From Lodderomyces elongisporus (lineage: Eukaryota; Ascomycota; Pichiomycetes; Serinales; Debaryomycetaceae): a stretch of DNA of 64,000 nucleotides. Position numbers and translations under genes: made by a program. The notes under the pieces were generated by a model, which was not told the origin of the DNA, searched no databases, and worked only from the letters and a program-made list of their open reading frames with translations. This document shows positions 1 to 64,000 of this stretch, one piece after another. Every line of letters starts with the position of its first letter. The stretch's first letter is position 1. The DNA lies in contig NC_083676.1 in the NCBI RefSeq assembly GCF_030384665.1, positions 744,001 to 808,000 of the forward strand, given 5' to 3'.

Positions 1-534
1 ATAATTGACTTGTCGCTTACGGGTTTGGCGTTTCCCTTCGTCGTGCGTGGGCACGCTTTGAGCTGATGATTGAGCAATCTCCTCCTTTGGGTTTTGCTTG
101 GGAGGTTTGATCGTGATCTTAATAGATCTAGAAGGTTGTTTATCTTTAATGTTTTGTTTTGTCTTCGTACCTTCAGAAAGACTACCACCACGAACACCAC
201 GATTACCTCCGTCATTTTCGTCACTGTCTTCATCATAGTCCACTGCATCGCCTATGCCAAAATTCTCGGTCCCAGATTCGGCTCCAAATTCACTGTCATT
301 TTGATCGACTTCATCCAAGTCAAAATCGTCATCACCCTCCTCCGCTTCTTCTTCTTCTGCTTCATCCTCCTCCTCTTCTTCTTCTTCTTCTTCTTCTTCG
401 TCCTCTTCTTCGTTATCCTCTTCTCCTCCATCTTCACTCTCCAAATAGATTTCCTTTGGTGCAAGGTCCTCCTCTTCCTGTACACTTAAGGAAGAATCCT
501 CATCTTCACTATCAATAACCCGTCTCTTTGCCAT
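1..534 (-). CDS. Acidic N-terminal part of an unidentified protein (runs off the window)
   Basis: The ATG is at 534-532 and the frame stays open to base 1, so 178 codons are visible and the C-terminal part lies outside the window. The start reads MAKRRVIDSEDED. Residues 8-115 are extremely rich in Asp/Glu, including a nearly pure Glu run around residues 38-63. The following 60 residues turn basic and Ser/Thr/Gln-rich, ending RKRQVNY at the edge. Acidic N-termini followed by a basic patch are common in nuclear chromatin or transcription-elongation proteins. A CHD1-type remodeler is one candidate, because its N-terminus has a similar acidic stretch followed by an R-x-x-x-VNY-like patch. That is inference only and no domain is visible, so I assign no name. 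Confidence 0.7.
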   Translation of the reverse strand, partial: MAKRRVIDSEDEDSSLSVQEEEDLAPKEIYLESEDGGEEDNEEEDEEEEEEEEEEEDEAEEEEAEEGDDDFDLDEVDQNDSEFGAESGTENFGIGDAVDYDEDSDENDGGNRGVRGGSLSEGTKTKQNIKDKQPSRSIKITIKPPKQNPKEEIAQSSAQSVPTHDEGKRQTRKRQVNY

Positions 535-1135
535 CTTGTTCTTCCGGTTTATCTTAATTTGGTTTGGTTTGGTTTGGTTTGAATTGGTTTGTTTTGCTAA
601 GATTTTTATTTTTTACAATGACTTTAGTATTGAGAGAAGTGTGAATGCTGTAGTATTTAAGCTGTTTCGTAAGAAGCGCGTGCAAGATCAATACTCAAAG
701 AAAAATAAAAAACGATAAATAATTTCATACACAGCGTTAGAGGTAATGGAAACACGGAGACGATCAATTTACAAATGCCTCTAATACAATGGTTTCTAAT
801 AAGTCAAGGTTTGAGAGTTTGAAGTCGTAAATTGGTCACTATTGAGGAAAATTTTTTTATATTTGTCCATTTGCCTACTTCTTTATTATTGTTATTATTA
901 TTATTATTATTCTTATTTTCAGTATTAATGATATTCTGTTCTCACTCTTGGTCATTTGAATAGTCTGTGAATGTTATTCAAAAATAGATTTCTCTTATTA
1001 AACGCCGTTATCGACACTAACACCATCGACAAAACAACAACAACAACAACAATCACTACTACTATTACTACTACTACTAGTGCTGTTATTTTTAATTAAC
1101 AATATTGTCATTTAAATGTCACAAATGCGTGCTTC
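535..1135. other. Intergenic region with short microsatellites
   Basis: This lies between the start of the acidic gene and the stop of PEX17. It holds a short (GGTTT)-type run near 560-590, TTA-type repeats near 885-912, CAA repeats near 1036-1052 and ACT repeats near 1055-1080. The left part should carry the promoter of the acidic gene. I see no further gene. Confidence 0.6.
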
Positions 1136-1807
1136 TTATATCTGGCCGCTCATAAACAACCCTTTTATGCTTCTAATCTCATTCTTGGTTTCCACTACGA
1201 TGTTTTTTTTCCTTGTCTTTGTTCCAGCTGGTCTGTTTGAAATACTGGATACGTTATCTTGAAGGAAAAAGTCATCCTCATTGAAGTATACCAAATCGGC
1301 CTTGTTTTGGAAATCCTTAATCGAATAGTTTATACTTCTGTAATTGCTCATTCCTTCCATAGAATAGCTTCTGACACTATCTTGAAGAAAAGTGGCTATT
1401 TTCTTTAAGCGTGAGTGTAGTTCGTTTTGCATCAATGGGTCGCGTTCACCCTCTTCTTTGCTTCCCGTTGATTCGGTTTGAACAGCAGCATCCGCTAAAA
1501 GCTTGTTCTGGCGCCTGATTGCAACTATGGGGACATAGTTGATCTTGGTGATTGCCTTCAAATAAAATTCACGAAGATTTCCACGCACACATTCGAGCAA
1601 GTCTAATCTTCGACTAGCAGTCTGCTCCAATAATGGTTTGAGGATTAGGAACCCCACAGCATAAGCAATTATGAGTGACACGGAGGCACCATGGGTAAGT
1701 TTGATTAAATAGATTAGGAGTTGGGATTTAGATTTGGGAGACAGTAGATTATACGAAGCTAAGTTGTATGAAGACTCTGGTATCGTTAACTTTGCAACTG
1801 CGGACAT
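1136..1807 (-). CDS. PEX17: Peroxin Pex17, peroxisomal docking complex subunit
   Basis: The product is 223 aa, against 199 aa in S. cerevisiae. The first ATG is at 1807; the open frame extends two codons further only from a TTG. Pex17 is a peroxisomal membrane protein that with Pex14 and Pex13 forms the docking site for Pex5/Pex7 cargo receptors. Support: one membrane segment at about residues 41-58 starting GASVSL and followed by a basic/coiled-coil stretch, a VQTEST motif at about 109-114 that matches the STQTS region of yeast Pex17, and a C-terminal IKGLFMSGQ motif that matches IKGWFVNGQ. The order and spacing of the three elements fit the family, which is poorly conserved elsewhere. It is divergently transcribed from MGS1 across a minisatellite-filled promoter. 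Confidence 0.8.
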   Translation of the reverse strand: MSAVAKLTIPESSYNLASYNLLSPKSKSQLLIYLIKLTHGASVSLIIAYAVGFLILKPLLEQTASRRLDLLECVRGNLREFYLKAITKINYVPIVAIRRQNKLLADAAVQTESTGSKEEGERDPLMQNELHSRLKKIATFLQDSVRSYSMEGMSNYRSINYSIKDFQNKADLVYFNEDDFFLQDNVSSISNRPAGTKTRKKNIVVETKNEIRSIKGLFMSGQI

Positions 1808-2582
1808 ATTCAATGATAAATACTACGTCTGTGATCTTGACCAACTAGTTGAAATTTTGGCAAGTTGATAGGTGTATAGGTGTATAGGTGTATAGGTGTA
1901 TAGGTGTATAGGTGTATAGGTGTATAGGTGTATAGGTGTATAGGTGTATAGGTGTATAGGTGTATAGGTGTATAGGTGTATAGGTGTATAGGTGTATAGG
2001 TGTATAGGTGTATAGGTGTATAGGTGTATAGGTGTATAGGTGTATAGGTGTATAGGTGTATAGGTGTATAGGTGTATAGGTGTATAGGTGTATAGGTGTA
2101 TAGGTGTATAGGTGTATAGGTGTATAGGTGTATAGGTGTATAGGTGTATAGGTGTATAGGTGTATAGGTGTATAGGTGTATAGGTGTATAGGTGTATAGA
2201 TGGATAAACGAATTGATGCGCTAATAGATTGATGAAATAAAATTGTTAAAATTGTGAAAAGATTAGGTGAGGATATAAAGTATGGTGGGGGAAAGCATTG
2301 TGGGCGATTCAGGAAACCTATGTGAAAAGTGCGGAAGAAGAACAGAGCTACGAACTCAAAGATCCCGCGGATCAAAAGAAAGACAAAAAAAAGGCAAAAA
2401 AAAAACGAACCAATATTTGAAAAAAAAAAAAAAAAGAGAAGAAGAAACAATTACAATACAACTAGGTCCATTTTTCGCTACTCAATGAGATTCACAGCAA
2501 GGAGATTAAATTTGTCCCTACACCTTTTTGCTTTTGATATATCATCTATTCCTTAATTTCTTTAAGTTCATTGGCACATGTG
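1808..2582. promoter_or_regulatory. Divergent PEX17/MGS1 intergenic promoter region
   Basis: This region separates two divergent start codons, so it should drive both genes. Nearly half of it is the 8-bp minisatellite listed separately. The remainder contains A-rich runs (2387-2435). A small open frame at 2282-2488 with a CEKC motif begins here, but its tail is coded by the A-run and I do not consider it a gene. Confidence 0.6.
1868..2200. repeat. 8-bp minisatellite (AGGTGTAT)n, about 41 copies
   Basis: An almost perfect head-to-tail run of AGGTGTAT is visible over about 333 bp, ending in a variant AGATGGAT. Because 8 is not a multiple of 3, all frames stay open for long stretches and give spurious proteins such as repeats of TPIHLYTY. 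It starts only about 60 bp upstream of the PEX17 start codon. Confidence 0.97.
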
Positions 2583-4133
2583 ATGACTATTGAGGAGGAA
2601 ACGGTTTCAACACAAGTGGCAGATAATGGTTTGGAACTTTCACTCTCTGAAGCAGTAAGACCAAATACATTGGCAAATTATGTAGGTCAGAGGCATTTAC
2701 TCAATGAAGAGGAAGGAATCTTTGCGAATTACATCCGTATGGGGTATTTGCCATCTATGCTTCTCATTGGCCCACCGGGAAGTGGGAAAACCACTTTAGC
2801 GAGACTAGTAGCGAAAAGCTGTGGCTATGCCACGTCAAACATAATTGAATTATCGGCAACAACTTTGACTACGGAAAACATCAAAAATTTGGTGAACGAC
2901 TGCCAAGAGCAACTTGTTGTGTTCATTGATGAAATTCATAGGCTAAGCAAAGTTCAACAGGATTGGTTATTGCCATTTGTGGAGGACGGAAAAATTGTAT
3001 TGATTGGCGCAACAACGCTTGAAACTCCGCTGAGACGTATTCGAAAAGCTATTTTATCAAGATGTCAAGTATTTCCATTGCAAAGATTACATGACGACGA
3101 ACTATTGTCTGTACTACATTCAGCTATTGATTTTGAAAATCAGAGAAGAAGCAGAAGAAGTAGGAACAACAATAACACTAACAACGACCGCGAAGAATTG
3201 GGAAAAGCTGAAACATCAAAATCCGGCGAGCTTCAATTTTCGGATAACGCATTACTTGGTATTGTACGCGCAGTCAATGGCGATATACGCGCTGCAATAA
3301 ACACAATAGAAAGGGTTAGCCATACATTTAAAACAGGTCATGATCACAAAATTACAAGTGCCGAAATGAATTTAGTATTGAAGACACATACTCGAGGCCA
3401 AACACACTTGAATGAGTTGTACGATTTTTTGTTTGCCTCATTACGTGAAGGGTGCTCGAAGCACGCTCATGCAAGACTTTCAGTTGGTCTGTCGGCGATT
3501 GAATCTGGCAAATATAAAGGGGATATATCTGAGTATATTCAACAAATGGAGGTCTCTGATGATGAGCTTATTGACATGGAAAGCAGTGATACAAGTACCT
3601 TTCAAGATCCTTTGTATTTGCTTCTACCACGGCATTTGCTGCTGGTGCAGCTGCAAATTGAACAAAGCATCACAAGATCAATCTATCTATCTCTTTTGAT
3701 TTTAAAAGAAGGCGATACTCCGCAGCAATTACTTAAGCGATTAATCTTGTTTGCATTTGAGCATCTTGATTTAACACCCAGAATCCTAAGCACTTTCACA
3801 TCATTGTGCAAAATCAGCATACAGGAAACACAGGAAACTTTATCGCGCACGCTTCATGACCTCATCCATCTAATAGTTTCGGAGGGAACAATTCTGACCA
3901 ATTTGGGAAATCATTACCTACATGCTCGTGAATACTTTCAACATTCCAAAAGGAATCGGGCTATACCAAAGAACGTTGGCGAGCTTGAAATATATTATGA
4001 CGCGGCAGAGTTGGCGAAAGTTGAAGCCCAGCCTCAAGTTTCCTTGTTTCCCGATATGGAAATCCAAATTACTTCACCTACGATTACATTTGACTCACGG
4101 GAGATAGAGCAAGTAGAAATTGGCTACTCGTGA
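2583..4133 (+). CDS. MGS1: AAA+ ATPase Mgs1 (WRNIP1/RarA family), genome maintenance
   Basis: The first usable ATG is 2583 (the frame upstream only offers a TTG at 2571), giving 516 aa. Mgs1/WRNIP1/RarA ATPases act at stalled replication forks, with PCNA and DNA polymerase delta. Motifs: Walker A GPPGSGKT at residues 63-70, Walker B VVFIDEIH ending near residue 119, sensor 1 IGATT at about 142-146, an SRC arginine region after it, then the family-specific C-terminal tetramerisation half. S. cerevisiae Mgs1 is 587 aa and begins with a UBZ ubiquitin-binding zinc finger. No Cys/His cluster of that kind precedes the ATPase here, so the protein resembles the bacterial RarA layout. The family assignment is firm; absence of UBZ assumes no upstream exon. 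Confidence 0.93.
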   Translation: MTIEEETVSTQVADNGLELSLSEAVRPNTLANYVGQRHLLNEEEGIFANYIRMGYLPSMLLIGPPGSGKTTLARLVAKSCGYATSNIIELSATTLTTENIKNLVNDCQEQLVVFIDEIHRLSKVQQDWLLPFVEDGKIVLIGATTLETPLRRIRKAILSRCQVFPLQRLHDDELLSVLHSAIDFENQRRSRRSRNNNNTNNDREELGKAETSKSGELQFSDNALLGIVRAVNGDIRAAINTIERVSHTFKTGHDHKITSAEMNLVLKTHTRGQTHLNELYDFLFASLREGCSKHAHARLSVGLSAIESGKYKGDISEYIQQMEVSDDELIDMESSDTSTFQDPLYLLLPRHLLLVQLQIEQSITRSIYLSLLILKEGDTPQQLLKRLILFAFEHLDLTPRILSTFTSLCKISIQETQETLSRTLHDLIHLIVSEGTILTNLGNHYLHAREYFQHSKRNRAIPKNVGELEIYYDAAELAKVEAQPQVSLFPDMEIQITSPTITFDSREIEQVEIGYS

Positions 4134-4565
4134 ATCCATCCATTCAAACGCAGTAAAAAACTCTTTTTATACATAAGTATTTAATGCACAATAATAAAGT
4201 AACTAGAAATGTCTACACAATTTTAAACATGAAAAGAAAACCAGCAAAAAAAAGAACAAAATGAAAAAATGAAAATGAAAATAAAAATAAAAATAAAAAT
4301 AAAAGACAAAATACTAAGAGATGCCTTGCATCAGCCTTGTTTTTTTATCTCTCTTGTTTGTTTGTTTTTATTTCTTTTTATTTGTTTTCGCTCCTTTAAT
4401 CTTGTTATTCAGAAATAGGTAAACTCCACGAGGTTACAATTCTTCCATCTCTCACAAACAACTTATTTTTTTTTAAAAAAAAGTGTCAGTTTTGAAATTC
4501 CTACCTTTTGTAAACTGGGCTTCTGCTTCTTCATTGATACCGTGATGATTTTATTCATTCTCATT
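4134..4565. other. 3'-3' intergenic region between MGS1 and TIF4631
   Basis: These are the convergent ends of MGS1 and TIF4631. The sequence is A-rich on the left (AATAA and AAAATA repeats at 4240-4300) and T-rich on the right, as expected for two converging yeast 3' UTRs. No gene is seen. Confidence 0.7.
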
Positions 4566-7500
4566 TTAGATATCTTCTTTCTTTCCTTTGCCCTCGGCTC
4601 CCACCTCTTGCTTGTCTTCGCTATTATTATTATTATTATTATTATTATTATCATGGACTTCTTCTTGTTCTTCCTCTTCTTCCTCTTCTTCCTCATCATC
4701 ATTGTCTAATGCAGCAAATCTATTCACTTGTTGATTTTCGGACCGCCTTGAAGAGTCCCTTTGGAGATCACTTCCAGAACTCACTGGAGAATGAGCGTTT
4801 CTTTCACTTCTATCACTCCTGTCAACTCTATCAATTGAGTTTCCTCCTCTCAAGCTTGAGTTTGATCTAGCAAACGACGGCGATTTCTTAAACCCAGAAT
4901 TTGAAAAAAAGTCCGAGTTAGACGCCGATCTGGATGGTGCAGCTTTGTTGCCACCATAATGCAGCGAGCCGCCTGATGGTCCAGGTCCACGTTTCCTCTT
5001 TTCTTGTTCTTGTTTCAACCTCGACATCTCAGCATCTCTATGGATAGCTCCTATAGTAGTTGGTTGGGCTTCTGCTTTACCACTTTGCCAGCGAGCCGCT
5101 TTCAAATCTTGAATGTCCATCAACATAAACTTGATTCTCGAGCTCAATTGAGCCTTCTCCAAAATCTGTTTAATACTCTCAAACACACCCGTCAACATAC
5201 CTCTAGTTCTCTCATTGCTGTCCATCTTTGGACCAACCGTTTTAATCAACTGCGCCAAATTCTCAATACGGTCCTCCGATGGGTCGGTGGTGTTGCTACA
5301 TTGATCTCTGAGACACACATAGATAATTTGATCGTTCAACATGTTCAAGTTGTACAAATGACCAATGAACTTGACCAAACCCAAACCTCTACGTTTAGCA
5401 GCTGCCATGGCATAATATTCATCACTCATCATCTCAGGTTCAATAGGAGATCCATCTTCGTTGGTGGGTAATTTGTCAATCCAACCCTTTTCGTATTCTA
5501 CTTGACACGTGGAAAGCAAAACCCTTCTAGCCAAGGCTCCACCTGCTGGGTGTGATCCGTCCTTCAATGTGCTTGTCTCGTCTGTAATTTCAGGTAAAAT
5601 ATTTTGCGTCATCTTGGCACAGAATTTGGCGTACATCTCTGACCAGTATGGCTCATCACAAGCTTTAGCAAATGTCAAGGAAATGGTTTGCTTAATAGTA
5701 GAAGCGTCTTTTTCCCACCTGGATTGCTTTGTGATATCCAAGATCTCATCTGTGATTTCAGTGAACATCTCCAAAGTCAATTTGTTCAAAAGAGACTTAA
5801 TCTTTCTCTCGACATCCTCCTTCTCCAAGATGACACTACCATCTTCAGCATAACGTACCTCGGTCTTTTGTTGTCTAGATTTTGGAATCCATCTATTGGC
5901 AGATTTCTCTAATGGCTTAACCTCTTCTACTGGCTTCTGTTCTTTGGCCAACTCTTCTTCAGTCTTTTCGCGCATTTCACCTCTTCCTCCACGTCTTGTT
6001 GAAGGACCTTTTCTGATTGATTTATCTCTTGTGGAAACACCCCTTCTCTTTGAACCACTTCTTGAATTTTGTCTGCTACTGTCGTATGCACTTGGTAAGC
6101 CTCCTTTGCCTTGTGGACCACTGTATCTTGATGGCAATCCACTGCCTTGTCTCATTCCGCCAGCACCAAGACCGCGCAACGATCCTTCGCGTGCAGATCC
6201 TTGACGTCTCATTCCTTGTTGTGCTCCAACATCCAAATATTCATAGCGAGTTTTGAAATCTGCATCAATCGAATACTGCACAACGTCGCGGAATTGAATC
6301 AAAAACTGTGGATCATATCTGTATTTCTTGCTTGGAAGTTGCTTAGTCTTATCCACACCATTAATGTTTTGAGGATACTCAACTGCCAAAATGTTATCGA
6401 TCGGAGTGGCCTGGTTCAACCTCTCAAGGAACTGAGTAATAGACAATTCTTGAACTGGTTCTCCAGCTTCGGTTTCGTCTTCTTCGTCTTCGTCTTCTTC
6501 GTCGTCGTCGTTGTCGTTGTCGTTGTCGTTAACGTTAACGTCGACGTTTTCTTCTTTTTGCTCTTTTGTTTGTTCCTTTGGTTTCTCTGCGGACTCTGCA
6601 GACTCTGCAGGCTTGGTTGTTGCTTGAAGCTCTTTCTCTGCTGGCTCGGCTGTATGCTCATCCGTCTTGTTCAACTCTTCTGATTTTTGCTCTGTTGGCT
6701 TAACAGTAGGTTCAGCAGCCTCTGGTTTCTCAACTGGTTTTGGCGACTCTAATTTTTGTTCAGTCAGCGTCTTTACTTCCGGAGTAGTTTCTATAGTGGT
6801 TTCGGGTTTTGTTTCTTCCTTGGTTTCTTTTGCTACTGCTGTCTGATCCTTCGCAGCAGGCTCTTGTGCTGGGTGCGATGGTTCTTCAACTGTATCTTTC
6901 TTTGCATCTTCGTCTGGTTTCTCTTGCTTTGAACCAGACTCCGTCTTTTGTCCTGAGCTCTGTTCTTCTTGCTGCTTCTTCTTTGCAGCATTTGCAGCAG
7001 CCCTTTCTCTAATACGTCTCTTAAACTCCTCAGCAGCTGAAAGGTTGGCCAGAGTCTTGGTATTGGATGCGTTGTCGGCATCTGACTTGGTAGCTGTACT
7101 GGTAGTTGCAGTTGTAGTTGTAGTTGTAGTTGTAGTTGCATTTGATGCTGGTGTTGAAAGAGATGCTTCTTTAACTACTGGGCTCTTACTAGATTCGACA
7201 GCAACTTTGGTGGAGGAAGGCACAGGTGACGCATTTTTCTGGAGAGGAGAAGCAACTGGAGTCGATGATGCCGTTTGTCTCTTCTTCTCTTCCAAATCCA
7301 CAGGTTTGCCATCCTTGGTCGTCAATGTAACTTTAGGGCTAGAAGAGTGGCTTGATGTACGCTGGTGTTGGTGTTGTGGCGTGGCTCCGCCTGATCCAGG
7401 GGTGGCATACGATTGAGCTGCTGCTGTGTATTGCAAAGGTTGAACATAAACGGGTGGGTAAAAGCCACCAAACTGGTAGTATTGTGGTGCTGCTGCTGCT

Positions 7501-8207
7501 CCATAATTGTAATTTACATATTGGCCTTGTGGTAATTGCTGTCCGGGCGCCAAGTTGTGGTTGCCGTGATTCATATTCTTTTGATGGTGATTGCTGTTAT
7601 TGTACTGTTTCCTGTGTGCTGGTCCTCCTTGAGCATTGTTACTATTACCTGCAGCGTTGGTGTTATTGCTGTTGTTGTTATTATTATTGTTGCTGTTGTT
7701 GTTGTTGTACCTCGATGAGTTGCCACTACCACCACCTTGCCTATTGTTGCCTGAGTACTGTTTATGATTACCACTACCACTACCACCACCGGCACCGCCA
7801 TTGTAATGGTTCTTGTAGTTTGAATAGGTACCGTTATAATTAGCATTGTAGTTTGGGTTATATTGGTAGTAGGCACCAGAGTATTGATTATAATCTGAAT
7901 GGTTTTGTTCTGCTTGGTTCAAATGTGATTGTGGGACCGAATTATGAGCATTCTTTGCTTGTTGCCCACCAGTTGCTGGCTTAGCTACTGGAGTTGCTGC
8001 TTTTGATGATGGTGTAACAGCAGGAGAAGGAGCAGAAGCAGCAGGAGCAGAAGCAGAAGCCTCACTCACTTCTGACCCCTTACTGGGTTGCGTTTGTGCT
8101 GATGCTGGTGTCTGAGATTGATGCTGAAGATCCTTTGCTGGGGCATCATCAATTTTGACACTACTTGTCTGTTGATCTGATTTCTCAGAAACGCCATTCC
8201 CTGACAT
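4566..8207 (-). CDS. TIF4631: Translation initiation factor eIF4G
   Basis: The product is 1213 aa, longer than the S. cerevisiae eIF4G proteins (952 and 914 aa), mostly through low-complexity sequence. eIF4G is the scaffold of the cap-binding complex, joining eIF4E, eIF4A, Pab1 and mRNA. Visible parts in order: Ser/Ala/Gln-rich N-terminus; Asn/Gly/Tyr-rich region at about 110-260 with poly-Asn; Thr/Ser/Glu/Lys-rich linker to about 590, including an Asp/Glu run; eIF4E-binding site YDPQFLI (pattern YxxxxL-hydrophobic) near residue 630; an RGG/Arg-Ser-rich RNA-binding stretch; and the MIF4G HEAT domain at about 795-1045. The tail has a Glu run and nine Asn. TIF4631 is the name used for the single Candida gene; paralogue assignment cannot be made from sequence alone. 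Confidence 0.93.
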   Translation of the reverse strand: MSGNGVSEKSDQQTSSVKIDDAPAKDLQHQSQTPASAQTQPSKGSEVSEASASAPAASAPSPAVTPSSKAATPVAKPATGGQQAKNAHNSVPQSHLNQAEQNHSDYNQYSGAYYQYNPNYNANYNGTYSNYKNHYNGGAGGGSGSGNHKQYSGNNRQGGGSGNSSRYNNNNSNNNNNNNSNNTNAAGNSNNAQGGPAHRKQYNNSNHHQKNMNHGNHNLAPGQQLPQGQYVNYNYGAAAAPQYYQFGGFYPPVYVQPLQYTAAAQSYATPGSGGATPQHQHQRTSSHSSSPKVTLTTKDGKPVDLEEKKRQTASSTPVASPLQKNASPVPSSTKVAVESSKSPVVKEASLSTPASNATTTTTTTTTATTSTATKSDADNASNTKTLANLSAAEEFKRRIRERAAANAAKKKQQEEQSSGQKTESGSKQEKPDEDAKKDTVEEPSHPAQEPAAKDQTAVAKETKEETKPETTIETTPEVKTLTEQKLESPKPVEKPEAAEPTVKPTEQKSEELNKTDEHTAEPAEKELQATTKPAESAESAEKPKEQTKEQKEENVDVNVNDNDNDNDDDEEDEDEEDETEAGEPVQELSITQFLERLNQATPIDNILAVEYPQNINGVDKTKQLPSKKYRYDPQFLIQFRDVVQYSIDADFKTRYEYLDVGAQQGMRRQGSAREGSLRGLGAGGMRQGSGLPSRYSGPQGKGGLPSAYDSSRQNSRSGSKRRGVSTRDKSIRKGPSTRRGGRGEMREKTEEELAKEQKPVEEVKPLEKSANRWIPKSRQQKTEVRYAEDGSVILEKEDVERKIKSLLNKLTLEMFTEITDEILDITKQSRWEKDASTIKQTISLTFAKACDEPYWSEMYAKFCAKMTQNILPEITDETSTLKDGSHPAGGALARRVLLSTCQVEYEKGWIDKLPTNEDGSPIEPEMMSDEYYAMAAAKRRGLGLVKFIGHLYNLNMLNDQIIYVCLRDQCSNTTDPSEDRIENLAQLIKTVGPKMDSNERTRGMLTGVFESIKQILEKAQLSSRIKFMLMDIQDLKAARWQSGKAEAQPTTIGAIHRDAEMSRLKQEQEKRKRGPGPSGGSLHYGGNKAAPSRSASNSDFFSNSGFKKSPSFARSNSSLRGGNSIDRVDRSDRSERNAHSPVSSGSDLQRDSSRRSENQQVNRFAALDNDDEEEEEEEEEQEEVHDNNNNNNNNNSEDKQEVGAEGKGKKEDI

Positions 8208-9278
8208 TTCACCCGTTATTCTCTAATTTGTGCTTGATATATAGATATAAATATAAATATAAGTATAAGTATATATATATATATATATATATATATGCGT
8301 GTGTGTGTGTATGAGTGTGTGTCCAATTATCACTTATGACAATAAGAACTATATATTTGTTTAAGTGTTGAGTAGAGGGGGGGTGTAGACCTTGGTTTCA
8401 AGAAAAGGAAGAACTCAGTTGTAGTAGATTCTGGTTTAAATTTGTGTATAAAATTTTTTTCACCTTTCTCTGTTTCTCTGTTTCTCTGTTTCTCTGTTTC
8501 GCTACTTCACACAACCAATATTATATTCACTCTGCTCTTTTGTTTTTTGCTTTAGTACCGCAGCTGCTGTCGCTGCTTAGTAGTCGCGCTTTGCAATTTG
8601 CTCTTTGAAAATCTTTTACCTTTTTTTTTTCTTTTTTCTTTTTTCTTTTTTACACTCCTGCACTCTTACACTCTTACACTCTTACACTCTATTACTAATG
8701 TTACTTGGTAGATACTAACTTTACAAATTACCCTGCTACCATCATTATCACTAATGGTACTATACAACTACTCGTGTAACAACAATTTTAGGTTGAAACT
8801 TTTTATTAGCAGGTAATTAACCCAGCCAACCATAGCAAAAAAAAGCAGTCTATTTTTATCCAGTTGTATTTTATTACCAGTCGATTTTATAGAAAATCAC
8901 GATATACGCATATACTACTCCCCCTATCTAAAGTAACTAACTCCAAAACCTGTCCTTCATTTTTTTGAAAAGACATACTGTTTTTACTTTAACCAAAATC
9001 ATCATCCAAATATAGATAAGGCAACAACATCTTTTCAAGAGAAAGAAAATGCTAACTTATCTTTGTATTTGAAATCAACTGGCCCAAATAGTTGAGTTTG
9101 TTAAGTTGAGCTCGACTGAATGGAATTAAACTTGATCACTGTATACACATTCCAACATCTCCTCTTAGAAAAAAAAAAAAATAAAAAAATAAAAAAATGT
9201 CTTGCTTTAATATTGTATAACTCCTAATGCTACCGCTCCCTTTGCTGTTTCTTATTGCTGTCTTTGTTTTTCCATTTA
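8208..9278. promoter_or_regulatory. TIF4631 upstream region
   Basis: About 1.07 kb lies between the TIF4631 start and the 3' end of the small membrane-protein gene. It contains a (TA)n/(TG)n run at 8240-8316, TTTCTCTG repeats at 8466-8500, and long C/T-rich tracts at 8620-8690. On the transcribed minus strand these give A/G-rich leader sequence. No gene is supported. Confidence 0.6.
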
Positions 9279-9635
9279 CTATGTAAGTCCACTTGTACGC
9301 CATGCACTTGTAGAATAAAGTATCCATGCTAACAAACCCAACACCGTGATTATAAACGAGTATATTATTAGCTCGTCTTTTAGTGATTCAATTTGATAGC
9401 AACTGATGATTATGTCCTGATCAGCCTCTACATCATTAGCGTTTATTTTTTCTTTCAGCTCTACTTCGCATAATTTGGAATCTTTCAGTAGACAATATTC
9501 CTTAGTGCAACTTTTGCATTGGTCAATCGTATTGATAATTGTTTTCTCGTTACATTGACACTTACAATAAAGCTGGAAAGCTTGAGCTATTGAACAGGCA
9601 AACACTAAATAAAACGTCAATTGTCTAAATTTCAT
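9279..9635 (-). CDS. Small secretory-pathway membrane protein with Cys-rich lumenal domain
   Basis: The product is 118 aa from the ATG at 9635. A signal peptide is clear (residues 1-19, cleavage after AQA). The lumenal part has eight cysteines, with CKCQC at 24-28, CKSC at 40-43, then C48, C56 and C79. One membrane segment spans about 88-107, with a ten-residue tail WRTSGLT at the end, so type I topology is predicted. This layout recalls small fungal ER/Golgi membrane proteins of the YDL121C (Exp1) kind, the proposed Pma1 ER-export factor; I hold that only as a possibility. It is divergent from RPT6. Confidence 0.65.
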   Translation of the reverse strand: MKFRQLTFYLVFACSIAQAFQLYCKCQCNEKTIINTIDQCKSCTKEYCLLKDSKLCEVELKEKINANDVEADQDIIISCYQIESLKDELIIYSFIITVLGLLAWILYSTSAWRTSGLT

Positions 9636-10410
9636 GATTTAATTGTTGTCTCCATACAAATTTAAGTCACAGTGTAACTCTTTTCTGTTTGCCTCTTCTT
9701 AATTTCTTCTAATTTCTTTTTTTTTTTTTTCTTTAACTTTTCAAATAGTCATGACTGTACAAAATAAAAAATATCTTATAAGAAACCCCGTTCGTCTGAT
9801 TAGACAATAATATTAGATATTAGTAAGAACAGCGTTAATTAAATGTTTGAAATAATAAATAAAACGATTCGATTGAACGGTAATGTGGTAATGAAGATGG
9901 GGTGGAGTTTGTGGGAGCTTTTTGGAGTGTGATTGGGTTTGATTGGGTTTGATTGGGTTTGATTGGGTTTGATTGGGTTTGATTGGGTTTGATTGGGTTT
10001 GATTGGGTTTGATTGAGTTTGGTTTGGTTTGGTTTGGTTTGGTTTGGTTTGGTTTGGTTTGGTTTGGTTTGGTTTGGTTTGGTTTGGTTTGGTTTGGTTT
10101 GGTTTGGTTTGGTTCCGTGTTGGTAGTGTCCCTTTCAGTCCTTGCTAGAGAACAAATTTCACATGGTAGCGGTGTGCAGATTGATTTCTCTTTTCAGCAT
10201 TCAACAGAGAACCTGAAGTGGATGGCAATTAGTGTCAGCAGCAGGTACCCAAAGCAAAAAAAAAAAAAGGTGGGATCTGGAAACCAAAAGACCATTTATT
10301 CATAGAATAAAACTATCAAGTACCTCACATTTTTATTACAACAACATTTTTGAATTATTAAACTCTTTTTTTTTTTTGATTTCGTTTTTTTGTTCTAAAC
10401 CAAGTTGATA
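9636..10410. promoter_or_regulatory. Divergent intergenic region upstream of RPT6
   Basis: This separates the small membrane-protein gene from RPT6. The centre is the two-part G/T repeat listed separately. It is flanked by T-rich runs at 9715-9733 and 10365-10391. I found no exact proteasome-associated control element (GGTGGCAAA); GGATGGCAA near 10220 is a weak look-alike. Confidence 0.55.
9931..10114. repeat. Two-phase minisatellite: (GATTGGGTTT)9 then (GGTTT)18
   Basis: Nine 10-bp units GATTGGGTTT (the last GATTGAGTTT) run from 9931 to 10020. They are followed without a gap by about 18 units of GGTTT to 10114. The plus strand is purely G/T with an occasional A and has dozens of evenly spaced G-runs. 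It lies about 300 bp upstream of the RPT6 start codon. Confidence 0.95.
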
Positions 10411-11616
10411 ATGTCTACTGCGGTTGATAAACCATATACCCACGAGAGCGGAATTCGTCCATATTTCGAACAACAGATTCAAGACACCGAAATTGAAATA
10501 CAACAAACCACTCAGAATCTACGCAGACTTGAAGCGCAACGTAATAAGCTTAACAATAGCGTAAGGCAGTTAAAGGATGAGTTGAGGTTGCTTCAAGAAC
10601 CCGGCTCGTATGTTGGCGAGGTAATTAAAGTAATGGGTACAAAGAAAGTCTTGGTCAAGATCCATCCTGAAGGAAAATACATCGTCAATGTCACGAAAGA
10701 CGTTGACATCAAGAAATTGACTCCGTCGATAAGAGTGTGCCTCAAAGCTGATAGCCATGATTTGTACAAGATTTTGCCCAATAAAGTCGACCCATTGGTA
10801 TCCTTGATGATGGTGGAAAAGGTTCCTGATTCCACTTATGATATGGTGGGAGGATTGGACAAGCAGATCAAGGAGATCAAAGAAGTCATTGAATTACCAG
10901 TCAAGTATCCAGAATTATTCTCAAGTTTGGGAATAGCACAGCCCAAGGGTGTCATTTTGTACGGTCCACCGGGAACTGGAAAGACCTTGTTGGCACGAGC
11001 AGTGGCCCACCACACTGATTGTAAATTCATTCGTGTTTCAGGGTCAGAGTTGGTACAAAAGTATATTGGTGAGGGTTCTAGGATGGTGAGGGAGTTGTTC
11101 GTTATGGCAAGAGAGCATGCTCCATCGATTATTTTTATGGACGAGATTGATTCTATTGGGTCTTCAAGGGTGGAAGGCTCGTCTGGAGGAGACTCTGAAG
11201 TTCAGAGAACTATGTTGGAGTTGTTGAATCAATTAGATGGGTTTGAGAGCTCAAAAGATATTAAGATCATTATGGCTACGAACAGGCTAGATATTTTGGA
11301 TCCGGCTCTTTTGCGTCCAGGAAGAATCGATAGAAAAATCGAGTTTCCTGCCCCTACTTTGCAAGCTAGAACAGACATCTTGAGAATTCACTCAAGGTCG
11401 ATGAACTTGACTAGAGGGATCAATTTGAAAAAAATTGCGGAAAAGATGAATGGATGTTCAGGTGCCGACGTCAAGGGTGTTTGTACTGAGGCTGGTATGT
11501 ACGCGCTCAGAGAGAGAAGGATACACGTTACGCAGGAAGATTTCGAATTGGCAGTGGCGAAGGTGATGTCCAAGAATGATGAGGGTACAGTTTCACTTCA
11601 AAAGTTGTTCAAGTAG
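10411..11616 (+). CDS. RPT6: 26S proteasome regulatory ATPase Rpt6
   Basis: The ATG at 10411 gives MSTAVDKP and 401 aa (S. cerevisiae Rpt6 is 405 aa); upstream in frame there is only a TTG. Rpt6 is one of six AAA ATPases of the 19S base that unfold substrates and open the 20S gate. Evidence: N-terminal coiled coil at about 20-65, an OB-fold segment ([13 protein letters not shown] onward), Walker A GPPGTGKT at 185-192, Walker B with FMDEID around 242-247, the second region of homology with ATNR and LRPGRIDR, and the C-terminus LFK. Identity to the Rpt6 family rather than other Rpt subunits is clear from the N-terminal half. Confidence 0.97.
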
Positions 11617-12037
11617 GTAGCTTGTGTCATACAAGAGTGTAGAGAAAGACGAGAGCAGGGTTGTCGCATAGCACAGTCACAAGTGACAAGTGTACGACTG
11701 CTGAGCATCAATTTGAGCTAGTAGCTCACCGATACCAGCGGTTTGAGTTCGTGACTTGATAGGCTATATTCCAATTAAGTGTAATTGTCAATTTTTGCAC
11801 CTAAAAAGGTCTCAATGCTCATAAGTTAAGAGAGTAAATTGTCTCATACAAAGTCACTAGTAAGGAGAATCGTGAGAGTATACACTCTGCACGTTCACCT
11901 AGTGATTTGTGTTCAATGTAGTTGACCGTCTAAATTCTATATTTTATCGATGTTTCTATATAATAGTGATAAGTTTACTTTACCACTTCTCTTTCCTATT
12001 TATATTAACTCATCTTGTTTGAAGTTTCAAAATCCCC
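11617..12037. other. Intergenic region between RPT6 and the accessory block
   Basis: This is unique sequence with RPT6 3' flank on the left. I see no gene, RNA gene or strong repeat. It ends at the left copy of the 78-bp direct repeat. Confidence 0.5.
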
Positions 12038-12114
12038 ATGTCGTGCAATATTTTTCAAATATTCACTAAATGGAAGCGAGGGCACAGAGCGTCCAGTGTG
12101 TGTCGCACTGTGAC
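12038..12114. repeat. Left copy of block-flanking direct repeat
   Basis: About 78 bp beginning ATGTCGTGCAATATTTTTC recurs at 46607-46685 in the same orientation with roughly 90% identity (a handful of substitutions and a 2-bp indel). It does not occur between the array units, where an unrelated segment of about 46 bp (e.g. 16238-16283) joins the same neighbouring sequences. The two copies thus bracket the entire ten-gene block. Confidence 0.85.
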
Positions 12115-13605
12115 ACTGAGTGCGAAATAGAAGAATGGTTCAATTACAAATAGCAGAGTGTATACAAAAACAGAAAGGTGTGTTAATATTAGAAAGAAAA
12201 GTGCATATATTAGTAGCAAAACTCACTGAGTCCCTCACCATGATGTATTCCTGAAAACGAGTGAAAGCTGTATATGTTAAACGAGTGTAGATGCAGGTGC
12301 AATGGGAGATACCAAAAGTGTGTGCGTGCCAGTGACGGATAAGATAAGTAGTAGCAGGGCCCTTTGTGGTGTTTGAACACGGGCACACTTTTTGGTGAGC
12401 TCTCCTTCTTGGGGATCATGGCCGGGTTTGTGATATAGTTGGCCATGGAGCAGCAGCAGCAATATTAGGAACAGCAATAGCAGGAACAGCATCAGCATCA
12501 GCAACACCACCAGAAATAACACCAGTAAAATTTTTGACAACTTTGAAGCGCATGCTTTGAGTTTGGTCGACACTGGATAGCACACACTATGCCAAATATG
12601 ATTTCTATAATTTCTATAATTTCTATAATTTCTATAATTTCTATGATTTCTATGATTTCTATAATTTCTATAATTTCTATAATTTCTATAATTTCTATAA
12701 TTTCTATGATTTCTATAATTTCTATAATTTCTATAATTTCTATAATTTCTATAATTTCTATAATTTCTATAATTTCTATAATTTCTATAATTTCTATGAC
12801 TTCTATGATTTCTATGACTTCTATGATTTCTATGATTTCTATGATTTCTATGATTTCTATGATTTCTATGATTTCTATGATTTCTATGATTTCTATGATT
12901 TCTATGATTTCTATGATTTCTATGATTTCTATGATTTCTATGATTTCTATGATTTCTATGATTTCTATGATTTCTATGATTTCTATGATTTCTATGATTT
13001 CTATGATTTCTATGATTTCTATGATTTCTATGATTTCTATGATTTCTATGATTTCTATGATTTCTATGATGAATATTAATAGTAGTGGTGGTGGTAGCAG
13101 TAGTAGTAGTGGTAGTAAAGCTATTCCACCACGAGCAAACAATGATTATTATGTAGCAAAATTAAACCCCGAGAGCTGATTCCGCAAGCTCTTCTTCTGC
13201 ACCATCTGAAACAACTTGCACGGTGACTTATACAACTCAACCTGTGATTCTATGATCCCGCTGTGCCTTGTTGATACCCCTAGTGCATATGCGTCCTCCA
13301 CATTTTTCGTCCCCCGTACAAGATCATACGAAAAAGGCGCCATTTTGTCGCAGGATCTGCCAAGTTCAGAATAAATGTGTGAGTCAGCAGCTACACTAGT
13401 GCAATGTTGTGGTAGGCTATGGGAAACGGTAGCAGAGGTCGGTGGGCTCCCCCTGCTTTGGGATCATGGTTGGGTTTGTGATATAGTCATCCGTGAAGCA
13501 GCAACAGAGGTAACATCAGAAATAGCTTTAGGAACAGCATCAGGATCAATAAGATGAATAGCATCTGGAATAGCATCAGGATCAAGGTGTCTTTTAACTT
13601 CGGTC
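12115..13605. repeat. Diverged downstream spacer of the first gene of the block
   Basis: This corresponds to the spacer segment found 3' of each array gene (e.g. 16284-17254) but is diverged and longer. Shared landmarks: GAAATAGAAGAATGGTTC near 12124, the CACACTA segment near 12588, and 13254-13526, which differs from 16898-17169 at only about four positions. Extra material: unrelated sequence at 12180-12390, a second degenerate copy (12394-12465) of the GGGATCATGG/GTGATATAGT segment found at 13441-13510, and the 9-bp minisatellite listed separately. No convincing gene is present. Short minus-strand frames exist but are broken relative to the array version, by a one-base C insertion near 13452 and a stop near 13149. 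Confidence 0.75.
12599..13070. repeat. 9-bp minisatellite (TTTCTATAA / TTTCTATGA), about 52 copies
   Basis: Units of TTTCTATAA dominate on the left and TTTCTATGA on the right, with two TTCTATGAC variants near 12797 and 12815. The array copies carry only a short AT-rich segment (ATAATAAATATGATAAATATG) in the same place, so the expansion is private to this spacer. As 9 is a multiple of 3 it yields long artefactual reading frames on both strands (ISM/ISI and IIE repeats). Confidence 0.95.
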
Positions 13606-14333
13606 TTAATCCCTTTTTTTTTCGTGTTTTTTTTTTCTTTTTTTTCTTTTTTTTCGTTTTTTTGGTTTTTTTTGTTTTTCTGGTTTTTTTCGTTTTTTAT
13701 TTTTAGCATTAATTAAGCTTTGTCCAAGTTCTGCAATTCGCAGAGCCTTGGATATATTCAAAAAGAGTTTAAAAACCTTTTTGAAACTCGCTTTAATGCT
13801 ATTTAGGAAGCAAGTGAGGCTGGTACTTAGGGGTGGTGTCGTGATTTCAAAGTTTTCTGGATGTAGTTCCCCCTCGATAACCTCAATGTGTTGATCTAAA
13901 CTTTCTAGCAACCATGAAGCATACTCTTCAGGTGTTCTGACCTTTTCTTTGCCAAACCTGAAGAGAGTCTTAATCCTGCCCTCTCCCTTATAAATTCGGT
14001 GGTGGGCGTCAAACCAAACTTGGATTTTTGGTCGAATTTTCTCATTAAAGACAATTCCTATAACAAGCTTGTAGTTTGTTTTCTTTTGAGCTACAAGATG
14101 TTTTGTTTGTTGTGAAAGCTTTAAGAGTAGATTCTCCCTCTCCTCGGCAAGCATTGGAATTCCGATAGTGCCCATTATACTATCTTGGTCAATACAGTAT
14201 ATGTGTTGCCACGACGTGCGGGAACAATGCGCAGTAGACAAAGCTTCATTGATATAGCAAGTGTTTCGTGTAGAAATGAAATCACTTATGTAGTTAGCAT
14301 CATTGGTGTTGTTGGTGTTGTGGGTGTTGTTGG

Positions 14334-14379
<46 letters not shown>

Positions 14380-15279
14380 GGTGTTGTTGGTGTTGTTGGT
14401 GTTGTTGGTGTTGTTGGTGTTGGTGTTGTTGGTGTTGTTGTTGGTGTTGTTGGTGTTGGTGTTGTTGGTGTTGTTGGTGTTGTTGGTGTTGTTGGTGTTG
14501 TTAGCGTTGTTGGTGTTGTTAGCGTTGTTGGTGTTGTTGGTGTTGTTAGCGTTGTTTGTGTTGTTGGTGTTGTTGGTGTTGTTAGCGTTGTTAGCGTTGT
14601 TTGTGTTGTTTGTGTTGTTTGTGTAATTGGTGTTGTTTGTGTAACTAGTGTTGTTTGTGTAATTAGCGCTGTTTGTGTAGTTAGCGCTGTTTGTGTCTTG
14701 TTCCGAAGGGTACTCCCTATCAGCCTTGTTGTCAAGAACAGGGCTTATAGTATAGTACCTGTCCTCATCATAGACCTTCATACTAAAAAGATGAAGATAT
14801 GGAGGCAAAACTAAATCTTCTTCCCAGAGAGTAGTTGAATTTGCAACTTCACTTTCAATTTCTTCAAAGTGTTCCTTTGAAACTCTGTAGATGAGATACT
14901 TTTTATCAGCAGATGTAAATGCAGACTCACCAATTCTAACCACAGAATGTTGCTTCGAAACAAACGATTGTATAAAATCGGTGTCGTTTACTTGCTGCAA
15001 CCATTTCATCCATTGGAACATCTTTGGGTTGAACGATTTGAATTTTGTCCTGAACCCCTGGAACAGCAAGGACACTTTGCAAACATCACCTCTTTTGCAC
15101 GGTCTTTTCTTACCGGCAATTGTGGAGCGTCTAACACCTTCAGCAATGAGAAACCTTTCGGCCTCTTCTGGAATTATAGATTCTTGGACAGGCAGTTGAG
15201 ATCCAAGTTTTTTGGAAAAGTAAAAAGGTTTGGAATCCTTTGCAAAGACGTTTTGAAAACATTTATTAAAAAAGGGCAT
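13606..15279 (-). CDS. Diverged PIP-kinase-fold (pseudokinase) paralogue at the head of the array
   Basis: The product is 557 aa from the ATG at 15279. It is clearly homologous to the nine array proteins (shared EAERFL near residue 39, the LIY(K/R) strand, TPEEYA, and DQHIEVIEGELH) at roughly 35-40% identity by eye. PIPK landmarks: GESAFTSADKKYLI at 117-130 aligns with the glycine loop and first kinase strand, with Y131 where the catalytic lysine should be. A segment starting AEERENLLLKL leads into TNYKLVIGI, with Asn at the DYSLL aspartate. FDAHHRIY keeps the Asp of the IID motif. About 150 residues of Asn/Thr repeat (DNA 14290-14690) replace the DLKGS region. A Lys/Arg-rich tail of about 30 residues is encoded by a T-rich tract that is 3' non-coding in the array copies. 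Function is unknown; catalysis is unlikely. Confidence 0.8.
14290..14690 (-). repeat. Coding minisatellite, Asn/Thr repeat
   Basis: GTTGTTGGT-type 9-mers and pure TTG triplets in the plus strand encode (N-T-N) and poly-Asn repeats in the paralogue protein. Variants with AGC and TGT towards the right end give Ala- and Tyr-containing units. It sits at the same protein position as the Thr/Asn hexamer repeat of the array genes. Confidence 0.92.
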
Positions 15280-17254
15280 TGTTAATTTTTAAATTGTAGT
15301 CTTACTAAATTATTGATTGTAAAATCTGGTTAATGTTGTCGAGTAAGGCTTGGTGGTGTGTTTAATTCTGGTAAAAGAAAGAAGAAGAAGAAAAAGAAAA
15401 GTGTAAAAAAAGGTTTGAGGTCACAAGGGTTTTGTTTGTGGATATTTATACTACACCAAGTAGCCCTCTCGCCACGCCTTGTAGTTGGAGATTAACAAGT
15501 AAATTGTGTTATGCCATATACATTGTGGTTGCAAAACCCGCGAGGAAGTGAGGGGGGAACAGAAGGGCGGAAAGTCCCTTCTGGTAGCCCAGCAGTGTGT
15601 GTGCAATTGTATGTGCTACCAAACGCGTCATAACAAAAAACCAAATGGGTGCTGCCAAATGGGTGCTGCCAAATGGGTGCTGCCAATAGTATGTGGCTGT
15701 AGCAGAAAGTGGACAACCAGAGTGGATGAATTGTGTGTTTGGATGCATGTTGGCTCAACATTACCCACAGCCTTATACATCCTGCAATGCATCCTATCTC
15801 CACAAACAATCCTCGACTCATTGCAGGTTTGACAGCAATCCGTCGAAAATTGTTTGTGTGTGTTGATTATTCCTGCGAGTCTGGTGCGAATTTACGGGAA
15901 AATTGTGGGCTCAGCTACTCCCTCCCTCTTTCCCCGCCCCATACATTTACATCATATAGGCCGGATCCCAGGTTGAGCCCTAGGTTGAACCCCAGGCTGG
16001 ATCCTATGTCAGTTCTACAAAAATGCGCCACTTCCAGAACATAGGGAGAATCTGGCTCCTATCACTGCTGCTGCCCACTGTAGTGTTTTTTTGTAAAGTT
16101 TTTTGTAAAGTACACACGCACCCGCGCGCGTCCATCTTACGTGTATATTACGTGTATCTGAGGTTAACTCGTTCACAGCAGCTCACGTGCGCGTATACAT
16201 ACACATACTCCAACCCGAGATACTCTAGTTTGCAATGACAGCGATTGCGCGAAATATACAGAACGTTCAATTTTGTAGGCTGAATGCGAAATAGAAGAAT
16301 GGTTCAATTACAAATAGCAGAGTGTTTACATAAACAGAAAAGTGTGTTAATATTAGAAAAAAAAAGTGCAAAGATTAATAGCAGGAACAGCAACACCACC
16401 AAACATAACATCAGCAACACCATCAGCAACACCACCAGACATAACATCAGCAACACCATCAGCAACACCACCAGACATAACATCAGTAACACCACCAGAC
16501 ATAACACCAGCAACACAACCAGACATAACATCAGCAACACAACCAGACATAACATCAGCAACACAACCAGCAACACCATCAGCAACGCAACCAGTGACAC
16601 AACCAGGAAAAAACACCAGGAATAACACCAAAAACATTTCTGACAAGTTTGAATGGCATAGTTTGAGTTTGGTCGACGTCGGATAGCACACACTATAATA
16701 AATATGTTGGATATAATAAATATGATAAATATGATAAATATTAGTGGTGGTAGTAGTAGTGGTGCTATTCCAACACGAGCAAACAATGATTTTGATGCAA
16801 CATTAACAAACCCCGGAAGCAGATTCCACAAGCTTTTCTTCTGCACCATCTGAAACAACTTGCACGGTGACTTACACAACCCAACCTGTGATAATATGAT
16901 CCCGCTGTGCCTTGTTGATACCCCTAGTGCATATGCATCCTCCACATTTTTCGTCCCCCGTACAAGATCATACGACAAAGGCGCCATTTTGTCGCAGGAT
17001 CTGCCAAGTTCAGAATAAATGTGTGAGTCGGCAGCTACACTAGTGCAATGTTGTGGTAGGCTATGGGAAACGGTAGCAGAGGTCGGTGGGCTCCCCTGCT
17101 TTGGGATCATGGTTGGGTTTGTGATATAGTCATCCGTGAAGCAGCAACAGAGGTAACATCAGAAATAGCACCAGTGACAGTAACGTGCTTTTTTTTTGTC
17201 CGTCTGTTTTTGTTTTTTTTTTTTTTTTTTTGTTTTTTGTTTTTTTCCCTTTTA
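15280..17254. promoter_or_regulatory. Spacer 0: promoter of the paralogue plus downstream region of copy 1
   Basis: The part next to the paralogue start (15280-15384) is unique. 15385-16237 appears identical to the array R block. It contains the 14-bp repeat CAAATGGGTGCTGC three times (15641-15684), an imperfect 12-bp repeat of AGGTTGA type within 15961-16004, a CACGTG E-box at 16184-16189, and a TTACGTGTAT pair near 16136-16156. 16238-17254 is the joint and spacer L. Spacer L has 24-bp repeats (16380-16610, unit like GCAACACCACCAGACATAAC) and a T-run of 19 near 17213-17231 just 3' of the copy 1 stop. A minus-strand open frame at 16304-17110 (268 codons, hydrophobic) exists in each unit but is not credited as a gene. 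Confidence 0.7.
15441..15450 (-). promoter_or_regulatory. TATA box of the paralogue (shared promoter)
   Basis: On the minus strand this reads TATAAATATC, about 162 bp upstream of the ATG at 15279. The same element lies about 174 bp upstream of every array gene: 18811, 22181, 25551, 28923, 32293, 35639, 39045, 42415 and 45785. All ten genes therefore appear to use one promoter sequence. No experimental support is available. Confidence 0.6.
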
Positions 17255-18637
17255 TTACTTGGTTGAGACCAGCATTAGACTTTTGATCCTCGCTTTTATG
17301 TTCTTTATGTAGCGAGTGAAGCTGGTAGTTGGGGGTAGTGTTTTGATTTTGAACTTTTCTAGATGTAGTTCCCCCTCGATAACCTCAATGTGCTGATCTA
17401 AAGTCTTAATCAACCAAGCAGCGTATTCTTCTGGTGTTTTGACATTTGCTCTGCCAAACCTAAAAAACCTTCTAAACCCCCTCTCCCTGGTGTATGTCCT
17501 GTGGTAGTCGACAATCCGAACTTGGATTCCTGGTCGACTACCCACTTTTCTCTCCACCCCAACTAGAAGCTTATAGCCTGTTTTGTTTCTGGCTATAAGA
17601 TGGGTCGTGTCCCTTTGCAATTTGTGAAGGATGTCCTCGCGTTCTTTGGTAAGTAAGGGGAAGCGGACATTGCCTGTTGGACAGCCCTGGTCAATGGGGT
17701 GGTATAATGGCCTCAGAAATGAGGACTTATGGACAACGGAGTTGGTGCAAAGTGTTGCGAAGGTGGGTCTGGGTTCGCCCATGTCACATGCTTGTTTGTT
17801 CCTGCGTGTCACGTAATTGTATGTGCGTGTGGTGTTTGTGTTTGTGTTTGTGTTTGTGTTTGTGTTTGTGTCTGTGTTTGTGTCTGTAAATGTGTATGTG
17901 TTTGAGGTATATGTGTTTTTCGGGCTTGTTTCTTGTGTGCCCAAGTAATATACCTCAGTTGCTTGGTGCTCGTATGCCGGACTTACTGCATAGATAGTTT
18001 CCTCCCCTCCAAAATTCATTTTCAAGAGTTGGAAGTGGGGAAGTATCAATGATGCCTCTTTGTAGTGGCTTCCCATTCTGGGAAGCTCTCTCCTGATGTC
18101 TTGGGAGTGTTCGTCTGAAATCTTGTAGATGAGAAATTTTCCATCTGTAGATTTGTAGGCGGTGCTGCCTATTTTTGTTATGGAGTCTTCCATGGACGCA
18201 AATGACTGTAAATAGGTGGATTCCAGGCATCCCCACAGCTTTCTTACTCTTTGAAACAGCTTTGCATGGTAGGACTCGATATTGGTTGTGTATTCTTGGT
18301 GCCTAAGAAAAACACTGAAAGTTTCGTCGTACTTCCAGGTTCTCCTGAGGCAGTCGGCAATACTTTTGTGTATTCCCTCTACAAGAAGAAACCTTTCGGC
18401 CTCTTTCTTGGTAAGCTTTTTAACTGGTGTTTCCAGCAGTGGTGCACCTGAGGGTGATTTCCCAGGTGCTTGCGAAGGTTTGAATCCCTTCGCCAAAGTT
18501 GATTTGAGGTTTTGGAAAACCTGCTTGGTTGATTGGGGTACAGGTTCTCCGGGAAGTTGAAACCGAACCTTGCGTTCGGCTGGTTTTTCCCCCTTTGACT
18601 TGGGGGAGGTGTTAAAAGCGTTTTTGAAAAATGACAT
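17255..18637 (-). CDS. PIP-kinase-fold pseudokinase, array copy 1 (460 aa)
   Basis: Residues 1-75 are basic and Pro/Ser-rich with no domain. Homology to phosphatidylinositol-phosphate kinases (Mss4/PIP5K, Fab1) then runs in order: a Y-x-x-K-x-F helix (123-140); GSTAYKSTDGKFLI (157-170), matching the family G-S-x-F-Y-x-S-x-D-x-R-F-I-I; LILPHFQLLK (197-206), like LLPKFYGLY; a segment starting TKEREDILHKLQRD (330-343) that leads into TGYKLLVGV (353-361), like xDYSLLVGI; IVDYHRTY (375-382); and TPEEYAAWL (401-409), like PxxYAxRF. Key losses: Tyr171 at the ATP-binding lysine, Gly354 at the DYSLL Asp, and no DLKGS (a Thr/Asn repeat at 241-270 instead). Asp377 of the IID motif is kept. I infer a catalytically dead PIPK relative. 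CTG codon 138 would be Ser. The allele state is T-run 19, basic hexamer number. Confidence 0.85.
   Translation of the reverse strand: MSFFKNAFNTSPKSKGEKPAERKVRFQLPGEPVPQSTKQVFQNLKSTLAKGFKPSQAPGKSPSGAPLLETPVKKLTKKEAERFLLVEGIHKSIADCLRRTWKYDETFSVFLRHQEYTTNIESYHAKLFQRVRKLWGCLESTYLQSFASMEDSITKIGSTAYKSTDGKFLIYKISDEHSQDIRRELPRMGSHYKEASLILPHFQLLKMNFGGEETIYAVSPAYEHQATEVYYLGTQETSPKNTYTSNTYTFTDTNTDTNTNTNTNTNTNTTRTYNYVTRRNKQACDMGEPRPTFATLCTNSVVHKSSFLRPLYHPIDQGCPTGNVRFPLLTKEREDILHKLQRDTTHLIARNKTGYKLLVGVERKVGSRPGIQVRIVDYHRTYTRERGFRRFFRFGRANVKTPEEYAAWLIKTLDQHIEVIEGELHLEKFKIKTLPPTTSFTRYIKNIKARIKSLMLVSTK
17832..17890 (-). repeat. Coding hexamer repeat (TTTGTG)n of copy 1
   Basis: TTTGTG units, with TCTGTG variants, encode alternating Thr/Asn in place of the PIPK DLKGS segment. 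Copies 1-4 and 6 have the same number. Copy 7 has one more, and copies 5, 8 and 9 have two more. All changes keep the frame. Confidence 0.9.
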
Positions 18638-20624
18638 TGTTTAAGATTTAATTAAGTAAACTAACTGGTAAAGTCTGACTCGTTTAAACTGTACTAAGTG
18701 AGACTTTGGTTGTGGGTTTACTTCTGGCGAAAGAAGAAGAAGAAGAAGAAGGAAAAGAAGAAAAAGAAAAGTGTAAAAAAAGGTTTGAGGTCACAAGGGT
18801 TTTGTTTGTGGATATTTATACTACACCAAGTAGCCCTCTCGCCACGCCTTGTAGTTGGAGATTAACAAGTAAATTGTGTTATGCCATATACATTGTGGTT
18901 GCAAAACCCGCGAGGAAGTGAGGGGGGAACAGAAGGGCGGAAAGTCCCTTCTGGTAGCCCAGCAGTGTGTGTGCAATTGTATGTGCTACCAAACGCGTCA
19001 TAACAAAAAACCAAATGGGTGCTGCCAAATGGGTGCTGCCAAATGGGTGCTGCCAATAGTATGTGGCTGTAGCAGAAAGTGGACAACCAGAGTGGATGAA
19101 TTGTGTGTTTGGATGCATGTTGGCTCAACATTACCCACAGCCTTATACATCCTGCAATGCATCCTATCTCCACAAACAATCCTCGACTCATTGCAGGTTT
19201 GACAGCAATCCGTCGAAAATTGTTTGTGTGTGTTGATTATTCCTGCGAGTCTGGTGCGAATTTACGGGAAAATTGTGGGCTCAGCTACTCCCTCCCTCTT
19301 TCCCCGCCCCATACATTTACATCATATAGGCCGGATCCCAGGTTGAGCCCTAGGTTGAACCCCAGGCTGGATCCTATGTCAGTTCTACAAAAATGCGCCA
19401 CTTCCAGAACATAGGGAGAATCTGGCTCCTATCACTGCTGCTGCCCACTGTAGTGTTTTTTTGTAAAGTTTTTTGTAAAGTACACACGCACCCGCGCGCG
19501 TCCATCTTACGTGTATATTACGTGTATCTGAGGTTAACTCGTTCACAGCAGCTCACGTGCGCGTATACATACACATACTCCAACCCGAGATACTCTAGTT
19601 TGCAATGACAGCGATTGCGCGAAATATACAGAACGTTCAATTTTGTAGGCTGAATGCGAAATAGAAGAATGGTTCAATTACAAATAGCAGAGTGTTTACA
19701 TAAACAGAAAAGTGTGTTAATATTAGAAAAAAAAAGTGCAAAGATTAATAGCAGGAACAGCAACACCACCAAACATAACATCAGCAACACCATCAGCAAC
19801 ACCACCAGACATAACATCAGCAACACCATCAGCAACACCACCAGACATAACATCAGTAACACCACCAGACATAACACCAGCAACACAACCAGACATAACA
19901 TCAGCAACACAACCAGACATAACATCAGCAACACAACCAGCAACACCATCAGCAACGCAACCAGTGACACAACCAGGAAAAAACACCAGGAATAACACCA
20001 AAAACATTTCTGACAAGTTTGAATGGCATAGTTTGAGTTTGGTCGACGTCGGATAGCACACACTATAATAAATATGTTGGATATAATAAATATGATAAAT
20101 ATGATAAATATTAGTGGTGGTAGTAGTAGTGGTGCTATTCCAACACGAGCAAACAATGATTTTGATGCAACATTAACAAACCCCGGAAGCAGATTCCACA
20201 AGCTTTTCTTCTGCACCATCTGAAACAACTTGCACGGTGACTTACACAACCCAACCTGTGATAATATGATCCCGCTGTGCCTTGTTGATACCCCTAGTGC
20301 ATATGCATCCTCCACATTTTTCGTCCCCCGTACAAGATCATACGACAAAGGCGCCATTTTGTCGCAGGATCTGCCAAGTTCAGAATAAATGTGTGAGTCG
20401 GCAGCTACACTAGTGCAATGTTGTGGTAGGCTATGGGAAACGGTAGCAGAGGTCGGTGGGCTCCCCTGCTTTGGGATCATGGTTGGGTTTGTGATATAGT
20501 CATCCGTGAAGCAGCAACAGAGGTAACATCAGAAATAGCACCAGTGACAGTAACGTGCTTTTTTTTTGTCCGTCTGTTTTTGTTTTTTTTTTTTTTTTTT
20601 TGTTTTTTGTTTTTTTCCCTTTTA
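18638..20624. promoter_or_regulatory. Spacer 1: promoter of copy 1, downstream region of copy 2
   Basis: This includes the copy 1 leader (18638-18754, with GAA-rich stretch 18737-18770), an R block with three 14-bp repeats (19011-19054), the joint, and the L spacer with T-run 19. It is indistinguishable from spacers 0 (right part), 2 and 3. Confidence 0.75.
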
Positions 20625-22007
20625 TTACTTGGTTGAGACCAGCATTAGACTTTTGATCCTCGCTTTTATGTTCTTTATGTAGCGAGTGAAGCTGGTAGTT
20701 GGGGGTAGTGTTTTGATTTTGAACTTTTCTAGATGTAGTTCCCCCTCGATAACCTCAATGTGCTGATCTAAAGTCTTAATCAACCAAGCAGCGTATTCTT
20801 CTGGTGTTTTGACATTTGCTCTGCCAAACCTAAAAAACCTTCTAAACCCCCTCTCCCTGGTGTATGTCCTGTGGTAGTCGACAATCCGAACTTGGATTCC
20901 TGGTCGACTACCCACTTTTCTCTCCACCCCAACTAGAAGCTTATAGCCTGTTTTGTTTCTGGCTATAAGATGGGTCGTGTCCCTTTGCAATTTGTGAAGG
21001 ATGTCCTCGCGTTCTTTGGTAAGTAAGGGGAAGCGGACATTGCCTGTTGGACAGCCCTGGTCAATGGGGTGGTATAATGGCCTCAGAAATGAGGACTTAT
21101 GGACAACGGAGTTGGTGCAAAGTGTTGCGAAGGTGGGTCTGGGTTCGCCCATGTCACATGCTTGTTTGTTCCTGCGTGTCACGTAATTGTATGTGCGTGT
21201 GGTGTTTGTGTTTGTGTTTGTGTTTGTGTTTGTGTTTGTGTCTGTGTTTGTGTCTGTAAATGTGTATGTGTTTGAGGTATATGTGTTTTTCGGGCTTGTT
21301 TCTTGTGTGCCCAAGTAATATACCTCAGTTGCTTGGTGCTCGTATGCCGGACTTACTGCATAGATAGTTTCCTCCCCTCCAAAATTCATTTTCAAGAGTT
21401 GGAAGTGGGGAAGTATCAATGATGCCTCTTTGTAGTGGCTTCCCATTCTGGGAAGCTCTCTCCTGATGTCTTGGGAGTGTTCGTCTGAAATCTTGTAGAT
21501 GAGAAATTTTCCATCTGTAGATTTGTAGGCGGTGCTGCCTATTTTTGTTATGGAGTCTTCCATGGACGCAAATGACTGTAAATAGGTGGATTCCAGGCAT
21601 CCCCACAGCTTTCTTACTCTTTGAAACAGCTTTGCATGGTAGGACTCGATATTGGTTGTGTATTCTTGGTGCCTAAGAAAAACACTGAAAGTTTCGTCGT
21701 ACTTCCAGGTTCTCCTGAGGCAGTCGGCAATACTTTTGTGTATTCCCTCTACAAGAAGAAACCTTTCGGCCTCTTTCTTGGTAAGCTTTTTAACTGGTGT
21801 TTCCAGCAGTGGTGCACCTGAGGGTGATTTCCCAGGTGCTTGCGAAGGTTTGAATCCCTTCGCCAAAGTTGATTTGAGGTTTTGGAAAACCTGCTTGGTT
21901 GATTGGGGTACAGGTTCTCCGGGAAGTTGAAACCGAACCTTGCGTTCGGCTGGTTTTTCCCCCTTTGACTTGGGGGAGGTGTTAAAAGCGTTTTTGAAAA
22001 ATGACAT
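20625..22007 (-). CDS. PIP-kinase-fold pseudokinase, array copy 2 (460 aa)
   Basis: The protein is identical to copy 1, including Tyr171 and Gly354 at the catalytic positions. The TATA element is at 22181-22190. The offset from copy 1 is exactly 3370 bp, and I see no length difference at any variable site. This suggests a very recent duplication or conversion with copies 1 and 3. Confidence 0.85.
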   Translation of the reverse strand: MSFFKNAFNTSPKSKGEKPAERKVRFQLPGEPVPQSTKQVFQNLKSTLAKGFKPSQAPGKSPSGAPLLETPVKKLTKKEAERFLLVEGIHKSIADCLRRTWKYDETFSVFLRHQEYTTNIESYHAKLFQRVRKLWGCLESTYLQSFASMEDSITKIGSTAYKSTDGKFLIYKISDEHSQDIRRELPRMGSHYKEASLILPHFQLLKMNFGGEETIYAVSPAYEHQATEVYYLGTQETSPKNTYTSNTYTFTDTNTDTNTNTNTNTNTNTTRTYNYVTRRNKQACDMGEPRPTFATLCTNSVVHKSSFLRPLYHPIDQGCPTGNVRFPLLTKEREDILHKLQRDTTHLIARNKTGYKLLVGVERKVGSRPGIQVRIVDYHRTYTRERGFRRFFRFGRANVKTPEEYAAWLIKTLDQHIEVIEGELHLEKFKIKTLPPTTSFTRYIKNIKARIKSLMLVSTK

Positions 22008-23994
22008 TGTTTAAGATTTAATTAAGTAAACTAACTGGTAAAGTCTGACTCGTTTAAACTGTACTAAGTGAGACTTTGGTTGTGGGTTTACTTCTGGCGA
22101 AAGAAGAAGAAGAAGAAGAAGGAAAAGAAGAAAAAGAAAAGTGTAAAAAAAGGTTTGAGGTCACAAGGGTTTTGTTTGTGGATATTTATACTACACCAAG
22201 TAGCCCTCTCGCCACGCCTTGTAGTTGGAGATTAACAAGTAAATTGTGTTATGCCATATACATTGTGGTTGCAAAACCCGCGAGGAAGTGAGGGGGGAAC
22301 AGAAGGGCGGAAAGTCCCTTCTGGTAGCCCAGCAGTGTGTGTGCAATTGTATGTGCTACCAAACGCGTCATAACAAAAAACCAAATGGGTGCTGCCAAAT
22401 GGGTGCTGCCAAATGGGTGCTGCCAATAGTATGTGGCTGTAGCAGAAAGTGGACAACCAGAGTGGATGAATTGTGTGTTTGGATGCATGTTGGCTCAACA
22501 TTACCCACAGCCTTATACATCCTGCAATGCATCCTATCTCCACAAACAATCCTCGACTCATTGCAGGTTTGACAGCAATCCGTCGAAAATTGTTTGTGTG
22601 TGTTGATTATTCCTGCGAGTCTGGTGCGAATTTACGGGAAAATTGTGGGCTCAGCTACTCCCTCCCTCTTTCCCCGCCCCATACATTTACATCATATAGG
22701 CCGGATCCCAGGTTGAGCCCTAGGTTGAACCCCAGGCTGGATCCTATGTCAGTTCTACAAAAATGCGCCACTTCCAGAACATAGGGAGAATCTGGCTCCT
22801 ATCACTGCTGCTGCCCACTGTAGTGTTTTTTTGTAAAGTTTTTTGTAAAGTACACACGCACCCGCGCGCGTCCATCTTACGTGTATATTACGTGTATCTG
22901 AGGTTAACTCGTTCACAGCAGCTCACGTGCGCGTATACATACACATACTCCAACCCGAGATACTCTAGTTTGCAATGACAGCGATTGCGCGAAATATACA
23001 GAACGTTCAATTTTGTAGGCTGAATGCGAAATAGAAGAATGGTTCAATTACAAATAGCAGAGTGTTTACATAAACAGAAAAGTGTGTTAATATTAGAAAA
23101 AAAAAGTGCAAAGATTAATAGCAGGAACAGCAACACCACCAAACATAACATCAGCAACACCATCAGCAACACCACCAGACATAACATCAGCAACACCATC
23201 AGCAACACCACCAGACATAACATCAGTAACACCACCAGACATAACACCAGCAACACAACCAGACATAACATCAGCAACACAACCAGACATAACATCAGCA
23301 ACACAACCAGCAACACCATCAGCAACGCAACCAGTGACACAACCAGGAAAAAACACCAGGAATAACACCAAAAACATTTCTGACAAGTTTGAATGGCATA
23401 GTTTGAGTTTGGTCGACGTCGGATAGCACACACTATAATAAATATGTTGGATATAATAAATATGATAAATATGATAAATATTAGTGGTGGTAGTAGTAGT
23501 GGTGCTATTCCAACACGAGCAAACAATGATTTTGATGCAACATTAACAAACCCCGGAAGCAGATTCCACAAGCTTTTCTTCTGCACCATCTGAAACAACT
23601 TGCACGGTGACTTACACAACCCAACCTGTGATAATATGATCCCGCTGTGCCTTGTTGATACCCCTAGTGCATATGCATCCTCCACATTTTTCGTCCCCCG
23701 TACAAGATCATACGACAAAGGCGCCATTTTGTCGCAGGATCTGCCAAGTTCAGAATAAATGTGTGAGTCGGCAGCTACACTAGTGCAATGTTGTGGTAGG
23801 CTATGGGAAACGGTAGCAGAGGTCGGTGGGCTCCCCTGCTTTGGGATCATGGTTGGGTTTGTGATATAGTCATCCGTGAAGCAGCAACAGAGGTAACATC
23901 AGAAATAGCACCAGTGACAGTAACGTGCTTTTTTTTTGTCCGTCTGTTTTTGTTTTTTTTTTTTTTTTTTTGTTTTTTGTTTTTTTCCCTTTTA
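22008..23994. promoter_or_regulatory. Spacer 2: promoter of copy 2, downstream region of copy 3
   Basis: Same content as spacer 1: three 14-bp repeats (22381-22424) and T-run of 19 before the copy 3 stop. Confidence 0.75.
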
Positions 23995-25377
23995 TTACTT
24001 GGTTGAGACCAGCATTAGACTTTTGATCCTCGCTTTTATGTTCTTTATGTAGCGAGTGAAGCTGGTAGTTGGGGGTAGTGTTTTGATTTTGAACTTTTCT
24101 AGATGTAGTTCCCCCTCGATAACCTCAATGTGCTGATCTAAAGTCTTAATCAACCAAGCAGCGTATTCTTCTGGTGTTTTGACATTTGCTCTGCCAAACC
24201 TAAAAAACCTTCTAAACCCCCTCTCCCTGGTGTATGTCCTGTGGTAGTCGACAATCCGAACTTGGATTCCTGGTCGACTACCCACTTTTCTCTCCACCCC
24301 AACTAGAAGCTTATAGCCTGTTTTGTTTCTGGCTATAAGATGGGTCGTGTCCCTTTGCAATTTGTGAAGGATGTCCTCGCGTTCTTTGGTAAGTAAGGGG
24401 AAGCGGACATTGCCTGTTGGACAGCCCTGGTCAATGGGGTGGTATAATGGCCTCAGAAATGAGGACTTATGGACAACGGAGTTGGTGCAAAGTGTTGCGA
24501 AGGTGGGTCTGGGTTCGCCCATGTCACATGCTTGTTTGTTCCTGCGTGTCACGTAATTGTATGTGCGTGTGGTGTTTGTGTTTGTGTTTGTGTTTGTGTT
24601 TGTGTTTGTGTCTGTGTTTGTGTCTGTAAATGTGTATGTGTTTGAGGTATATGTGTTTTTCGGGCTTGTTTCTTGTGTGCCCAAGTAATATACCTCAGTT
24701 GCTTGGTGCTCGTATGCCGGACTTACTGCATAGATAGTTTCCTCCCCTCCAAAATTCATTTTCAAGAGTTGGAAGTGGGGAAGTATCAATGATGCCTCTT
24801 TGTAGTGGCTTCCCATTCTGGGAAGCTCTCTCCTGATGTCTTGGGAGTGTTCGTCTGAAATCTTGTAGATGAGAAATTTTCCATCTGTAGATTTGTAGGC
24901 GGTGCTGCCTATTTTTGTTATGGAGTCTTCCATGGACGCAAATGACTGTAAATAGGTGGATTCCAGGCATCCCCACAGCTTTCTTACTCTTTGAAACAGC
25001 TTTGCATGGTAGGACTCGATATTGGTTGTGTATTCTTGGTGCCTAAGAAAAACACTGAAAGTTTCGTCGTACTTCCAGGTTCTCCTGAGGCAGTCGGCAA
25101 TACTTTTGTGTATTCCCTCTACAAGAAGAAACCTTTCGGCCTCTTTCTTGGTAAGCTTTTTAACTGGTGTTTCCAGCAGTGGTGCACCTGAGGGTGATTT
25201 CCCAGGTGCTTGCGAAGGTTTGAATCCCTTCGCCAAAGTTGATTTGAGGTTTTGGAAAACCTGCTTGGTTGATTGGGGTACAGGTTCTCCGGGAAGTTGA
25301 AACCGAACCTTGCGTTCGGCTGGTTTTTCCCCCTTTGACTTGGGGGAGGTGTTAAAAGCGTTTTTGAAAAATGACAT
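23995..25377 (-). CDS. PIP-kinase-fold pseudokinase, array copy 3 (460 aa)
   Basis: The protein is identical to copies 1 and 2, exactly 3370 bp from copy 2. It is the last member of the left haplotype (T-run 19, three 14-bp promoter repeats). The TATA element is at 25551-25560. Confidence 0.85.
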   Translation of the reverse strand: MSFFKNAFNTSPKSKGEKPAERKVRFQLPGEPVPQSTKQVFQNLKSTLAKGFKPSQAPGKSPSGAPLLETPVKKLTKKEAERFLLVEGIHKSIADCLRRTWKYDETFSVFLRHQEYTTNIESYHAKLFQRVRKLWGCLESTYLQSFASMEDSITKIGSTAYKSTDGKFLIYKISDEHSQDIRRELPRMGSHYKEASLILPHFQLLKMNFGGEETIYAVSPAYEHQATEVYYLGTQETSPKNTYTSNTYTFTDTNTDTNTNTNTNTNTNTTRTYNYVTRRNKQACDMGEPRPTFATLCTNSVVHKSSFLRPLYHPIDQGCPTGNVRFPLLTKEREDILHKLQRDTTHLIARNKTGYKLLVGVERKVGSRPGIQVRIVDYHRTYTRERGFRRFFRFGRANVKTPEEYAAWLIKTLDQHIEVIEGELHLEKFKIKTLPPTTSFTRYIKNIKARIKSLMLVSTK

Positions 25378-27366
25378 TGTTTAAGATTTAATTAAGTAAA
25401 CTAACTGGTAAAGTCTGACTCGTTTAAACTGTACTAAGTGAGACTTTGGTTGTGGGTTTACTTCTGGCGAAAGAAGAAGAAGAAGAAGAAGGAAAAGAAG
25501 AAAAAGAAAAGTGTAAAAAAAGGTTTGAGGTCACAAGGGTTTTGTTTGTGGATATTTATACTACACCAAGTAGCCCTCTCGCCACGCCTTGTAGTTGGAG
25601 ATTAACAAGTAAATTGTGTTATGCCATATACATTGTGGTTGCAAAACCCGCGAGGAAGTGAGGGGGGAACAGAAGGGCGGAAAGTCCCTTCTGGTAGCCC
25701 AGCAGTGTGTGTGCAATTGTATGTGCTACCAAACGCGTCATAACAAAAAACCAAATGGGTGCTGCCAAATGGGTGCTGCCAAATGGGTGCTGCCAATAGT
25801 ATGTGGCTGTAGCAGAAAGTGGACAACCAGAGTGGATGAATTGTGTGTTTGGATGCATGTTGGCTCAACATTACCCACAGCCTTATACATCCTGCAATGC
25901 ATCCTATCTCCACAAACAATCCTCGACTCATTGCAGGTTTGACAGCAATCCGTCGAAAATTGTTTGTGTGTGTTGATTATTCCTGCGAGTCTGGTGCGAA
26001 TTTACGGGAAAATTGTGGGCTCAGCTACTCCCTCCCTCTTTCCCCGCCCCATACATTTACATCATATAGGCCGGATCCCAGGTTGAGCCCTAGGTTGAAC
26101 CCCAGGCTGGATCCTATGTCAGTTCTACAAAAATGCGCCACTTCCAGAACATAGGGAGAATCTGGCTCCTATCACTGCTGCTGCCCACTGTAGTGTTTTT
26201 TTGTAAAGTTTTTTGTAAAGTACACACGCACCCGCGCGCGTCCATCTTACGTGTATATTACGTGTATCTGAGGTTAACTCGTTCACAGCAGCTCACGTGC
26301 GCGTATACATACACATACTCCAACCCGAGATACTCTAGTTTGCAATGACAGCGATTGCGCGAAATATACAGAACGTTCAATTTTGTAGGCTGAATGCGAA
26401 ATAGAAGAATGGTTCAATTACAAATAGCAGAGTGTTTACATAAACAGAAAAGTGTGTTAATATTAGAAAAAAAAAGTGCAAAGATTAATAGCAGGAACAG
26501 CAACACCACCAAACATAACATCAGCAACACCATCAGCAACACCACCAGACATAACATCAGCAACACCATCAGCAACACCACCAGACATAACATCAGTAAC
26601 ACCACCAGACATAACACCAGCAACACAACCAGACATAACATCAGCAACACAACCAGACATAACATCAGCAACACAACCAGCAACACCATCAGCAACGCAA
26701 CCAGTGACACAACCAGGAAAAAACACCAGGAATAACACCAAAAACATTTCTGACAAGTTTGAATGGCATAGTTTGAGTTTGGTCGACGTCGGATAGCACA
26801 CACTATAATAAATATGTTGGATATAATAAATATGATAAATATGATAAATATTAGTGGTGGTAGTAGTAGTGGTGCTATTCCAACACGAGCAAACAATGAT
26901 TTTGATGCAACATTAACAAACCCCGGAAGCAGATTCCACAAGCTTTTCTTCTGCACCATCTGAAACAACTTGCACGGTGACTTACACAACCCAACCTGTG
27001 ATAATATGATCCCGCTGTGCCTTGTTGATACCCCTAGTGCATATGCATCCTCCACATTTTTCGTCCCCCGTACAAGATCATACGACAAAGGCGCCATTTT
27101 GTCGCAGGATCTGCCAAGTTCAGAATAAATGTGTGAGTCGGCAGCTACACTAGTGCAATGTTGTGGTAGGCTATGGGAAACGGTAGCAGAGGTCGGTGGG
27201 CTCCCCTGCTTTGGGATCATGGTTGGGTTTGTGATATAGTCATCCGTGAAGCAGCAACAGAGGTAACATCAGAAATAGCACCAGTGACAGTAACGTGCTT
27301 TTTTTTTGTCCGTCTGTTTTTGTTTTTTTTTTTTTTTTTTTTTGTTTTTTGTTTTTTTCCCTTTTA
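25378..27366. promoter_or_regulatory. Spacer 3: promoter of copy 3, downstream region of copy 4
   Basis: Three 14-bp repeats are at 25751-25794, but the T-run before the copy 4 stop is 21 rather than 19. The switch from the left to the right haplotype therefore happens inside this spacer. Confidence 0.75.
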
Positions 27367-28749
27367 TTACTTGGTTGAGACCAGCATTAGACTTTTGATC
27401 CTCGCTTTTATGTTCTTTATGTAGCGAGTGAAGCTGGTAGTTGGGGGTAGTGTTTTGATTTTGAACTTTTCTAGATGTAGTTCCCCCTCGATAACCTCAA
27501 TGTGCTGATCTAAAGTCTTAATCAACCAAGCAGCGTATTCTTCTGGTGTTTTGACATTTGCTCTGCCAAACCTAAAAAACCTTCTAAACCCCCTCTCCCT
27601 GGTGTATGTCCTGTGGTAGTCGACAATCCGAACTTGGATTCCTGGTCGACTACCCACTTTTCTCTCCACCCCAACTAGAAGCTTATAGCCTGTTTTGTTT
27701 CTGGCTATAAGATGGGTCGTGTCCCTTTGCAATTTGTGAAGGATGTCCTCGCGTTCTTTGGTAAGTAAGGGGAAGCGGACATTGCCTGTTGGACAGCCCT
27801 GGTCAATGGGGTGGTATAATGGCCTCAGAAATGAGGACTTATGGACAACGGAGTTGGTGCAAAGTGTTGCGAAGGTGGGTCTGGGTTCGCCCATGTCACA
27901 TGCTTGTTTGTTCCTGCGTGTCACGTAATTGTATGTGCGTGTGGTGTTTGTGTTTGTGTTTGTGTTTGTGTTTGTGTTTGTGTCTGTGTTTGTGTCTGTA
28001 AATGTGTATGTGTTTGAGGTATATGTGTTTTTCGGGCTTGTTTCTTGTGTGCCCAAGTAATATACCTCAGTTGCTTGGTGCTCGTATGCCGGACTTACTG
28101 CATAGATAGTTTCCTCCCCTCCAAAATTCATTTTCAAGAGTTGGAAGTGGGGAAGTATCAATGATGCCTCTTTGTAGTGGCTTCCCATTCTGGGAAGCTC
28201 TCTCCTGATGTCTTGGGAGTGTTCGTCTGAAATCTTGTAGATGAGAAATTTTCCATCTGTAGATTTGTAGGCGGTGCTGCCTATTTTTGTTATGGAGTCT
28301 TCCATGGACGCAAATGACTGTAAATAGGTGGATTCCAGGCATCCCCACAGCTTTCTTACTCTTTGAAACAGCTTTGCATGGTAGGACTCGATATTGGTTG
28401 TGTATTCTTGGTGCCTAAGAAAAACACTGAAAGTTTCGTCGTACTTCCAGGTTCTCCTGAGGCAGTCGGCAATACTTTTGTGTATTCCCTCTACAAGAAG
28501 AAACCTTTCGGCCTCTTTCTTGGTAAGCTTTTTAACTGGTGTTTCCAGCAGTGGTGCACCTGAGGGTGATTTCCCAGGTGCTTGCGAAGGTTTGAATCCC
28601 TTCGCCAAAGTTGATTTGAGGTTTTGGAAAACCTGCTTGGTTGATTGGGGTACAGGTTCTCCGGGAAGTTGAAACCGAACCTTGCGTTCGGCTGGTTTTT
28701 CCCCCTTTGACTTGGGGGAGGTGTTAAAAGCGTTTTTGAAAAATGACAT
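27367..28749 (-). CDS. PIP-kinase-fold pseudokinase, array copy 4 (460 aa)
   Basis: The protein is identical to copies 1-3, but the flanks belong to the right haplotype (T-run 21 downstream, two 14-bp repeats in its promoter). The TATA element is at 28923-28932. Confidence 0.85.
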   Translation of the reverse strand: MSFFKNAFNTSPKSKGEKPAERKVRFQLPGEPVPQSTKQVFQNLKSTLAKGFKPSQAPGKSPSGAPLLETPVKKLTKKEAERFLLVEGIHKSIADCLRRTWKYDETFSVFLRHQEYTTNIESYHAKLFQRVRKLWGCLESTYLQSFASMEDSITKIGSTAYKSTDGKFLIYKISDEHSQDIRRELPRMGSHYKEASLILPHFQLLKMNFGGEETIYAVSPAYEHQATEVYYLGTQETSPKNTYTSNTYTFTDTNTDTNTNTNTNTNTNTTRTYNYVTRRNKQACDMGEPRPTFATLCTNSVVHKSSFLRPLYHPIDQGCPTGNVRFPLLTKEREDILHKLQRDTTHLIARNKTGYKLLVGVERKVGSRPGIQVRIVDYHRTYTRERGFRRFFRFGRANVKTPEEYAAWLIKTLDQHIEVIEGELHLEKFKIKTLPPTTSFTRYIKNIKARIKSLMLVSTK

Positions 28750-30724
28750 TGTTTAAGATTTAATTAAGTAAACTAACTGGTAAAGTCTGACTCGTTTAAA
28801 CTGTACTAAGTGAGACTTTGGTTGTGGGTTTACTTCTGGCGAAAGAAGAAGAAGAAGAAGAAGGAAAAGAAGAAAAAGAAAAGTGTAAAAAAAGGTTTGA
28901 GGTCACAAGGGTTTTGTTTGTGGATATTTATACTACACCAAGTAGCCCTCTCGCCACGCCTTGTAGTTGGAGATTAACAAGTAAATTGTGTTATGCCATA
29001 TACATTGTGGTTGCAAAACCCGCGAGGAAGTGAGGGGGGAACAGAAGGGCGGAAAGTCCCTTCTGGTAGCCCAGCAGTGTGTGTGCAATTGTATGTGCTA
29101 CCAAACGCGTCATAACAAAAAACCAAATGGGTGCTGCCAAATGGGTGCTGCCAATAGTATGTGGCTGTAGCAGAAAGTGGACAACCAGAGTGGATGAATT
29201 GTGTGTTTGGATGCATGTTGGCTCAACATTACCCACAGCCTTATACATCCTGCAATGCATCCTATCTCCACAAACAATCCTCGACTCATTGCAGGTTTGA
29301 CAGCAATCCGTCGAAAATTGTTTGTGTGTGTTGATTATTCCTGCGAGTCTGGTGCGAATTTACGGGAAAATTGTGGGCTCAGCTACTCCCTCCCTCTTTC
29401 CCCGCCCCATACATTTACATCATATAGGCCGGATCCCAGGTTGAGCCCTAGGTTGAACCCCAGGCTGGATCCTATGTCAGTTCTACAAAAATGCGCCACT
29501 TCCAGAACATAGGGAGAATCTGGCTCCTATCACTGCTGCTGCCCACTGTAGTGTTTTTTTGTAAAGTTTTTTGTAAAGTACACACGCACCCGCGCGCGTC
29601 CATCTTACGTGTATATTACGTGTATCTGAGGTTAACTCGTTCACAGCAGCTCACGTGCGCGTATACATACACATACTCCAACCCGAGATACTCTAGTTTG
29701 CAATGACAGCGATTGCGCGAAATATACAGAACGTTCAATTTTGTAGGCTGAATGCGAAATAGAAGAATGGTTCAATTACAAATAGCAGAGTGTTTACATA
29801 AACAGAAAAGTGTGTTAATATTAGAAAAAAAAAGTGCAAAGATTAATAGCAGGAACAGCAACACCACCAAACATAACATCAGCAACACCATCAGCAACAC
29901 CACCAGACATAACATCAGCAACACCATCAGCAACACCACCAGACATAACATCAGTAACACCACCAGACATAACACCAGCAACACAACCAGACATAACATC
30001 AGCAACACAACCAGACATAACATCAGCAACACAACCAGCAACACCATCAGCAACGCAACCAGTGACACAACCAGGAAAAAACACCAGGAATAACACCAAA
30101 AACATTTCTGACAAGTTTGAATGGCATAGTTTGAGTTTGGTCGACGTCGGATAGCACACACTATAATAAATATGTTGGATATAATAAATATGATAAATAT
30201 GATAAATATTAGTGGTGGTAGTAGTAGTGGTGCTATTCCAACACGAGCAAACAATGATTTTGATGCAACATTAACAAACCCCGGAAGCAGATTCCACAAG
30301 CTTTTCTTCTGCACCATCTGAAACAACTTGCACGGTGACTTACACAACCCAACCTGTGATAATATGATCCCGCTGTGCCTTGTTGATACCCCTAGTGCAT
30401 ATGCATCCTCCACATTTTTCGTCCCCCGTACAAGATCATACGACAAAGGCGCCATTTTGTCGCAGGATCTGCCAAGTTCAGAATAAATGTGTGAGTCGGC
30501 AGCTACACTAGTGCAATGTTGTGGTAGGCTATGGGAAACGGTAGCAGAGGTCGGTGGGCTCCCCTGCTTTGGGATCATGGTTGGGTTTGTGATATAGTCA
30601 TCCGTGAAGCAGCAACAGAGGTAACATCAGAAATAGCACCAGTGACAGTAACGTGCTTTTTTTTTGTCCGTCTGTTTTTGTTTTTTTTTTTTTTTTTTTT
30701 TGTTTTTTGTTTTTTTCCCTTTTA
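28750..30724. promoter_or_regulatory. Spacer 4: promoter of copy 4, downstream region of copy 5
   Basis: Two 14-bp repeats are at 29123-29152 and the T-run is 21. Otherwise it is as in spacer 1. Confidence 0.75.
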
Positions 30725-32119
30725 TTACTTGGTTGAGACCAGCATTAGACTTTTGATCCTCGCTTTTATGTTCTTTATGTAGCGAGTGAAGCTGGTAGTT
30801 GGGGGTAGTGTTTTGATTTTGAACTTTTCTAGATGTAGTTCCCCCTCGATAACCTCAATGTGCTGATCTAAAGTCTTAATCAACCAAGCAGCGTATTCTT
30901 CTGGTGTTTTGACATTTGCTCTGCCAAACCTAAAAAACCTTCTAAACCCCCTCTCCCTGGTGTATGTCCTGTGGTAGTCGACAATCCGAACTTGGATTCC
31001 TGGTCGACTACCCACTTTTCTCTCCACCCCAACTAGAAGCTTATAGCCTGTTTTGTTTCTGGCTATAAGATGGGTCGTGTCCCTTTGCAATTTGTGAAGG
31101 ATGTCCTCGCGTTCTTTGGTAAGTAAGGGGAAGCGGACATTGCCTGTTGGACAGCCCTGGTCAATGGGGTGGTATAATGGCCTCAGAAATGAGGACTTAT
31201 GGACAACGGAGTTGGTGCAAAGTGTTGCGAAGGTGGGTCTGGGTTCGCCCATGTCACATGCTTGTTTGTTCCTGCGTGTCACGTAATTGTATGTGCGTGT
31301 GGTGTTTGTGTTTGTGTTTGTGTTTGTGTTTGTGTTTGTGTTTGTGTTTGTGTCTGTGTTTGTGTCTGTAAATGTGTATGTGTTTGAGGTATATGTGTTT
31401 TTCGGGCTTGTTTCTTGTGTGCCCAAGTAATATACCTCAGTTGCTTGGTGCTCGTATGCCGGACTTACTGCATAGATAGTTTCCTCCCCTCCAAAATTCA
31501 TTTTCAAGAGTTGGAAGTGGGGAAGTATCAATGATGCCTCTTTGTAGTGGCTTCCCATTCTGGGAAGCTCTCTCCTGATGTCTTGGGAGTGTTCGTCTGA
31601 AATCTTGTAGATGAGAAATTTTCCATCTGTAGATTTGTAGGCGGTGCTGCCTATTTTTGTTATGGAGTCTTCCATGGACGCAAATGACTGTAAATAGGTG
31701 GATTCCAGGCATCCCCACAGCTTTCTTACTCTTTGAAACAGCTTTGCATGGTAGGACTCGATATTGGTTGTGTATTCTTGGTGCCTAAGAAAAACACTGA
31801 AAGTTTCGTCGTACTTCCAGGTTCTCCTGAGGCAGTCGGCAATACTTTTGTGTATTCCCTCTACAAGAAGAAACCTTTCGGCCTCTTTCTTGGTAAGCTT
31901 TTTAACTGGTGTTTCCAGCAGTGGTGCACCTGAGGGTGATTTCCCAGGTGCTTGCGAAGGTTTGAATCCCTTCGCCAAAGTTGATTTGAGGTTTTGGAAA
32001 ACCTGCTTGGTTGATTGGGGTACAGGTTCTCCGGGAAGTTGAAACCGAACCTTGCGTTCGGCTGGTTTTTCCCCCTTTGACTTGGGGGAGGTGTTAAAAG
32101 CGTTTTTGAAAAATGACAT
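30725..32119 (-). CDS. PIP-kinase-fold pseudokinase, array copy 5 (464 aa)
   Basis: Identical to copy 1 except for two extra Thr-Asn pairs (12 bp) in the central repeat, the same state as copies 8 and 9. The TATA element is at 32293-32302. Confidence 0.85.
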   Translation of the reverse strand: MSFFKNAFNTSPKSKGEKPAERKVRFQLPGEPVPQSTKQVFQNLKSTLAKGFKPSQAPGKSPSGAPLLETPVKKLTKKEAERFLLVEGIHKSIADCLRRTWKYDETFSVFLRHQEYTTNIESYHAKLFQRVRKLWGCLESTYLQSFASMEDSITKIGSTAYKSTDGKFLIYKISDEHSQDIRRELPRMGSHYKEASLILPHFQLLKMNFGGEETIYAVSPAYEHQATEVYYLGTQETSPKNTYTSNTYTFTDTNTDTNTNTNTNTNTNTNTNTTRTYNYVTRRNKQACDMGEPRPTFATLCTNSVVHKSSFLRPLYHPIDQGCPTGNVRFPLLTKEREDILHKLQRDTTHLIARNKTGYKLLVGVERKVGSRPGIQVRIVDYHRTYTRERGFRRFFRFGRANVKTPEEYAAWLIKTLDQHIEVIEGELHLEKFKIKTLPPTTSFTRYIKNIKARIKSLMLVSTK

Positions 32120-34082
32120 TGTTTAAGATTTAATTAAGTAAACTAACTGGTAAAGTCTGACTCGTTTAAACTGTACTAAGTGAGACTTTGGTTGTGGGTT
32201 TACTTCTGGCGAAAGAAGAAGAAGAAGAAGAAGGAAAAGAAGAAAAAGAAAAGTGTAAAAAAAGGTTTGAGGTCACAAGGGTTTTGTTTGTGGATATTTA
32301 TACTACACCAAGTAGCCCTCTCGCCACGCCTTGTAGTTGGAGATTAACAAGTAAATTGTGTTATGCCATATACATTGTGGTTGCAAAACCCGCGAGGAAG
32401 TGAGGGGGGAACAGAAGGGCGGAAAGTCCCTTCTGGTAGCCCAGCAGTGTGTGTGCAATTGTATGTGCTACCAAACGCGTCATAACAAAAAACCAAATGG
32501 GTGCTGCCAAATGGGTGCTGCCAATAGTATGTGGCTGTAGCAGAAAGTGGACAACCAGAGTGGATGAATTGTGTGTTTGGATGCATGTTGGCTCAACATT
32601 ACCCACAGCCTTATACATCCTGCAATGCATCCTATCTCCACAAACAATCCTCGACTCATTGCAGGTTTGACAGCAATCCGTCGAAAATTGTTTGTGTGTG
32701 TTGATTATTCCTGCGAGTCTGGTGCGAATTTACGGGAAAATTGTGGGCTCAGCTACTCCCTCCCTCTTTCCCCGCCCCATACATTTACATCATATAGGCC
32801 GGATCCCAGGTTGAGCCCTAGGTTGAACCCCAGGCTGGATCCTATGTCAGTTCTACAAAAATGCGCCACTTCCAGAACATAGGGAGAATCTGGCTCCTAT
32901 CACTGCTGCTGCCCACTGTAGTGTTTTTTTGTAAAGTTTTTTGTAAAGTACACACGCACCCGCGCGCGTCCATCTTACGTGTATATTACGTGTATCTGAG
33001 GTTAACTCGTTCACAGCAGCTCACGTGCGCGTATACATACACATACTCCAACCCGAGATACTCTAGTTTGCAATGACAGCGATTGCGCGAAATATACAGA
33101 ACGTTCAATTTTGTAGGCTGAATGCGAAATAGAAGAATGGTTCAATTACAAATAGCAGAGTGTTTACATAAACAGAAAAGTGTGTTAATATTAGAAAAAA
33201 AAAGTGCAAAGATTAATAGCAGGAACAGCAACACCACCAAACATAACATCAGCAACACCATCAGCAACACCACCAGACATAACATCAGCAACACCATCAG
33301 CAACACCACCAGACATAACATCAGTAACACCACCAGACATAACACCAGCAACACAACCAGACATAACATCAGCAACACAACCAGACATAACATCAGCAAC
33401 ACAACCAGCAACACCATCAGCAACGCAACCAGTGACACAACCAGGAAAAAACACCAGGAATAACACCAAAAACATTTCTGACAAGTTTGAATGGCATAGT
33501 TTGAGTTTGGTCGACGTCGGATAGCACACACTATAATAAATATGTTGGATATAATAAATATGATAAATATGATAAATATTAGTGGTGGTAGTAGTAGTGG
33601 TGCTATTCCAACACGAGCAAACAATGATTTTGATGCAACATTAACAAACCCCGGAAGCAGATTCCACAAGCTTTTCTTCTGCACCATCTGAAACAACTTG
33701 CACGGTGACTTACACAACCCAATGATCCCGCTGTGCCTTGTTGATACCCCTAGTGCATATGCATCCTCCACATTTTTCGTCCCCCGTACAAGATCATACG
33801 ACAAAGGCGCCATTTTGTCGCAGGATCTGCCAAGTTCAGAATAAATGTGTGAGTCGGCAGCTACACTAGTGCAATGTTGTGGTAGGCTATGGGAAACGGT
33901 AGCAGAGGTCGGTGGGCTCCCCTGCTTTGGGATCATGGTTGGGTTTGTGATATAGTCATCCGTGAAGCAGCAACAGAGGTAACATCAGAAATAGCACCAG
34001 TGACAGTAACGTGCTTTTTTTTTGTCCGTCTGTTTTTGTTTTTTTTTTTTTTTTTTTTTGTTTTTTGTTTTTTTCCCTTTTA
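32120..34082. promoter_or_regulatory. Spacer 5: promoter of copy 5, downstream region of copy 6 with a 12-bp deletion
   Basis: Two 14-bp repeats are at 32493-32522 and the T-run is 21. At 33720-33725 twelve bases (CCTGTGATAATA in other copies) are missing, so ACCCAA runs directly into TGATCC. This deletion is unique to this spacer. Confidence 0.8.
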
Positions 34083-35465
34083 TTACTTGGTTGAGACCAG
34101 CATTAGACTTTTGATCCTCGCTTTTATGTTCTTTATGTAGCGAGTGAAGCTGGTAGTTGGGGGTAGTGTTTTGATTTTGAACTTTTCTAGATGTAGTTCC
34201 CCCTCGATAACCTCAATGTGCTGATCTAAAGTCTTAATCAACCAAGCAGCGTATTCTTCTGGTGTTTTGACATTTGCTCTGCCAAACCTAAAAAACCTTC
34301 TAAACCCCCTCTCCCTGGTGTATGTCCTGTGGTAGTCGACAATCCGAACTTGGATTCCTGGTCGACTACCCACTTTTCTCTCCACCCCAACTAGAAGCTT
34401 ATAGCCTGTTTTGTTTCTGGCTATAAGATGGGTCGTGTCCCTTTGCAATTTGTGAAGGATGTCCTCGCGTTCTTTGGTAAGTAAGGGGAAGCGGACATTG
34501 CCTGTTGGACAGCCCTGGTCAATGGGGTGGTATAATGGCCTCAGAAATGAGGACTTATGGACAACGGAGTTGGTGCAAAGTGTTGCGAAGGTGGGTCTGG
34601 GTTCGCCCATGTCACATGCTTGTTTGTTCCTGCGTGTCACGTAATTGTATGTGCGTGTGGTGTTTGTGTTTGTGTTTGTGTTTGTGTTTGTGTTTGTGTC
34701 TGTGTTTGTGTCTGTAAATGTGTATGTGTTTGAGGTATATGTGTTTTTCGGGCTTGTTTCTTGTGTGCCCAAGTAATATACCTCAGTTGCTTGGTGCTCG
34801 TATGCCGGACTTACTGCATAGATAGTTTCCTCCCCTCCAAAATTCATTTTCAAGAGTTGGAAGTGGGGAAGTATCAATGATGCCTCTTTGTAGTGGCTTC
34901 CCATTCTGGGAAGCTCTCTCCTGATGTCTTGGGAGTGTTCGTCTGAAATCTTGTAGATGAGAAATTTTCCATCTGTAGATTTGTAGGCGGTGCTGCCTAT
35001 TTTTGTTATGGAGTCTTCCATGGACGCAAATGACTGTAAATAGGTGGATTCCAGGCATCCCCACAGCTTTCTTACTCTTTGAAACAGCTTTGCATGGTAG
35101 GACTCGATATTGGTTGTGTATTCTTGGTGCCTAAGAAAAACACTGAAAGTTTCGTCGTACTTCCAGGTTCTCCTGAGGCAGTCGGCAATACTTTTGTGTA
35201 TTCCCTCTACAAGAAGAAACCTTTCGGCCTCTTTCTTGGTAAGCTTTTTAACTGGTGTTTCCAGCAGTGGTGCACCTGAGGGTGATTTCCCAGGTGCTTG
35301 CGAAGGTTTGAATCCCTTCGCCAAAGTTGATTTGAGGTTTTGGAAAACCTGCTTGGTTGATTGGGGTACAGGTTCTCCGGGAAGTTGAAACCGAACCTTG
35401 CGTTCGGCTGGTTTTTCCCCCTTTGACTTGGGGGAGGTGTTAAAAGCGTTTTTGAAAAATGACAT
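34083..35465 (-). CDS. PIP-kinase-fold pseudokinase, array copy 6 (460 aa)
   Basis: The protein is identical to copies 1-4. It is distinguished by the 12-bp deletion downstream and by five 14-bp repeats in its promoter. The TATA element is at 35639-35648. Confidence 0.85.
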   Translation of the reverse strand: MSFFKNAFNTSPKSKGEKPAERKVRFQLPGEPVPQSTKQVFQNLKSTLAKGFKPSQAPGKSPSGAPLLETPVKKLTKKEAERFLLVEGIHKSIADCLRRTWKYDETFSVFLRHQEYTTNIESYHAKLFQRVRKLWGCLESTYLQSFASMEDSITKIGSTAYKSTDGKFLIYKISDEHSQDIRRELPRMGSHYKEASLILPHFQLLKMNFGGEETIYAVSPAYEHQATEVYYLGTQETSPKNTYTSNTYTFTDTNTDTNTNTNTNTNTNTTRTYNYVTRRNKQACDMGEPRPTFATLCTNSVVHKSSFLRPLYHPIDQGCPTGNVRFPLLTKEREDILHKLQRDTTHLIARNKTGYKLLVGVERKVGSRPGIQVRIVDYHRTYTRERGFRRFFRFGRANVKTPEEYAAWLIKTLDQHIEVIEGELHLEKFKIKTLPPTTSFTRYIKNIKARIKSLMLVSTK

Positions 35466-37482
35466 TGTTTAAGATTTAATTAAGTAAACTAACTGGTAAA
35501 GTCTGACTCGTTTAAACTGTACTAAGTGAGACTTTGGTTGTGGGTTTACTTCTGGCGAAAGAAGAAGAAGAAGAAGAAGGAAAAGAAGAAAAAGAAAAGT
35601 GTAAAAAAAGGTTTGAGGTCACAAGGGTTTTGTTTGTGGATATTTATACTACACCAAGTAGCCCTCTCGCCACGCCTTGTAGTTGGAGATTAACAAGTAA
35701 ATTGTGTTATGCCATATACATTGTGGTTGCAAAACCCGCGAGGAAGTGAGGGGGGAACAGAAGGGCGGAAAGTCCCTTCTGGTAGCCCAGCAGTGTGTGT
35801 GCAATTGTATGTGCTACCAAACGCGTCATAACAAAAAACCAAATGGGTGCTGCCAAATGGGTGCTGCCAAATGGGTGCTGCCAAATGGGTGCTGCCAAAT
35901 GGGTGCTGCCAATAGTATGTGGCTGTAGCAGAAAGTGGACAACCAGAGTGGATGAATTGTGTGTTTGGATGCATGTTGGCTCAACATTACCCACAGCCTT
36001 ATACATCCTGCAATGCATCCTATCTCCACAAACAATCCTCGACTCATTGCAGGTTTGACAGCAATCCGTCGAAAATTGTTTGTGTGTGTTGATTATTCCT
36101 GCGAGTCTGGTGCGAATTTACGGGAAAATTGTGGGCTCAGCTACTCCCTCCCTCTTTCCCCGCCCCATACATTTACATCATATAGGCCGGATCCCAGGTT
36201 GAGCCCTAGGTTGAACCCCAGGCTGGATCCTATGTCAGTTCTACAAAAATGCGCCACTTCCAGAACATAGGGAGAATCTGGCTCCTATCACTGCTGCTGC
36301 CCACTGTAGTGTTTTTTTGTAAAGTTTTTTGTAAAGTACACACGCACCCGCGCGCGTCCATCTTACGTGTATATTACGTGTATCTGAGGTTAACTCGTTC
36401 ACAGCAGCTCACGTGCGCGTATACATACACATACTCCAACCCGAGATACTCTAGTTTGCAATGACAGCGATTGCGCGAAATATACAGAACGTTCAATTTT
36501 GTAGGCTGAATGCGAAATAGAAGAATGGTTCAATTACAAATAGCAGAGTGTTTACATAAACAGAAAAGTGTGTTAATATTAGAAAAAAAAAGTGCAAAGA
36601 TTAATAGCAGGAACAGCAACACCACCAAACATAACATCAGCAACACCATCAGCAACACCACCAGACATAACATCAGCAACACCATCAGCAACACCACCAG
36701 ACATAACATCAGTAACACCACCAGACATAACACCAGCAACACAACCAGACATAACATCAGCAACACAACCAGACATAACATCAGCAACACAACCAGCAAC
36801 ACCATCAGCAACGCAACCAGTGACACAACCAGGAAAAAACACCAGGAATAACACCAAAAACATTTCTGACAAGTTTGAATGGCATAGTTTGAGTTTGGTC
36901 GACGTCGGATAGCACACACTATAATAAATATGTTGGATATAATAAATATGATAAATATGATAAATATTAGTGGTGGTAGTAGTAGTGGTGCTATTCCAAC
37001 ACGAGCAAACAATGATTTTGATGCAACATTAACAAACCCCGGAAGCAGATTCCACAAGCTTTTCTTCTGCACCATCTGAAACAACTTGCACGGTGACTTA
37101 CACAACCCAACCTGTGATAATATGATCCCGCTGTGCCTTGTTGATACCCCTAGTGCATATGCATCCTCCACATTTTTCGTCCCCCGTACAAGATCATACG
37201 ACAAAGGCGCCATTTTGTCGCAGGATCTGCCAAGTTCAGAATAAATGTGTGAGTCGGCAGCTACACTAGTGCAATGTTGTGGTAGGCTATGGGAAACGGT
37301 AGCAGAGGTCGGTGGGCTCCCCTGCTTTGGGATCATGGTTGGGTTTGTGATATAGTCATCCGTGAAGCAGCAACAGAGGTAACATCAGAAATAGCACCAG
37401 TGACAGTAACGTGCTTTTTTTTTGTCCGTCTGTTTTTGTTTTTTTTTTTTTTTTTTTTTGTTTTTTGTTTTTTTCCCTTTTA
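35466..37482. promoter_or_regulatory. Spacer 6: promoter of copy 6 with five 14-bp repeats
   Basis: The CAAATGGGTGCTGC repeat is expanded to five copies (35839-35910), as in spacer 9. T-run 21; no 12-bp deletion. Confidence 0.75.
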
Positions 37483-38871
37483 TTACTTGGTTGAGACCAG
37501 CATTAGACTTTTGATCCTCGCTTTTATGTTCTTTATGTAGCGAGTGAAGCTGGTAGTTGGGGGTAGTGTTTTGATTTTGAACTTTTCTAGATGTAGTTCC
37601 CCCTCGATAACCTCAATGTGCTGATCTAAAGTCTTAATCAACCAAGCAGCGTATTCTTCTGGTGTTTTGACATTTGCTCTGCCAAACCTAAAAAACCTTC
37701 TAAACCCCCTCTCCCTGGTGTATGTCCTGTGGTAGTCGACAATCCGAACTTGGATTCCTGGTCGACTACCCACTTTTCTCTCCACCCCAACTAGAAGCTT
37801 ATAGCCTGTTTTGTTTCTGGCTATAAGATGGGTCGTGTCCCTTTGCAATTTGTGAAGGATGTCCTCGCGTTCTTTGGTAAGTAAGGGGAAGCGGACATTG
37901 CCTGTTGGACAGCCCTGGTCAATGGGGTGGTATAATGGCCTCAGAAATGAGGACTTATGGACAACGGAGTTGGTGCAAAGTGTTGCGAAGGTGGGTCTGG
38001 GTTCGCCCATGTCACATGCTTGTTTGTTCCTGCGTGTCACGTAATTGTATGTGCGTGTGGTGTTTGTGTTTGTGTTTGTGTTTGTGTTTGTGTTTGTGTT
38101 TGTGTCTGTGTTTGTGTCTGTAAATGTGTATGTGTTTGAGGTATATGTGTTTTTCGGGCTTGTTTCTTGTGTGCCCAAGTAATATACCTCAGTTGCTTGG
38201 TGCTCGTATGCCGGACTTACTGCATAGATAGTTTCCTCCCCTCCAAAATTCATTTTCAAGAGTTGGAAGTGGGGAAGTATCAATGATGCCTCTTTGTAGT
38301 GGCTTCCCATTCTGGGAAGCTCTCTCCTGATGTCTTGGGAGTGTTCGTCTGAAATCTTGTAGATGAGAAATTTTCCATCTGTAGATTTGTAGGCGGTGCT
38401 GCCTATTTTTGTTATGGAGTCTTCCATGGACGCAAATGACTGTAAATAGGTGGATTCCAGGCATCCCCACAGCTTTCTTACTCTTTGAAACAGCTTTGCA
38501 TGGTAGGACTCGATATTGGTTGTGTATTCTTGGTGCCTAAGAAAAACACTGAAAGTTTCGTCGTACTTCCAGGTTCTCCTGAGGCAGTCGGCAATACTTT
38601 TGTGTATTCCCTCTACAAGAAGAAACCTTTCGGCCTCTTTCTTGGTAAGCTTTTTAACTGGTGTTTCCAGCAGTGGTGCACCTGAGGGTGATTTCCCAGG
38701 TGCTTGCGAAGGTTTGAATCCCTTCGCCAAAGTTGATTTGAGGTTTTGGAAAACCTGCTTGGTTGATTGGGGTACAGGTTCTCCGGGAAGTTGAAACCGA
38801 ACCTTGCGTTCGGCTGGTTTTTCCCCCTTTGACTTGGGGGAGGTGTTAAAAGCGTTTTTGAAAAATGACAT
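37483..38871 (-). CDS. PIP-kinase-fold pseudokinase, array copy 7 (462 aa)
   Basis: Carries one extra Thr-Asn pair (6 bp), a state found only here and intermediate between 460 and 464 aa. The rest of the protein equals copy 1. The TATA element is at 39045-39054. Confidence 0.85.
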   Translation of the reverse strand: MSFFKNAFNTSPKSKGEKPAERKVRFQLPGEPVPQSTKQVFQNLKSTLAKGFKPSQAPGKSPSGAPLLETPVKKLTKKEAERFLLVEGIHKSIADCLRRTWKYDETFSVFLRHQEYTTNIESYHAKLFQRVRKLWGCLESTYLQSFASMEDSITKIGSTAYKSTDGKFLIYKISDEHSQDIRRELPRMGSHYKEASLILPHFQLLKMNFGGEETIYAVSPAYEHQATEVYYLGTQETSPKNTYTSNTYTFTDTNTDTNTNTNTNTNTNTNTTRTYNYVTRRNKQACDMGEPRPTFATLCTNSVVHKSSFLRPLYHPIDQGCPTGNVRFPLLTKEREDILHKLQRDTTHLIARNKTGYKLLVGVERKVGSRPGIQVRIVDYHRTYTRERGFRRFFRFGRANVKTPEEYAAWLIKTLDQHIEVIEGELHLEKFKIKTLPPTTSFTRYIKNIKARIKSLMLVSTK

Positions 38872-40846
38872 TGTTTAAGATTTAATTAAGTAAACTAACT
38901 GGTAAAGTCTGACTCGTTTAAACTGTACTAAGTGAGACTTTGGTTGTGGGTTTACTTCTGGCGAAAGAAGAAGAAGAAGAAGAAGGAAAAGAAGAAAAAG
39001 AAAAGTGTAAAAAAAGGTTTGAGGTCACAAGGGTTTTGTTTGTGGATATTTATACTACACCAAGTAGCCCTCTCGCCACGCCTTGTAGTTGGAGATTAAC
39101 AAGTAAATTGTGTTATGCCATATACATTGTGGTTGCAAAACCCGCGAGGAAGTGAGGGGGGAACAGAAGGGCGGAAAGTCCCTTCTGGTAGCCCAGCAGT
39201 GTGTGTGCAATTGTATGTGCTACCAAACGCGTCATAACAAAAAACCAAATGGGTGCTGCCAAATGGGTGCTGCCAATAGTATGTGGCTGTAGCAGAAAGT
39301 GGACAACCAGAGTGGATGAATTGTGTGTTTGGATGCATGTTGGCTCAACATTACCCACAGCCTTATACATCCTGCAATGCATCCTATCTCCACAAACAAT
39401 CCTCGACTCATTGCAGGTTTGACAGCAATCCGTCGAAAATTGTTTGTGTGTGTTGATTATTCCTGCGAGTCTGGTGCGAATTTACGGGAAAATTGTGGGC
39501 TCAGCTACTCCCTCCCTCTTTCCCCGCCCCATACATTTACATCATATAGGCCGGATCCCAGGTTGAGCCCTAGGTTGAACCCCAGGCTGGATCCTATGTC
39601 AGTTCTACAAAAATGCGCCACTTCCAGAACATAGGGAGAATCTGGCTCCTATCACTGCTGCTGCCCACTGTAGTGTTTTTTTGTAAAGTTTTTTGTAAAG
39701 TACACACGCACCCGCGCGCGTCCATCTTACGTGTATATTACGTGTATCTGAGGTTAACTCGTTCACAGCAGCTCACGTGCGCGTATACATACACATACTC
39801 CAACCCGAGATACTCTAGTTTGCAATGACAGCGATTGCGCGAAATATACAGAACGTTCAATTTTGTAGGCTGAATGCGAAATAGAAGAATGGTTCAATTA
39901 CAAATAGCAGAGTGTTTACATAAACAGAAAAGTGTGTTAATATTAGAAAAAAAAAGTGCAAAGATTAATAGCAGGAACAGCAACACCACCAAACATAACA
40001 TCAGCAACACCATCAGCAACACCACCAGACATAACATCAGCAACACCATCAGCAACACCACCAGACATAACATCAGTAACACCACCAGACATAACACCAG
40101 CAACACAACCAGACATAACATCAGCAACACAACCAGACATAACATCAGCAACACAACCAGCAACACCATCAGCAACGCAACCAGTGACACAACCAGGAAA
40201 AAACACCAGGAATAACACCAAAAACATTTCTGACAAGTTTGAATGGCATAGTTTGAGTTTGGTCGACGTCGGATAGCACACACTATAATAAATATGTTGG
40301 ATATAATAAATATGATAAATATGATAAATATTAGTGGTGGTAGTAGTAGTGGTGCTATTCCAACACGAGCAAACAATGATTTTGATGCAACATTAACAAA
40401 CCCCGGAAGCAGATTCCACAAGCTTTTCTTCTGCACCATCTGAAACAACTTGCACGGTGACTTACACAACCCAACCTGTGATAATATGATCCCGCTGTGC
40501 CTTGTTGATACCCCTAGTGCATATGCATCCTCCACATTTTTCGTCCCCCGTACAAGATCATACGACAAAGGCGCCATTTTGTCGCAGGATCTGCCAAGTT
40601 CAGAATAAATGTGTGAGTCGGCAGCTACACTAGTGCAATGTTGTGGTAGGCTATGGGAAACGGTAGCAGAGGTCGGTGGGCTCCCCTGCTTTGGGATCAT
40701 GGTTGGGTTTGTGATATAGTCATCCGTGAAGCAGCAACAGAGGTAACATCAGAAATAGCACCAGTGACAGTAACGTGCTTTTTTTTTGTCCGTCTGTTTT
40801 TGTTTTTTTTTTTTTTTTTTTTTGTTTTTTGTTTTTTTCCCTTTTA
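38872..40846. promoter_or_regulatory. Spacer 7: promoter of copy 7, downstream region of copy 8
   Basis: Two 14-bp repeats (39245-39274), T-run 21. Confidence 0.75.
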
Positions 40847-42241
40847 TTACTTGGTTGAGACCAGCATTAGACTTTTGATCCTCGCTTTTATGTTCTTTAT
40901 GTAGCGAGTGAAGCTGGTAGTTGGGGGTAGTGTTTTGATTTTGAACTTTTCTAGATGTAGTTCCCCCTCGATAACCTCAATGTGCTGATCTAAAGTCTTA
41001 ATCAACCAAGCAGCGTATTCTTCTGGTGTTTTGACATTTGCTCTGCCAAACCTAAAAAACCTTCTAAACCCCCTCTCCCTGGTGTATGTCCTGTGGTAGT
41101 CGACAATCCGAACTTGGATTCCTGGTCGACTACCCACTTTTCTCTCCACCCCAACTAGAAGCTTATAGCCTGTTTTGTTTCTGGCTATAAGATGGGTCGT
41201 GTCCCTTTGCAATTTGTGAAGGATGTCCTCGCGTTCTTTGGTAAGTAAGGGGAAGCGGACATTGCCTGTTGGACAGCCCTGGTCAATGGGGTGGTATAAT
41301 GGCCTCAGAAATGAGGACTTATGGACAACGGAGTTGGTGCAAAGTGTTGCGAAGGTGGGTCTGGGTTCGCCCATGTCACATGCTTGTTTGTTCCTGCGTG
41401 TCACGTAATTGTATGTGCGTGTGGTGTTTGTGTTTGTGTTTGTGTTTGTGTTTGTGTTTGTGTTTGTGTTTGTGTCTGTGTTTGTGTCTGTAAATGTGTA
41501 TGTGTTTGAGGTATATGTGTTTTTCGGGCTTGTTTCTTGTGTGCCCAAGTAATATACCTCAGTTGCTTGGTGCTCGTATGCCGGACTTACTGCATAGATA
41601 GTTTCCTCCCCTCCAAAATTCATTTTCAAGAGTTGGAAGTGGGGAAGTATCAATGATGCCTCTTTGTAGTGGCTTCCCATTCTGGGAAGCTCTCTCCTGA
41701 TGTCTTGGGAGTGTTCGTCTGAAATCTTGTAGATGAGAAATTTTCCATCTGTAGATTTGTAGGCGGTGCTGCCTATTTTTGTTATGGAGTCTTCCATGGA
41801 CGCAAATGACTGTAAATAGGTGGATTCCAGGCATCCCCACAGCTTTCTTACTCTTTGAAACAGCTTTGCATGGTAGGACTCGATATTGGTTGTGTATTCT
41901 TGGTGCCTAAGAAAAACACTGAAAGTTTCGTCGTACTTCCAGGTTCTCCTGAGGCAGTCGGCAATACTTTTGTGTATTCCCTCTACAAGAAGAAACCTTT
42001 CGGCCTCTTTCTTGGTAAGCTTTTTAACTGGTGTTTCCAGCAGTGGTGCACCTGAGGGTGATTTCCCAGGTGCTTGCGAAGGTTTGAATCCCTTCGCCAA
42101 AGTTGATTTGAGGTTTTGGAAAACCTGCTTGGTTGATTGGGGTACAGGTTCTCCGGGAAGTTGAAACCGAACCTTGCGTTCGGCTGGTTTTTCCCCCTTT
42201 GACTTGGGGGAGGTGTTAAAAGCGTTTTTGAAAAATGACAT
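40847..42241 (-). CDS. PIP-kinase-fold pseudokinase, array copy 8 (464 aa)
   Basis: Same 464-aa state as copies 5 and 9, with two 14-bp promoter repeats, so together with its promoter it matches copy 5. The TATA element is at 42415-42424. Confidence 0.85.
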   Translation of the reverse strand: MSFFKNAFNTSPKSKGEKPAERKVRFQLPGEPVPQSTKQVFQNLKSTLAKGFKPSQAPGKSPSGAPLLETPVKKLTKKEAERFLLVEGIHKSIADCLRRTWKYDETFSVFLRHQEYTTNIESYHAKLFQRVRKLWGCLESTYLQSFASMEDSITKIGSTAYKSTDGKFLIYKISDEHSQDIRRELPRMGSHYKEASLILPHFQLLKMNFGGEETIYAVSPAYEHQATEVYYLGTQETSPKNTYTSNTYTFTDTNTDTNTNTNTNTNTNTNTNTTRTYNYVTRRNKQACDMGEPRPTFATLCTNSVVHKSSFLRPLYHPIDQGCPTGNVRFPLLTKEREDILHKLQRDTTHLIARNKTGYKLLVGVERKVGSRPGIQVRIVDYHRTYTRERGFRRFFRFGRANVKTPEEYAAWLIKTLDQHIEVIEGELHLEKFKIKTLPPTTSFTRYIKNIKARIKSLMLVSTK

Positions 42242-44216
42242 TGTTTAAGATTTAATTAAGTAAACTAACTGGTAAAGTCTGACTCGTTTAAACTGTACTA
42301 AGTGAGACTTTGGTTGTGGGTTTACTTCTGGCGAAAGAAGAAGAAGAAGAAGAAGGAAAAGAAGAAAAAGAAAAGTGTAAAAAAAGGTTTGAGGTCACAA
42401 GGGTTTTGTTTGTGGATATTTATACTACACCAAGTAGCCCTCTCGCCACGCCTTGTAGTTGGAGATTAACAAGTAAATTGTGTTATGCCATATACATTGT
42501 GGTTGCAAAACCCGCGAGGAAGTGAGGGGGGAACAGAAGGGCGGAAAGTCCCTTCTGGTAGCCCAGCAGTGTGTGTGCAATTGTATGTGCTACCAAACGC
42601 GTCATAACAAAAAACCAAATGGGTGCTGCCAAATGGGTGCTGCCAATAGTATGTGGCTGTAGCAGAAAGTGGACAACCAGAGTGGATGAATTGTGTGTTT
42701 GGATGCATGTTGGCTCAACATTACCCACAGCCTTATACATCCTGCAATGCATCCTATCTCCACAAACAATCCTCGACTCATTGCAGGTTTGACAGCAATC
42801 CGTCGAAAATTGTTTGTGTGTGTTGATTATTCCTGCGAGTCTGGTGCGAATTTACGGGAAAATTGTGGGCTCAGCTACTCCCTCCCTCTTTCCCCGCCCC
42901 ATACATTTACATCATATAGGCCGGATCCCAGGTTGAGCCCTAGGTTGAACCCCAGGCTGGATCCTATGTCAGTTCTACAAAAATGCGCCACTTCCAGAAC
43001 ATAGGGAGAATCTGGCTCCTATCACTGCTGCTGCCCACTGTAGTGTTTTTTTGTAAAGTTTTTTGTAAAGTACACACGCACCCGCGCGCGTCCATCTTAC
43101 GTGTATATTACGTGTATCTGAGGTTAACTCGTTCACAGCAGCTCACGTGCGCGTATACATACACATACTCCAACCCGAGATACTCTAGTTTGCAATGACA
43201 GCGATTGCGCGAAATATACAGAACGTTCAATTTTGTAGGCTGAATGCGAAATAGAAGAATGGTTCAATTACAAATAGCAGAGTGTTTACATAAACAGAAA
43301 AGTGTGTTAATATTAGAAAAAAAAAGTGCAAAGATTAATAGCAGGAACAGCAACACCACCAAACATAACATCAGCAACACCATCAGCAACACCACCAGAC
43401 ATAACATCAGCAACACCATCAGCAACACCACCAGACATAACATCAGTAACACCACCAGACATAACACCAGCAACACAACCAGACATAACATCAGCAACAC
43501 AACCAGACATAACATCAGCAACACAACCAGCAACACCATCAGCAACGCAACCAGTGACACAACCAGGAAAAAACACCAGGAATAACACCAAAAACATTTC
43601 TGACAAGTTTGAATGGCATAGTTTGAGTTTGGTCGACGTCGGATAGCACACACTATAATAAATATGTTGGATATAATAAATATGATAAATATGATAAATA
43701 TTAGTGGTGGTAGTAGTAGTGGTGCTATTCCAACACGAGCAAACAATGATTTTGATGCAACATTAACAAACCCCGGAAGCAGATTCCACAAGCTTTTCTT
43801 CTGCACCATCTGAAACAACTTGCACGGTGACTTACACAACCCAACCTGTGATAATATGATCCCGCTGTGCCTTGTTGATACCCCTAGTGCATATGCATCC
43901 TCCACATTTTTCGTCCCCCGTACAAGATCATACGACAAAGGCGCCATTTTGTCGCAGGATCTGCCAAGTTCAGAATAAATGTGTGAGTCGGCAGCTACAC
44001 TAGTGCAATGTTGTGGTAGGCTATGGGAAACGGTAGCAGAGGTCGGTGGGCTCCCCTGCTTTGGGATCATGGTTGGGTTTGTGATATAGTCATCCGTGAA
44101 GCAGCAACAGAGGTAACATCAGAAATAGCACCAGTGACAGTAACGTGCTTTTTTTTTGTCCGTCTGTTTTTGTTTTTTTTTTTTTTTTTTTTTGTTTTTT
44201 GTTTTTTTCCCTTTTA
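42242..44216. promoter_or_regulatory. Spacer 8: promoter of copy 8, downstream region of copy 9
   Basis: Two 14-bp repeats (42615-42644), T-run 21. Confidence 0.75.
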
Positions 44217-45611
44217 TTACTTGGTTGAGACCAGCATTAGACTTTTGATCCTCGCTTTTATGTTCTTTATGTAGCGAGTGAAGCTGGTAGTTGGGGGTAG
44301 TGTTTTGATTTTGAACTTTTCTAGATGTAGTTCCCCCTCGATAACCTCAATGTGCTGATCTAAAGTCTTAATCAACCAAGCAGCGTATTCTTCTGGTGTT
44401 TTGACATTTGCTCTGCCAAACCTAAAAAACCTTCTAAACCCCCTCTCCCTGGTGTATGTCCTGTGGTAGTCGACAATCCGAACTTGGATTCCTGGTCGAC
44501 TACCCACTTTTCTCTCCACCCCAACTAGAAGCTTATAGCCTGTTTTGTTTCTGGCTATAAGATGGGTCGTGTCCCTTTGCAATTTGTGAAGGATGTCCTC
44601 GCGTTCTTTGGTAAGTAAGGGGAAGCGGACATTGCCTGTTGGACAGCCCTGGTCAATGGGGTGGTATAATGGCCTCAGAAATGAGGACTTATGGACAACG
44701 GAGTTGGTGCAAAGTGTTGCGAAGGTGGGTCTGGGTTCGCCCATGTCACATGCTTGTTTGTTCCTGCGTGTCACGTAATTGTATGTGCGTGTGGTGTTTG
44801 TGTTTGTGTTTGTGTTTGTGTTTGTGTTTGTGTTTGTGTTTGTGTCTGTGTTTGTGTCTGTAAATGTGTATGTGTTTGAGGTATATGTGTTTTTCGGGCT
44901 TGTTTCTTGTGTGCCCAAGTAATATACCTCAGTTGCTTGGTGCTCGTATGCCGGACTTACTGCATAGATAGTTTCCTCCCCTCCAAAATTCATTTTCAAG
45001 AGTTGGAAGTGGGGAAGTATCAATGATGCCTCTTTGTAGTGGCTTCCCATTCTGGGAAGCTCTCTCCTGATGTCTTGGGAGTGTTCGTCTGAAATCTTGT
45101 AGATGAGAAATTTTCCATCTGTAGATTTGTAGGCGGTGCTGCCTATTTTTGTTATGGAGTCTTCCATGGACGCAAATGACTGTAAATAGGTGGATTCCAG
45201 GCATCCCCACAGCTTTCTTACTCTTTGAAACAGCTTTGCATGGTAGGACTCGATATTGGTTGTGTATTCTTGGTGCCTAAGAAAAACACTGAAAGTTTCG
45301 TCGTACTTCCAGGTTCTCCTGAGGCAGTCGGCAATACTTTTGTGTATTCCCTCTACAAGAAGAAACCTTTCGGCCTCTTTCTTGGTAAGCTTTTTAACTG
45401 GTGTTTCCAGCAGTGGTGCACCTGAGGGTGATTTCCCAGGTGCTTGCGAAGGTTTGAATCCCTTCGCCAAAGTTGATTTGAGGTTTTGGAAAACCTGCTT
45501 GGTTGATTGGGGTACAGGTTCTCCGGGAAGTTGAAACCGAACCTTGCGTTCGGCTGGTTTTTCCCCCTTTGACTTGGGGGAGGTGTTAAAAGCGTTTTTG
45601 AAAAATGACAT
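44217..45611 (-). CDS. PIP-kinase-fold pseudokinase, array copy 9 (464 aa)
   Basis: Last full gene of the array, transcribed like the others towards RPT6, so its promoter is the right-hand end of the block. It has the 464-aa state and five 14-bp promoter repeats. The TATA element is at 45785-45794. The homologous upstream sequence stops at 46609, so this copy lacks the further upstream joint/L sequence that precedes the other promoters. Confidence 0.85.
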   Translation of the reverse strand: MSFFKNAFNTSPKSKGEKPAERKVRFQLPGEPVPQSTKQVFQNLKSTLAKGFKPSQAPGKSPSGAPLLETPVKKLTKKEAERFLLVEGIHKSIADCLRRTWKYDETFSVFLRHQEYTTNIESYHAKLFQRVRKLWGCLESTYLQSFASMEDSITKIGSTAYKSTDGKFLIYKISDEHSQDIRRELPRMGSHYKEASLILPHFQLLKMNFGGEETIYAVSPAYEHQATEVYYLGTQETSPKNTYTSNTYTFTDTNTDTNTNTNTNTNTNTNTNTTRTYNYVTRRNKQACDMGEPRPTFATLCTNSVVHKSSFLRPLYHPIDQGCPTGNVRFPLLTKEREDILHKLQRDTTHLIARNKTGYKLLVGVERKVGSRPGIQVRIVDYHRTYTRERGFRRFFRFGRANVKTPEEYAAWLIKTLDQHIEVIEGELHLEKFKIKTLPPTTSFTRYIKNIKARIKSLMLVSTK

Positions 45612-46609
45612 TGTTTAAGATTTAATTAAGTAAACTAACTGGTAAAGTCTGACTCGTTTAAACTGTACTAAGTGAGACTTTGGTTGTGGGTTTACTTCTG
45701 GCGAAAGAAGAAGAAGAAGAAGAAGGAAAAGAAGAAAAAGAAAAGTGTAAAAAAAGGTTTGAGGTCACAAGGGTTTTGTTTGTGGATATTTATACTACAC
45801 CAAGTAGCCCTCTCGCCACGCCTTGTAGTTGGAGATTAACAAGTAAATTGTGTTATGCCATATACATTGTGGTTGCAAAACCCGCGAGGAAGTGAGGGGG
45901 GAACAGAAGGGCGGAAAGTCCCTTCTGGTAGCCCAGCAGTGTGTGTGCAATTGTATGTGCTACCAAACGCGTCATAACAAAAAACCAAATGGGTGCTGCC
46001 AAATGGGTGCTGCCAAATGGGTGCTGCCAAATGGGTGCTGCCAAATGGGTGCTGCCAATAGTATGTGGCTGTAGCAGAAAGTGGACAACCAGAGTGGATG
46101 AATTGTGTGTTTGGATGCATGTTGGCTCAACATTACCCACAGCCTTATACATCCTGCAATGCATCCTATCTCCACAAACAATCCTCGACTCATTGCAGGT
46201 TTGACAGCAATCCGTCGAAAATTGTTTGTGTGTGTTGATTATTCCTGCGAGTCTGGTGCGAATTTACGGGAAAATTGTGGGCTCAGCTACTCCCTCCCTC
46301 TTTCCCCGCCCCATACATTTACATCATATAGGCCGGATCCCAGGTTGAGCCCTAGGTTGAACCCCAGGCTGGATCCTATGTCAGTTCTACAAAAATGCGC
46401 CACTTCCAGAACATAGGGAGAATCTGGCTCCTATCACTGCTGCTGCCCACTGTAGTGTTTTTTTGTAAAGTTTTTTGTAAAGTACACACGCACCCGCGCG
46501 CGTCCATCTTACGTGTATATTACGTGTATCTGAGGTTAACTCGTTCACAGCAGCTCACGTGCGCGTATACATACACATACTCCAACCCGAGATACTCTAG
46601 TTTGCAATG
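45612..46609. promoter_or_regulatory. Promoter of copy 9 and right end of the array
   Basis: Leader plus R block with five 14-bp repeats (45985-46056). Homology to the array ends after TTTGCAATG at 46609, at the same base where the joint begins in the other units (16237). Confidence 0.8.
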
Positions 46610-46685
46610 TCGTGCAATATTTTCCAGATATTCACTAAATGGAAACGAGGGCACAGAGCGTTCAGTGTGTGGGTCGCACTATGAC
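46607..46685. repeat. Right copy of block-flanking direct repeat
   Basis: Matches 12038-12114 in the same orientation at about 90% identity. It directly abuts the end of the R block, overlapping it by the shared ATG. After 46685 the sequence becomes unique A-rich flank. Confidence 0.85.
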
Positions 46686-47228
46686 AGGGGTGTAAAAATA
46701 AAAAATAATAATAAAAAAAAAGAATAGAGAAGAAACGAATGATAATTATTATTATCATCATAATAGTAAGATTCAAGATTAATTCAAAATTAATTCATAA
46801 TATGTTCATTAGTAGTAAAGATAATTTTTTTGTGCTCTCTAAGATGCTATGAACAACACATTAGATTGAGTATTTTCTCTTGTTTTTGCTTCTCTTTTCG
46901 TTTCTTTTCGTTTCTTTACTTTTCTTTACTTTTCTTTACTTTTCTTTACTCTTCTTTACTTTTCTTTACTCTTCTTTACTTTTCTTTACTTTTAGTTTCT
47001 GGTATTATTGTTTTTGCGGCGCGCAACGAGGTCACTTGAAGAGAAAAACAAAAATAGGAATATGGTTTGAAACTTATAGAACTAGATCAAGACTTATTGG
47101 AAACTTATTAGGGCCAGACCAACAACTGCAATTACAATACCATATACAGTAACATATACAGCTGCAACGATAAACTTTGCAATACTAGTAACGGCAAACG
47201 ATTAATTCCTTTTTAATCCGAAAAATAC
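46686..47228. promoter_or_regulatory. JEM1 upstream region
   Basis: The left half is A-rich (46690-46730). TTTCTTTACTTTTC-type C/T repeats run at 46895-46992, which on the JEM1 sense strand form a pyrimidine tract about 240 bp before the ATG. No gene is supported. Confidence 0.55.
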
Positions 47229-49340
<2,112 letters not shown>

Positions 49341-49851
49341 TTTGTTCAGCAGAGATTGTTTTATGCATTTAAATCATTGATCTCTTTTTTTTTATCATAT
49401 TTTTCTTTCTTATTTCGTGGGGTGGGGAGGCAAGTGTTACTTTTTTTTATAGAATAAAAGCAATGTGTATATATATATTAGAAAGGTTTGCAAGAAAGAA
49501 AGAAAGAAAGAAAGAAAAAAAAAACAAGCTATTGGTGGGATGTTTATGAGGAAGTGTTTAACCAGAATCGGGGTTTAGATACTGGTATAGAAAAGTTTGA
49601 GGTTTTATGTAACTTAGAATTAAGCGTTTATTCGTCCAGTAAGACTTGGTTCCTTTATTTCTTCCTTGAGTAAATGGCGAAACTCGGTTTTCAAAAGAAT
49701 TGCATACCTTGGTTGGTTTGTGGTGATATAATATAGGAAACAATAGCCGTGATACAGAGTTTAAAATCTCATCGTCTTTTCCTCTCTTATCTAAATTACA
49801 CAATTGCGCGTTGTTATTTCTTGCTTTCGCTGGCTATCCATCTACTATTAC

Positions 49852-49887
<36 letters not shown>

Positions 49888-50190
49888 CATTATTATTCTT
49901 ACTTATTCACTTACCATTCGCGCTCGCAACTGTACGGCACTAAAGGATTTGTTTCCGTCCAAAATACTGTGAATTATCGCCACAGTTTAAATATTACTCA
50001 CACTTTTTACACCAATTGCAATTCCAACTACAACTGCAGCAACAATTACATTTACATTTACATTTACATTTACATTTACATTTACATTTACATTTACATT
50101 TAAACCAACATCTAAAAAATCTTTCTTCGCTCAAGCCAAAGACTTTGTATCATCACTTCTTTAAAATCTCAAAAGTCTGTAACTTTTAAA
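49341..50190. promoter_or_regulatory. APE3 upstream region
   Basis: Holds JEM1 3' sequence, an AAGA run (49494-49520), a TTA triplet run (49848-49888) and the hexamer repeat (ACATTT)n at 50048-50101, about 90 bp before the APE3 start. No gene is supported. Confidence 0.6.
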
Positions 50191-51909
50191 ATGAAGATCA
50201 CATTTTTGACTGCTGTTGCTGCTGCTCTTGTAACTCTCCCCAATGCTAATGCATTTCCTGCTTTAAGGTTTTGGAACAATGTTTTATCGACAACAACAGG
50301 AATGGATGACTCAATCTTGATTGACGTTAAGGAGGCTCCACAACACGAATTTGCAGGTTCGGGTTTTACAAAAGATGTTGCTTCTGGTAATGAGGAAGTG
50401 TACAATGTTGATTTTGAATCTTTTCAGCAGGAGAATATTTTGGATGAGTCAGTTTACAAAAAGCTTCCAGAAATTGATACCGAGGAGTTGCAATCTTTGG
50501 TTAACAAAAAGGGTCTAAGAGAAAGAGCAGAAACTCTTTTTAATTTGGCTGGAAAGTCTAATGAGACTTATGGCCATCCAACCAGAGTGATTGGTTCTCC
50601 TGGCCATTTTGCCACTGTTCATTATATCATTAAAGAATTGAGAAAACTTGGTGGTTACTATAATATCATCACGCAAAGCTTCAAAGCCATTGATGGTCAT
50701 GTTGAGTCATTTTCGTTATTGATTGACGGTATTAAACCTAAGAGTTTGCAAGCTTTGGCATTGACTCCTCCTACCCCTAACAAGGCGCCAGTCCATGGAG
50801 ACTTGGTGTTGGTATTGGAAAATGGGTGTTCTTTGCATGATTTTCCACTGAATGCCAAGGACAACATTGTATTGATCCAGCGGGGACAATGTTCTTTTGG
50901 TGACAAGTCGAGAAATGCTGGTAAAGTTGGTGCATTGGCCGCAGTGATTTACGACTCCAACGGGCCATTACTGGGAACCTTGGGCACTCCCAATGGAGAA
51001 GAGGTGCCTACGTTGGCTGTTTCTGAAAAGGATGTTGCAGACTACATTGACAAGTTGCAAAAAAATCCTAATCACAAATTTGAAACAACATTGTTTATTG
51101 ATTCTTATGTTAAGAATATTTCCACCTTAAATGTTATTGCCGAGACCAAGTTTGGCGATCATAACAATGTTGTTGCGTTGGGTGCTCATTCTGATTCGGT
51201 TGGGGAAGGTCCAGGAATCAATGATGATGGTTCTGGAACGATCTCGTTATTGGAGGTTGCCAAATATTTGACCAAGTTCAAGATCAACAATGCGGTTAGA
51301 TTTGCTTGGTGGGCTGCTGAAGAGGAAGGATTATTGGGATCCGACTATTATGCTAACAACTTGTCAGAAGAAGAAAACAGCAAGATCAGATTATTTATGG
51401 ATTACGATATGATGGCGTCTCCAAATTATGAGTATGGAATCTACGATGCTAATAACAAAGACCACCCTGATGGTAGTGGTAACTTGAAGGACTTGTATGT
51501 TGATTGGTATGAGCAGCATGGCTTGAACTATTCATTGATGGCATTTGACGGAAGATCAGATTATGTTGGGTTCATTGATAATGGTATTCCAGCTGGTGGT
51601 ATCGCCACTGGTGCCGAAGGTGTTAAGGATAAAAAGTCTAAAGAGAAGTTTGGCGGTAAAGTTGGCGAATGGTTTGACCCATGTTATCACCAATTGTGTG
51701 ACGATTTGTCCAATCCAAGCTATGAAGCATGGGAGGTTAGTACCAAATTGATTGCGCATTCAGTAGCTGTCTATGCCAAATCATTTGAAGGGTTCCCAAC
51801 AAGAAAGTCAAAGAAGGAGAGTATGCCAGAAGCTGAAGAAGCAAGTATTGAACAAAATAGTATTACGCAAAGTCAATTTATCAGAAAAGGCGACAAGTTC
51901 ATTATTTAA
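50191..51909 (+). CDS. APE3: Vacuolar aminopeptidase Y (M28 zinc peptidase)
   Basis: The product is 572 aa (S. cerevisiae Ape3 is 537 aa). A signal peptide covers residues 1-21 (cleavage near NANA), followed by a propeptide-like stretch, a PA domain at about 190-290 (LVLVLENGCS to LAAVIYDSNG) and the M28 catalytic domain. Zinc ligand motifs typical of M28 are all present: GAHSDSV (about 330-336), GINDDGSG, AAEEEGLLGSDYY, MDYDMMAS and CYHQLCD. Several Asn-x-Ser/Thr glycosylation sites are visible. It is expected to reach the vacuole through the secretory pathway and trim N-terminal residues of peptides. Confidence 0.93.
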   Translation: MKITFLTAVAAALVTLPNANAFPALRFWNNVLSTTTGMDDSILIDVKEAPQHEFAGSGFTKDVASGNEEVYNVDFESFQQENILDESVYKKLPEIDTEELQSLVNKKGLRERAETLFNLAGKSNETYGHPTRVIGSPGHFATVHYIIKELRKLGGYYNIITQSFKAIDGHVESFSLLIDGIKPKSLQALALTPPTPNKAPVHGDLVLVLENGCSLHDFPLNAKDNIVLIQRGQCSFGDKSRNAGKVGALAAVIYDSNGPLLGTLGTPNGEEVPTLAVSEKDVADYIDKLQKNPNHKFETTLFIDSYVKNISTLNVIAETKFGDHNNVVALGAHSDSVGEGPGINDDGSGTISLLEVAKYLTKFKINNAVRFAWWAAEEEGLLGSDYYANNLSEEENSKIRLFMDYDMMASPNYEYGIYDANNKDHPDGSGNLKDLYVDWYEQHGLNYSLMAFDGRSDYVGFIDNGIPAGGIATGAEGVKDKKSKEKFGGKVGEWFDPCYHQLCDDLSNPSYEAWEVSTKLIAHSVAVYAKSFEGFPTRKSKKESMPEAEEASIEQNSITQSQFIRKGDKFII

Positions 51910-53523
51910 AGTGTGATGATTGAGAAAATGTGAATTGAACAAAAAAAAGAGGGAAAAAAACAAAAAAGAAGTTAAAGAGTGGTAAAAGTAATAGCATTTG
52001 AAAGTAGATAGGGTTGCTAAGATTGACATTTAGATTTTGAAGATGAATCGTTCAATGTAGATGAAGTCAATAGTAATATTAGTCAAAAATTAAATTAAAA
52101 AATATAAATGTAAATATAAATATTTTAAAGGAATGGAAAGTAATGCGGCTGAGTATTGAAATCAAACTGTGCTACAGATTATCTCACCATAAATTCACGC
52201 CACGCCACTTTCGACCTTGGAGTTGTGGGACAAACATGGGCCTTCTGCCAGGCAGGTCACACATCAGAATGCATATAGAAAAAAAAAAAAGGAAATTGAG
52301 AAAAAAAGTCGGACACCAGACACCAGACACCAGACATGATACATGGAAAAAAGCGGAAATGGAAATGAAGTATATTCATCAACATGTCCTATAATCTGTT
52401 TTAATCCACAATTTACTATTCTTCGCAAACAATAAGATAAAGGTAAGGGCAAAAAGTTTGGCTTCACTCAAAAACACTTTTTAAAACTTTGTTGTTCAGG
52501 TGTAACATTTGTCCATCCATTCTGATTGGGTAGATTCAAAGAAGAAATGAAATTAGAAAGAGTAAGGAAGCGAAGCAATATTCAAAAAATTTCAAAAAAA
52601 GGAAAAAGGTAAAGAAGGTAGAGAAAGCCTCTTTGCATAGTTTCCCAGCTTTGCCTTTGTTTGACCCCTTCCTCCTCCTTTTCTCTCTCCTCTTCCGTGT
52701 GTCCCCTTGGTCTACTTCGACTGAATGGTTGTGGTAATTCTTCACACGACTCCTCTTTGCACTTCTATTATCTCCTCTTTTTTCCTGACCCTTCCCCCCT
52801 CCCCTCCTCTCCTCTCCTCTCCTCTCCTCTCCTCTCCTCTCCCCTTCTCTCTCCCCTCCCCCCTAAAGTAGACCCATGCATACATACATATATGTACAAA
52901 ACATACCATTACTTCGGTCACTCCACTTTTTTTTTTTGCTTTTTACAACCAAATTGACCCAACACATTCATATACACATAAACATAAACTCAAACATAAA
53001 CATACACTTGCTTTCTCAATATAGATTCTTTACGGGAGGAGTATAAAAACCGTTGTAAATTCCCTTGTAGCCTTTGAGGTGTAGACTGTTTTCTTCTTTC
53101 TACTTTTCTTTTCTTTTCTACTTCCTTTTCCTTTTGTTTTTTTTGTTTTTTTTTTGTAATTAATCGTTAACCAAAGTTTACTTAATTACTTACTTACTTA
53201 CTTACCCCCAAATTAGACAACAATATCATCTTAAGAGGTATTTATTGAATCACTACTCTTAAAGTTTCTGCAACTACTTATTATTGCAAGTTTACACAAA
53301 ACCCATATACATATAAATATATATATTTAAGTATACACATACATATATCTTTATATATATATATATATATATATCTACACACACACTTGCATTTATAGTT
53401 TTTTTCTATTTGAATATCCAAATCCCGCCTGCGTTCTGCAAACTAATCAAGGTGTTGAATATTCAAACAATTAATACTTTTGTATAGTATATCGACTCAG
53501 AAGCTAGTTAATATTTATCGATC
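51910..53523. promoter_or_regulatory. Long intergenic region upstream of RGI1
   Basis: About 1.6 kb without a credible gene. It contains an ACACCAG repeat (52312-52334), a TCCTC pentamer run (52801-52845), ATACAT and CTTA repeats, a (TA)n run (53352-53376), an inverted CCAAT (ATTGG near 52525) and a TATA box candidate, TATAAAAA at 53042-53049, 475 bp before the RGI1 ATG. The length fits a strongly regulated gene with a long leader, as inferred for respiratory-growth genes. Confidence 0.5.
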
Positions 53524-54135
53524 ATGTCGGGAAAGAAAAAGTCCAAATCAGACACGGTTCCTTTAGATTTGGACAATATTAAGCCATTGGACCATTTGCA
53601 AGCAGTTCCAAAGACAAGAAAAATGTCAATGACTTCAATTGAGTCTGCCGATGAGCCAGGTGGATTCAAAGAAGTGTTGTTGCCACCTACAATCAAGGAA
53701 TTTGATGAGTTGGAGCAATTTGAAGCTTTTGTTCGGGACGAGACTTGGGACAACGATTTCGATTACTTCCATGGTAGATTGCACTATTATCCACCATTTG
53801 TCTTGAAAGAATGCCATGATGAGATTGAGAAAATCAAGCCAACATCAAACAAAAACTCAAGCAAATTCAAGCGTAATCTACAACACCATATCAAGAAGCA
53901 CTTGATTAAAGATTTGGAAAAGTGTTGCGGTTATGAGTTGAATTTCGACAAGGCTGAAGAGATTGAGTCATTTGATAAATTGACTTGGAAGTTTAAGGAT
54001 GAAACTGACCATGGTTTTAGTAAAGAAGAGGAGGACAAGTATGATAGACATTGGAAGATTGAGTTGGATATTACCAGTCACAATGACTCTGCATTGGTTG
54101 ACATTGACATGAAGTCGATTCCAATTGGTCATTGA
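53524..54135 (+). CDS. RGI1: Respiratory growth induced protein Rgi1/Rgi2 family
   Basis: The product is 203 aa; the S. cerevisiae relatives are about 160 aa and the extra length is at the N-terminus. Family motifs: FEAFVRDETWDNDFDYFHGRLHYYPPF (start at residue 67, matching the F-x-x-Y-x-x-x-E-x-x-x-x-x-F-D-x-x-H pattern and YYPPFVL), the helix HHIKKHLIKDL, and a C-terminal strand DSALVDIDMKS that parallels GAMVDVDYRT. Rgi proteins are small cytoplasmic fungal proteins induced under aerobic, respiratory conditions and needed for energy metabolism when growth relies on respiration; their biochemical role is unknown. Confidence 0.88.
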   Translation: MSGKKKSKSDTVPLDLDNIKPLDHLQAVPKTRKMSMTSIESADEPGGFKEVLLPPTIKEFDELEQFEAFVRDETWDNDFDYFHGRLHYYPPFVLKECHDEIEKIKPTSNKNSSKFKRNLQHHIKKHLIKDLEKCCGYELNFDKAEEIESFDKLTWKFKDETDHGFSKEEEDKYDRHWKIELDITSHNDSALVDIDMKSIPIGH

Positions 54136-54402
54136 GAGCATAATATTTTGCTTAACTCTTTTGCCCTAAAAAGAGTTCAAATGGAGAATTAAAAGTCAAG
54201 CACTTTGCATGCGACTGATTTTTCCTTGTCCTTGTTCCCTCCTTTTTTTTACAAAAATAAAATAAGATTTTAAACCTGTTTATGATTACAATTCAAAAAA
54301 TAACATTTACGATGCTATGTTTTATGAAGAATGACAACGAATAACGATGATGATTATGATGAAGATAATGATTACGAAAAGAATGAATTTTTTAGTATTA
54401 AG

Positions 54403-54455
<53 letters not shown>

Positions 54456-54605
54456 GCATTTAGAAGATGTTTGGATAAACTACTTGCGAATAGTCTTCAA
54501 GCCTTTGATTTGGTGCGTAGATATCTTACTTATGAATGTACGCGGTGTGGAGTAAGTAATATGTTCATGTTTGTATGTATGTAGCTATGTAGCTATGTAG
54601 GTTTA
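54136..54605. other. 3'-3' intergenic region between RGI1 and EAF3
   Basis: Convergent gene ends. Contains a (TA)n run at 54405-54449 and a GTAGCTAT repeat near 54580-54600. No gene is seen. Confidence 0.7.
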
Positions 54606-55733
54606 TCAAGAGGTTGCTAGACTATTGTACTGCGGACTTTGATACTCATACTCGTTTTGATATTTTCCCATATTGTCCTTTAAAAATACCAACAAGTGCT
54701 CCAATTCCAGTACCAACACACTTATACTTAGTGAATCCATGGTAGTTTGACTTATCAAACTGGGAAACAGAACCAACAACCTCAAAAGGTGCTCAAACCC
54801 ATAAACCTTACTTTGACAGTGACTCCTGCTACTCGACCCTTCAGCATCTCCAGGTTGGTACTGGCTGTAGCTTATTACATTTCTCTTTAGAAAATCCAAG
54901 TATTGCAAATTTTCATGCTTGTAAAGCAAAAGCAAACTTAAAGACTTGTTGAAATATATCTCTAGCCCATGCAATATCTCCAACAAGATACCCAATTGAT
55001 GTTTATCCAATACTTCTTTTCGCAGATTTCGATAGTCTTGCAATATAGTGTGAACAGAATAGTTGTTGCTGGGTAACTTGACCAATTTCTTATCCTTTGT
55101 TATATATTGCCAATCATTGACCAAAACATACTTCAACTCTGGTGGAAATTTCAAATTGATATTTGATGTTTTCCTTCTCAGTTCTCCACCACCACCACCA
55201 CCACCATTGCTGCTATTGCTGCTAGCATTACTACTGCCACTGCCACTCGTTCTTTGCCTCTTTGACGCATTACCACCTCCACCGTTGCTACTGCTGCTGC
55301 TGCTGCTGCTGTTGCCGTTACCGTTACCGCTTCTACTCCCGCCTTCTCCTCTACTCTTGGACCCACTTTTGCTCCCACCCTTGCCATTCCCGCTGGATTT
55401 AGTCGACTCTTCCTTTTTGACTTTTTTCTTCTTTGTCAATTGCTCCAACTCCAACTTTTTGAATTTGTTCTCCTCATTTATTTCCAACACTCTTTCCTCT
55501 CCAACCCACTCGTCCCACTTGGCATTCCATCCTTGGTAATGTAACAAAAAGCAATTTAAGCCATCCCATTTTGCAGCGTCAAACTTGGCACCTTGTTGTT
55601 CAAAAGTTTCCTGTTGATTATCATTATTGAGAACAAATGACTCAGTAGCTTGTTTTGTCTTGATAATCTTAGCCTCGTAAATAAGTGGGCCGTGATAAGC
55701 GTAAACTATTTGGTTTGGCGAATATGAAACCAT
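54606..55733 (-). CDS. EAF3: Eaf3, chromodomain/MRG subunit of NuA4 and Rpd3S
   Basis: I start at the ATG at 55733 (MVSYSPNQIVYAYHGPLIYEAKI), giving 375 aa. The frame continues upstream to 55982 but that part is T-rich leader sequence. Eaf3 reads H3K36 methylation within the NuA4 acetyltransferase and Rpd3S deacetylase. Visible: a chromo-barrel domain at residues 1-105 with HYQGWNAKWDEWV, a Lys-rich then Ser/Gly/Asn linker at about 108-200 (poly-Ser, poly-Gly), and the MRG domain from about 205 to the end (LKFPPELKYVLVNDW onward). S. cerevisiae Eaf3 is 401 aa. Confidence 0.93.
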   Translation of the reverse strand: MVSYSPNQIVYAYHGPLIYEAKIIKTKQATESFVLNNDNQQETFEQQGAKFDAAKWDGLNCFLLHYQGWNAKWDEWVGEERVLEINEENKFKKLELEQLTKKKKVKKEESTKSSGNGKGGSKSGSKSRGEGGSRSGNGNGNSSSSSSSSNGGGGNASKRQRTSGSGSSNASSNSSNGGGGGGGELRRKTSNINLKFPPELKYVLVNDWQYITKDKKLVKLPSNNYSVHTILQDYRNLRKEVLDKHQLGILLEILHGLEIYFNKSLSLLLLYKHENLQYLDFLKRNVISYSQYQPGDAEGSSSRSHCQSKVYGFEHLLRLLVLFPSLISQTTMDSLSISVLVLELEHLLVFLKDNMGKYQNEYEYQSPQYNSLATS

Positions 55734-57301
55734 TCTTTGTTTTGTTTCCAATTTAATAAGGAAAATGAAGACAAAAGGAAATGAAAAAAAAAAAAAGAAA
55801 GAAAGAAAACAAGAAATAAGGTAGGAAAGATGTAATAAAATGAAAAGAAAAGAAAAAGGAAAGGAAAGGAAAGGAAAGGAAAAGGGCTTTAGTGTGTGTG
55901 TGTGTGTGTATGTGTGTGTGTATGTGTGTGTGTGTAGAAAATGAATAGTGTAGTTTAAACAAGAGTGAAGAGAAAGATTCAAAGTCTTTAATTTGGCATT
56001 ACATTTCTATTCTTTTCTATTCATTTTTCCCTTTTTCTTTCTCCATAGAGAGCGCGTTCTTCTTCATAAATGAATACACCCTCAAGAGATACCAGTTTTG
56101 CACAAATGTTGATTTGGAGTATATGCTACAATTGTCTTGGTGAACACAAGGTAATATAAAAGGTAAGCTAATAGGTATTGTGCTTGCGAATTGACATCAT
56201 CTTTGCCAAATCTCGTGTGGGTGGCTATAACATTGGCAGTATCGAGCCGACATTTCAACATATTTGTTAAATGAATTAGCTGCTAGGATTTGCATAAATA
56301 CTGAACTTATGCAAAAAGTCATTGCACATGCGGAATGTTAAGCACTATATAGATTAGTTTCATGGAGAATGCACCAAGTATGCATTTGTCTATATGTATT
56401 TCTTTACATGTGTATAGAGAGGAGAGAGAAGGAGAAGGAGAAAGGGACTCGATTCAATTATCTTGTTGTACTCTTCTCTTCGATCAAAGTATATTGAATA
56501 GCAGAAAATTGAAAGAGAGAAAAAAAAAAAAAAAGAAAGAAAAAATTGTATTAAGTCATTTCTTATATTCGAAAGATGTATTTATATATGACTGCTTCGT
56601 GTTGATATTTGAGGCACATCAATATTTGTAGGTTAACTATTTCCATCTCATTTTTGTTTTTCAATTGTTGATAGGAGTAGTCGAGCCGTACGGTGGAGAT
56701 TACTGTGATTTGAAAAATAAGTAAAGCCGAGAAGAAAAAGACGAAGGAAAGAGAGGAGGAAAATTAAACAAGTGACTAAAAAAAAAGACAAAAAAAAGAC
56801 AAAAAAAAGTGACAAAAAAAAGTGACAAAAAAAAGTGACAAAAAAGTTGATAGAAAAAGTTGATAAAAATGAGAGTGTGAATAAACAACAAACTAAAGTC
56901 AAGAAAGTACAAACCAAATTACAGCAACCACATTAAAAAAACACTCACTCACTCACTCACTCACTCTGAAGTACCTTGTCACCCACGATATTTCTATCAA
57001 TCAGGTGCTATAGAATATTGGGACACCAAATCAATAAGTACCACTGCTTCCCAGAATCAGCTTGTTGCTTCATTTCCGGGATAATATTAAGTTGTGGAGA
57101 GCTTCATAATAAATATTCCCCACAAAGAGCAATTACAACAAATTAAAACATCACTTGGTCAATACTTTTTTAACGCATCTTTTTGCCAAAGTTTTTGTTG
57201 TGTGTTTTTCTTTCAATTTTCTGCTTATAATTTTGTTATTTTTTTTTTCATTATTATTATTTTGATTCTTTTACTCCGAATCTGTTCCCACAACCAATGA
57301 A
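55734..57301. promoter_or_regulatory. Divergent EAF3/YCK3 intergenic region
   Basis: About 1.57 kb. Contains AAAGG repeats (55843-55882), a (GT)n run (55891-55934), GTGACAAAAAAAA repeats (56785-56850) and a CACT repeat (56941-56967). Small open frames here are products of these repeats. No gene is supported. Confidence 0.55.
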
Positions 57302-58663
57302 ATGTCTCAATCATCCAGCATAGTAGGTGTTCATTACAAGGTGGGCAAAAAGATTGGCGAAGGTTCATTTGGGATCATTTTTGAAGGTATAAATATCTTA
57401 AACAATCAACAGGTGGCAATCAAGTTTGAGCCGAGAAAATGTGAGGCACCACAGTTGAGAGACGAATACAGGTCATATAGAATTTTGAACAATACGCGGG
57501 GGATCCCACAAGCTTATTTCTTTGGGCAAGAAGGTGTGCATTCAATCTTGATTATCGACTTATTGGGGCCATCTTTAGAGGATTTGTTTGATTGGTGTCA
57601 TCGTAAATTTAGTATCAAGACTGTGCTTCAAGTTTCTAAGCAGATGATCCAACGAGTTGAATCGATCCATGAGCATAATTTGATATATCGTGATATTAAA
57701 CCTGATAATTTCCTCATTGGAAGGCCAGATACTGCAGAAGCCAACAATATATTTGTTGTTGATTTTGGGATGGCAAAACAGTATCGAGATCCAAGGAGCA
57801 AGAATCATATACCTTATAGGGAGAAGAAAGCGTTGAGTGGTACTGCGCGGTACATGTCAATCAATACCCATTTGGGGAGAGAGCAGCTGAGAAGGGATGA
57901 TTTGGAAAGCTTGGGACATGTGTTTATGTATTTTCTTCGTGGTTCATTACCGTGGCAAGGGTTGAAAGCACCAACTAATAAGCAAAAATATGAAAAGATT
58001 GGTATGAAGAAGCAAACTACGCCCATTAACGAATTGTGCTATGGTTTACCAATTCAATTTGCCCAGTATTTGACGTATGTACGCAACTTGAAGTTCGATG
58101 AAGATCCAGATTACAAGTATCTCATCGGTCTTATGGATAAGGCGATGGCGACCCTCGGCATTGAGGAAGATGGCCATTATGACTGGATGGATTTGAACAA
58201 TGGCAGAGGCTGGGACGCTGCATTAAATAAAAAGGCTAATTTACATGGGTATGGCAATCCGCATCCAGCAAGAAAAGCGCATCAAGTACAACACAACAAC
58301 CATAACACATATCTGCATCAACAACAGCAATCGCTGCTGCACCAGCCACTATTGGGAAGAGCTTCTGCCTCCTACGACAATTCGAGATATAAGAAACATG
58401 GGTATCAAGCAATTCAACAACAACAACAGCAGCAGCAGCAACAGCAGCAACCAGATAAATTTCTGCAATCGATATTAGCTATACACAATGAGCAGAATCG
58501 GTTTATGAAAAATGGTGGTGGGAATAGAGATAGAGATAGAAATGGAGAAGAGGCAGACATGCGGAATAGTGGAAATCGAGATCTTATTGGGGACACGTTA
58601 CATTCCGATACTTCCAGCTTTAACAGGAAAAAAAGCCGGTCTTGTTTCTTCTGTTGCTGGTAA
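57302..58663 (+). CDS. YCK3: Palmitoylated casein kinase 1, Yck3 type
   Basis: The product is 453 aa. The CK1 kinase domain spans residues 8-290: glycine loop IGEGSFG, VAIKFEPR with the ATP lysine, the Tyr-Arg-Asp catalytic loop (IYRDIKPDNFL), DFG, and the CK1 signature ending RRDDLES. Similarity is closest to S. cerevisiae Yck3 (start MSQSSSIVGVHY, HYDWMDLN motif). The Gln/His/Asn-rich tail ends SCFFCCW, a cysteine cluster expected to be palmitoylated, which places it on the vacuole where Yck3 phosphorylates HOPS subunit Vps41. Codon 196 (57887-57889) is CTG where the family has an invariant Ser in EQSRRDD, supporting CUG-Ser decoding. Confidence 0.94.
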   Translation: MSQSSSIVGVHYKVGKKIGEGSFGIIFEGINILNNQQVAIKFEPRKCEAPQLRDEYRSYRILNNTRGIPQAYFFGQEGVHSILIIDLLGPSLEDLFDWCHRKFSIKTVLQVSKQMIQRVESIHEHNLIYRDIKPDNFLIGRPDTAEANNIFVVDFGMAKQYRDPRSKNHIPYREKKALSGTARYMSINTHLGREQLRRDDLESLGHVFMYFLRGSLPWQGLKAPTNKQKYEKIGMKKQTTPINELCYGLPIQFAQYLTYVRNLKFDEDPDYKYLIGLMDKAMATLGIEEDGHYDWMDLNNGRGWDAALNKKANLHGYGNPHPARKAHQVQHNNHNTYLHQQQQSLLHQPLLGRASASYDNSRYKKHGYQAIQQQQQQQQQQQQPDKFLQSILAIHNEQNRFMKNGGGNRDRDRNGEEADMRNSGNRDLIGDTLHSDTSSFNRKKSRSCFFCCW

Positions 58664-59188
58664 ATGATAACTACTATATGTAAACTAGTGTGGCGGGAAA
58701 AGTGAAAAAGGAAAAAAGGAAAAAATATCAAAAAATCAAAAAATCAAAAAATCAACGGCATCATTAGTTCCTATTTTTGCTTCTGCTTCTGTTTCTACTT
58801 CTACTGCTATTTCTACTTCTTCTTTGGTCTAAGTATGATCTAATACATTTTCAAATGCATAAAGTCTTGTAAAAGATTTTATCTTTATTGTATCATTTAC
58901 TTCACTATACAAAACCTAAAAGAAAAAAAAAATCGACTCTTTGACCAGCAAATAACATCAACAATAACATCCACTTTCAAGTGGTGAGTGAAAAACAACA
59001 ACTAAAGGGAAACTCAACAAATCCAAATGTCACACACAAGGTGGTTGCCACGTCATTTGCCTTCTTTTTATATATTTTGCTTGCGTGCACATTTGTTTGT
59101 TTGCTTGTTTGTTCATTTTTTTTTGTTTTTTTAATTTATTTTGTATTCTTGGATTGGCTTAGGCAAATGAGGTTCCATTGTTATCAAT
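58664..59188. other. 3'-3' intergenic region downstream of YCK3
   Basis: Convergent ends of YCK3 and the small gene at 59189. CAAAAAAT repeats (58727-58755), TTCTACTTCTACT-type repeats (58780-58820) and GTTTGTTTG repeats (59090-59115). No gene is supported. Confidence 0.65.
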
Positions 59189-59569
59189 CTACTCTTCTGA
59201 AGCAACACTGTTGAACCTCGATCTGTTCAACTGCGAGTCGTCAACAATAGGCATGGAGTCCTTGTCAAAAGCGCCAACTTTCTGACCTACAAAAGGTTGC
59301 TTGTCATCAGCAGAATCAAGAGAACCACTAACTGCGCCACCTCCCATCATGGTCATGTCACCTTGCTCTGAAGAGACACTACCTTTCCTCATCTGTTCCT
59401 CCTTAACAGCGTTTCTGGGCAACCAGTAGTTATTGTTGTTAGGTGTGCTATGGTAACTGTAAAACTTTCCAGAGTTAACTTGAGAGCCACCATCATAACG
59501 TGGTTTTGTGTGACCGCCATTAAACTTGGCATGGACTCTTGAAAAGATATTGTCAAACAAGTCTGGCAT
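59189..59569 (-). CDS. Small hydrophilic protein of unknown function
   Basis: The product is 126 aa from the ATG at 59569. The start MPDLFDNIFSRVHAKFN is predicted amphipathic. The rest is polar and probably disordered, with Ser-rich, potentially phosphorylated sites (RKGSVSS, RFNSVAS) and no cysteines. I do not recognise the family. It is credited because the composition is non-repetitive, the frame is clean, it has its own upstream region of over 1 kb, and the RxxS-type sites look protein-like. It could be a lineage-specific signalling target. Confidence 0.6.
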   Translation of the reverse strand: MPDLFDNIFSRVHAKFNGGHTKPRYDGGSQVNSGKFYSYHSTPNNNNYWLPRNAVKEEQMRKGSVSSEQGDMTMMGGGAVSGSLDSADDKQPFVGQKVGAFDKDSMPIVDDSQLNRSRFNSVASEE

Positions 59570-61038
59570 TGTGGATCCGTGTGTAGATATAGCTTTAAGT
59601 ATATTAATATATTAATATATATATATATATATATATATTATGTATGTATGTGTTTATGAATATGATTAAATGTGATTCAATAAATAATTTATATTGACGA
59701 TAGAAGATTTAAAAAGAATAGAGCTTGCTATAAACAATCAGAGATGAAAGAGAAATAAGCTGTTTATTTATATACTCTTTCTGTTGAGTATCTAAGAGTC
59801 CATATTGAGGATTGAAAAACAGTGAGGAGGGGGGGGGGGGGAATACAGATAAAAGTTGGAAAAAAAAATGGATGATGGTGTGTTTTGAAGGAAGGAGGAA
59901 AGTGGTGGAGCAAGTATAGCAGAATAGAGCAAAATGGGAAATAGAGGAAGGAGGAGCTTGTACATAAGAAGAAACGACGTTGGTGAAGGATGACTTAGTA
60001 ATGGAGCGGAGTAAAGTATGGTAGAGTATGGTAAAGTATGGTGAAGCACGCACCTAAGTGTCTTAGTAATGCGGAGAAGCAGACTAGGCAAAGACAGACA
60101 GAGCAATCAGTGGCATTATGTATGGGGCCTAAAGAGTTTCCCTCTTCTTCTTCCCACGACCCAAAAAATGAAAAAGAAATGAACAAGGTTCTTATATGCA
60201 TGAATAGACACTATCAGTAGAGAAATAGTTTTCAGGAGGGGGGTGAGGGGAGGAGAATAATAGTGAAGATAGAGATTGCGATAAGGGGTAAGAGATATAG
60301 AAATAAGGAGTATGGGATAAAGGATGATATGGTGGATAATCACAGTGACACTACCTCTTCTCAACGTAAGGCGGATATTGAGCTATTGAAGCAGCGGAGT
60401 TAGAGGTGTACAACCAAAACGTATTCTGTGGCGTAGCAATGGAGAATCACCCCTGTTGATACTGGTCTTATATCACAGAGTCTTCAGCCTTTGCACCAAC
60501 CCCTTCATTTTTCTCATTTTTCTTTATTTCGTCTTCGATTATTTATAGTTACAAGAAAGAAAAGTTATCTTTCTTTTTTTCTTTTTTTACATTGATCCTC
60601 AAATGAACATATATTTGAATAGAAGAATCAATGGTTGCAATGGATCTGTTTACTAGAATTCACTCTTGTTGTATGGAAAACAAGAAATCTCTTCAAAATC
60701 AACCAGTGCTTTCTCATTTCTTGTCATGTCTTGTCTTGTCTTGTCTTGTCTTGTCTTGTCTTGTCTTGTCTTGTCTTGTCTTGTCTTGTCTTGTCTTTTC
60801 TTGTCTTGTCTTTTCTTGCCGTTTCCTTTCAATTCGTTTTGTTTTGTTTCCTTCTTTCTATTTGGTTAATCCTTATTTGCCATTAAAAGTTTACTTGATA
60901 AAAGTTGACGTTCTACACGATACAAAGAGATGTTGTTGCATATTTAGTGTCTCCTATTATCAATTTGTTTTATTAATAGTTGCAGTTTATAAAACTTGGT
61001 CACCATGACTCTTTAACAATCGACACTTTACACCGCAA
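59570..61038. other. Intergenic region upstream of the small gene
   Basis: About 1.47 kb. Contains (TA)n (59615-59638), a G-run of 12 (59830-59841), GTATGGTA repeats (60015-60045) and the CTTGT pentamer run (60727-60796). T-rich sequence at 60560-60595. Small open frames in this stretch are low-complexity. No gene or RNA is recognised. Confidence 0.5.
60727..60796. repeat. (CTTGT)n pentamer minisatellite
   Basis: About 13 near-perfect units of CTTGT, followed by CTTTTCTTGT variants to about 60820. Confidence 0.93.
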
Positions 61039-61947
61039 TCAGCTCAAAAACACATGTTTGAAAGCTTCCTTTGCATTTTTAGTTATTATATTGCCGTGGC
61101 AGAGAACAATTGCGTTGAAATCCAAAGCTCCAATGGCTTCCAACCCGGCTTTACTCTGGGCTTTATTGACAATCTTGTTAAACATATACTTACCGACTTT
61201 GGAATATGGGTGCAAGTACCTTGTTGGATAGGACCAGCCAGTGTGTGGATTGTAGTTCTCGGGATACCCAGTGGCTGGTGAAAATTGCTCTTGCTGTTCG
61301 TTTTTTGCGCCCAAATTGAACAACAAGTCGGCTTCAAACAATACTTTGCTCTTCTTTTCTACTGCAACCAACTCCGAATTAGCATGGTACGGCAAGTAGA
61401 CAAACTCAAAATTATCAACAATAACATCGTCATCAATCAACTTTCTCAAATCTTCACCCGCAATCACTTTATTGCCCAAACTTTCGGTGAATACAACATC
61501 CAAGTCAACTTTCTCTGTCTTTTCGGGACCAATAATCTTGGCCTGTGGAAATTTCTCCTTGAAAACACTGGCCGCCATGTTATGTTCGCGATCGGGAACA
61601 ATCACGTAATCAATCCTGATATCTGCCTCGGTTTTGGCACCAGTAAACTTTTGAATTACTTCGAGCACCTGTGGTGAGTATGGCAACGGACTCCAAATCA
61701 CCACTCTTTCTCTGCTGCTCTTGTCTCCAGCAACACCAACACCAACACCAACATTGGTATCAGCACCAGCAGTAGCACCAGCATTTGCATTTGCATTTGC
61801 AACTGGTGTAGTAGTGGCGGGAAATTTCAAGATAGCCATTCGGGCTCCGAAATTGATCCTATCAAACCTCGTAAACGCGGTTGAGGCAAGTAGTATGTTT
61901 TCAGTCAATGACTTGGTGGTGATCTTCAAATTTGTTGGATAACCCAT
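61039..61947 (-). CDS. DUF4336 family protein (metallo-beta-lactamase-like fold)
   Basis: The product is 302 aa from the ATG at 61947. An Ala/Asn/Gly low-complexity insert lies at about 48-75. The remainder resembles DUF4336 proteins, distant metallo-beta-lactamase-fold relatives: VIWSPLPYSPQVLEVIQKF, then YVIVPDREHNMAASVFKEKFPQAKIIGPEK with the typical H-N-x-x-A-x-x-F-x-x-x-F-P-x-A pattern, and YLPYHANSELV. The canonical HxHxDH zinc motif is not seen, as in most of this family. A C-terminal segment ends ALDFNAIVLCHGNIIT. No function is established; the name rests on motif recall, not on a search. Confidence 0.7.
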   Translation of the reverse strand: MGYPTNLKITTKSLTENILLASTAFTRFDRINFGARMAILKFPATTTPVANANANAGATAGADTNVGVGVGVAGDKSSRERVVIWSPLPYSPQVLEVIQKFTGAKTEADIRIDYVIVPDREHNMAASVFKEKFPQAKIIGPEKTEKVDLDVVFTESLGNKVIAGEDLRKLIDDDVIVDNFEFVYLPYHANSELVAVEKKSKVLFEADLLFNLGAKNEQQEQFSPATGYPENYNPHTGWSYPTRYLHPYSKVGKYMFNKIVNKAQSKAGLEAIGALDFNAIVLCHGNIITKNAKEAFKHVFLS

Positions 61948-63491
61948 TGTAAATGATATTTGTTGTGTTGTGCGTGTTTGAATGGCGTATCTTTTCCTTT
62001 TTTGTTAATTTGTTTAGCTCAAGATTTAATAATACTTATATTATTGTTAATAATATTATTAATATTATTTTGTTGTTTTGTTTTGTTTTTTTCGGCAAAA
62101 GACCCTGGTCAATGGAGTGCTATAAATACTTTTCACATTCAATTTGATAAGAGTAAATCTCCATACAAAATTGTTTTTTTTTTTTCCTTCTTCTTTTTTT
62201 TTTTCTTCAAGTTTTAGTTTTAGCTTTAGCTTTGTTTAGCTTTGTTTAGCTTTGTTTAGCTTTGTTTAGCTTTGTTTAGCTTTGTTTAGCTTTAGCTTTG
62301 TTTCAATTCTATAATGATTGCTGCAACTGGTCTAGTTGTGTTAGTGTCACTGTTATCGCACCTCCGTCACCTTCGTTGCCCTCATCGCCATCCTCATTAC
62401 TACATTCTGAAGATCACGTAAGCAACTTTATGTGGGGAGCAATTATGTATGGCTGTGAAGCCGCATCCATATATGAATCTAGAACGTACCTGCTCTGGCG
62501 CCGAGGAAGCAGTTAGAAAAAATAAAAAATAAAAAAAATAAAAACAAAATTAAATTTTAACACCTAAAATACATTCAACCATAATTGTTTAGATGAGGAA
62601 CTACATTTTGAGGAACCATGTAGAGGGTTCGTTAAAAGAGAATTATAAACACCATTACTAAGCAAAGAGCATTCTGGACCAAAGTTTTTATACCATAGGC
62701 TATCTAAGTTCTGTCACTTTGTGTATAGCAAAAGGGTTTTCAGTTCTTCTTGCTTTAATTTTTCTTTTTTTCTTTTTTTTTTTTTGCTTTTTGCTTTTTG
62801 CTTTTTGCTTTTTGTTTCTTTGTTGTTATTGCTATTTCTTATCTACCGGTCCAGCCTGTTTTGCCGGAACGACAAGTGAGTGAGATTTATCCGATATTTT
62901 ATTCTGCAGAAGATAATATATAAAAACTGGAACAAAAAAAAAATTATACTAAAAAAAGTGATACTAAAAAAGTCAAAAGTAATCACCCGAGAATCTCTAG
63001 TAGCAGATTATCCGATAAGCTTTAGTTTAACTACACTTTTGAGACTTGGGCCCAACGCCCATTTTTGTTGCAATACTGGGTAAACTGTTGCTAAGTATAT
63101 CGTCTAGGTATAGTACCACTTTTAACACCATTCCGAACCTCGATTATTGCAATGAACTGACGATTAAACCACTCCATTGTTGGCAAAGATCATCGATATA
63201 CAGCTACAATAGAGTATTCTGTTTAGTCGGGAACGGTTTAGTCAGCTAATTGTTTATAAACACAGTCAAATAACCCGCTATGACATATAAAGCAGTTCCC
63301 AACCTTACATTACTTTACTTTACTTTACTTTATTTTTTTTTACATTCTTTTTCTTTACTCCAAAATAATCTAATCTAGTAATATTGTAATTTACGGAGCA
63401 TCGCCTGTTGTAGTTTCTCCAATAGAATAGAGAGCACTTTTGTGCCTCAAAATCCACCAGTTGCAGTGGATCATACTTTCGAAAACTACAA

Positions 63492-63533
<42 letters not shown>

Positions 63534-64000
63534 TTGCATGATAAAAAGCCAGTTCAATTTTATAACCATTGACTGACAATGTGGCTAAAAGCAAAACAAA
63601 ACTCCAATTCACCTCAACTTGGCTCATTACTTTATAGATGCAAATATCCTCTTACTGGACAAGCACTACCCTCAGTGAATTAATAAACATTGTTTGTACC
63701 TATAAAAAAAAAATTAATAAATAAAAGAATAAAACAGAAAAAAAAAACTCTTGAAAACTTATGGCCTTACTTACAAGCAAAAGGAATTTACACTACCTAT
63801 ACAGTATTTCGTTTTCTTTATTTTTTTTTTTTTGTTTTTTTACTTTCTGTTCAGTTAAGTTTAGTTTAGTATAGTTAAGTTTAGTTAAGTATAGTTAAAG
63901 TTGATTAAGTTTGGTTTATGTTCACAACAAAGCTTCGGAGGAATTCGCCTCTTCCAGAATAAAATTTTAAAAAAAGTTTAGTCAATTCTTTCAAAAACCT
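61948..64000. other. Right-hand region without a supported gene
   Basis: About 2.05 kb. The left 350 bp should hold the promoter of the DUF4336 gene, with T-runs at 62170-62210. Also present: a 10-bp TTTAGCTTTG repeat (62225-62300), GCTTTTT repeats (62783-62815), ACTTT repeats (63311-63330), a (TA)n run (63496-63530) and GTTTAGTTAAGT-type repeats (63850-63905). The stretch 62830-63270 is non-repetitive but has no open frame over 70 codons and no tRNA-like fold that I recognise. Confidence 0.5.

Follow-up and report, generated by a model that had tools for sequence, protein, structure and literature searches.

Tandem multiplication of a gene can reflect adaptive dosage amplification, of which CUP1-type arrays are an example. 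Tandem gene arrays of hemiascomycetes generally consist of contiguous, head-to-tail paralogues of high identity; a nine-genome survey reported two genes in 76.5% of them and 16 genes in the largest (PMC2822764). The wtf killer meiotic drivers of Schizosaccharomyces pombe represent another type of multigene family, which is large, often lies by solo LTRs, shares a conserved upstream region, undergoes non-allelic gene conversion and carries length-variable internal repeats; as described for the reference strain, each of its loci contains either a single gene or two genes in tandem (PMC11497594). Here, we describe an array of ten genes in a window of Lodderomyces elongisporus DNA (the whole 64,000-nucleotide stretch analysed), and the family to which these genes belong. 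On balance, we lean towards a cassette family that spread and was homogenised by recombination, partly via LTRs, in a selfish or conflict-driven process rather than by dosage amplification.

A homogeneous array on the minus strand

The window belongs to a PacBio assembly of L. elongisporus NRRL YB-4239, on which the exact copy number depends. Ten ORFs lie in tandem on its minus strand (Table 1), as the first-pass annotation had reported: nine genes of a subfamily designated type A, and one other. The nine type A proteins are indeed the same except for zero to two Thr-Asn pairs (five of 460 aa, one of 462 aa and three of 464 aa). Their aligned coding sequences show substitutions in none of 1395 columns and gaps in 12, and the eight whole units (3358-3400 bp) contain no substitution and gaps in 68 of 3412 columns; a single mismatch separates the spacer at the left end of the array from the reference unit. 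Both limits previously assigned to the array (12038 and 46685) fall at copies of a direct repeat of 80 bp, 91% identical between the two ends, which corresponds to the 3' end of an LTR.

Each unit contains a second ORF (268 aa, but 264 aa in a single unit), which is unlikely to be a gene, since the frame runs across an indel of 1 bp that is variable within the type A array of chromosome C2 (a 345-base block in 17 units, a 346-base block in five). As we read the alignment, stops interrupt this frame in types C and D. Scanning of the window revealed no match to known RNAs in the unit at gathering scores, and no tRNA.

Inflation of the copy number or misplacement of arrays during assembly would be consistent with the HiFi reads (>20 kb) from which the assembly was built, as these are shorter than the arrays (PMC10586162). 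Nevertheless, there are nine arrays of five types, units carry different indels, the family protein P0004 also comes from NRRL YB-4239 through another assembly, and the new assembly is reported to have gained 0.6 Mb over that of 2009 (PMC10586162). We regard an artefact of this kind as highly improbable.

Table 1. Features of the array and of its borders, in window coordinates.
Feature	Position	Strand	Remark
LTR (TG...CA, 454 bp) of dispersed LTR element	11662..12115	+	3' end abuts array; 93% identical to C1 copy
Left (3') array edge	12116..12218	-	LTR/unit junction TGACA/CTGAG, common to type E array on C3
Conserved 3' block of type C unit	13099..13526	-	93% to type A unit, 92% to type D
Type C pseudo-PIPK gene (assigned by sequence), 557 aa, Asn/Thr-rich insert	13606..15279	-	
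TATA box of type C gene	15443..15450	-	within promoter DNA matching local A array
Type A gene copy 1, 460 aa	17255..18637	-	
Type A gene copy 2, 460 aa	20625..22007	-	
Type A gene copy 3, 460 aa	23995..25377	-	
Type A gene copy 4, 460 aa	27367..28749	-	
Type A gene copy 5, 464 aa	30725..32119	-	
Type A gene copy 6, 460 aa	34083..35465	-	
Type A gene copy 7, 462 aa	37483..38871	-	
Type A gene copy 8, 464 aa	40847..42241	-	
Type A gene copy 9, 464 aa	44217..45611	-	
345-bp 3' block	43781..44125	-	letter-for-letter in 8/9 A units
TATAAATA box	45787..45794	-	183 bp upstream of ATG in 9/9 A copies
Upstream region of last A copy	45612..46606	-	reaches right array edge
Truncated LTR 3' end, right bound of array	46607..46686	+	then GGGGT; AGGGT precedes left LTR

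A predicted PIPK-like fold that has lost most of its catalytic residues

The motif strings quoted in the first-pass annotation as those of phosphatidylinositol-phosphate kinases (PIPKs) are found in the protein sequence, and the relationship is borne out by two approaches, namely comparison of a family profile with PDB and prediction of the N-lobe fold. The best match of types A-E to the Pfam family PIP5K (PF01504) reaches 24.6 bits, below the cut-off of 27 bits. Among the 22 PDB sequences matched by the family profile at E up to 10, 21 are PIPKs (best 1.6e-11) and one is another protein (0.24). The same profile scores 21.8 and 15.2 bits against the PIP5K matches of the same genome at C2:1950754 and C1:3023779, which we take to be Mss4 and Fab1, respectively, compared with 1.5 for the best of 100 shuffles and, for two unrelated control proteins, -3.4 (RPT6) and -4.4 (CK1). 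The confident part of the predicted model is restricted to the N-lobe (residues 72-188 and 200-222, mostly at pLDDT 63-90), and all 50 of the matches listed in the fold search (of 462 at E up to 10) are PIPKs, with a best E of 3.6e-8. Besides the N-lobe profile and fold, the resemblance includes a YCP..F..LR..FG-like stretch (type D), a later LL.G stretch and a TPEEYA-like end. The family would thus have descended from PIPKs.

Apart from a profile score under the Pfam cut-off, the family differs from PIPKs in its key residues. The ATP-binding lysine of the IIKT strand is replaced in all five PIPK-bearing types (Y in A, B and C, H in D, S in F), and none of these five types contains the DLKGS motif. 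The aspartate of MDYSLL reads G, G, N and G in types A to D and is kept only in F, while the position of the metal-binding aspartate of IID reads IVD in A and B, IDD in D and IGN in F, and is shifted by one in C. Judged by sequence, all five PIPK-bearing types would be pseudo-PIPKs, and the most probable role of the protein, a putative one, is that of a membrane-facing binder with a PIPK fold and no catalytic activity.

A family of cassettes with alike flanks and old coding sequences

Altogether, the family comprises ~141 genes on seven of the eight L. elongisporus chromosomes (C2-C8), with the following copies by locus: 9+27 for type A, 12+1 for B, 12+1+1 for C, 30+7 for D, 13+16+8 for E and 4 for F. 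Five different types form nine tandem arrays of 7-30 copies each, to which two pairs and single copies are added. Summing approximate array limits, family DNA appears to amount to ~0.55 Mb, or ~3.4% of the genome. Protein searches that scored ~8000 candidates each recognised no relatives outside L. elongisporus, the weak last matches of one search (E 0.12 to 0.52) being set aside as chance, and none of the open-access papers listed by literature searches was noted as describing the family. So far, the family appears to be present only in this species.

Each cassette has a modular coding sequence, preceded by a promoter region with a TATA box and followed by a conserved 3' block. The modules comprise low-complexity inserts, a short N-terminus of basic-aromatic character and, for five types out of six, the PIPK-like domain. 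The promoter region with its TATA box is common to the types (69-98% identical), the TATAAATA box is present in all nine upstream rows from types A-F that reach its position, and the 345-bp 3' block is 95.9-99.7% identical among seven representatives (types A, C, D, E and F). The coding dS between types is 0.88-1.82 in the three pairs for which it is computable; a dS near 1.7 is close to saturation. Rather than exchange, the conservation of the flanks could reflect constraint on the promoter and the 3' block.

Between types, omega is 0.26-0.45 in three of four pairs, the fourth being saturated, and within types it is 0.56 for A, 0.43 for B and 0.63 for D. An omega below 1 implies that the protein serves some purpose, and an ordinary host function would be compatible with this as well. 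The three pairs available for type C gave 1.71, 1.22 and 0.24 from 1-2 synonymous and 2-7 nonsynonymous differences, and are not taken here to indicate positive selection.

The first-pass annotation held that dosage amplification implies selection for high expression or recent selfish or adaptive spread. Under adaptive dosage amplification, cells would retain many copies because they benefit from abundant PIPK-like protein. Such an explanation would account for the omega below 1 between types, for the common TATA promoter region and for the intactness of the arrays, in which, over the stretches covered from end to end, intact genes per 3' block amount to 9/9 on C4 (the array of the window), 21/22 for type A on C2 (one gene being cut by the stretch end) and 30/30 for type D on C2. 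However, calculated with an assumed set of preferred codons, the preferred-codon fraction is low, 0.34-0.42 in types A, B, C and D versus 0.38-0.60 in eight neighbour genes, although these ranges overlap. Type E, with 37 copies and no PIPK domain, is amplified as much as any other type, the arrays are formed by five types rather than one, and broken copies occur on C2 and C8. Selection for high expression is thus unsupported, and we consider adaptive dosage rather unlikely. Of the "recent selfish or adaptive spread" put forward earlier, the selfish alternative fits better.

A coding-sequence swap and the edges of the arrays

The array does not consist of "one diverged plus nine" copies, as had been proposed. 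The tenth gene belongs to another subfamily, type C, which has its own array on contig C6, and lies behind a type A promoter; it is not a decayed copy of type A. Outside the low-complexity parts, seven nonsynonymous differences set it apart from the C6 copy and five from the C8 copy. Its promoter is identical to the local A array at 678 of 678 positions (gaps not counted) up to a breakpoint near the ATG, past which it matches A at 57 of 88 positions versus 95 of 97 for the C6 type C copy. At the sequence level, one coding-sequence swap is caught within the window.

The LTR that borders the array belongs to a family with TG...CA ends and exact 5-bp target duplications, CTGCC and CTGTT, in both elements checked. 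LTR sequence was found at four left array edges, in addition to the truncated LTR at the right edge on C4. None was found at the three C2 array edges examined nor at the right edge on C5, so the link with LTRs is not universal. Exactly the same LTR/unit junction occurs on C3 and C4, and another is common to C5 and C6. At the latter junctions, the LTR end is diverged, lacks its CA and is accompanied by ~26 extra bases, so that they may represent separate events. Moreover, given that both known LTR targets begin with CTG, the sequence CTGAG within a unit may simply have served as an insertion site for the LTR. When the whole C4 locus is considered, with the LTR on the left and the 80-bp LTR end on the right, the flanking pentamers AGGGT and GGGGT agree at only four of five positions. 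A fixed-end transposon with constant terminal sequences was rejected because the edges differ between arrays, at cassette positions 1 and 3328 (C4), 561 and 329 (type D on C2), 127 (left edge of type A on C2) and ~280 (right edge on C5).

The location of the arrays raises the question of whether they are structural or pericentromeric DNA, kept as repeats near centromeres, with incidental proteins. On each of C2-C8, all family loci found lie within one region of at most ~220 kb. The facing arrays of C2 enclose 6.66 kb with no ORF of at least 120 aa, a GC content of ~0.34 and a skew switch, of which the 5.5 kb used as a query occur nowhere else in the genome, making this locus (C2:2297-2304 kb) a candidate centromere. 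L. elongisporus centromeres are described as predicted only (PMC7263194). Koren et al. (2010) reported long repetitive DNA flanking skewed DNA on two L. elongisporus scaffolds, and a single long repetitive region with no skew signal on two others (PMC2924309). Against such a role for the family as a whole, ordinary genes adjoin the C4 array on both sides and the C5 array on the right, and omega is below 1. Examination of 6 and 8 kb next to the C4 and C5 arrays revealed no centromere core. We strongly doubt that the arrays are primarily structural.

Proposed spread and comparison with known systems

Under the selfish or conflict-driven reading that we favour, ectopic recombination, some of it via dispersed LTRs, would have carried cassettes from one chromosome to another, and unequal crossing over would have amplified them, the family behaving as a selfish or conflict-driven entity. 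A more specific and distinctly unlikely version would see in the family selfish killer or drive genes of a new class, built on a dead lipid-kinase fold, in which poison and antidote would be split among coding-sequence types exchanged within near-identical flanks, LTR-mediated recombination would carry them between chromosomes, and the truncated type E would be a modifier form. Old coding sequences set between near-identical flanks offer a direct test of gene conversion, of homogenisation within arrays and of dispersal mediated by LTRs.

The associated LTRs resemble those of LTR retrotransposons with non-autonomous members, with TG...CA ends, 5-bp target duplications and LTR pairs ~2071 or 4577 bp apart. 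Unlike LTR retrotransposons, the LTR pairs examined contain no reverse transcriptase, neither RVT_2 (Copia) nor RVT_1 (Ty3) being matched inside C5:861786-866440, C4:674147-678801 and C1:1893328-1895475, and the cassette genes are antisense to the LTR.

With respect to tandem gene arrays, the L. elongisporus family shares the contiguous, head-to-tail organisation and high identity of its hemiascomycete counterparts, but exceeds the surveyed ones with up to 30 genes per array and nine arrays of a single family. Pfam includes a Wtf family, to which types A-E gave no match at E up to 1. The likeness to wtf genes lies in family size, proximity to LTRs, the conserved upstream region, exchange between loci and length-variable repeats. 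The differences lie in the lack of a Wtf match and in arrays of up to 30 copies instead of single genes or pairs; wtf genes are meiotic drivers, whereas drive is a conjecture for the L. elongisporus family. If the latter is selfish, conflict families like those of fission yeast would have arisen independently in budding yeast, from a lipid-kinase fold.

Organization of the array and of the family

The row of ten minus-strand genes, nine of them near-identical, described in the first-pass annotation was borne out by the ORFs of the window: nine consecutive genes encode 460-464 aa and a tenth 557 aa. Alignment of all nine (type A) revealed zero substitutions, the differences being confined to the length of simple repeats, while the tenth gene is of type C. 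Both are subfamilies of a family (types A-F) carried on a cassette made of a TATA promoter region, a coding sequence and a conserved 345-bp 3' block. Pfam matches were obtained for eight of the nine neighboring genes scanned (RuvB/AAA ATPase, eIF4G, proteasomal ATPase, DnaJ protein, M28 peptidase, RGI1, MRG protein and protein kinase), and none for the remaining gene.

The window corresponds to C4:744001-808000 of a genome that comprises 16,086,460 bp in eight contigs (C1-C8), the PacBio assembly GCA_030384665.1 being that of L. elongisporus NRRL YB-4239 (PMC10586162). CUG was translated as serine (table 12), as was likewise done by the authors of the assembly (PMC10586162). Two protein models, P0011 (residue 127) and P0014 (residue 223), have CUG codons, Ser under this table, where the same position is hydrophobic in types B and C and in Mss4.

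Own-genome searches, each scoring a capped number of candidates, brought the family to at least 141 copies, counted by hand from the result tables. Protein searches that scored ~8000 candidates each revealed no recognizable relative outside L. elongisporus among these. Among the copies listed are nine arrays of 7-30 copies each, two pairs and three single copies; the arrays span ~0.55 Mb, as summed from approximate limits. C1 has no family copy among the matches listed, and on each of C2-C8 all family loci found fall within one region of at most ~220 kb, five of these seven regions harboring more than one type. Arrays were read as sequence for all of C4, for 2178001-2378000 of C2, for single pieces of C3, C5, C6 and C8, and for none of C7.

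The largest tandem array reported in a nine-yeast survey contains 16 genes (PMC2822764), and a 2010 analysis of an older L. elongisporus assembly gives 93 tandem clusters with a mean of 2.2 genes (PMC2880306). The family arrays may have been collapsed in the earlier assembly, with which the gain of >0.6 Mb in the PacBio assembly (PMC10586162) is consistent. Among the deposited PVL30 models, P0005 and P0017 are family genes with an apparent splice to noncoding sequence of the 3' block, and P0006 seems to be a chimera; all three are possible annotation errors.

Family copies and other features of the genome. Copy numbers are assembly-dependent lower bounds, type E being tallied by N-terminal matches.
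Feature	Location	Copies (at least)	Remarks
Type A	C4; C2	9; 27
Type B	C5; C6	12; 1
Type C	C6; C8; window	12; 1; 1	Window copy is the tenth gene
Type D	C2; C8	30; 7
Type E	C3; C7; C8	13; 16; 8
Type F	C3	4	Two pairs
Type E copy read	L041:813-3140		776 aa, 39-aa repeats, poly-Gln end
Broken family pieces	C2:2398553-2401930; C8:747369; C8:824553-825625
LTR	window 11662-12115		454 bp
Perfect tandem repeat	window 1868-2199		ATAGGTGT, 41.5 copies
Candidate centromere	C2:2297021-2303680		Stretches L028-L029
Periodic LTR ends	C5:1388263-1425364		~46 kb from type B array
RVT_1 match (example)	C1:23081-23584

Relationship to phosphatidylinositol-phosphate kinases

The first-pass annotation had proposed a PIPK-like protein, an identity upheld by profile, alignment and structural comparisons. 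Scanning of types A-E against Pfam PIP5K gave 24.6 bits for type A, 18.3 for B and 17.6 for D, all below the 27-bit cut-off, and no match in C and E. A single type A protein (P0001) searched against PDB at E up to 1 matched solely an unrelated protein (E 0.044). A family profile built from five sequences of types A-D retrieved 22 PDB sequences at E up to 10, of which 21 are PIPKs (best 1.6e-11) and a single one, at 0.24, is not; the best match aligns in two collinear stretches on PI5P4K-beta. Within the own-genome proteins, the same profile scored 21.8 bits on Mss4 and 15.2 on Fab1, compared with 1.5 for the best of 100 shuffles and, as controls, -3.4 for RPT6 and -4.4 for CK1. hhalign gave a probability of 94.8% across 82 columns. 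The AlphaFold2 model (mean pLDDT 46.9) is confident solely at residues 72-188 and 200-222, and of its 462 Foldseek matches at E up to 10, the best 50 all fall on PIPKs.

In place of the IIKT lysine stand Y (types A, B and C), H (D) and S (F); the aspartate position of MDYSLL holds G in A, B and D, N in C and D in F; and DLKGS is missing from these five types. In PIPKs these are catalytic residues, and by its sequence the family protein would be a pseudo-PIPK. In type E, the relic of the PIPK N-lobe bears one TGA and two TAG in every one of the 34 copies listed from the C3, C7 and C8 arrays.

Similar flanks around old coding sequences

Within the 3' block, identity is 95.9-99.7% across the seven representatives read, which cover types A, C, D, E and F. 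The TATAAATA box was found in all nine upstream rows long enough to hold it, two further rows (type C, C6 and C8) being too short, and upstream regions are 69-98% identical within the seven longer rows. Since these flanks are alike while dS between coding sequences is high (A-B 1.82, A-C 1.69, B-C 0.88, A-D saturated), young shared flanks surround old gene lineages. One N-terminal module is common to B, C and E, and another to A, D and F.

The type C gene of the window is a direct case of promoter exchange between types. Over 678/678 aligned bases (gaps left out) its promoter matches the promoter of the local A copies, as it does at 84/85 in the next block. The last 105 alignment columns upstream of its ATG are type C sequence, matching type A at 57/88 and the C6 type C copy at 95/97.

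LTRs at the array edges

The C4 array is flanked on both sides by an 80-bp direct repeat corresponding to the 3' end of the 454-bp LTR. This LTR occurs at 40 places or more, 40 of 102 candidates having been scored, often in pairs ~2071 or 4577 bp apart, and the two elements checked are each flanked by a perfect 5-bp target duplication (CTGCC in one, CTGTT in the other). A 160-base query spanning the LTR-unit junction matched full length at four array edges among the 40 of 246 candidates scored, on C4, C3 (type E), C5 (type B) and C6 (type C), with 76% identity at the last two. C3 and C4 share the junction TGACA/CTGAG. The one common to C5 and C6 differs from it, the LTR end there being diverged and ~26 extra bases present. 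As CTGAG resembles both known LTR targets, insertion of an LTR into the unit edge, followed by its movement with the unit, would best account for the C3/C4 junction. The three C2 array edges read and the right edge of C5 yielded no LTR.

Elsewhere on C5, LTR ends recur with a ~6983-bp period, paired 2071 bp apart, and probably mark another tandem array. RVT_1 matches of equal score lie inside a 1529-aa open frame at 18 genome places; these frames probably represent a recently active retrotransposon. On C2, the type D and type A arrays face each other across 6.66 kb with a GC content of ~0.34 and no ORF of 120 aa or more, where AT-skew switches near 2299.4 kb and 5.5 kb are unique genome-wide; this segment is a candidate centromere.

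Spread, function and parallels

The family displays tandem amplification, homogenization, promoter exchange across types and LTR-bounded edges common to two pairs of arrays. Arrays would arise by unequal crossing over, coding sequences would be swapped via gene conversion and crossing over within the common flanks, and some interchromosomal jumps might use LTRs as homology.

Between-type omega values below 1 (A-B 0.26, A-C 0.30, B-C 0.45) suggest that the family protein does something. With a codon set that we presume to be the preferred one, the preferred-codon fraction is 0.34-0.42 in types A-D versus 0.38-0.60 in eight neighboring genes, the ranges overlapping. This low codon preference and the amplification of the truncated type E speak against a demand for large amounts of kinase.

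The nearest parallel to the cassette family is wtf of S. pombe, described as LTR-associated, with a conserved upstream region, gene conversion and internal repeats of variable length (PMC11497594); drive might be envisaged here by analogy.
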